The notes below the pieces were generated by a model, which searched no databases, was not told the DNA's origin, and worked only from the letters and a program-made list of their open reading frames with translations. A DNA stretch of 32,534 bases. It comes from Chitinophagaceae bacterium. GTDB lineage: Bacteria; Bacteroidota; Bacteroidia; Chitinophagales; Chitinophagaceae. Positions 1 to 32,534 of this stretch are shown piece after piece. The DNA lies in the NCBI GenBank assembly GCA_947381435.1, contig CANCVE010000044.1, positions 1 through 32,534 on the forward strand. Direction: 5' to 3'. Made by a program: the position numbers and the translations under genes. Every line of letters starts with the position of its first letter. Position 1 is the stretch's first letter.

Positions 1-969
1 GGAATTGCACCGTGGTTGGCACTTGAAGGAGGATCGGCAGAGGAGGTAAAACTGAGAAATCAGTACAGAGAATGGGCAATAAAGGCTACCGAAAATGCTG
101 TTAATCCGAAAGCAAAAGACTATGTAGAATGGAGTAAAGGAGGGCAGCCGCTAGTGGATGCTTCCTACTTAGCAATTTCTTTTTTGCGTTGCCCTTGGTT
201 ATGGGAGCATTTAAACGACACCACAAAACAGCAAGTAATAGAGGGATTTAAGCAAACTAGAAAAGTAACCCCTCCATTTCAGAATTGGATATTATTTACA
301 GGAATGATTGAAGCCTTTTTTTGTAATTACCACCTTGACTGGGATGGTGTGAGGGTAGAATATGGGCTGAGACAATTTAGCCAATGGTATGTGGGTGACG
401 GGGTATATTCTGATGGACCCGAGTATCAGTGGGACTATTACAATAGCTATGTGATGCACCCATATCTGTGTAAAATATTGGAGATTGTGGGCAAGAAAAC
501 GCATCGTTATGACAGTTTGAAAGTTGAGGAAAAAGCAAGATCAGAACGCTACGCAATAATACAAGAGCGATTGATTGCACCGGATGGCTCCTACCCTGCT
601 ACAGGAAGATCGATAGTATATAGAGGGGCAGCTTTTCATCATTTAGCAGATTTGGCTGCTAGACAGAAGTTGCCAAAAGAGCTAAAACCTGCTCAGGTTC
701 GGTGTGCATTGACAGCGGTAATAAAGAAAACAATGGAATGCCCGAATACCTTTAACAAAGAAGGGTGGCTAAACATAGGTTTATGTGGTTTGCAGCCTGA
801 CCTAGCAGACATTTATAATAATACAGGTAGTCTTTACATCTGCTCGAATGTTTTTCTTCCATTGGGTTTACCAGAAACGGATGAGTTCTGGGCAGCTCCA
901 CCTGAAAAGTTTACCTCACAAAAGATTTGGAGTGGCGAAGATGTAAGGGGTGACCATGGGATTCATTGA
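1..969 (+). CDS. DUF2264 domain-containing protein, 5' end missing
   Basis: The reading frame is open from base 1, so the gene begins outside the window and only about the last 322 residues are present; the first Met-like codon (TTG at 16) is not a true start. The sequence has hallmarks of the DUF2264 family: an early PWLALEGGSAEE stretch, GPEYQWDYYNSYVMHP in the middle, GRSIVYRGAAFHHLADLA, and a C-terminal GWLNIGLCG...GSLYICSNVFLPLGLP segment followed by EFWAAPPE and SGEDVRGDH. The family is thought to adopt an alpha-toroid fold and is common in Bacteroidota carbohydrate loci; no reaction is established that I can cite. A GH51 enzyme lies 4 kb downstream, which fits a carbohydrate context. 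The stop codon TGA (967-969) is embedded in the first unit of a heptad repeat array. Confidence 0.88.
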   Translation, partial: GIAPWLALEGGSAEEVKLRNQYREWAIKATENAVNPKAKDYVEWSKGGQPLVDASYLAISFLRCPWLWEHLNDTTKQQVIEGFKQTRKVTPPFQNWILFTGMIEAFFCNYHLDWDGVRVEYGLRQFSQWYVGDGVYSDGPEYQWDYYNSYVMHPYLCKILEIVGKKTHRYDSLKVEEKARSERYAIIQERLIAPDGSYPATGRSIVYRGAAFHHLADLAARQKLPKELKPAQVRCALTAVIKKTMECPNTFNKEGWLNIGLCGLQPDLADIYNNTGSLYICSNVFLPLGLPETDEFWAAPPEKFTSQKIWSGEDVRGDHGIH

Positions 970-1051
970 GTGATGAGATATGAGTTATGAGTTATGAGTT
1001 GTTAGAAATCAGTTATTAGTGTGCAGTAGTAACCTGAAACTACTATATTGC
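968..1051. repeat. Heptad repeat array A (3' end of DUF2264 gene)
   Basis: Nine consecutive 7-bp units run from 968 to 1030, for example gagtgat, gagatat, gagttat, gagttat, gagttgt, then more degenerate units ending in cagtagt. The first unit overlaps the TGA stop of the upstream gene. The last unit (cagtagt) can pair with actacta at about 1040-1046 to form a small hairpin. There is no long opposite arm here, unlike the other arrays. It lies in the 101-nt gap before the thioredoxin gene. Confidence 0.75.
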
Positions 1052-1070
1052 ATCTATTAAAAGATAAAAT

Positions 1071-1556
1071 ATGACAAAGAATATAATATTGATAGCAACG
1101 TTTTTCTTGGTAACTAATGTTGCTTTTAGCCAACCCATCAAAAAGGTAAAGATTGCCGATGTGTTGCGAATGGCAGATACTTCATCAGTTCCTATTGTTA
1201 TGAATTTCTTTGCCACATGGTGCAAACCTTGTGTGCAAGAGTTGCCTTGGTTTGAGAAGACTGTCCCCAATTATAAAGGTAAAGAGGTAAAATTATTGTT
1301 GGTGAGCCTTGATTATGCGGAGGACTACCCTAAAAACTTAGCTTCATTTGCCAGAAAGAATAACATTGCCTCACAAATAGTATGGCTTGATGAATCGGAT
1401 CCTAATTCTTTCTGTCCTAAAATTGATAAACGTTGGGAAGGCACTATACCCGTAAGCTTGATGATTAATAAAGCCACCAACTTCCGTGCATTCTTCGACC
1501 ATCAGTTGCCAGAAGGCCAATTAAAGCTCGCTTTAGATAAGTTGATTGGTTTGTAG
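1071..1556 (+). CDS. Secreted thioredoxin-like (TlpA/ResA family) protein
   Basis: A 161-residue protein with an N-terminal signal peptide (about residues 1-20, hydrophobic core IILIATFFLVTNVAF, ending in SQP) and a single thioredoxin fold. The redox motif is ATWCKPC with the cysteines at 51 and 54, and the cis-proline loop is GTIPVSL at about 124-130. This is the layout of TlpA/ResA-type periplasmic thiol-disulfide oxidoreductases, which reduce or oxidise cysteines of exported proteins. It lacks the long N-terminal domain of many Bacteroidota DUF4369 fusions. The start at 1071 is the only Met that keeps the signal peptide. The specific client is unknown; neighbouring genes do not indicate cytochrome maturation. 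Confidence 0.9.
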   Translation: MTKNIILIATFFLVTNVAFSQPIKKVKIADVLRMADTSSVPIVMNFFATWCKPCVQELPWFEKTVPNYKGKEVKLLLVSLDYAEDYPKNLASFARKNNIASQIVWLDESDPNSFCPKIDKRWEGTIPVSLMINKATNFRAFFDHQLPEGQLKLALDKLIGL

Positions 1557-1687
1557 TTGAAATATTGCGTATTCAAAGAAGTGGCTACCAAACATCCATT
1601 ATTAATTCCATAATTCAAATATCCTAACCTTCAAACAACTATTTACCCTACTTTTAGCGATGTTTCATTCACTAAAAAACACTGTTT

Positions 1688-3832
1688 ATGTCAATCTTTT
1701 CTAAAATACCCCTAGTATTGTCTATGGCTGCCCTACTATCTTTTTCCAATGGCGATCCAAAACCTGGTACTACCAAAAGTATATTGCCTGCTACTAATCC
1801 GTTTAGTAAAATAAGTAAACTACCTTTTGGCGTGCCCGATTTCAGTAAAATAAAAGATGCTGATTATCAGCCTGCACTAGAAGAAGGTATCAAGCAGCAG
1901 CTGGAAGAGATTAAACACATTGCCGATAACATAGCTCCACCCACTTTTGTAAATACATTGGTGGCTTTAGAAAAAAGCGGACAATTGCTTGCTCGTGTGA
2001 ACAATGCTTTCAATTTAGTTTCTGGGGCAAACACAAACCCTGTATTGCAACAATTGCAAGAGGATATTGCCCCAAAACTAACTGCACTTAATGATGCTAT
2101 TTATTTGAATGGAAATCTATTTAAACGCGTTGAAAAATTGTATAACAATAAATCAAAACTTGCTTTAGATAAAGAATCTGCGAGATTGTTGGATTATTAC
2201 TATCAACAATTTATAAAAGCTGGAGCTAAGCTTTCAGATGATGATAAAACAACATTAAAGAAACTAAACGAAGAAGAAGCATCATTGGGAGCCAAGTTTG
2301 GTAATCAATTATTAGCTGCTGCAAAAGAGGGTGGCGTTGTTATAAGCGATTCATCTGAATTAGCTGGATTATCTCAAGCTCAAAAAGATAATTATGCACA
2401 AGGAGCTAAGGCTAAAAACTTAGTAGGCAAATGGTTAATTCCTTTAAAAAATACTACACAACAACCACCATTATCATCATTATCTGTACGATCTACCAGA
2501 CAAAAGCTTTTTGAAGCATCATGGTCTAGAGCAGAAAGAGGAGACTCTAACGACACACGCCCTACTATTCTTAGAATAGCAACCATACGTGCACAAAAAG
2601 CAAAGTTGTTGGGCTTTAAAAGCTACGCAGCTTGGAACTTGCAAGATCAAATGGCTCAAAACCCAGAAGCAGTAGAACAATTCTTTGCCAAGTTAGTACC
2701 ATCGGCTATTGGCAAAGCCAAAGAGGAAGCAGCTGATATACAAGCCTTAATAAACAAACAAAAAGGCGGTTTTGAAGTACAGCCTTGGGATTGGGATTAT
2801 TATGCAGAACAAGTAAGAAAAGAGAAATACAACCTAGATGAAAGCGAGATAACACCCTACTTTCAATTAGATAAAGTATTGGAAAAAGGTATCTTCTATG
2901 CGGCCAATCAATTGTATGGAATTACTTTTAAAGAACGCCATGACATTCCCGTTTACCAATCCGATGTGCGCGTATTTGAAGTGTTTGATAAGGACGGAAC
3001 TTCCTTTGCTTTGTTTTACTGCGACTATTACAAAAGAGACAATAAAAACGGAGGCGCTTGGATGAGTAACCTCATGGGGCAATCTACTTTACTGAATAGC
3101 AAGCCAGTTATTTATAACATCTGCAACTTTACTAAACCTGCTAAAGGCGAACCAGCGTTAATAAGTTTTGATGATGTTACTACTATGTTCCATGAGTTTG
3201 GACATGGTTTGCATGGTTTGTTTGCTAGTCAGAAATACCCAACTTTATCAGGAACAAGTGTGGCTAGAGATTATGTAGAGTTCCCTTCACAATTTAACGA
3301 GCACTGGGCTTTGGATTCTAAAGTATTGAAACATTATGCTGTTCATTACAAAACAGGAGCAACCATTCCGCAATCATTGGTTGATAAAATAAAGAAAGCG
3401 AATTCATTTAATAAAGGCTATAGTCAAACAGAGATATTGGCCGCAGCTTCACTCGATTTAAAGTGGCATAACTTATCTGCAACAGATGAAGTAAAGGATG
3501 CTGATTTATTTGAAAAGAATGCATTGCAAAGTTTAGGATTCACATTCGATGCTGTTCCATCACGTTACCGTTCTAGTTATTTTTTACATATATGGGGCAA
3601 TGGTTATGCGGCAGGATACTATGCTTACGAATGGACAAAGATGTTAGAGGAGGATGCTTATTCTTGGTTTGAAGAGCATGGTGGACTAACAAGAGAAAAT
3701 GGACAACGGTTTAGAGATTTAATACTTTCTAAAGGAAATACGGAAGATTATAATACTATGTTTAAAGCCTTCCGCGGGCATAGGCCAGATCTTAAACCAA
3801 TGGAAAGGGATTTAGGTTTGCCTGTGAAGTAA
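1688..3832 (+). CDS. dcp: M3 family metallopeptidase (peptidyl-dipeptidase Dcp-like)
   Basis: 714 residues, the usual length for M3A peptidases of the Dcp/oligopeptidase A type. The zinc site is visible as FHEFGHGLHG with ligands His502 and His506 and catalytic Glu503; the third ligand is probably Glu531 in YVEFPSQFNEHW. The C-terminal substrate-binding segment FLHIWGNGYAAGYYAYEW (about 633-650) is typical of the family. The N-terminus (IPLVLSMAALLSFSNG) looks like a signal peptide, so the enzyme probably acts in the periplasm, trimming dipeptides from the C-terminus of oligopeptides, as for secreted Bacteroidota homologues. A short heptad run follows the stop codon. Dcp is favoured over oligopeptidase A by export and overall similarity, but the two cannot be separated with certainty by eye. 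Confidence 0.92.
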   Translation: MSIFSKIPLVLSMAALLSFSNGDPKPGTTKSILPATNPFSKISKLPFGVPDFSKIKDADYQPALEEGIKQQLEEIKHIADNIAPPTFVNTLVALEKSGQLLARVNNAFNLVSGANTNPVLQQLQEDIAPKLTALNDAIYLNGNLFKRVEKLYNNKSKLALDKESARLLDYYYQQFIKAGAKLSDDDKTTLKKLNEEEASLGAKFGNQLLAAAKEGGVVISDSSELAGLSQAQKDNYAQGAKAKNLVGKWLIPLKNTTQQPPLSSLSVRSTRQKLFEASWSRAERGDSNDTRPTILRIATIRAQKAKLLGFKSYAAWNLQDQMAQNPEAVEQFFAKLVPSAIGKAKEEAADIQALINKQKGGFEVQPWDWDYYAEQVRKEKYNLDESEITPYFQLDKVLEKGIFYAANQLYGITFKERHDIPVYQSDVRVFEVFDKDGTSFALFYCDYYKRDNKNGGAWMSNLMGQSTLLNSKPVIYNICNFTKPAKGEPALISFDDVTTMFHEFGHGLHGLFASQKYPTLSGTSVARDYVEFPSQFNEHWALDSKVLKHYAVHYKTGATIPQSLVDKIKKANSFNKGYSQTEILAAASLDLKWHNLSATDEVKDADLFEKNALQSLGFTFDAVPSRYRSSYFLHIWGNGYAAGYYAYEWTKMLEEDAYSWFEEHGGLTRENGQRFRDLILSKGNTEDYNTMFKAFRGHRPDLKPMERDLGLPVK

Positions 3833-3833
3833 A

Positions 3834-3961
3834 CGAAAGCCGGAAGTCGAGAGTTGAAAGTAGATTAATACCAATTTACTTAATAAAAGTCTTATTAATA
3901 GCCGTTCAATAAGTGGTCGTATGAGTTATTGCTTTTATCAACTCCGAGTCTACATGCTTTT
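3834..3961. repeat. Degenerate heptad element B behind the M3 peptidase gene
   Basis: Four 7-bp units follow the stop codon: cgaaagc, cggaagt, cgagagt, tgaaagt (3834-3861). A degenerate opposite arm with recognisable complementarity (tcaactccgagtc, then atgcttt) lies at about 3932-3961. The pairing is weak, so the second arm is tentative; the first four units are clear. Confidence 0.5.
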
Positions 3962-4048
3962 GAATGATATTGTCCATGAATTCCTGTAAATCCTCAAGTG
4001 ACTTGTCCTAAAATAGGTTTACACTTTAAAAAATTAAAAAGGTGTAAA

Positions 4049-4737
4049 ATGGACAAGAAATCTTATTTATTAAGAAATTATCATGGACTTGAATTAAAAC
4101 TTCCCGCTTTTGCCTTTAAAACAAAGCAAGGTATGAAGAACAACCCAACCACGTTTATCCCTGCAAATATTCCAGTTGGAGATGCCGCATTTGCCACCTT
4201 GATAAAAAATGATGAGGAAGCGTATGCTAATTGGAGAGCAGGTGTCAGCCAGAATTACTTCTTTTTGTTACAGCAAGACAATTGCTTTTGGCAGCATTAG
4301 ATGAAAATGCCGACTATGTAGATTTAATAGCCGATAGCGAAGCAGCTATCATAAAATTGAGCGGCTTTTCTGCCTCATCAGTTACGGACTTTAAATAAGT
4401 TATACCCGTACAAATAAAAACAATCACTATTTCTACCGGAGGTACTTTATTGACTGGAAGAATGAACGTAGAATGTGAAAAAATAGATGGCGCATCAGCT
4501 TAAGGTTGCATAGTTTGCGAAGGCGGACCACTGCCCGATGGTTATATATTAAATTTACAAGGGCAATTAATTGCCCCAATAGGTAGCTTACTAAGGGTAT
4601 TTAACGATGTTAACCTTCAGCGTAAAAAATATTTATGGAATTTAATAAAAGGAACAGGCTATTACTTTTACTACTATGCCATCAACGCAATTGGCGTAGG
4701 TCCATTGAGTGAATATAAAATGAGAATGTGCAACTAA
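4049..4737 (+). pseudogene. Decayed fibronectin-type-III-like gene
   Basis: Starting from ATG 4049 (MDKKSYLLRN...), the frame runs to a stop at 4298-4300. The protein-like sequence continues in another frame from about 4261 (ARQLLLAALDENADYVDLIA...), implying a loss of one base (or gain of two) near the T-rich stretch at 4255-4267. The second frame then contains in-frame TAA codons at 4396-4398 and 4501-4503 and ends at a TAA at 4735-4737. The last part (YYFYYYAINAIGVGPLSEY) resembles the end of a fibronectin type III domain, as in short proteins that are common in Chitinophagaceae genomes. With one frameshift and two internal stops it is probably inactive. The frameshift alone could be a sequencing error; the two stops make real decay more likely. 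Confidence 0.75.
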
Positions 4738-4740
4738 TCT

Positions 4741-4901
4741 AGTTATGAGTTATGAGATATGAATTGAAATCAAAAGTTGATAGTTTGTATTATAAAGAGA
4801 GGGGTTTGAAAAGAATTATCTTTTTGACTCCTTCTCTTTTTGACTTTCGACTCTCCGCTTTTGACTTTCGACTCATATCTCATAATTCATATCTCATAAC
4901 T
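4741..4901. repeat. Heptad hairpin C, 23 units in register
   Basis: The interval is 161 nt, or 23 x 7, and can be cut into 7-mers throughout. The first units are agttatg, agttatg, agatatg; the last are catatct, cataatt, catatct, cataact. The first and last units are exact reverse complements, and the outer four units on each side pair with one or two mismatches per unit. An inner set on the right (tttgact, ttcgact, ctccgct, tttgact, ttcgact) pairs imperfectly with A-rich units on the left. The element begins 4 nt after the last pseudogene stop and ends 73 nt before the GH51 start. The sequence is open in one frame by chance but does not look coding. Confidence 0.85.
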
Positions 4902-4914
4902 AAGCAACTTTCCT

Positions 4915-4922
4915 TATGTTTG
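4915..4922 (+). promoter_or_regulatory. Candidate -7 box for the GH51 gene
   Basis: TATGTTTG matches the Bacteroidota -7 form TAnnTTTG exactly and lies 52 nt upstream of the chosen ATG. No good TTTG -33 box is present at the expected 17-23 nt distance; that position is occupied by the end of heptad element C. A tentative call. Confidence 0.35.
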
Positions 4923-4974
4923 TCCTTTATTTGTCACATTAACACTTATCATTAACTTGCCTTCAAATTATTGT

Positions 4975-6507
4975 ATGAAAAAAGCAATCTTGGGTTCACT
5001 CCTATTAGCTTCTGTATGCTTATCAAATGCACAGAATACGGCTATTTTAAAAATTGATTCAGCCAAGCAGGTAATCAACAAACACATTTATGGTCATTTT
5101 GCCGAACATTTGGGCAGGTGTATTTATGACGGATTTTATGTAGGCGATACCAGTAAGATACAAAATACAGCCGGCGTTAGAAATGACATTATTGATGCAC
5201 TCAAAAAACTAAAGATCCCTAACCTACGCTGGCCAGGGGGTTGCTTTGCAGATACTTACCACTGGAAAGATGGCATTGGCGATAAAGCCAAACGCCCATC
5301 AATAGTAAATACTAACTGGGGCGATGTAACCGAAGACAATAGCTTTGGCACACACGACTTCTTGAATATGTGTAAACTATTGGGTTGCGAACCATATCTA
5401 TCTGGTAATGTAGGTAGCGGAACAGTGCAAGAATTGGCAGACTGGGTGCAGTATACCAACTTCGATAATGTATGCCCAATGAGCCAATTGCGCAAACAAA
5501 ACGGGCAACAACAAGCTTGGGGAGTTCGTTATTGGGGCATTGGCAACGAGGCATGGGGTTGTGGCGGTCACATGACACCTGAACATTATTCAGATTTATA
5601 TAGGCAGTATGCTACGTTTATGAATAATTCTCCCAAAGCTTCCCTATTTAAAATAGCTTCTGGCGCAAGCGATAATGACTATAACTGGACAGAGGTATTG
5701 ATGAAGAATATTCCTAAGGGGATGCTTGGCGGCGTGGCAATGCACCACTATTCTGTAATAGAATGGAAGAAAAAAGGATCTGCTACCAACTTTACAGAAG
5801 CACAATACTTCACCACCATGAAATCTGCGTGGCTAATGGACGAATTAGTAACTAAGCACAGTGCCATTATGGACAAGTACGATCCTGCTAAGAAAGTAGC
5901 ATTGGTTGTGGACGAGTGGGGCGGATGGTATGACGGTGAGCCAGGCTCTAATCCACATTTCTTATACCAACAAAACACTATGCGTGATGCCTTGATAGCC
6001 GGCATGACCCTAAACATATTTAATAACCACGCAGAAAGAGTGAGGTTAGCAAACCTTGCACAATGTGTAAACGTATTGCAAGCGGTGATATTGACCAATA
6101 AGGAAAAAATGATTCTTACGCCTACTTACCATGTAATGCAACTGTATAGCGTACACCAAAATGCCACAATGATTCCATTGGACATTAAGAGTAACAATTA
6201 TCAATATGGTGCTGAGACTTTACCAGCGGTATCCGGTTCGGCATCTAAAGATTCAACAGGGGCAATACATATCAGTTTAACAAACATTGATACTAAAGTG
6301 TCGCAGGAAATAGCAATTGATTTAGGAGGAAAGGTTTTCAGCAAATCTTCTGCACAGATAATAACATCCGGCAAGTTGCAGGATTATAACTCATTCGAAA
6401 CTCCAGATAAGATTAAACCTACACCTTTTACTGCTTTTTCTATTAAACAAGGTAGTCTTATAGTTAAGTTACCTCCGTTTTCTGTAGTAGTATTAGAAAT
6501 TAAATAG
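4975..6507 (+). CDS. Secreted alpha-L-arabinofuranosidase, GH51
   Basis: 510 residues from ATG 4975. This start is preferred to the upstream in-frame ATG (4957) because it places a normal signal peptide (MKKAILGSLLLASVCLSNAQ) at the N-terminus. The TIM-barrel part follows the GH51 pattern: NKHIYGHFAEHLGRCIYDG near the N-terminus, NLRWPGGCFADTYHW, the acid/base Glu192 in WGIGNEAWGCGG and the nucleophile Glu314 in VVDEWGGWYDG. A beta-sandwich C-terminal domain ends in LPPFSVVVLEI. The enzyme releases terminal arabinofuranosyl groups from arabinan or arabinoxylan, here probably in the periplasm or outside the cell. It is a single gene between heptad elements C and D. Confidence 0.93.
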   Translation: MKKAILGSLLLASVCLSNAQNTAILKIDSAKQVINKHIYGHFAEHLGRCIYDGFYVGDTSKIQNTAGVRNDIIDALKKLKIPNLRWPGGCFADTYHWKDGIGDKAKRPSIVNTNWGDVTEDNSFGTHDFLNMCKLLGCEPYLSGNVGSGTVQELADWVQYTNFDNVCPMSQLRKQNGQQQAWGVRYWGIGNEAWGCGGHMTPEHYSDLYRQYATFMNNSPKASLFKIASGASDNDYNWTEVLMKNIPKGMLGGVAMHHYSVIEWKKKGSATNFTEAQYFTTMKSAWLMDELVTKHSAIMDKYDPAKKVALVVDEWGGWYDGEPGSNPHFLYQQNTMRDALIAGMTLNIFNNHAERVRLANLAQCVNVLQAVILTNKEKMILTPTYHVMQLYSVHQNATMIPLDIKSNNYQYGAETLPAVSGSASKDSTGAIHISLTNIDTKVSQEIAIDLGGKVFSKSSAQIITSGKLQDYNSFETPDKIKPTPFTAFSIKQGSLIVKLPPFSVVVLEIK

Positions 6508-6575
6508 ATAGTAGAAATGAGATAGATATTAATTGCTAATTCCTCCTCTATATCTACTATCTCATATCTACTAAC
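6506..6575. repeat. Heptad hairpin D between GH51 and rpoD
   Basis: Ten 7-bp units fill 70 nt: agatagt, agaaatg, agataga on the left, ctatatc, tactatc, tcatatc, tactaac on the right, with a short centre. The arms pair with one to three mismatches per unit. The first unit overlaps the TAG stop codon of the GH51 gene (6505-6507). The element sits between convergent genes and directly precedes a separate strong terminator. Confidence 0.8.
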
Positions 6576-6581
6576 TAAATT

Positions 6582-6618
6582 AAAAATCCCTTGAAATATA
6601 TACTTCAAGGGATTTTTT
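6582..6618. terminator. Bidirectional terminator between GH51 and rpoD
   Basis: A perfect 14-bp stem, AAAAATCCCTTGAA (6582-6595) with TTCAAGGGATTTTT (6604-6617), and an 8-nt loop. The A and T tracts at the two ends allow intrinsic termination from both directions, which suits the convergent flanking genes. Confidence 0.88.
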
Positions 6619-6651
6619 AATACCCAACCATTAATAACTAACAACTAGTTA

Positions 6652-7509
6652 CTATCCTAAGTATGCTTTTAATGCATTGCTATAACGTGCTTTTTGTAAA
6701 CGCTTGATGGCACGTTCTTTAATTTGGCGAATACGTTCCTTAGTAAGATCGTATTTAGAACCAATTTGTTCGATGGTAACACCAGCTTCACCATCTAATC
6801 CAAAATAAGCATTTACTATTTCAGCTTCTCTAGGGCTCAATGATTTCAATACACGGCGAATTTCATCCCTCAAAGAGTCTTTCATAACATCTTCATCGGT
6901 ATCATCGTTTCCTTGTAGCAAATCCCCCATAGCTACGTCTTCTGCCTCGTGCACAGGTGCATCTAGTGAAGTGTGACGGGTGTTACTTTGGAAGATGTTG
7001 TTGATTTCAGTTTCGCTCATTTCCAAAATGTCACTCAACTCTTCGGTAGAAGGTTCACGCTCATGTTCTTGTTCAAAAGCCATGTAGGCTTTGTTAGCTT
7101 TGTTGTAAGTGCCAATTTTGTTTTGTGGCAAGCGGACTAATCTGCCCTGCTCTGCCAACGCCTGTAGTATAGATTGGCGAATCCACCACACAGCGTAAGA
7201 AATAAATTTGAAACCTTTAGTTTCATCAAAGCGTTGAGCCGCTTTAATCAATCCGAGGTTACCCTCGTTAATAAGATCGCTAAGAGAAAGCCCTTGGTGT
7301 TGGTACTGCTTAGCAACAGATACCACAAATCTTAAATTGGCCTGAACCAACTTGTCTAAGGCTCTTTGATTACCCATTTTGATTTTCTGCGCCAGCGTTG
7401 TTTCCTCTTCGGGAGTGATCATCGGAATTTTAGAAATTTCCTGCAGATACTTTTCTACGGCCTGTGAATCTCTGTTGGTAATCTGTGTTGCAATTTTGAG
7501 CTGCCTCAT
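6652..7509 (-). CDS. rpoD: RNA polymerase primary sigma factor RpoD/SigA
   Basis: 285 residues, the short primary sigma factor typical of Bacteroidota, without the long acidic N-terminal domain of proteobacterial RpoD. Region 1.2 is seen as DSQAVEKYLQEISKIPMITPEEE; region 2 as LRFVVSVAKQYQHQGLSLSDLINEGNLG and RFDETKGFKFISYAVWWIRQSI; region 3 as IGTYNKANKAYMAFEQEHEREPS; and region 4 as a helix-turn-helix in VTIEQIGSKYDLTKERIRQIKERAI near the C-terminus. It recruits core RNA polymerase to the TTTG/TAnnTTTG promoters of this phylum. The ATG at 7509 gives the normal MRQLKI N-terminus. The gene stands alone, convergent with the GH51 gene. Confidence 0.97.
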   Translation of the reverse strand: MRQLKIATQITNRDSQAVEKYLQEISKIPMITPEEETTLAQKIKMGNQRALDKLVQANLRFVVSVAKQYQHQGLSLSDLINEGNLGLIKAAQRFDETKGFKFISYAVWWIRQSILQALAEQGRLVRLPQNKIGTYNKANKAYMAFEQEHEREPSTEELSDILEMSETEINNIFQSNTRHTSLDAPVHEAEDVAMGDLLQGNDDTDEDVMKDSLRDEIRRVLKSLSPREAEIVNAYFGLDGEAGVTIEQIGSKYDLTKERIRQIKERAIKRLQKARYSNALKAYLG

Positions 7510-7775
7510 ATATGGTGTTTATGCTTATGTGAAAGTTACTAAACGTTGATTAAGAGCATTAGTTGAGAGAAAATTAGAATTATCAAACAACGTAAATTTT
7601 AAAAGTCGGCGAAAATACAACTACAAAGTTGAATAGCCTATTTTTTAATTGAAAAAATCTTGCCAATTAGAACATTTCTACCTATAATTTGGAAATAATT
7701 AAGTAAAAGTATAAAAATGAAAATAAATGTAACGGTAGAGACCATGGGAATGGCAAGAGTTTGAGCCTAAGAAAC
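7510..7775. other. Intergenic region upstream of rpoD
   Basis: An AT-rich stretch that must contain the rpoD promoter on the minus strand. I could not identify a convincing TTTG/TAnnTTTG pair. A 15-codon ORF at 7717-7764 (+) is too short and has no support. No repeats or RNA genes were seen. Confidence 0.5.
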
Positions 7776-7813
7776 AAAAAAGGCTATCCAAAATAAATTG
7801 AATAGCCTTTTTT
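7776..7813 (-). terminator. Terminator of the Sus operon
   Basis: On the minus strand the stem AAAAAAGGCTAT pairs with ATAGCCTTTTTT around a 14-nt loop (complement of 7776-7813), followed by a T-rich tail. It lies about 20 nt after the stop of the DUF1735 lipoprotein gene, the last gene of the susC-susD operon. Confidence 0.85.
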
Positions 7814-7832
7814 AAATAATATAAAATGAATA

Positions 7833-8795
7833 TTATCTTGGACCAATATATTCTAGAGTATCATAAATCTCTTGGTCGGGTCTACCATTTTGTTGCATAA
7901 TATATGCAACATAAATAGTTTTAGTAGCAGGATCATACCTACTATCTGTAACATTAGGATTCAACTTGAATTTACGCCCCCTTCCATCATCTGGAGAAAG
8001 GTTAGAAACATCGGTCAATTTATCAGTTGCCAAATCGAATGTATATTCTGGATGAGTTGCACCAAAACTAGTCAAACTTTCGTCTGTAGTATAACCTGGT
8101 TGATTATAAGCACCTCCAATGTTTATCACAATAGTATTAGGACCTGTAGTTTCTACTCCAACTTCACCCCAATCATGCGAATTATCATCTGTAATAATCC
8201 CGTAAGCACCCCATCCTTTCATTTTGAATTTCAAATTATAAGTACCATCATATTTATTTTTAATGGCAACTTTATATTGAACTGAAGCTCTTGTATCACT
8301 AATCAATGCTCCAACTGGTGCACCAACAACTTTATAAGAAAGCATATACTCAGAGAAGAGATCAACTTTATCACTGTTAACTTTGACAACTAAGTAGCCA
8401 AACTTCTGACCAGCAGGAATTACAACTGTTAATGGAGTAGTTGTAGTGAAAGTAGAATCTGGAAGAAATTCAAAATTAGAAGAACCATCAGCATCATTAT
8501 AAGCAGTAATGGCAGCGGTATCCTTTGCTAAGGTTACTGTAACGTCATTAGGATAAGTACCAGAAGTTGTATTTAAATATACTGGAATCTTCAAAGTTTG
8601 AGGTGTGCTAGATATATCAAATGAAACAGAATATACCCTGTCCGCAGCACCCAAACTAGGGTTTTCGCTAGGGGCTAACTCAATTAATTTACGACTCGGT
8701 ATGTCCCCGAGGTTAACATCATTTAGACTCTTCAAGCAAGAGGACAATCCAAATGCTGCAAAAAGAGCCAGTACTAAAAAGTATGTATTTTTCAT
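7833..8795 (-). CDS. DUF1735 domain lipoprotein, third gene of Sus operon
   Basis: 320 residues with a lipoprotein signal peptide and lipobox FGLSSC (Cys20), so it is probably anchored in the outer membrane. The N-terminal half (VYSVSFDISSTPQTLKIPVYLNT...NDVTVTLAKDTAAITAYN...FLPDSTF) matches the beta-sandwich DUF1735 domain that often accompanies SusC/SusD pairs. The C-terminal half (YDGTYNLKFKMKGWG...DSRYDPATKTIYVAYIMQQNGR) resembles the second domain of these proteins, which are thought to bind glycan at the cell surface. It follows the susD gene by 30 nt and ends before a terminator. No enzymatic motif is visible. The ligand is unknown. Confidence 0.85.
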   Translation of the reverse strand: MKNTYFLVLALFAAFGLSSCLKSLNDVNLGDIPSRKLIELAPSENPSLGAADRVYSVSFDISSTPQTLKIPVYLNTTSGTYPNDVTVTLAKDTAAITAYNDADGSSNFEFLPDSTFTTTTPLTVVIPAGQKFGYLVVKVNSDKVDLFSEYMLSYKVVGAPVGALISDTRASVQYKVAIKNKYDGTYNLKFKMKGWGAYGIITDDNSHDWGEVGVETTGPNTIVINIGGAYNQPGYTTDESLTSFGATHPEYTFDLATDKLTDVSNLSPDDGRGRKFKLNPNVTDSRYDPATKTIYVAYIMQQNGRPDQEIYDTLEYIGPR

Positions 8796-8825
8796 GTTTT
8801 TCTTTTTTAATTATGAAGAATTAAA

Positions 8826-10313
8826 TTATTTTACCCAGAAAATCTTACTGTTAAGGGTGATAGTACCCTGAGCAGAAACATTATCAGGATTAGTGTTAAT
8901 CTCAGATTGAGGGTACAATAACCTTGAAGGTATTGGACCTACGCCGGCAGCTTTAGAACCTGGAATGTCAGCAGGTATTTTCGTTCTCCTATAATCTGCA
9001 TATACTTCCAACGGATTGATAGCATTGATGGATGCCCATTTTTGAGTAAGTATCGTAGTTAAGGGGGTTGCGGAAGAATCTATATTTACTAAGTCACTAG
9101 CTTGACCATAATAAGTTGATGCAGCAGTAGCATCAGTAATACCGCAGTAATAAAAAGACTCTTCTAATGCAGATTTATAAAGGGCTTTGTAATCACCAAC
9201 AATTAAACCTCTTTGAGCAGCCTCAGCTTGCAAAAATAAGCTCTCAAATGAAGTTAGAACAGGAGAAGACTGAGAAGGAGAATTGATAATGCCTAATCTT
9301 GTTGATGTTGCTAATCCAATACCAGAAGTAACATTATTAGGATTACCTTGAATACCGAAATCATTACCCGCATATTTACCAGTAGCATATGGAGCGTAGA
9401 AATATTCAATCCTTGGGTCATTAGTATTACTATAGAAATCTACACCATAAGAATTAGCACGGTAATAACCATAGTTAGTTGCCTGATTTCCAGCAGCATT
9501 AAATCCATAATCTGCATAAAATGGGTTTAGATTATCATTTAATGCATTTGAATAACCTGGATTTACCAAGGCATCTTCACCTTCTACTAAAAAGCCACGA
9601 GAATCACCCTTTACAATATTCAACTCAGTTGCATAATAACTTGGTTTTGCTATATCCGCAAATCTAAGAAGCAATCTTAACTCGAGAGTATTGATAAATT
9701 TAATCCACAAAGTTTGTTCTCCATGATAAATAATATCTGAAGACTTAGATGGTGCTTCTGTTTGACCATTCCAACTAGCAATCAATGTTCTAGCTGAATC
9801 TAATTGTTTGAACAAACTAGCATATATTGTTGCAGCACTATCGTACTTAGGCCTAGGGTATTTGTCAATTTGCAATGCTTGACTGTAAGGAACATTGCCA
9901 TACAAATCAACTAAGTTGTGATAACAATATACCTTCATAGCCTTAGCTATACCTGCATAAAACTTATCATTACTCGCATTAGCTGCATTTTCTACATAGT
10001 TTAAATTATTAATAGCATAATAAAAATTGCTCCAAACCTCCTGGTGGTAAGCGTTACTAAATTTGTAGGTAACTTCAGTAATATTTGGTGCATATCCACC
10101 ACTCACAGCCCAAATACCCATCCAATACTTGGTATAATCTAAACCGTCGGTAACATTTGCTCCAATAGAATTTAATGCAGCTGGCAAAACCAATTGATAA
10201 CTAGCAGATGGAGTTAAATTCGGATTACTGTTCACATCGAAGAAACTCTTTTTACAAGAGGAAACCGCAATTAACAAGAAAAACAAAGTGCTTATATAAC
10301 TTATTCTTTTCAT
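8826..10313 (-). CDS. SusD/RagB-family outer-membrane lipoprotein (SusD-like_2)
   Basis: 495 residues with a lipoprotein signal and lipobox VSSC (Cys20). The sequence FFDVNSNPNLTPSASYQLVLPAALNSI and the later AKAMKVYCYHNLVDLYGNVPYSQAL motif are typical of the SusD-like family (TPR-type helices capping a SusC channel). ESLFLQAEAAQRG and YADYRRTKIPADIPG near the C-terminus are also characteristic. It binds the substrate on the outer surface and passes it to its SusC partner, which is encoded 26 nt upstream. The subfamily is the SusD-like_2 type rather than the classical starch SusD. The substrate cannot be read from the sequence. Confidence 0.93.
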   Translation of the reverse strand: MKRISYISTLFFLLIAVSSCKKSFFDVNSNPNLTPSASYQLVLPAALNSIGANVTDGLDYTKYWMGIWAVSGGYAPNITEVTYKFSNAYHQEVWSNFYYAINNLNYVENAANASNDKFYAGIAKAMKVYCYHNLVDLYGNVPYSQALQIDKYPRPKYDSAATIYASLFKQLDSARTLIASWNGQTEAPSKSSDIIYHGEQTLWIKFINTLELRLLLRFADIAKPSYYATELNIVKGDSRGFLVEGEDALVNPGYSNALNDNLNPFYADYGFNAAGNQATNYGYYRANSYGVDFYSNTNDPRIEYFYAPYATGKYAGNDFGIQGNPNNVTSGIGLATSTRLGIINSPSQSSPVLTSFESLFLQAEAAQRGLIVGDYKALYKSALEESFYYCGITDATAASTYYGQASDLVNIDSSATPLTTILTQKWASINAINPLEVYADYRRTKIPADIPGSKAAGVGPIPSRLLYPQSEINTNPDNVSAQGTITLNSKIFWVK

Positions 10314-10339
10314 CTTTTATGTTTTTAATATTTTATTAA

Positions 10340-13300
10340 TTAGAAATTAAGCGCTAAGTTGAAACCCCAGAAACGTGTAGGCGGAGTTTGATTTGCAGTA
10401 GTATATCCTGAATTATTAAATGACTGTGTGAAATCATTAGGTTCCTTACTAACATCATTATTAAATTCTGGATCAGTCCAAATATTTTCTTTTGGTCTGA
10501 ACGTTAGTAAATTTCTGCCAAATACGCTAATTGTAGCCCCCTTAATAATCTTTGTATAGCCTAAAACTTTGTCAGTTATTTTGTAGCTTAAAGAAACTTC
10601 TCTCAATTTCCAGAAAGAAGCACTCGTTACATAAGGAGTTCCGACTCTATTGATGTTACCAGACCAAAAGTTATAAACATTACTAATAGTTTTTGTTTTA
10701 TTGGAAACATATTTACCCGTACCATCATCATACACTGAATTTGGGAATACGAATTTCTCTCTATTCCCATAAGTAGAATGAGCAGAAATACCAGAGAAAT
10801 CAAGGTCTTGTCCAATAGCATTAAAAATTATTCCACCACCCCTGTAATCAACTACAGAAGCAAGTGAAAAGCCTTTGTAAGATAATGTAGTATTAAAACC
10901 AATTCTGTAAGGATTAAAAGAGGAGCCTACATTCACCAATTTAGAACCTCGAGAAGGGTCACCGTTTTCATCTACAATGACCTTTCCAGTTGCAGCATCT
11001 CTATTCCAATCATAGACTTTTAAACTTGGGTATGGCTTTCCAACTATCGCATAAGAAACATTACCCAAATTTATATCTGCCCCTCCAGGTAATGAAACAA
11101 CTTTATTTTCTATGTAGTTAAAGTTGAAACCAAAATCCCATCTAAGTCCAGACCTTGTATCTAACAAAGGTGTAAATTTTAAATCTGTTTCTACCCCAAT
11201 GTTTTGCGTTTCACCTTGATTAATTAATGTTTGGTTAAATCCTGTTGCCCAAGATACCTGCGATGGAAGCGTTTGATTGGTAGTATTTTGTTTATAAATG
11301 GCGCCTGTGAAGTTTATTCTGTTTTTTAGTAAGCCAACTTCAACTCCAAACTCACTTTCAGTGGTCATTTCCGGTTTAATATTTCTATTATTATTCGTTG
11401 TATTCAAAGAGAACCCAGATGTATTTCCGTAAGGAAATCCACCAGCAGGGTTAAATGCATTTGCTACATTATATGCACCAAAAGGTGTAAGATTATCTAA
11501 GCTTACATTACCAGTAACCCCATGTGCGACCCTTACTTTTAAAAAGTTTACTATGCTATTGCTAAATGTGTTTGCAAACGCATCAGATAGTACAAAAGAC
11601 ACATCACCAGAACCAAAATTAAACTCACGATTTTCAGGAGCTAGATTAGAATACCAACTTTTCCTAAAAGCGCCATGAACAAACAAATAACCTTTATACC
11701 CAACAGTCGCATCGGCAAAAGCTCCTTGTATATTTCTTTGAAAATAACTTTCAAAAGCAGTAGGATTGCCAATTCTTGTACCGATGTTGTAAAAATCATT
11801 GAAATTAAGGGCAGTTGCACCAATGCCTAAGAATTTAAGATAATCAGATTGAAAATTTTGACCAAGGATTAATCTAGTAGATAAATCCTTAAATTTCTTA
11901 TGTGCTGTAACTAATAAATCACCCGTAAGTTTTGAACCAAATACATTGCCTTCATTCATTGATGCATTAGTTTTCTTTACACTTGCCGCAAGATTAGATA
12001 CCCCATAAGGATCAGAAATTTCGTAAGCAGAATACTGAACCCCATTAATAGTTGACTTGTACATATTTTCATGGCTTGTATAGCCAATTCTATAACTAGC
12101 GTCTAACCAATCAGTAACTTTTGCTGAAAAATTTAGATTCCCAATTAGGTATTCATCCCTGTCAGTAATTCTAGAATTATTTATCTGCCACCAAGGATTT
12201 GGATAATAGGCATTGAAATAGTTATTTACATGTCCAAAAGAATTTGGATCTGATGTGTTTTGAAAATCTCTTAAATCAATATGAGCTGGTGTATTTAACA
12301 CAGCGAAATACAATGGACGACTCTGAAAAAAACCAGGACCAGCGATATTCACATTACTCTGAGTATAAGCAGCAGAGTATTCAACTTTGAATGTACCAAA
12401 GTCTCTGAACCCATTGATGTTACCGTTATTTCTCTTATACATATCATTTGGAACGACACCTTCTGTATATACATTTTGCAATCCAACAAAAACAGAACTC
12501 TTTTCATCACCACCTGCTAACGATACATTATTTTGAGTAGTAAAACCTTTGTGCCAAAAGTCTCTCTTTGCATTCTTTAAACCAGAGTACTTACGCATTA
12601 AGGTAGAATCGAAAAAAGAACCATCGGCTCTGTAAATACGTTTAGGAGTACCAAGTGCAACCATGCTTCCATCATATTTAGGACCAAAACTTTGGTTCTC
12701 GAATGGAACATATTTAGCCTTACCTGTAAGTGCATCTATATAAGAACCTCCCTCACCACCGTAAGAACCGTAGTCTGTTTGCAAATCAGGCATTATTGAA
12801 ACACGTTCAAATTGAATATTTGATGAATACTTAACCACCAATTTACCCTTTGTATCTTTCTTTGTGGTTACAACTAATACACCGTTTGAACCATCGGAAC
12901 CATATAAAACAGAACCTGCAGAGCCTTTGATTATTTGAAAATTATCTATATCATCAGGATTAATTGAGGACAAATACGCACTAGGCACAATCGCCCCATC
13001 TACAACCAATAATGCCTGATTATTCCCAAGTATAGATCTGTTACCGCGAAGATTTATTTTAACATCAGGGTTAACACCATTATTAGTAGTTTGTATTTGC
13101 AAACCAGACACTTTACCAGTTAACCCTGTAGCTGCATTAGTAACGTGCGCTTGAGTCAGTTCCTCTGCATTAATTTTTTGTGTAGAGTAACCTACCTCTT
13201 TTGCTTGTCTTTTAATTCCATAAGCAGTAACAACTACTTCGGAAGAAGCTTCTTGAGCTTTAGGTGTTAGAGAAACTTTTATAGTTCCTGCAGCACCAAC

Positions 13301-13546
13301 TTTTACAATCACATCTTCAAAACCAATAGAAGAGATTACTAAAACATCACCCGGTTTTGCTGTAACGGTGAAACTACCTTCCGCATTTGCGGCTGTACCA
13401 CCTTGCTTCCCCTTGACCTTTACGGAGGCCCCCTCAATTGGTCTGCCATCCTTGTCCGTAACTTTCCCTGATATGGGCTTTAATTGGGCAATGGCTGCCG
13501 CAGATAAGCCCACAACCATAACCATAAATAGTAGGATTTTCTTCAT
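10340..13546 (-). CDS. SusC/RagA-family TonB-linked outer-membrane transporter
   Basis: 1068 residues from ATG 13546 (two codons inside the longest frame; this gives the clean signal MKKILLFMVMVVGLSAAAIAQ). Next comes a carboxypeptidase-D regulatory-like domain (ISGKVTDKDGRPIEGASVKVKG...), a SusC connector (EVVVTAYGIKRQAKEVGYS), a plug domain (LRGNRSILGNNQALLVVDGAIV, then IKGSAGSVLYGSDGSNGVLVVTTKK) and a long beta-barrel ending in the aromatic FWGFNLALNF. It imports oligomers captured by the SusD partner using TonB energy. First gene of a three-gene operon on the minus strand. No anti-sigma or ECF sigma gene lies beside it, and no CAZyme is inside the operon, so the substrate is open. Confidence 0.95.
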   Translation of the reverse strand: MKKILLFMVMVVGLSAAAIAQLKPISGKVTDKDGRPIEGASVKVKGKQGGTAANAEGSFTVTAKPGDVLVISSIGFEDVIVKVGAAGTIKVSLTPKAQEASSEVVVTAYGIKRQAKEVGYSTQKINAEELTQAHVTNAATGLTGKVSGLQIQTTNNGVNPDVKINLRGNRSILGNNQALLVVDGAIVPSAYLSSINPDDIDNFQIIKGSAGSVLYGSDGSNGVLVVTTKKDTKGKLVVKYSSNIQFERVSIMPDLQTDYGSYGGEGGSYIDALTGKAKYVPFENQSFGPKYDGSMVALGTPKRIYRADGSFFDSTLMRKYSGLKNAKRDFWHKGFTTQNNVSLAGGDEKSSVFVGLQNVYTEGVVPNDMYKRNNGNINGFRDFGTFKVEYSAAYTQSNVNIAGPGFFQSRPLYFAVLNTPAHIDLRDFQNTSDPNSFGHVNNYFNAYYPNPWWQINNSRITDRDEYLIGNLNFSAKVTDWLDASYRIGYTSHENMYKSTINGVQYSAYEISDPYGVSNLAASVKKTNASMNEGNVFGSKLTGDLLVTAHKKFKDLSTRLILGQNFQSDYLKFLGIGATALNFNDFYNIGTRIGNPTAFESYFQRNIQGAFADATVGYKGYLFVHGAFRKSWYSNLAPENREFNFGSGDVSFVLSDAFANTFSNSIVNFLKVRVAHGVTGNVSLDNLTPFGAYNVANAFNPAGGFPYGNTSGFSLNTTNNNRNIKPEMTTESEFGVEVGLLKNRINFTGAIYKQNTTNQTLPSQVSWATGFNQTLINQGETQNIGVETDLKFTPLLDTRSGLRWDFGFNFNYIENKVVSLPGGADINLGNVSYAIVGKPYPSLKVYDWNRDAATGKVIVDENGDPSRGSKLVNVGSSFNPYRIGFNTTLSYKGFSLASVVDYRGGGIIFNAIGQDLDFSGISAHSTYGNREKFVFPNSVYDDGTGKYVSNKTKTISNVYNFWSGNINRVGTPYVTSASFWKLREVSLSYKITDKVLGYTKIIKGATISVFGRNLLTFRPKENIWTDPEFNNDVSKEPNDFTQSFNNSGYTTANQTPPTRFWGFNLALNF

Positions 13547-13552
13547 GTTCAT

Positions 13553-13956
13553 TATAATTTAGGAAGGCAAAGTAGTACATTTCATTTAAACGTTAATTAA
13601 ATATTAATAAAATGTTAGCTTTTAGTCAATAATTTTAACAATTAAGCAAACAAAATCACAATATTTTTCCTTTTTAGTTAAATCAAGGTCTAAAAAAAGA
13701 TTTATTTTCAGGTAAACTATAAATAATAACCACCCTAAAATCTTGCTAAAAGTACACCCAATACAATTGCTCTGTAAAGAATATAGTTACTATACGCCTA
13801 AAATACACATTTAGCAGTTTAAAGTATACTTTTTTACACAATTTAGATATCTCTATAATCCTAAAAACAAAATTTAAACATATACTCGAATTGTAATTTT
13901 GACTTTAATGTAACTTTCTAATTGACTGAGTGATTCAATGATTTATCTTCGCCACC
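13553..13956. other. Divergent promoter region between susC and folD
   Basis: A 404-nt AT-rich region carrying the promoters of susC (minus) and folD (plus). Apart from the candidate folD -7 box at 13894 I see no clear boxes, operators or repeats. No convincing small gene is present. Confidence 0.6.
13894..13901 (+). promoter_or_regulatory. Candidate -7 box for folD
   Basis: TAATTTTG matches TAnnTTTG exactly. A partial -33 box, TTTA at 13873-13876, is 17 nt upstream. A start a few bases downstream would leave a leader of about 50 nt before the ATG at 13957. Confidence 0.45.
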
Positions 13957-14835
13957 ATGATACTATTAGATGGCAAAGTAGCTTCCGCAGCTGTAAAAGA
14001 AACTATCAAAAAGGAAACCGCGGTGTTACTTGAAACCAATAAAAGAGCTCCACACTTGGTGGCAATATTGGTTGGTAACAATGGCGCTAGTGAAACTTAT
14101 GTAGCTAGTAAGGTAAAAAACTGCGAGGAAGTGGGTTTCAAGTCAACGCTTGTTCGCTTTGATTATTTCATTGATGAAAAGATTCTACTAGAGAATATAA
14201 TAGAATTAAATAATGATTCATCAGTTGATGGCATTTTGGTTCAACTCCCTTTGCCGAAACATATAAGTGAGGCCAAAGTAATACAAACCATCGCCCCTAC
14301 TAAAGATGTAGACGGGTTCCACCCAATTAATGCAGGAAAGCTTGTTCAGGGGCTTCCTTCATTTATTCCAGCTACACCTTATGGTATCATGTTAATGTTT
14401 GAACACTATAATTTACAGACCAAAGGAAAACATGCTGTAGTAATTGGACGTAGTAACATTGTTGGAAGACCAATGAGTATATTACTAAGTAGCAATCTAC
14501 CTTTTGGAAACTGCACAGTTACAATTTGCAATTCTCACACCTCAAACCTTAAGGAAATTTGTTTGCAGGGCGACATTATTGTTGCGGCGCTCGGAAAGCC
14601 AGGTTTTGTAAAAGCAGAAATGGTAAAGGATGGTGCTGTAATTATTGATGTTGGCATTACTAGGGTTGCAGATGAAACTGCAAAAAAAGGATTCAGAATA
14701 AAAGGCGATGTATCGTTTGATGAAGTTTCAACAAAAGCGTCTGCTATAACTCCAGTGCCAGGAGGAGTAGGATTGATGACTATTGCAGGATTATTGAAAA
14801 ACACTTTGCAAGCGTACAAGAACAGTAATCAGTAA
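13957..14835 (+). CDS. folD: Bifunctional methylene-THF dehydrogenase / cyclohydrolase FolD
   Basis: 292 residues, normal length. It interconverts 5,10-methylene-, methenyl- and 10-formyl-tetrahydrofolate, feeding purine and formyl-methionine synthesis. Family signatures are clear: SETYVASKVKNCEEVGF (with the catalytic Lys in YVxxKxK), DGILVQLPLPKHI, PTKDVDGFHPINAGKL, the nucleotide-binding GRSNIVGRPMSILL and the C-terminal PVPGGVGLMTIAGLL. The last four codons (Asn-Ser-Asn-Gln) and the stop lie at or inside the start of heptad element E, so the very C-terminus may be repeat-derived. It converges with queE and purD; the purine link to purD is functional but they are not one operon. Confidence 0.97.
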   Translation: MILLDGKVASAAVKETIKKETAVLLETNKRAPHLVAILVGNNGASETYVASKVKNCEEVGFKSTLVRFDYFIDEKILLENIIELNNDSSVDGILVQLPLPKHISEAKVIQTIAPTKDVDGFHPINAGKLVQGLPSFIPATPYGIMLMFEHYNLQTKGKHAVVIGRSNIVGRPMSILLSSNLPFGNCTVTICNSHTSNLKEICLQGDIIVAALGKPGFVKAEMVKDGAVIIDVGITRVADETAKKGFRIKGDVSFDEVSTKASAITPVPGGVGLMTIAGLLKNTLQAYKNSNQ

Positions 14836-14955
14836 TCAGTAAGCAGTTATCTGTTATCTGTTATCAGTAAATATTTATCAGAAATTGGATATTAATTAGT
14901 AGTAGTACACCGTACTTCTACTAATTAATTACTGTTTACTGCTCACTGATAACTG
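14823..14955. repeat. Heptad hairpin E between folD and queE
   Basis: Exactly 19 units (133 nt) in register: cagtaat, cagtaat, cagtaag, cagttat, ctgttat, ctgttat on the left, and attactg, tttactg, ctcactg, ataactg on the right. The centre is a strong hairpin, ATTAATTAGTAGTAGTAC with TACTTCTACTAATTAAT (about 14891-14929). The array starts inside the last codons of folD, includes its TAA, and ends at 14955, the base next to the queE stop codon (14956-14958). It fills the whole gap between the two convergent genes and could act as a bidirectional terminator or transcript-end structure. Confidence 0.85.
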
Positions 14956-15630
14956 TCAAGGTACATTAATATATTTATGCAGCTGTAAACTCAATTCCCA
15001 CTTGGGATTTGACTTAATGTACTCAATTATTAACGGAGTTACAGTAGCGGCTTTGTCCCATTCGGGTTGAAAGTAAAGTTTACATGTTTCAGAAACTTGT
15101 TCCGCATACGTTTCAGCCCATTCAAAGTCATGCTTGTTAAATATTACTACTTTAAGTTCATTAGCAAAAGGAATAACCTCTGGCAAAGGTGCTTTGAATT
15201 TTTTGGGCGATAGACAAACCCAATCCCATGTTCCACTCAAAGGAGAAGAGCCAGATGTTTCAATATTTGTTCTAAACCCACTTGCTTTAAGAGCTCTAGT
15301 TAATTCATCCAGATTATGCATCAACGGCTCACCGCCAGTAACGACGGCAATTATATTGTGATTTACCGATGACAGTTTATCGTTGATAGCAATCGGTTGA
15401 CGGTTGACAGTTAACTGTAAACTATCCATTGCTTGAGTTAGTATCTGCTCGGCTGTAAACTGCGGATGAAGAGATGCATCCCAACTATCTTTTACATCGC
15501 ACCAAACACACCCTACATCACATCCACCCAACCTGATAAAATAGGCAGCACTACCCTGATAGTAGCCCTCACCCTGAATGGTGTAAAAGCTTTCCATTAC
15601 TGGAAGTGTATTTTTATCCTTATTTATCAT
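14956..15630 (-). CDS. queE: 7-carboxy-7-deazaguanine synthase QueE
   Basis: 224 residues. QueE is a radical-SAM enzyme that converts 6-carboxy-tetrahydropterin to 7-carboxy-7-deazaguanine, the precursor of queuosine and other 7-deazapurines. The iron-sulfur motif is GGCDVGCVWC with Cys37, Cys41 and Cys44, the CX3CX2C spacing expected here. MESFYTIQGEGYYQGSAAYFIRLGG at the N-terminus and VVTGGEPLMHNLDEL (about 96-110) are also diagnostic. Residues about 70-91 (LQLTVNRQPI... to ...LSSVNHN) are unlike what I expect between the AEQIL helix and the TGGEP strand and are encoded by a heptad repeat (see separate entry). The gene follows purD on the same strand with a heptad element between them, so they may be co-transcribed. 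queC/queD/queF are not in the window. Confidence 0.93.
   Translation of the reverse strand: MINKDKNTLPVMESFYTIQGEGYYQGSAAYFIRLGGCDVGCVWCDVKDSWDASLHPQFTAEQILTQAMDSLQLTVNRQPIAINDKLSSVNHNIIAVVTGGEPLMHNLDELTRALKASGFRTNIETSGSSPLSGTWDWVCLSPKKFKAPLPEVIPFANELKVVIFNKHDFEWAETYAEQVSETCKLYFQPEWDKAATVTPLIIEYIKSNPKWELSLQLHKYINVP
15363..15425. repeat. Heptad run H inside queE
   Basis: Inside the queE coding region the plus strand reads ttaccga, tgacagt, ttatcgt, tgatagc, aatcggt, tgacggt, tgacagt, taactgt, aaactat: nine 7-mers, 63 nt. The recurrent tgacagt/tgacggt units and the palindrome ACAGTTAACTGT (15407-15418) resemble the intergenic heptad elements. Because 63 is divisible by 3 the run adds 21 codons without a frameshift. 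Exact edges are uncertain by about one unit. Confidence 0.65.
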
Positions 15631-15646
15631 GTATAATTTTTTATTT

Positions 15647-15730
15647 GAGGGAAGAAGGGAATAGGAAAAGAGGCAATGAAAAAGAAACTATTTAAACTAT
15701 ATCCTCTTTTCTTATCCCCTCGTTGCCTAT
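15647..15730. repeat. Heptad hairpin G between purD and queE
   Basis: Twelve units (84 nt) in register: gagggaa, gaaggga, ataggaa, aagaggc on the left, cctcttt, tcttatc, ccctcgt, tgcctat on the right. The arms pair imperfectly. The array ends at 15730 and the purD stop codon begins at 15731 (minus strand), so it follows purD directly and precedes queE by 16 nt. Confidence 0.75.
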
Positions 15731-17017
15731 CTACTTAAACTCATATCCAATATCCTTTCTGTAATTAATACCCTCAAAATAAATATTCTTTAATATCCCA
15801 ATTGATTGCTCTACCGCTCCCTCAATAGAGTTCCCTTTGCTTGTAACGGCTAATACTCTTCCACCATTGGTTAAAACAGTATCCCCATCTTGTTTGGTAC
15901 CCGCCTGAAACAATAATGAACTATTTGGTATCAGTTGGTCAAGTCCTGTAATTGGTATATTCTTTCTAAAGTCTCCGGGGTAGCCTCCACTTACTGCAAC
16001 AACTGTAGCAAAGTGTCCATCTGCATAATTTATATTAGCATCCGCCAATGTGCCATTATCCATTGCAGCAAAAAGACTGAGCAAGTCTGTTTCCAAGCGA
16101 GGCATTACTACTTCAGTTTCAGGATCTCCCATACGACAATTATATTCTATCACCTGAGGGGCACCATCTACATTCATTAATCCAAAAAAGATAAATCCAT
16201 TATAGATAAGTCCTTCTTTTGATAAACCATTTATAGTTGGAATAATAATATTTTGCTCTACTTTCTGCATAAAAGCACTATCCATAAAAGGAACAGGCGT
16301 TACACATCCCATGCCTCCAGTATTCAGCCCCGAATCCCCTTCGCCAATCCTTTTATAATCCTTCGCATGACCAATAATAGAATAATCAACACCATTCGTC
16401 AACACAAAAACACTTACTTCTATGCCTTTCAAAAACTCTTCTACAACTACTTTGCTGCTTGCCTTTCCAAACTGTTGATTAATAATCATGTCTTCAAAAA
16501 CCTGCAATGCTTCAGCGTGTGTTTCGCTTATTACAACTCCTTTGCCAGCAGCTAAACCATCCGCTTTTAAAACAATAGGCAAACTGTGCTTACCAATGTA
16601 TGCCTTTCCTTCCTCAAAATTATCTCTTGTAAATTCTGCATAACCAGCTGTAGGAATACCATTTCGCTGCATAAATTTCTTCGAAAAAGCTTTACTTCCT
16701 TCCAATTGTGCGGCTTCCTTAGATGGACCAACAACAAAACCTTTCCAACCATTTTCTTTTTTGGCGCGCTCCATAAAATCATAGATTCCATTCACTAACG
16801 GATCTTCTGGTCCAACAACTAATGTATCAATTTTATTATACAGGCAAAATGACTTTATCGCTTCAAAATCATTCACCCCTATATCAACATTAGTAGCAAT
16901 TATTGCAATTCCAGGATTCCCTGGTGCAACATATAATTTATCGCAATGATGACTTTGGGCAATTTTCCAAGCTAGTGCATGTTCCCTTCCACCGCTGCCA
17001 AGTATTAATACATTCAT
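15731..17017 (-). CDS. purD: Phosphoribosylamine--glycine ligase PurD
   Basis: 428 residues, normal for GARS. It joins glycine to phosphoribosylamine with ATP, the second step of de novo purine synthesis. The N-terminal domain starts MNVLILGSGGREHALAWKIAQS and has PGNPGIA; the ATP-grasp part shows EGSKAFSKKFMQRNGIPTAGY, VLKADGLAAGKGVVI, VVEEFLKGIEVSVFVLTNG, and EYNCRMGDPETEVVMPRL, where metal ligands lie. The C-terminal domain has VVAVSGGYPGDFRKN and LTNGGRVLAVTSKG. It has no purine-gene neighbours on its own strand except possibly queE downstream. No frameshift or missing key residue was seen. Confidence 0.97.
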   Translation of the reverse strand: MNVLILGSGGREHALAWKIAQSHHCDKLYVAPGNPGIAIIATNVDIGVNDFEAIKSFCLYNKIDTLVVGPEDPLVNGIYDFMERAKKENGWKGFVVGPSKEAAQLEGSKAFSKKFMQRNGIPTAGYAEFTRDNFEEGKAYIGKHSLPIVLKADGLAAGKGVVISETHAEALQVFEDMIINQQFGKASSKVVVEEFLKGIEVSVFVLTNGVDYSIIGHAKDYKRIGEGDSGLNTGGMGCVTPVPFMDSAFMQKVEQNIIIPTINGLSKEGLIYNGFIFFGLMNVDGAPQVIEYNCRMGDPETEVVMPRLETDLLSLFAAMDNGTLADANINYADGHFATVVAVSGGYPGDFRKNIPITGLDQLIPNSSLLFQAGTKQDGDTVLTNGGRVLAVTSKGNSIEGAVEQSIGILKNIYFEGINYRKDIGYEFK

Positions 17018-17155
17018 TCTGGGAGATTACTTTATTTAGGCTGCGAATGTACGAGAAACAGGAATCAGAAAAAGAGTGAATTGGAAGGAAAAATTAATAT
17101 TTTAGGATGATTAAATTTCAATTTGAAGCATAGGAACCTTGCTTAATTAATAATG

Positions 17156-18406
17156 CTATTGCTTTTGAAAGCGTCTTACATGCCAACCTTTACTATCCTT
17201 TACCCTCACATAATAAGTTCCACTTTCCCATAAATCTGTATATAGAACATCGGAAGCTGAAAAACTTTTATTTTCATACATCAACTTACCTGAAACATTA
17301 TAAGTACTTATAGCGACTTTACTACCCACTGGAATAGATAAATGAACAGCACCTTTACTTGGATTTGGGAATATCGATAACTGCTTTGTATTTTCCGTTA
17401 GTATTAATGTGTTACTGTAATAGGTATGTCCAGTGTTATCTAATTGTAGTATTCGATAAAAAACTGATTCATTTGGAGCAAAATTGTCCGCAAATGAATA
17501 GTCATTAGCACTATTTGCATTTACTTGTCCTACATTAATAAAATTATTTCCATCTAAACTTCGTTGAATAATGAAGGTCTTTGTATTATTATTATTTTCT
17601 GTAATCCAATTTAAATATGGCCTTTTATCCTGCCATGAAGCAATAAAAGTAGTTATTTTCATAGAAAGTGGTGAATCTGAATAGTAGGTTGCTTCCCAAG
17701 TTCCCGTTTGATTCGTGGTGGAAGAAAGTTGGAGTATTGGATGATGAATGCCAACAACACCAAAGTCGTAAAAAGTCTGTTTAGCTTTTGTAACAGATTG
17801 TCCATTAAAATAAAGAACCAAAGTTATAGTCTGGTTTTGCCTGAGTACATTTTTAAAAGTATACTTAGGCAATTTCAAAGTTCCATAGGCATCAATTTTA
17901 ATTGTATCATACCCTTTTACAGTGTATCCTGCGGGTAAGCTTGGATCAGAATAACTAAAAGAGTCTGTGTAAACACTATTATATTTTAGTGGAAACTTGG
18001 TTCTGGTAAGTTGTGGCACGTATGAGTTTAAACTATTAAAAAATGTATCAAATTGCCCTACTTGCCCAAATGAGTTACTATCTACGTGATAAAAATCATA
18101 AAAGGTTTGTGTTGAGTTTAGCAAAGCAATATTAGCAGTAGGGAAGTTCTCGACACCAAACAATCCCGTAGGAGACAAAACAAAAATATTGAAAATAGAC
18201 AAACTATCTATCATCTTACTATAATCCCAACTTACATTAGCCCCACCCACACCGGGGTCGTTATAGCTGGTTGTACTTGCATATTGCAAATTGAATACAT
18301 CGCCAACAATAGGACTAATCTGATCGGAAGTAATAATAGGTTGTGCTTTAGTACTCATTACACCTAGAAGACAAAACAAAAGGAAGTTTAGTTGTATTAT
18401 TTTCAT
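17156..18406 (-). CDS. T9SS-exported protein with type A sorting domain
   Basis: 416 residues: signal peptide (MKIIQLNFLLFCLLGVMSTKAQ), a central region of about 230 residues without a family I recognise (starting ITSDQISPIVGDVFNLQYAS), a short fibronectin-like stretch (YLNWITENNNNTKTFIIQRSLDGNNF...YSFADNF), and a C-terminal sorting domain of about 70 residues. The latter shows LSIFPNPSKGAVHLSIP, YNVSGKLMYENKSF and SGTYYVRVKDSKGWHVRRFQKQ, the usual type A T9SS signal. It is therefore probably carried across the outer membrane and either attached to the surface or released. The cargo function is unknown. A perfect inverted repeat lies 26-44 nt upstream of the start. Confidence 0.88.
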   Translation of the reverse strand: MKIIQLNFLLFCLLGVMSTKAQPIITSDQISPIVGDVFNLQYASTTSYNDPGVGGANVSWDYSKMIDSLSIFNIFVLSPTGLFGVENFPTANIALLNSTQTFYDFYHVDSNSFGQVGQFDTFFNSLNSYVPQLTRTKFPLKYNSVYTDSFSYSDPSLPAGYTVKGYDTIKIDAYGTLKLPKYTFKNVLRQNQTITLVLYFNGQSVTKAKQTFYDFGVVGIHHPILQLSSTTNQTGTWEATYYSDSPLSMKITTFIASWQDKRPYLNWITENNNNTKTFIIQRSLDGNNFINVGQVNANSANDYSFADNFAPNESVFYRILQLDNTGHTYYSNTLILTENTKQLSIFPNPSKGAVHLSIPVGSKVAISTYNVSGKLMYENKSFSASDVLYTDLWESGTYYVRVKDSKGWHVRRFQKQ

Positions 18407-18431
18407 AAATGAGCGTTTGCTAGTCAGTTTA

Positions 18432-18450
18432 TTCTATTACAATAATAGAA
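18432..18450. promoter_or_regulatory. Perfect inverted repeat upstream of the T9SS gene
   Basis: TTCTATTA (18432-18439), a 3-nt spacer, and TAATAGAA (18443-18450). Its position just upstream of the minus-strand start at 18406 suits an operator or a leader hairpin. No regulator can be assigned. Confidence 0.35.
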
Positions 18451-18552
18451 ATAAATTTAAATAAAATCCAATTGCTAATTTATAAAAAGATGAAATTTTA
18501 TAAAACTTGGATTTTAAATGGTGAAAAAAGGGGTAAATTCATTACAAGAAAT

Positions 18553-19470
18553 TTAATTTATTGCCTGCCCTCTCAATGTTTCGAATAATTCTTTTTGTTT
18601 ACTAGTCAATTTCTCTGGAATTACTACTTGCAGTTGGATATACAAGTCCCCATAGTCGGTTGGTTTTAAATATACAGGCATTCCTTTGCCTTTTAATCGG
18701 ATGTTTTTTCCATTTTGTGCACCTGCCCCAATCTTTACTTTTACATTTCCAGAAAGTGTTTTAACTACTACTTCCCCGCCCAATACCGCCGTATAAATAT
18801 CAATAGATAGGGATAAAGACAAATCATTCCCATTACGTTGAAACTGATAATCTGGTTTAACTTTTATGTTTACTAACAAATTACCATTATACTCCACACT
18901 ACTTCCCTTGGCCCCCTTACCCTTTATGTTCAATAACTGACCATCATAAGAACCGGGTTTGGTGGTTACCCTCAATTTTTCGTTTTCCAACTGAATAATC
19001 CTACTTGTACCAATATAGGCTTCCTCCAAAGTAATTTCCATTTCAGTTGCATAATCGCCACCTTTAAATGCATCACTTCTAGTTTGAAATCTATTGCTGC
19101 CAGTATTGGAAGAAAAAAAATGTTCAAAAAAGTCAGAAAAGCCACTTTCACCCCCAAACGCATCGGTGTCATTTGCACCAGAATAATAACCAGTATTCCC
19201 TCCTCCAAAAGGATTACTTTTTTGTTGATTTCTATCACTAGTTTGATGTTCCCAGTTTGCACCTAATTCATCATACTTTTTCCTTTTTTCGGGGTCACTT
19301 AAAACCTCATTGGCTTCATTTATCGATTTAAATTTCTCTTCAGCTTCTTTGTTTCCCGGGTTTTTATCCGGATGATATTTTAAAGCTAAAGCCCTATACA
19401 ATTTTTTAATGTCGGCATGGGTTGCGCTTTTTTCAATGCCTAATACTTTATAATAATCTTTATAATCCAC
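18553..19470 (-). CDS. DnaJ-family co-chaperone without zinc finger (CbpA-like)
   Basis: 305 residues. The J domain occupies about residues 1-70 and keeps the HPD motif in [19 protein letters not shown], needed to stimulate DnaK. A Gly/Phe/Ser-rich linker follows ([22 protein letters not shown]...). The DnaJ C-terminal substrate-binding domains include [23 protein letters not shown] and [46 protein letters not shown]. There are no CxxCxGxG repeats, so this is a class II J-protein (CbpA type) rather than the main DnaJ. It lies downstream of a small stress-like gene cluster but 192 nt away, so co-transcription is uncertain. No grpE or dnaK is nearby. Confidence 0.92.
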
Positions 19471-19662
19471 AACAAATAAATAAGGAGTTAATAATAAGGA
19501 GGTTTACCACAATACTCACAATTACACAAATGTTTTGAGTTCCCTATTTTACGATTCTAAACTAGTAGTATTACATAATACTTTGCTCCATGTGATTTCC
19601 TTCGTGTGCGTTTTGTTAAAATATCTCTTTGTAATAACAATGAATAAAAATGAAACAGTATC

Positions 19663-19989
19663 TTAACCTCCGTTATCTTCTTCAAGGTCATTATGTTCGT
19701 CGCCGCCTAAGCTGTAATAATTATTCTCCTCGTCCTCGCTACCAATTTTTTCCTCCTTATCATCTAGTTCAGCACCGGGAACATCTAGTGCACTTTCATT
19801 ATTAGACAACCCTTTTCCCTTTATGCTATCTTTCTTTCGTTTCGTTATATCTTCAGGATCTATTTCTTGGTCTTCTATTTTCTTATTGTAGATGTCATCA
19901 CGCTCAGGATAATTGTAAGTTGCCATATCATATTTATCGTGTTCATTATCTACTTTTCCCTCTATCTCGCTTTTAGTATTCTTAATCAT
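19663..19989 (-). CDS. Small acidic, probably disordered protein
   Basis: 108 residues, no hydrophobic segment and a strongly acidic C-terminal half: LDVPGAELDDKEEKIGSEDEENNYYSLGGDEHNDLEED. I recognise this SEDEENNYYSLGGD type of tail as recurrent in Bacteroidota hypothetical proteins, but know no function. Low sequence complexity and charge suggest intrinsic disorder. The start at 19989 (MIKNTK) is 10 nt downstream of the SHOCT gene's stop, which points to co-transcription with it. Confidence 0.75.
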   Translation of the reverse strand: MIKNTKSEIEGKVDNEHDKYDMATYNYPERDDIYNKKIEDQEIDPEDITKRKKDSIKGKGLSNNESALDVPGAELDDKEEKIGSEDEENNYYSLGGDEHNDLEEDNGG

Positions 19990-19999
19990 AACGTATGTT

Positions 20000-20251
20000 T
20001 TATTTATTTTTTACAACATTAATGCTATGTTTATTTGCCACTTCCTCTTCCAGAATACGCTTCCGCTCCCTATATTCTTCCGTTGTCATTTGTCCCATTG
20101 CATAACGCTGTTGCAAAATATCAAGTGGCGTATCTTTTGTCTTTCTTTGGCCGGGCACATCGTATGGTGTTGCAAAAATCCAGAAGAGCATCACCATCCA
20201 AATTAGCCACCAAATAGCATTCATTCCCCAATAATAATTTGTATAAACCAT
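20000..20251 (-). CDS. Small membrane protein with SHOCT domain
   Basis: 83 residues with one membrane helix at about 9-27 (NAIWWLIWMVMLFWIFA) and a C-terminal SHOCT-type motif: TPLDILQQRYAMGQMTTEEYRERKRILEEE (about 40-70). SHOCT domains are short oligomerisation elements found at the ends of small membrane proteins; the specific role here is unknown. Gaps of 10 nt to the acidic protein gene and 30 nt to the 59-residue ORF suggest a short operon on the minus strand. Confidence 0.8.
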   Translation of the reverse strand: MVYTNYYWGMNAIWWLIWMVMLFWIFATPYDVPGQRKTKDTPLDILQQRYAMGQMTTEEYRERKRILEEEVANKHSINVVKNK

Positions 20252-20281
20252 AGCATTATAATTTAAAAAGTAAAGAAATAA

Positions 20282-20461
20282 TTAATTGTTGTTAGTCAAA
20301 AACAAGGCCCCTTGTTTAATCAAAAGTTGTTTTTCGGCATTATGATTAACCATCGCTTCTAGATACTCATTATCTCTTCGATAATTAAGAACTTTTAGTT
20401 TCAGTTCATCAGAAGATATTTTTTTTGCTTCTGGATTGGTGATAATTAATTTTAATGACAT
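20282..20461 (-). CDS. Putative 59-residue protein
   Basis: An ORF of 59 codons from ATG at 20461 to TAA at 20282-20284, beginning MSLKLIITNPEAKKISSDEL and ending ALFLTNNN. It is charged, probably helical (KLKVLNYRRDNEYLEAMVNHN) and lacks a signal or membrane segment. Its place 30 nt before the SHOCT gene on the same strand supports it being real. I do not recognise a family. The region upstream is AT-rich without a Shine-Dalgarno sequence. Confidence 0.55.
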   Translation of the reverse strand: MSLKLIITNPEAKKISSDELKLKVLNYRRDNEYLEAMVNHNAEKQLLIKQGALFLTNNN

Positions 20462-20953
20462 AATTCATATTATAATTTGTAACTGATTTATTACGGTGTA
20501 AAGGTGGCAGTGATTAGAGGAAATATCATTACACAATTAATGATAAAATTTATACCATTAATAGATAATTACAACAGGGCGTGAAAAATATATTTGTTCT
20601 ATATTCGAAATCTTTTCAACAATTGAAAGCCAAGAGTAAACGCTAATAGAAAGCTTTGTTAACTGAAAAATAAAGTAGATAGAATTGAAGAAGGACTAAA
20701 AGAGTTGTGAGAGTGTTTTTTATACGGGCTAAGGATAATACCACTGTTCTTGAAAAGATTTGTGGTACATAACAGTAATGATTGATGGCAAATGTTGTGA
20801 TAGTTATTAGATATGAATTATTTTAGATAGCCTATAAAGGAAATTTACACTTTACTCTATTTGTTCTTCCATATGGCTTCTTGAATTGGAAAATGTCAGG
20901 CGTAACAATGTGTTAACCGCCTGCCAGGATCATCCAAATAAATCATAATGTTG
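20462..20953. other. Intergenic region without recognised feature
   Basis: About 490 nt between the minus-strand 59-residue ORF and the 76-residue gene. I saw no ORF with coding character, hairpin terminator, heptad array or RNA gene. It must hold the promoter of the small-gene cluster. Confidence 0.5.
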
Positions 20954-21184
20954 CTATTTCTTTTTAGAAGTATTAGCAGCATACTTAAGAATCGCGTCTA
21001 CAGAGCTTTGGCTCGGAGACTGCTTTTTAACCTTACTGACCTGCTTGATAGTACGTTGAAGTGATTTGATTTCTTTCTGTAATTCCAAATCATCCAACAT
21101 AGCTTTATCGATAGCCAATTTTAAGAGCGGGGAACATTCCCCAAACAGGTACTGAATAAGTTGTTCCTGCGAAAATTTCTGCAT
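20954..21184 (-). CDS. Small conserved-type Bacteroidota protein, 76 residues
   Basis: The frame is open from 21322, but that start would overlap the upstream DivIC-like gene by 50 nt. The internal ATG at 21184 gives MQKFSQEQLIQYLFGECSPLL, which resembles the beginning of a family of short Bacteroidota proteins with the pattern EQLIQYLF.E.SP and a following helix (LKLAIDKAMLDDLELQKEI). That beginning is also seen in some anti-sigma-like proteins; there is no zinc-binding HCC motif here. The C-terminus is Lys/Ser-rich. It follows the DivIC-like gene by 88 nt. The function is unknown. Confidence 0.65.
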   Translation of the reverse strand: MQKFSQEQLIQYLFGECSPLLKLAIDKAMLDDLELQKEIKSLQRTIKQVSKVKKQSPSQSSVDAILKYAANTSKKK

Positions 21185-21272
21185 AGTATAACCAGTAAAA
21201 TGTGAAACAATAATTGCTTCAACAGGTAGGATGATATTAAAACGCTTTAATGTGGATATTATTGTGGATAAC

Positions 21273-21575
21273 TCAATTTTTTCTTTGAATTGTATCCTCA
21301 ATAATAAAAATTTCTTCTCCATCTCGCTTCATCAAATACTTTTCGCGGGCAAACTTTTCAAGTGCAGTAGAATTATTCTGTAGATCGGTCAGTTCTTGTT
21401 GGGCAGTAGCAATCTCTTGTTCGTAGTAATGTTTCTTAGTTAATAAGTTGTTAAGGGTTTTCTTTTGATCTAAAGTATTGAATAAATCTCTTTGATCAAA
21501 AAAGCTCATCCATACAATAAAAGCTAATATTGCTATAACATATTTGTTTGTGACGAATGTAATTATGCTTTTCAT
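21273..21575 (-). CDS. Septum formation initiator (FtsB/DivIC) family protein
   Basis: 100 residues: short cytoplasmic N-terminus, one membrane helix (about 12-25, VIAILAFIVWMSFF) and a coiled coil (about 38-75, KKTLNNLLTKKHYYEQEIATAQQELTDLQNN), followed by the family motif LEKFAREKYLMKRDGEEIFIIED. This is the FtsB/DivIC layout; the protein would link FtsQ/DivIB and FtsL in the divisome. The gene lies just downstream of enolase, the same neighbourhood as in many proteobacteria, though here a terminator separates the two. Which of FtsB or DivIC is the better name cannot be decided here. Confidence 0.85.
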   Translation of the reverse strand: MKSIITFVTNKYVIAILAFIVWMSFFDQRDLFNTLDQKKTLNNLLTKKHYYEQEIATAQQELTDLQNNSTALEKFAREKYLMKRDGEEIFIIEDTIQRKN

Positions 21576-21594
21576 GTTGAATTACTTTAATGAG

Positions 21595-21645
21595 AAAAGG
21601 TTGGTGGTAAAATTATCAAAATGATAATAAACCACCAACCTTTTT
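21595..21645 (-). terminator. Terminator of enolase
   Basis: The stem AAAAGGTTGGTGGT pairs with ACCACCAACCTTTT, with an inner ATTATC/GATAAT extension, and is followed by T residues on the minus strand. It lies between the end of eno (21659) and the start of the DivIC-like gene (21575), so it should end most eno transcripts before the division gene, or attenuate readthrough. Confidence 0.85.
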
Positions 21646-21658
21646 ATTTTAGCAAATA

Positions 21659-22966
<1,308 letters not shown>

Positions 22967-23017
22967 TTATTAAAAAATGTTAACTAATTTATTTTCTGAT
23001 CGGCGTAAAAGTAATGA

Positions 23018-23920
23018 CTATTTCGTTTGAGTAACATGTCTAAAAACATCTTCTAGGTTGATATTACTTTCATTTTGCAAAGAAACAACGTTGAGGTTGT
23101 GTTTTAGCACTGTTTCCATCAGTTGTTTGCGCAATATTTCTGGGCTATCAGTAGTAAAAATCCACTTATTAGCCGAAGCCTTCATTGGAATTGTCATTCC
23201 TTCAAAGATATTGGCATCCACCACTTCTTGTAATTCTATCACCACATTATTAGATGGTTTATTGCCCGTAAGATTGCGTAATCTATCATCTGCCACAATC
23301 TTTCCTTTATTGATGATGATGATTCTATCGCAAATAGCTTCTACTTCTTGCAATATATGCGATGAAAACAAAACCGTCTTATCCTTGCCTTGTTCTTTTA
23401 TTACGTTACGAATCTCTATTATCTGGTTAGGATCCAAACCACTTGTAGGTTCATCCAATATCAAAACTTCTGGACTATGAATTAATGCCGCCGCCAATCC
23501 TACTCGTTGTTTATATCCTTTAGATAATTGTCCTGTTTTCTTGCGGCTCTCAAGCGTTAGTCCGGTTAAGGTGATAACCTTTTCTACAGCATCCTTTACG
23601 TTGGATAAATTATGCACACCAGCTATAAAAGCTAGGTATTCGCGCACATACATATCATAATAAAGGGGATTAGCTTCAGGCAAGTAACCTATCTTCTTCT
23701 TGGCAGTAATGGGGTTCTTGGCTACATCTATTCCACAAACGGAAGCAGTACCAGCATCAGCAGCAAGGTAGCCTGTAATTATCTTCATGGTGGTACTCTT
23801 GCCCGCACCATTTGGACCGAGGAAACCAACGATTTCTCCTTTGTTGATACTGAGCGATATACTGTCCACCGCCTTTTGTGTTCCGTAAATTTTAGTTAAT
23901 CCCTGTATGATTATAGACAT
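23018..23920 (-). CDS. gldA: GldA, ATP-binding subunit of gliding-associated ABC transporter
   Basis: 300 residues from ATG 23920. The frame is open farther upstream to 24058, but that start would overlap the lipoprotein gene and would place the -7 box at 23941 inside the coding region; ATG 23920 begins MSIIIQGLTKIYGTQKAVD, the normal start of GldA. Walker A is GPNGAGKST (35-43), the signature LSKGYKQRVGLA and Walker B VLILDEPTSGLDP. The motif IGYLPEANPLYYDMYVREYL is characteristic of GldA. With GldF and GldG it forms an ABC transporter needed for gliding in some Flavobacteria; the partners are not here. It could be another drug or lipid exporter ATPase of the same class, but GldA fits best. 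Confidence 0.88.
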   Translation of the reverse strand: MSIIIQGLTKIYGTQKAVDSISLSINKGEIVGFLGPNGAGKSTTMKIITGYLAADAGTASVCGIDVAKNPITAKKKIGYLPEANPLYYDMYVREYLAFIAGVHNLSNVKDAVEKVITLTGLTLESRKKTGQLSKGYKQRVGLAAALIHSPEVLILDEPTSGLDPNQIIEIRNVIKEQGKDKTVLFSSHILQEVEAICDRIIIINKGKIVADDRLRNLTGNKPSNNVVIELQEVVDANIFEGMTIPMKASANKWIFTTDSPEILRKQLMETVLKHNLNVVSLQNESNINLEDVFRHVTQTK

Positions 23921-23940
23921 GCTGCACTGATAGAGTGCTA

Positions 23941-23948
23941 CAAATGTA
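23941..23948 (-). promoter_or_regulatory. Candidate -7 box for gldA
   Basis: The plus strand CAAATGTA is TACATTTG on the minus strand, an exact TAnnTTTG, 20 nt before ATG 23920. No TTTG -33 box is at the right distance. It supports the shorter start. Confidence 0.45.
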
Positions 23949-24033
23949 ATTGTTTTGAAACTGTGCTTGTAGAGTATCTCTTTTAGGTATGTTAAAATGA
24001 GGTTATCTTCATTCTTTGTGCATACTAGCTGGT

Positions 24034-24918
24034 TTAATATCCTGCCCCCATAAACCAATCATACCCTTCTATTTTCTTATACTCTTTTGGAACAATATTT
24101 AAGTGTTTCAATACTTTGGATCTGTCTTCATAAGGTTCTTTATCGGAAATTATTATTTTCCCTGTCTTCTCATCCTTTTCATTTTTTTCAAAAGAAACAT
24201 ATTCTAAAGTATCAATCTTTTCTCCAGCCCATTTATATTTATACATCTCAGTTTCACCCGGATGACCATAACAAACACCTCTAATTATTTTCTCTGCTGG
24301 TGAGAATGTTGGATTTATGAACTCAATGCTATTTGAAAATGATTTTTTGTCTGTTCTAAGTATATAAATTGCACTAAAAGCCTTTAGACAACACCCATTG
24401 TTCCCATACCAATTTACAACAAAATCCTTTAGTCTATCACCATTAATATCACGAATTGTATCACTTACATAAGTCGTAGCGCCTTGTTCGAGCGAAATTA
24501 CTTTTTCAAATTTACCATTCTGTTTGGCATATATATCAAATAAAACAGAACCGGGTACTTCTCTACGGATTATTAAGTGCGAAAAGAGATCACTAAAATA
24601 GTAACCTAATTTGATTTTAACTTTTGCCCTGTATTCAGTGTCAGGTGTTATTTCATATTCTGTTTGAAAAGTGTCCTTATCTATATTTTTATTTGATATT
24701 TTAATAGCTTCGATTAAAATGTTTTCAAGTCTTATGCTATCAATTTTATCCTGCTCTTTTATCTTATTCAATTCCTCAATTTGTTCTTTTGCTTTTTTAT
24801 CTAAACTTGAACTATTAGTATCATTCAAAGAAATTGAACTATTCTTTTTTTCATTTACGTTTTTGCATGAAAAAAAGAAAATTAGCCCTAAGGTCAATAT
24901 GTTTAATAGTCTTTTCAT
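24034..24918 (-). CDS. Lipoprotein of unknown function
   Basis: 294 residues with a lipoprotein signal and lipobox FFFSC (Cys18). A charged, possibly coiled segment follows (KKAKEQIEELNKIKEQDKIDSIRLENILIEA), then a beta-rich domain. DINGDRLKDFVVNWYGNNGCC resembles the calcium-loop part of an FG-GAP-like repeat. I do not recognise the family. It is transcribed toward gldA, 113 nt upstream of the chosen gldA start, so the two may share a transcript; no functional link is evident. Confidence 0.75.
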   Translation of the reverse strand: MKRLLNILTLGLIFFFSCKNVNEKKNSSISLNDTNSSSLDKKAKEQIEELNKIKEQDKIDSIRLENILIEAIKISNKNIDKDTFQTEYEITPDTEYRAKVKIKLGYYFSDLFSHLIIRREVPGSVLFDIYAKQNGKFEKVISLEQGATTYVSDTIRDINGDRLKDFVVNWYGNNGCCLKAFSAIYILRTDKKSFSNSIEFINPTFSPAEKIIRGVCYGHPGETEMYKYKWAGEKIDTLEYVSFEKNEKDEKTGKIIISDKEPYEDRSKVLKHLNIVPKEYKKIEGYDWFMGAGY

Positions 24919-25066
24919 AAGATGAATGCTAACTCATTAAAGTAATGAAACTACAGTTCCTCACAAATATGTGATATAATCTTATTCTCCCTATTTGTAC
25001 TTTCTTAGAAAGATATTTAACTACAATTATCCTCCAACCTCCCCCTCTTCCCCCCTCAATCATACA

Positions 25067-25084
25067 CCCTCCCGCCCCCTTCCC
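25067..25084 (-). promoter_or_regulatory. G-quadruplex-type tract
   Basis: On the minus strand the sequence reads GGG, AA, GGGGG, C, GGG, A, GGG, which fits the canonical G3+N1-7 rule four times. A second G-rich block (G6 and G5 runs) lies at about 25037-25056. The plus strand of 25030-25085 is nearly all C and T with runs of four to six C, in a genome that is otherwise AT-rich. It lies 150 nt before the lipoprotein start in the direction of transcription. Confidence 0.5.
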
Positions 25085-25104
25085 ACTCCAAAATCCCACT
25101 TATT

Positions 25105-25315
25105 GCCAATATTGGCATACATATTTGATCAATTATATGCCCCGTTAAGTCTAACGGCATACTTATCTGATCAATTATATGCCTCGTTAAGTCTAACTGC
25201 ACACTTATTTGGTCAATTATATACCCCGTTAAGTCTAACTGCACACTTATTTGATCAATTATATGCCCCGTTAGACTTAACGGCGCATATAATTGGTGCC
25301 TTATTTGGATGTCAA
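25105..25315. repeat. 42-bp tandem array with terminal hairpin
   Basis: Direct units of exactly 42 bp start at 25126, 25168 and 25210; a fourth, modified unit starts at 25252. Each begins TGATCAATTATATGCC and contains the hairpin CCGTTA-AGTC-TAACGG or a variant. The fourth unit carries the loop in reverse orientation (GACT) and becomes a near-perfect hairpin of two 18-nt arms (25256-25273 and 25278-25295) with one C-C mismatch. Upstream is a 12-bp palindrome, GCCAATATTGGC (25105-25116), and degenerate flanking copies. Because 42 is divisible by 3 the array is open on both strands, giving repetitive but probably spurious ORFs. Confidence 0.88.
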
Positions 25316-25316
25316 T

Positions 25317-25336
25317 GAAAAAAGGGTCTCCTTTTA
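25317..25336 (-). terminator. Short terminator of the TonB receptor gene
   Basis: On the minus strand AAAAGG-AGAC-CCTTTTTT: a 6-bp stem and T run, directly after the receptor stop codon. Short but well placed. Confidence 0.5.
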
Positions 25337-25340
25337 GCCA

Positions 25341-27803
25341 TCAATTAAACGGTACATCTAGTTTTAAACTGATATTCCTCCCCATATTATAAATGCCATC
25401 TACACCCGTTTTTGGATTGGGGTAAGAGTAAAAGTATTTCAACCTGCTAAGGTGATCTTGGTAAGCCACATCAAACAAATTGTTGCCCATGAGGTAAATA
25501 CTGAATAGTGTTTTGTTGGCCTTGTTGGTAATGCTGCCACCCACACCCGCATTAAACAGGGTGTAACCAGGCGTTGCTGTCTCGGTATTGCAAGCCAGAT
25601 ACGCCCTGTTTTGCGCCCCAAAAAACTCTAGCTGTGCCTTGACAAATCCTTTTACGATGTGTAGTTTCTTGTTACTAAAATCTAACCGTAACTCGGTAGT
25701 GCCATGTGCAGGCGAAATTTGTGGTAGGTATTTGGCACTATCCGAAACTGGCTTGCCCGCCACACCTTTATTCTCTGCATAAACAAGAGAAATACTGTTT
25801 TCGAAATGAAGGGACTTTATAGGATGAATGTCCACACTACATTCTCCCCCATACAAATGTGCCCTTGCTGCCTGAAATTGGAAAGTCTGATTGCCTAGAA
25901 CAAGCTCCAAATCGCTACCATCGGGATTGGTAAGCTTTTGGTTGTAGATATAATTCTCAATATTATTATTAAACAAATCAAGAGAAGCCACCACATATTT
26001 TCCAGAATAAAGAATGCCTAAATCTTGCTGCCAGCTAAACTCTGGCTTAAAGTCTGGATTGCCCAACTGATAAATATTTGTTCCTGGATGAACGCCATTG
26101 GCAGAAACCTCTGCAATGTTTGGCGCACGATAGCCTCTACCAATATTTGCTTTGATAGAAAGACGAGAAGAAAAATTATAAGTGGCACCGAGGCTACCCG
26201 AAAAACCAGAGAAAGTTTTGGTGTAATTAGAAAAAACCTTTGTGCCGCCCACCGTATCTGCACCATAAACAGGCATATCGAAACCTGTGATAGGGTTTGT
26301 TTTAGCATAGAGTTCATCGTTTTTAAAGGAACGCATATCAAAACGAACGCCACCAGCCACATCTAGTTTGCCATACGATTTCTTTGCAGTAACAAAAGGA
26401 CCAATATCAAACTGCTGATAGTTAGGCACAATAAACTCTGTACCATCGGTTGCCTTGTTGTGCTGGTTCATACCATTAATGCCCGCGGTAATATTCCAAT
26501 CATTAAATTCTTTGAAAGAATATTTTATGTCATAATTAAAAGTATTCAGTTGCAAATACAAGGCTGGGATGTCATTTAAAACAGGATGACCATATTCTCG
26601 GCGAATACTCTTTTGATAACCAAGATTCACGAGCAAATGATTGCCATCTCCCACTATCAAATCATTACTCCAATAAACCCTAAAATGCTGTACATGCTGA
26701 TGCAATTTCTCGATAGTGTAACTCTTTAGATCATTATCCGAAACTATTTGGCGGACAGTATCTTCCTCAGTAATCTGCCTCGTAAATCGATGTGTGGCAC
26801 TATCCCTGCTGCCATCGGGTATCTCTTGCAAATCATTATAGACAACAACATTCAGGTGAGAAAAGCCCCAATTGCGGTGAATACCAATGGACGCATTAGC
26901 ATCTGTTTCTTTGAAACCTGTACCAAATACACGACCATCATATCTGTTTTGATAATCTGCCGCTTGCTTGTGCGATATACGCGCCTGCCATTCCAAACCA
27001 TTCTTGGTCTGGCTTAAATAAGCAGAACCACCAATGTATTTATTGTTACTTTGATAATCTAATACCGCATTGCCCACCATCTTTCCATCTGGTGCAGGCT
27101 GTGTAGGAATGATATTCACCACACCAGCCAATGCATCCGAGCCATAACTTAAACTCGCAGGGCCTTTAATAATCTCCACCTTTTCTTCGCTATACTGATC
27201 TACTTCTATGCCGTGTTCATCGCCCCATTGTTGCCCCTCTTGCCGCACACCATCATACAAAGTAAGGATTCTGTTGTAACCCAAACCTCTAATAAACGGC
27301 TTAGAAACATTGGGGCCAGTAGTAACGGCACGCACACCCGGAATCTTTACCAATGCATCGATGGCATTAGTAGCAAGATTAGTAACCAGATAATCGTGAC
27401 TAACAGAAACAATTGGCACAGGATTACGCTTAATAAGGGTGGCTTTAGATACGCCGGTAACTACCACTTCACCTTCGTCTACAAAACTTTCAACCAATTG
27501 AAAATTGAAATGAGCGCCTTCTGTAAGATTAATATTTTGCGTGATTGATTTATAGCCTACTAGTTTCACCTCTACCAAATACTTTCCAGAAGGAAGATTG
27601 GTGAATTTGTAATGACCAGAGGTATCAGTGGCTTGGCCCTTTTTTAAATCGATAATACTAATAGTTGCTCCGTATAAACCATTGTTCTTGCTGTCGGTAA
27701 CTGTGCCCGATAAGGAAGCATTGCCTTTGCGAGAGGTATTGTTTTGAGATATTCCATGTATGGAAATCAATATTGCGAATACGCAATAGAATAATTTATT
27801 CAT
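25341..27803 (-). CDS. TonB-dependent outer-membrane receptor
   Basis: 820 residues: signal peptide (FYCVFAILISIHGISQ), a carboxypeptidase-regulatory-like domain (SLSGTVTDSKNNGLYGATISI...), a TonB-box-like segment (GEVVVTGVSKA), a plug (AIDALVKIPGVRAVTTGPNVSKPFIRGLG, then YDGVRQEGQQWGDEHGIEVDQ and VEIIKGPASLSYGSDALAGVVNII) and a beta-barrel ending in a terminal Phe region (RNISLKLDVPFN). The EGQQWGDEHG plug motif and the small His/Cys protein upstream suggest a metal such as zinc or copper, or a metal chelate, but this is inference. It is not SusC-type: no SusD follows. It is probably co-transcribed with the 109-residue gene 117 nt upstream. Confidence 0.92.
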   Translation of the reverse strand: MNKLFYCVFAILISIHGISQNNTSRKGNASLSGTVTDSKNNGLYGATISIIDLKKGQATDTSGHYKFTNLPSGKYLVEVKLVGYKSITQNINLTEGAHFNFQLVESFVDEGEVVVTGVSKATLIKRNPVPIVSVSHDYLVTNLATNAIDALVKIPGVRAVTTGPNVSKPFIRGLGYNRILTLYDGVRQEGQQWGDEHGIEVDQYSEEKVEIIKGPASLSYGSDALAGVVNIIPTQPAPDGKMVGNAVLDYQSNNKYIGGSAYLSQTKNGLEWQARISHKQAADYQNRYDGRVFGTGFKETDANASIGIHRNWGFSHLNVVVYNDLQEIPDGSRDSATHRFTRQITEEDTVRQIVSDNDLKSYTIEKLHQHVQHFRVYWSNDLIVGDGNHLLVNLGYQKSIRREYGHPVLNDIPALYLQLNTFNYDIKYSFKEFNDWNITAGINGMNQHNKATDGTEFIVPNYQQFDIGPFVTAKKSYGKLDVAGGVRFDMRSFKNDELYAKTNPITGFDMPVYGADTVGGTKVFSNYTKTFSGFSGSLGATYNFSSRLSIKANIGRGYRAPNIAEVSANGVHPGTNIYQLGNPDFKPEFSWQQDLGILYSGKYVVASLDLFNNNIENYIYNQKLTNPDGSDLELVLGNQTFQFQAARAHLYGGECSVDIHPIKSLHFENSISLVYAENKGVAGKPVSDSAKYLPQISPAHGTTELRLDFSNKKLHIVKGFVKAQLEFFGAQNRAYLACNTETATPGYTLFNAGVGGSITNKANKTLFSIYLMGNNLFDVAYQDHLSRLKYFYSYPNPKTGVDGIYNMGRNISLKLDVPFN

Positions 27804-27920
27804 TGTATAAATTTAAGAGTAGGCAATTGCAACAGTAATAGTGCAATAGCAATCAGAAATTTGGAAGTAAGTGAGAATTAATCAATCAATTACAAGGAAA
27901 AGAATTCCTTTAATTATGAA

Positions 27921-28250
27921 TTATGCGGTGGCAGGCGGTCCCCGCAAATGTGTGGAATATGTGGGGGATGTATAAATACTATTGTATCTATACGATGCAA
28001 TAGTAAGGATATAAGTAATGTTTGGCAGAGGCAATGAAGATTCTTCTACCTGTGCTAATGGAATAAAGAAATCATCTAAGCAGCCACAATCCTGTTGAGA
28101 GATGAACTTGCCATTTAATTTGCTTTTAGAGTTTGAAACACTGGTTGTAGTTTTGTGATAATGGGTATGGAAGAATAAACGCAACCTCACCTTCTCTATA
28201 AATAGAAAAAGAAGTAAGACCGCTATTATTTTTCTTGCCGTACCACGCAT
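27921..28250 (-). CDS. Small membrane or exported His/Cys protein upstream of the receptor
   Basis: 109 residues with an N-terminal hydrophobic segment (about 8-18, IIAVLLLFLFI), a His cluster FFHTHYH (His28, 30, 32), and DCGCLDDFF (Cys55, Cys57). The C-terminus is Tyr/Ser-rich and ends LRGPPATA. This arrangement of a short His- and Cys-containing protein directly before a TonB-dependent receptor recurs in Bacteroidota and is reminiscent of metal-responsive small proteins. I know no experimentally defined function. It shares its direction with the receptor and has its own promoter immediately upstream. It could be a periplasmic metal buffer or sensor; this is inference. Confidence 0.72.
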   Translation of the reverse strand: MRGTARKIIAVLLLFLFIEKVRLRLFFHTHYHKTTTSVSNSKSKLNGKFISQQDCGCLDDFFIPLAQVEESSLPLPNITYILTIASYRYNSIYTSPTYSTHLRGPPATA

Positions 28251-28269
28251 ATTGCTTTAGGGATTGCCG

Positions 28270-28299
28270 CAAATATAATAATTGCAACTTTGTTACAAA
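28270..28299 (-). promoter_or_regulatory. Promoter with internal inverted repeat, His/Cys gene and receptor
   Basis: Minus strand: -33 TTTG (plus CAAA 28296-28299), 18-nt spacer, -7 TATATTTG (plus CAAATATA 28270-28277), both exact for the Bacteroidota consensus and at a suitable distance. The -7 box is 20 nt from the ATG at 28250. Across the spacer and the -33 box lies the inverted repeat TTGCAAC-TTT-GTTACAA (28282-28298, one mismatch per arm), an apt position for a repressor. Confidence 0.6.
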
Positions 28300-28371
28300 T
28301 GTATGTCTTGCTTGAGTGGCTTCTCTCCACCGATTGTTTGCAATAGTCCATCTATCTCATTACATTTACGC

Positions 28372-29271
28372 ATGATTTCTACGCGTCATGAAGTATTCTT
28401 TCAGGTAGCCACAGAGAAGAGTTTCTCTAAGGCGGCACTAACTTTATTTATATCGCAACCTGCCATCAGTAAGCATATAAAGGCATTGGAACAAGAATAT
28501 AAAACCAAATTATTTGAACGAAAGGGATTGCATATAGAACTGACCGAAGCAGGAAGTTTACTCTACGAAAAACTATTGGAGGTAAAGAATATTCAAGAGC
28601 AAACCATTCATGACTTATCCATTTTAACCAATGCCTTACAGGCCGAAGGCAAGTTGAAACTAGGGGCAAGTACTACGGTGGCACTATATATATTGCCCAA
28701 AGTATTATCCATGTTTCATAAGCGCCATCCTAATATAGATATTACTTTATTGAACAGAAACACTGAAACGGTTTTAGAAGCACTCATCAACAAAGAGATT
28801 AACCTTGGCATTGTGGAAGGGCATAGCAAGTTATCTAATGTGGATTATACTCCATTTATAACCGATAGAGTAATTGCTGTGTGCAGTAGGAATAGCCCGA
28901 TTGCCCAAAAGAAAAAGTATAAGATTACAGATATTGTTAATCTTCCAATTGCCCTAAGGGAAAGAGGGAGTGGTACATTGGCTGCACTGAAAATAATGTT
29001 AGAAGAACAAGGAATAAAAGAAAACAACCTACTGGTTAAAGTGAAACTTGGTGGCACAGAAGCGTTGAAGAATTTTATTATTGAATCGGATTGCTTAGGT
29101 TTTCTTCCACAACGCTCTGTGATCAAAGAGATAAAATATGGAGATTTGGTAGAAGTTTATTTTGAAGGATTGAAGATAGAACGAAGCTTTTATTTTATTC
29201 AAAGGCAAGGCGAAACGAGTAATCTTAATAAAGAGTTTATTAAAAAAGCAAAGACAATCTATAATTTATAG
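28372..29271 (+). CDS. LysR-family transcriptional regulator
   Basis: 299 residues from ATG 28372. The frame is open from 28282, but the upstream part reads through the divergent promoter and is Cys/Ser-rich; MISTRHEVFFQVATEKSFSKAA is the normal LysR start. The winged helix-turn-helix spans about 5-60 (SFSKAALTLFISQPAISKHIKALEQEYKTKLFERKG). The effector domain begins near LKLGASTTVALYILPKVLSMFHKRHPNIDI (about 89-118). The overall pattern is like the CysL/CbbR group. It could control the divergent receptor operon or the threonine synthase gene downstream; the effector cannot be predicted. Confidence 0.92.
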   Translation: MISTRHEVFFQVATEKSFSKAALTLFISQPAISKHIKALEQEYKTKLFERKGLHIELTEAGSLLYEKLLEVKNIQEQTIHDLSILTNALQAEGKLKLGASTTVALYILPKVLSMFHKRHPNIDITLLNRNTETVLEALINKEINLGIVEGHSKLSNVDYTPFITDRVIAVCSRNSPIAQKKKYKITDIVNLPIALRERGSGTLAALKIMLEEQGIKENNLLVKVKLGGTEALKNFIIESDCLGFLPQRSVIKEIKYGDLVEVYFEGLKIERSFYFIQRQGETSNLNKEFIKKAKTIYNL

Positions 29272-29330
29272 TTATAGTCCATAAATAAAAAGACGCATTT
29301 AGGTTATCTAACGGGCTGTACATTTACTGC

Positions 29331-30491
29331 ATGGAACAGGTGCATTTAACACATTCTAGGGCAACTTCTTTATACTGTCCTTCTTGCAAAAAAGAGTATA
29401 ACATTCATTCAATACAAAACTTTGCTACTTGCTGCAACCAACCTTTAGTAACTAATTACAACATAAAAAACGTTTCTAAAAGCATTATCGATATTACAGA
29501 TTCATCTATGTGGAGATATGCGCAATTGTTGCCATTATTCAATAAAGACAATCTTGTTTCCTTACAAGAAGGCGGAACGCCAAACTTTCTTCTTTCAAAA
29601 GCTGCTTCTACGCTAAATATTCATAAAATATATCTTAAAGATGAAGGCGTTAATCCTACTGGTTCATTTAAGGCTAGGGGCATTAGTGTAGCAGTATCTA
29701 AAGCAAAAGAATTAGGCGTAACACACATAGTAATACCAACGGCTGGTAATGCTGGTGGTGCATTGAGTGCTTATGCCGCCAAGGCAGACGTTAAAGCAAC
29801 GGTAATCATGCCGCGACATACTAGCGAAACCTTAAAAGAAGAATGTATGTTGTATGGTGCAGAATTGATATTGCTTGATGGATTAATAGACGCTTGTGGC
29901 AAAAAGGCTGCTCAACTAAAAGAAGAAAAAGGATACTTTGATATGAGCACCCTGAAAGAACCGTACAGGCTGGAAGGAAAGAAAACCCTTGGCTACGAAA
30001 TAGCCGAACAACTTAACTGGAAATTACCCGATGTAATAATTTATCCCACCGGCGGTGGCACAGGTCTGATAGGCATGTGGAAAGCCTTTAAGGAAATGAA
30101 AGAAATGGGATGGATAAGCGGAAAACTACCCCGTATGGTAGTAGTACAAACAGAAAATTGTAACCCAATGATACAAACATTAAACAATGGCTTTATACCA
30201 GAAATGTATTTAGCCACACAGACAAAAGCATTAGGATTGGCAGTGCCAAAACCCTTTGCAACAGACTTAATTATTGATGCGGTACGTGCTAGCAACGGCA
30301 TTGGCATCAGCGTTTCGGAAGAAGAAATGGAACGCGGCATAGAAGATATAGCCGGATCGGAAGGGATATTACTTTCTCCAGAAAGCAGTGCCACTTATGT
30401 AGGACTAAAGAAACTGATCGAAAAGGATTGGATTCATGAAGACGAAACCGTTCTTTTGTTCAATACGGGGTCTTGGTATAAGTATAGATAA
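29331..30491 (+). CDS. thrC: Threonine synthase (PLP enzyme with N-terminal zinc ribbon)
   Basis: 386 residues. The N-terminus has CPSCKKEY (Cys16, Cys19) and ATCCNQPL (Cys34, Cys35), a reduced form of the zinc ribbon seen in many thrC-type proteins. The PLP-binding Lys lies in LKDEGVNPTGSFKARG, the substrate loop in PTAGNAGGALSAYAAK, and the phosphate-binding loop in YPTGGGTGLIGMW. EGILLSPESSATYVGL and VLLFNTGSWYKY complete the family pattern. The reaction is O-phosphohomoserine to threonine. The gene follows the LysR gene by 59 nt on the same strand. A related PLP lyase of the same fold is possible, because the homoserine pathway genes are not here. Confidence 0.88.
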   Translation: MEQVHLTHSRATSLYCPSCKKEYNIHSIQNFATCCNQPLVTNYNIKNVSKSIIDITDSSMWRYAQLLPLFNKDNLVSLQEGGTPNFLLSKAASTLNIHKIYLKDEGVNPTGSFKARGISVAVSKAKELGVTHIVIPTAGNAGGALSAYAAKADVKATVIMPRHTSETLKEECMLYGAELILLDGLIDACGKKAAQLKEEKGYFDMSTLKEPYRLEGKKTLGYEIAEQLNWKLPDVIIYPTGGGTGLIGMWKAFKEMKEMGWISGKLPRMVVVQTENCNPMIQTLNNGFIPEMYLATQTKALGLAVPKPFATDLIIDAVRASNGIGISVSEEEMERGIEDIAGSEGILLSPESSATYVGLKKLIEKDWIHEDETVLLFNTGSWYKYR

Positions 30492-30498
30492 GATATTT

Positions 30499-30547
30499 AG
30501 TTATGAATTATGAGATAGTTATATCTCATAATTCAAATCTCATAACT
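30499..30547. repeat. Heptad hairpin F between thrC and the TPR gene
   Basis: Seven units in register: agttatg, aattatg, agatagt, tatatct, cataatt, caaatct, cataact. The terminal units are exact reverse complements and the core ATGAGATA/TATCTCAT (8 bp) with flanking AATT on both sides makes a strong hairpin. If the unit gatattt (30492-30498) is counted, the array starts at the base after the thrC stop. Unit sequences are close to those of element C, 26 kb away. The genes are convergent. Confidence 0.82.
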
Positions 30548-30553
30548 AAACTT

Positions 30554-31486
30554 CTACCTATCCTTATAAAGCGTTGCATTATCGTAGTCGCTCTGAATAT
30601 CTTGCTCTGAATACTTTAGTGATAATCCCTTTTTGGCCTCTGCCCTATTGTAATAACTAGCCGCATTTGGATATATTTCTATCGCTTTGTCGTAGTCTTT
30701 TATTGCCTTTTGGGGTAAGTTTCTAAAAGAATACAACATTGCCCGATAGTTATAACTATTCCAATCTTTTGGATTCTTTCTTAAACATTGATTGAGTACT
30801 CGTTCTATTTTTTTGTCAGAATAATCTCCAGAATTGTACATAGTACAGGCAAGAAGAATGTAGTTTTTAGGATTAGAACTTAAACTAATTGCCTTTTTAA
30901 TATCCGAAATTGCATTGGCAAAATCTTTATTCTTGTGGTAGTAGTTTGCTCTATCAATATAGGCGCTCGGCGAATCGGGGAATAGTTTCACGGCACTATC
31001 AAACACTTGCTTTATTTGCTCTCTAGAAAAATATTTTTTAACCCCCACAGAAGGATTTAGTGCATTATAGCCACTCAATTTCCATTCACCATATCCTACA
31101 AAATCACTGTTTCCTTTTAATGATAATCGAGTCATTGTAGGTATAAACTTTCCTTCTGTCAGTTTTTCTTCTTTCAGTTCAAAATACCTTAGTTTGTCTT
31201 TATAATCAGCTTTCAAAATGGCCGTGTCATAATCCTTGATTCCTTCTACGAGCATGCTGTAATTTATTTTGGCAGACCCTCTACCAACGTATGCATCTGC
31301 ACTTTTAGGGTTTAGTAATACTGCCGTATCAAACATTTTTAAAGCTTGTTTTGCAGAGTCTCTCACCAACATTAAACGTGTACCCCATTGATAGTAGTAA
31401 GTAAACCCGTTATCAGTTTGTGCAAATAGCGAATGCACAAGTGAGAGCGTAAATAAAAGAATAAGCAGGATACTTCTTCGAATCAT
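30554..31486 (-). CDS. Secreted tetratricopeptide-repeat protein
   Basis: 310 residues from ATG 31486; the longer frame starts with a GTG that overlaps the -7 box, and the ATG gives a good signal peptide (MIRRSILLILLFTLSLVHSLFAQ). The mature part has TPR-like pairs of helices: SAKQALKMFDTAVLLNPKSADAYVGRGSA, AVKLFPDSPSAYIDRANYYHKNKDFANAISDIKKAISLSS, NPKDWNSYNYRAMLYSFRNLPQKAIKDYDKAIEIYP. TPR proteins mediate protein contacts; no enzymatic domain is attached. It has no visible operon partner. Confidence 0.85.
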   Translation of the reverse strand: MIRRSILLILLFTLSLVHSLFAQTDNGFTYYYQWGTRLMLVRDSAKQALKMFDTAVLLNPKSADAYVGRGSAKINYSMLVEGIKDYDTAILKADYKDKLRYFELKEEKLTEGKFIPTMTRLSLKGNSDFVGYGEWKLSGYNALNPSVGVKKYFSREQIKQVFDSAVKLFPDSPSAYIDRANYYHKNKDFANAISDIKKAISLSSNPKNYILLACTMYNSGDYSDKKIERVLNQCLRKNPKDWNSYNYRAMLYSFRNLPQKAIKDYDKAIEIYPNAASYYNRAEAKKGLSLKYSEQDIQSDYDNATLYKDR

Positions 31487-31542
31487 GTTTGCTGGGCTAA
31501 TTTTCTTGGCTAGTGATATACTAACGCTCAATTCTCGCAACA

Positions 31543-31550
31543 CAAATATA
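31543..31550 (-). promoter_or_regulatory. Candidate -7 box for the TPR gene
   Basis: Plus CAAATATA is TATATTTG on the minus strand, an exact TAnnTTTG, about 57 nt before the ATG. No clear TTTG at -33. Confidence 0.4.
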
Positions 31551-31685
31551 TAGATTCACTTTAAATAGGTTACTACTTAAAAGAATTTATCATCAACTAC
31601 ATAAATAGTTACCAAAATATGCTACTTACAACTTACAAAAAGTGTATGGAACTTTCCTTATATTTCGCACTAATAAGGTACAATG

Positions 31686-31893
31686 TTTGGCATCAACGTC
31701 TACTACCTTTGCCATCAACGTCTACTACCTTTGGCATCAACGTCTACTCTCTTTGCCATCGACGTCTACTACCTTTGGCATCAACGTCTACTACCTTTGA
31801 CATCGACGTCTACTTTATTTGGCATCCTGCCTACTATGTTTGCCATTCGTGTCTACTAGGTTTGCCATCAGCATCTACTCCCTTTGCCATCGG
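31686..31893. repeat. 22-bp tandem array (iteron-like)
   Basis: About nine and a half direct units of 22 bp (one of 21), consensus TTTGGCATCAACGTCTACTACC, starting at 31686, 31708, 31730, 31752, 31774, 31796, 31818, 31839, 31861 and a partial unit at 31883. The first five are nearly identical; later ones degenerate toward the right. Units alternate GGC and GCC in the first five copies, suggesting duplication of a 44-bp pair. 22 bp is about two helical turns, so equivalent positions face the same side of DNA. The array is not divisible by 3 and is unlikely to be coding. Confidence 0.88.
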
Positions 31894-31899
31894 ATTTTG

Positions 31900-31935
31900 A
31901 AAAAAGGCGCAGATAAACCAATTGTCTACCTGCGC
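31900..31935 (-). terminator. Strong terminator after the orphan T9SS domain
   Basis: On the minus strand GCGCAGGTAGAC and GTTTATCTGCGC form a 12-bp stem (two G-T pairs) with a 5-nt loop, followed by CCTTTTTT. It lies 38 nt after the stop of the orphan sorting domain and just before the 22-bp array, so it would have ended transcription of the original gene. Confidence 0.85.
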
Positions 31936-31972
31936 ATTGGGCTAAATTTATTGTAAGATAATCCTTCTTACA

Positions 31973-32224
31973 TTAGTTTTTAATAAACTGCTTTTGTTGT
32001 ATAGCCTCGCCTTTAATAACGACATAGCAACTTCCTTTTGTTAAGTTATCTATTGCTAATGAAACATTATGTGTAACAGTTACAAGCTGTACATTTTGGA
32101 GTTTTACCAACTTACCTACTATATTCATTATTCGTACTAATGCTGTTTCGCAATTAGCATTTACTACAGTAACATTCAAAGCATACTGAGCAGGAATTAA
32201 GAAAATGTTTAGTTTAATAGTGCA
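31973..32224 (-). pseudogene. Orphan T9SS type A sorting domain (truncated gene)
   Basis: About 83 codons read TIKLNIFLIPAQYALNVTVV, then ALVRIMNIVGKLVKLQN, then IDNLTKGSCYVVIKGE and QQKQFIKN at the end. This matches a complete type A T9SS C-terminal sorting domain (usual LNIFPNPA, GKLV, L.KGSY, KF.K motifs). The frame is closed upstream by TAG at 32225-32227, and no cargo domain or signal peptide precedes it in this or other frames that I could see. The first possible start is a TTG at 32179, inside the domain. The gene is probably a remnant after deletion or rearrangement of the N-terminal part; its terminator is intact. Confidence 0.75.
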
Positions 32225-32534
32225 CTATTCGACCAAATAATCAACCTCTTCAACTGTCATCCCGGAGGGATCTCACTAAAAATGGGCTGGTTATTTTATT
32301 TGCTAAAAATTGTCTGAATCAGGATATTTAGGATTAATGAGCTTTTAATCCTAAAATCTTGTAAATCCTGATTCAAACAATTGAAACAGGGCAAACGCAT
32401 TTAATTTTTTTTATACCACATAGCCACAGTAGGCACATAGCTTTTATTATTTCAGGCAGATAAAACGCTTCGCTTTAAGTAAAAAATTAGGGTTACTGTT
32501 TCCAAGTTATATAACTTGCGTAGAGGCATCTTGC
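32225..32534. other. Repeat-rich stretch without gene
   Basis: No ORF with coding character. It contains ATCCCGGAGGGAT (about 32259-32271), a small palindrome; the hairpin element at 32309-32381; CACATAG...CACATAG (about 32420-32438); and AACGCTTCGCTTTAAG near 32466. Together they look like pieces of dispersed intergenic repeats. Confidence 0.5.
32309..32381. repeat. Imperfect palindrome of GAATCAGGAT type
   Basis: The left arm ATTGTCTGAATCAGGATA...TTTAGGATTAA and the right arm (reverse complement ATTGTTTGAATCAGGATTT...TTTAGGATTAA) pair over about 29 positions; the right arm has about 8 extra nt. The loop is 7 nt. From memory, this AATCAGGATTTACAGGATTTTAGGATTAA type of palindrome is dispersed in many Bacteroidota genomes; no transposase is present. 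Confidence 0.7.

Follow-up and report, generated by a model that had tools for sequence, protein, structure and literature searches.

Heptanucleotide STRR sequences of cyanobacteria are tandem arrays of heptamers in intergenic DNA, for which we know of no hairpin pairing or stop-codon polarity; our search of the open-access literature found no paper on STRR hairpins. REP elements of E. coli reportedly lie near stop codons and are said to stall ribosomes, in work from 2015 by Liang, Rudd and Deutscher.

According to the accessible part of one study (PMC3733652), REPs are placed in convergent and co-directional gaps, the conv-REPs lying mostly <20 bp from gene 3' ends, and REP termini can supply TAG stops; the Rickettsia palindromic elements, as cited there, are palindromes inserted within genes. 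In Bacteroidetes, secondary structures flank TnpA-Y1 genes of subclass 2.6 and recur at other places in the genome (PMC6006769, excerpt). The portion of PMC4679880 available to us describes TAACTGA heptamer repeats in Beggiatoaceae, cyanobacteria, and five Bacteroidetes as direct repeats with one favoured sequence and other heptamers mixed in. Most of those in the main genome directly precede start codons, and one inverted repeat is described; the indels in heptamer repeats between two Cyanothece strains are mostly of 7 nt (PMC4679880, same portion). A preliminary description of the DNA analysed here had held that no comparable class was described in Bacteroidota. The heptamer repeats in five Bacteroidetes (PMC4679880, same portion) temper that claim. 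Of heptad hairpins we found no description for Bacteroidota in the open-access literature, including the accessible part of PMC9723704.

The window, that is, the whole stretch analysed, comprises 32,534 nt of Chitinophagaceae DNA and carries the elements A to G, whose starts were taken from the preliminary description; the ends of A, B, and D were set in this analysis. Genes beside the elements were named by reading, and we take 6652-7509 to be sigma-70-like (rpoD-like), 13957-14835 folD-like, and 14956-15630 queE-like. The features are as follows.

968..1031, forward strand: element A, a single 5' arm with heptads AGTGATG AGATATG AGTTATG AGTTATG and so on, without hairpin
3834..3903, forward strand: element B, a short array AGTCGAG AGTTGAA AGTAGAT at 3845-3865, without significant hairpin
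4741..4901, unstranded: element C, a composite hairpin with AGTTATG/AGATATG/AATTATG units in the outer arms and AGTCGAA/AGTCAAA units in the inner part
6506..6577, unstranded: element D, a hairpin with units of the AGATAGT type, at the stop codon of ORF 4957-6507
6582..6617, unstranded: terminator-like hairpin with a T run, judged by eye, between element D and the rpoD-side arm
6633..6653, reverse strand: lone arm of heptads (AGTAACT AGTTGTT AGTTATT) at the stop codon ending the sigma-70-like gene 6652-7509
14823..14955, unstranded: element E, a hairpin of units AGTAATC/AGTTATC/AGTAAGC/AGTAAAC/AGTGAGC
15390..15435, unstranded: heptad-type palindrome of GTTGACG/GTTGACA units inside the coding region 14956-15630
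15647..15730, unstranded: element G, a purine/pyrimidine hairpin whose end meets the stop of ORF 15731-17017
30499..30547, unstranded: element F, a 49-nt hairpin of AGTTATG/AATTATG/AGATATG units

The heptad register was scored as the best 21-base window at lag 7, with z values against 500 dinucleotide shuffles, and folding as an RNA fold z. The register was clearest in element A (20/21, z 7.0; fold z -0.67), followed by E (18/21, z 5.6; fold z -7.2), C (16/21, z 4.1; fold z -11.4, the strongest among A-G), B (15/21, z 3.4; fold z -0.22), and D (15/21, z 3.1; fold z -4.5); it was modest in F (13/21, z 2.6; fold z -6.0). Element G scored only 11/21 (z 1.4) at lag 7 and 15/21 (z 3.7) at lag 8, with z 3.1 at lag 14 and a fold z of -4.3, which places its period closer to 8 than to 7. 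Tandem period 7, as in heptanucleotide tandem repeats, was thus found with the exception of G, and C, D, E, F, and G folded far better than their shuffles. The earlier picture of A-G as 7-mer hairpins therefore stands for C, D, E, and F, whereas A and B are arrays without a hairpin and G has a period near 8. The argument from element lengths that are exact multiples of 7 does not hold for the 84 nt of G, which are no evidence for heptads because G lacks a clear heptad register. No Rfam family matched the window at gathering scores.

Several of these elements abut gene ends. The array of element A begins within the stop codon of ORF 16-969, and the stop of ORF 1688-3832 lies 12 nt 5' of the array in B. 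Element E occupies the whole gap between the convergent folD-like and queE-like genes, with the folD-side stop codon inside the array, and F separates two convergent ORFs with ends at 30491 and 30554. Element C breaks this placement rule, with no called gene end adjoining. The coding stretch around the palindrome at 15390..15435 varies in length, in frame, among relatives.

Period 7 proved specific when compared with other lags and shuffled controls, the check proposed in the preliminary description. The 467 intergenic regions from 825 kb of the window's genome held 79 lag-7 regions vs 1.4 after shuffling, and other lags from 3 to 13 gave 0-5 each; lags 14 (60), 21 (76), and 42 (65) were also elevated. 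In genome G006 of the same genus, 49 lag-7 regions were found vs 0.6, with a small lag-8 excess (6 vs 0.2). Genome G013 gave little lag-7 signal, and the lag spectrum of G034 was spoiled by N runs. The lag-21 signal belongs in part to a separate class of 21/22-bp minisatellites, which were ruled out as heptad elements by their placement: of 34 in the sample of the window's genome, called genes contained 13, co-directional gaps 11, divergent gaps 6, and convergent gaps 2, with 2 at edges, and the intergenic ones among those listed stood at least 21 nt from both neighbouring genes.

The heptad unit is mostly AGT followed by four letters. Arrays detected by lag 7 without any AGT criterion, lying <=15 nt from a stop and read in sense, contained AGT in 37/48 cases (~6 expected) and ACT in 0/48, so that the heptamer does differ between elements, as proposed earlier, but within bounds. 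The corresponding arrays of G006 had AGT in 19/28 and ACT in 1/28. Paired arms showed the same polarity: 24 of 28 pairs in the window's genome had AGT on the 5' arm and ACT on the 3' arm, none were reversed, 3 were scored '--' and 1 '++', and the 14 pairs of G006 comprised 11 AGT-first, 0 ACT-first, 2 '--', and 1 '++'. Word families recur at many loci within the window's genome, where AGTTATGAGTTATG has 31 matches at about 24 loci. Across a Bacteroidota sample, AGT-first hairpins occurred in 44/148 genomes and the reversed order in 5/148, with backward-read controls matching in at least 11 and at least 23 genomes in two scans, among the matches listed. In the same-genus genome G012, reversed-control hits (1241) outnumbered AGT hits (513), and AATTGAT-type arrays exist without AGT. 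Together with the control matches, these observations indicate that hairpins on other alphabets exist and that AGT is not universal. A stop-codon cassette (7 = 1 mod 3, giving stops in all frames) was considered and not supported: the 5' arm held 0.810 stop triplets per 7 nt vs 0.820 (sd 0.022) after letter shuffling that spared AGT, and in G006 the value was 0.974 vs 0.919 (sd 0.033) shuffled and 0.994 with columns permuted.

AGT elements numbered 70 in the 825 kb, 62 of them mainly intergenic, and their density per 10 kb was 9.9 in convergent, 5.6 in co-directional, and 0.8 in divergent gaps, values somewhat inflated because parts of the sample (the window and stretches L022-L027) were chosen for holding AGTTATGAGTTATG or for being the finding itself. 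Of the non-divergent elements, 49/59 lay <=10 nt from a stop, against a random mean of 20.2 and a maximum of 26 in 200 draws; where there was room of >=150 nt, 14/21 did so vs 0.9 expected. Elements defined by lag 7 alone were stop-adjacent in 42/62 cases vs 23.8 (6/16 vs 0.8 with >=150 nt of room), and 19/25 elements of G006 lay <=10 nt from a stop vs 10.2 expected. ACT arms approach a start codon in some short co-directional gaps, and many elements are single-armed (A, B, the rpoD-side arm). In G034, a relative at the level of the order, 0/8 sampled lag-7 arrays were stop-proximal, and stop anchoring is therefore established for this genus only.

The fold rests on a shared vocabulary of the two arms and hardly on unit order. 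Arm-to-arm agreement at the four variable letters was 0.675, and permuting the order of units gave 0.657 (sd 0.013; n=23); shuffling the letters of one arm with AGT kept cost the fold 3.2 sd, permuting its units 0.5 sd (n=23). A weak unit-order link between arms persists (mean z -0.53, se 0.19). The opposite arm thus holds complements of the words, as had been noted, but hardly unit by unit, and the proposed copying of the first arm into the second by template switching is not borne out by an order agreement so little above permuted. Word order is likewise hardly retained from locus to locus (observed/permuted 0.536/0.529 for class A, 0.642/0.630 for C, 0.678/0.651 for G, and 0.680/0.651 for T), which speaks against descent from one ancestor. 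The elements do not reduce to a single consensus and their format recurs in other letters between species, in agreement with the earlier view that they are not copies of one sequence.

Sister species carry arrays at matching post-stop sites in different letters. Arrays follow the folD-like stop in other letters across G000, G002, G003, and G005, and (GAGGAAAA)n occupies the site matching element G in G005. Between the close relatives G000 and G003 an element was inherited, with 116/129 aligned letters matching over the stop, the element, and the next gene's start. Same-site co-presence had a pairwise odds ratio of 4.6, which is biased upward because it comes mostly from two stretches holding elements. 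Letters were compared across species at 15 loci with a lenient array threshold and by direct alignment, since a consensus-heptamer distance scored clearly orthologous elements as different. Orthologous pairs above the similarity mark made up 12/143 of element-free pairs vs 11/92 of those with arrays; letters thus change in arrays no faster than in element-free flanks, and ordinary intergenic turnover may suffice. Among 3' flanks of 80 folD-like loci, lag 7 appeared in 3/80 and other lags from 4 to 14 in 0-2, showing that arrays seldom occupy this site beyond the genus.

We give a probability of about one half to the reading that the elements are REP-like post-stop palindromes built of shuffled heptads, whose words spread between loci while the format is kept. 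Period, fold, polarity, stop abutment, scarcity in divergent gaps, shared words, and same-site recurrence in other letters were observed directly. Each arm is an in-register run of 7-base words, and the second arm, if present, carries the same words on the other strand; as both arms use the same words, almost any arm can pair with its partner in any 7-nt register. Words may spread among loci by recombination or a putative mobilising activity, and runs probably gain, lose, and reorder heptads. A stem or array 3' of the stop could be kept or tolerated for a role in the mRNA, by analogy with REP perhaps in protecting 3' ends or in acting on ribosomes at termination. The fold requires the arms to draw on common words but fixes no particular sequence, so the format can survive drift or replacement of the letters.

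Slippage plus template switching, one of the mechanisms suggested earlier, is possible but doubtful in the form in which 7-nt slippage and snap-back template switching generate each element in place and selection then keeps or tolerates it after stops. The exact 7-nt register speaks for it, as do the mostly 7-nt indels between the two Cyanothece strains (PMC4679880, same portion) and the purD-like stop, where G006 and G010 differ by 20 nt (about three heptads) in near-identical, largely coding DNA with 113/116 remaining letters matching. However, the extra units at that site are several different words and not one word copied, and only 3/59 inner gaps were exactly 7 nt (16 pair alignments at 5 sites; the alignments overlap and include flanks), so that growth mainly in 7-nt steps, as once supposed, is not supported by the gaps, although the 20-nt difference comes to about three heptads. 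The near-permuted unit order of the arms also weighs against it, and purely local generation conflicts with the reuse of word families across loci and with the inheritance seen in G000 and G003. Selection on RNA structure alone, with any post-stop stem being useful and heptads a by-product of low-complexity stem survival, would account for stop anchoring, scarcity in divergent gaps, and same-site recurrence in other letters; we consider it unlikely, as it leaves period 7, AGT, and AGT-first polarity unpredicted and single-arm arrays exist. Polarity in particular is not explained by the fold, because an ACT-first stem should fold much alike.

We also regard as rather improbable a repeat class defined by its grammar (units of 7 bases, each made of AGT and four free letters, in AGT-first arms at stops, in many Bacteroidota), with species vocabularies swappable at one site and (re)written by an enzyme in 7-nt steps. 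That the elements serve these genes as intrinsic terminators of transcription is very unlikely: they are hairpins at gene 3' ends and densest between convergent genes, but at the rpoD-like site, the one such case, the arm lies between the stop and the terminator-like hairpin (by eye), and this hairpin is present whether or not a species has the heptad arm. Synthesis in 7-nt steps by an enzyme priming on AGT, telomerase-like or through microhomology, would yield a constant AGT with variable four-letter words, and the restricted words at fixed columns, nearly free word order, and polarity are in line with it. It is nevertheless highly improbable, as no candidate enzyme was found in a search of the Y1 family only, and genome dialects are equally explained by the spread of existing words.

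Repeats are normally recognised by their letters, whereas in these Bacteroidota arrays the layout seems to be what lasts. Since repeat finders use sequence similarity, they readily overlook the heptad class or break it up into seemingly unrelated simple repeats; the rules of AGT in sense after the stop and AGT-first arms offer a cheap test for any genome. Should the stems influence mRNA ends or ribosomes at termination, extrapolation from 70 elements in 825 kb suggests that a few hundred genes of this genome could be affected. The arrays raise the questions of what is at work just 3' of stops in these Bacteroidota and what produces words of 7 bases.

Among the described systems, the heptad elements share tandem intergenic heptamers with cyanobacterial STRR. 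They resemble Rickettsia palindromic elements at 15390-15435, but AGT elements are mainly intergenic (62/70). Arrays were not enriched around Y1 genes: the short flanks of 7 Y1 loci, 17.6 kb in total, held 1, where the background density of 0.112 per kb predicts about 2, and a Y1/RAYT-driven REP system was rejected. The TnpA-Y1 2.6 structures are defined by a flanking transposase (PMC6006769, excerpt), whereas a heptad array stood at 1/7 Y1 loci, not above background. Like REPs, the heptad elements lie near ORF 3' ends, are rare in divergent gaps, and sometimes hold the stop codon (PMC3733652, accessible part). For the palindromic stem of REP the comparison is mixed: C, D, E, F, and G fold, A and B do not, and many arrays are one-armed. 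Unlike the heptad elements, REPs form families of conserved sequence that bear a GTAG or CGTC tag; tags were near background at 46 hairpin feet, where we counted GTAG 3, GGAG 2, CGTC 1, and GACG 0 times, with 1.5, 0.8, 0.5, and 0.5 expected. The arms of the heptad elements are runs of heptads with nothing common in sequence beyond AGT. TAACTGA reads on the other strand as an AGTTATC-type word, found in element E, and period 7 is common to both systems; in contrast to the TAACTGA repeats, which mostly stand just 5' of starts, the heptad elements are anchored to stop codons, with paired inverted arms and many words (PMC4679880, same portion).

Sampling covered the window, which is contig 44 of a 4.88-Mb draft genome, and 40 further stretches (L-numbers) of the same genome, 825 kb in total, for which our own gene calling gave 581 genes and 467 intergenic regions. 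Among named records, the folD-like protein of the window was closest to Chitinophagaceae MAGs, and the genome is assigned to this family (Bacteroidota) on that basis. The intergenic DNA contained 79 regions with at least 16 of 21 letters matching at an offset of 7 nt, compared with 1.4 after dinucleotide shuffling, and the remaining lags from 3 to 13 gave 0-5 regions each, which bears out the 7-nt register proposed in the preliminary description. Lags 14, 21, and 42 gave 60, 76, and 65 regions, respectively; the signal at 21 and 42 comes partly from a separate class of 21/22-bp minisatellites. The same-genus genome G006 yielded 49 lag-7 regions against 0.6 in shuffled DNA.

The seven window elements had been listed as heptad hairpins, and this description holds for elements C, D, E, and F (starting at 4741, 6506, 14823, and 30499). 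Elements A (968) and B (3834) have the heptad array but do not form a hairpin (fold z -0.67 and -0.22), and element G (15647) does fold (z -4.3) but shows its period more clearly at lag 8 than at lag 7. Element C, the sole one of the seven without an adjoining called gene end, is a composite with outer and inner parts built from different word families; two families are likewise mixed at L025 15944-16155.

The pattern (AGTNNNN)3AGT matched 1,050 times in the whole genome compared with 90 times for its backward-read version, overlapping matches included. As a guard against circularity, lag-7 arrays were detected without reference to AGT, and the 48 of 83 lying at most 15 nt from a stop codon were read in the sense direction. 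Their consensus heptamer contained AGT in 37 of the 48 (~6 expected) and its complement ACT in none; the corresponding G006 counts were 19 and 1 of 28. Word classes include AGT[T/G][A/G]TT, AGT[A/G/T]A[A/G/T]C, AGT[C/T][G/A].., and A[G/A][T/A]TATG, and genomes have dialects of their own: AGTGAAC, common in the window's genome, was found in 0 of 52 G006 arrays listed, with AGT.[G/A]TA words frequent instead. AGT is not a universal unit start. Arrays of AATTGAT type lack it, and in G012, of the same genus, the reversed control exceeded the AGT pattern (1241 vs. 513). Across the phylum sample, (AGTNNNN)4AGT was present in 245 of 395 genomes, with high reversed controls in some of the 245. In G012, G329, G216, and G338, the control (TGANNNN)n is roughly 2- to 500-fold more frequent than the AGT pattern, and other heptad alphabets probably dominate there.

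Elements are concentrated at stop codons. Among non-divergent AGT elements (in-register runs of AGT-initial units), 49 of 59 lay within 10 nt of a stop, compared with 20.2 for random placement inside the same gaps (200 draws, maximum 26); for those with at least 150 nt of room the figures were 14 of 21 and 0.9. Elements recognized by lag 7 only behaved similarly (42 of 62 vs. 23.8; with at least 150 nt of room, 6 of 16 vs. 0.8). AGT-element density per 10 kb, somewhat inflated because stretches L022-L027 were picked for containing AGTTATGAGTTATG and the window was where the elements were first noticed, was 9.9 between convergent, 5.6 between co-directional, and 0.8 between divergent genes. A small sample of genome G034 had 0 of 8 arrays near a stop, which counts against a wider stop-anchoring rule.

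Consecutive arrays less than 200 nt apart ran AGT-then-ACT in 24 of 28 pairs, with 3 + 1 same-direction pairs and no reversed one; in G006 the counts were 11 of 14, 2 + 1, and 0. With nested sub-matches included, AGT-first hairpin patterns numbered 153 and ACT-first 0 in the window's genome, and they occurred in 44 and 5 of 148 genomes of the phylum sample. G173, with the self-complementary unit TAACTAG, accounted for 41 ACT-first matches, and the remaining such genomes had 1-3 each. Backward-read versions matched 11 and 23 genomes among the matches listed; thus, hairpins in other alphabets exist, and backward patterns are not neutral controls.

Template switching, by which the second arm would be a fresh inverted copy of the first, had been suggested as an origin. 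The four variable letters agreed between arms of one element at 0.675, compared with 0.657 (sd 0.013) after permuting unit order (n=23) and 0.432 between different elements; G006 gave 0.786 vs. 0.743 (sd 0.021, n=11). Shuffling letters with AGT kept cost 3.2 sd of folding and permuting units 0.5 sd (se 0.19), or 4.1 and 0.5 sd (se 0.29) in G006, so the stem depends on a shared vocabulary and tolerates unit reshuffling. The evidence thus speaks against a fresh inverted copy, although a weak order link remains.

The gene labels folD, queE, purD, and rpoD are what we take the sequences to encode, hence "-like". By eye, the folD-like stop is followed by an AGTAATC-type array in genome G000, an AATTATG/AGTTATG-type array in G003 (still a hairpin, with the same convergent neighbor), an AGTTATG-type array in G002, and an AGTGGTT-type array in G005; none was seen directly at the stop in G001, G006, G010, G007, G008, or G011. 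The gene at L035:2707-3747 has an array in all 7 species compared, of one family in G000, G003, and G005, a second in G001, G002, and G006, and a third in G010. Letters were compared at 15 loci with an array within the first 75 nt in two or more species, under a lenient array threshold. Of 92 species pairs, 11 were more similar than 99% of pairs of unrelated elements, and element-free orthologous flanks reached this mark in 12 of 143, so the letters change at a rate normal for intergenic DNA. The unusual feature is that the format recurs at a site, not the speed of letter change. The pairwise odds ratio for co-presence at shared sites was 4.6, biased upward because the compared stretches were mostly picked for containing elements. 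The close relatives G000 and G003 match at 116 of 129 letters across stop, element, and next gene's start, indicating inheritance between close relatives. Inner gaps of exactly 7 nt made up 3 of 59 in 16 alignments.

Other repeats observed.
Window 31678-31868: 21/22-bp minisatellite
L012 8725-8879: 21/22-bp minisatellite
L028 93-363: 21/22-bp minisatellite
L045 16693-16999: 21/22-bp minisatellite, unit close to the window's 22-mer
Window 25130-25295 and L147 28-171: palindromic family (CAATTATATGCCCCGTTAA...), several copies
Window 15390-15435: palindrome of heptad type within the coding sequence of the queE-like gene
Window 3866-4060: segment matched repeatedly, at 83-95%, in 5 of the 6 same-genus genomes searched
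L035 just past 2587, and the corresponding site in G003: hairpin-like sequence of CGGAAGCAATCGTTAG type following a stop codon, without obvious heptad register
Window 32308-32382: separate palindrome (AATTGTCTGAATCAGGAT...ATCCTGATTCAAACAATT), 82% complementary over 28 nt

The minisatellites have a unit differing per locus and lie off stop codons, in many cases in divergent gaps; of the 34 in the sample of the window's genome, 13 were inside called genes. Around the queE-like palindrome, length varies in frame among 13 aligned genomes. The 3866-4060 stretch appears to belong to a mobile repeat; the adjoining 100-aa ORF (3998-4300) had no Pfam match. The CGGAAGCAATCGTTAG-type sequence occupies the same type of site as heptads and is missing there in other species.

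The heptad elements are best read as REP-like post-stop palindromes with arms of reshuffled heptad runs; words would spread within a genome, and a stem 3' of the stop would be kept or tolerated, perhaps with a role in the mRNA. As for termination, at the rpoD-like site a heptad arm separates the stop from a terminator-like hairpin; by eye, other species have this hairpin without the arm, so the arm is probably not this gene's terminator.

We found no description of inverted heptad arms at stop codons in the open-access literature. PMC4679880 documents TAACTGA heptamer repeats in Beggiatoaceae, cyanobacteria, and five Bacteroidetes, and PMC6006769 describes Bacteroidetes Y1 subclass 2.6 genes flanked by atypical structures. 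The CAATTATATGCCCCGTTAA family adjoins a Y1 transposase gene in L147; as a transposase-linked repeat it is a stronger candidate than the heptads. Heptad elements showed neither the hairpin tag nor the transposase link of REP elements, whose placement is much like theirs (PMC3733652).
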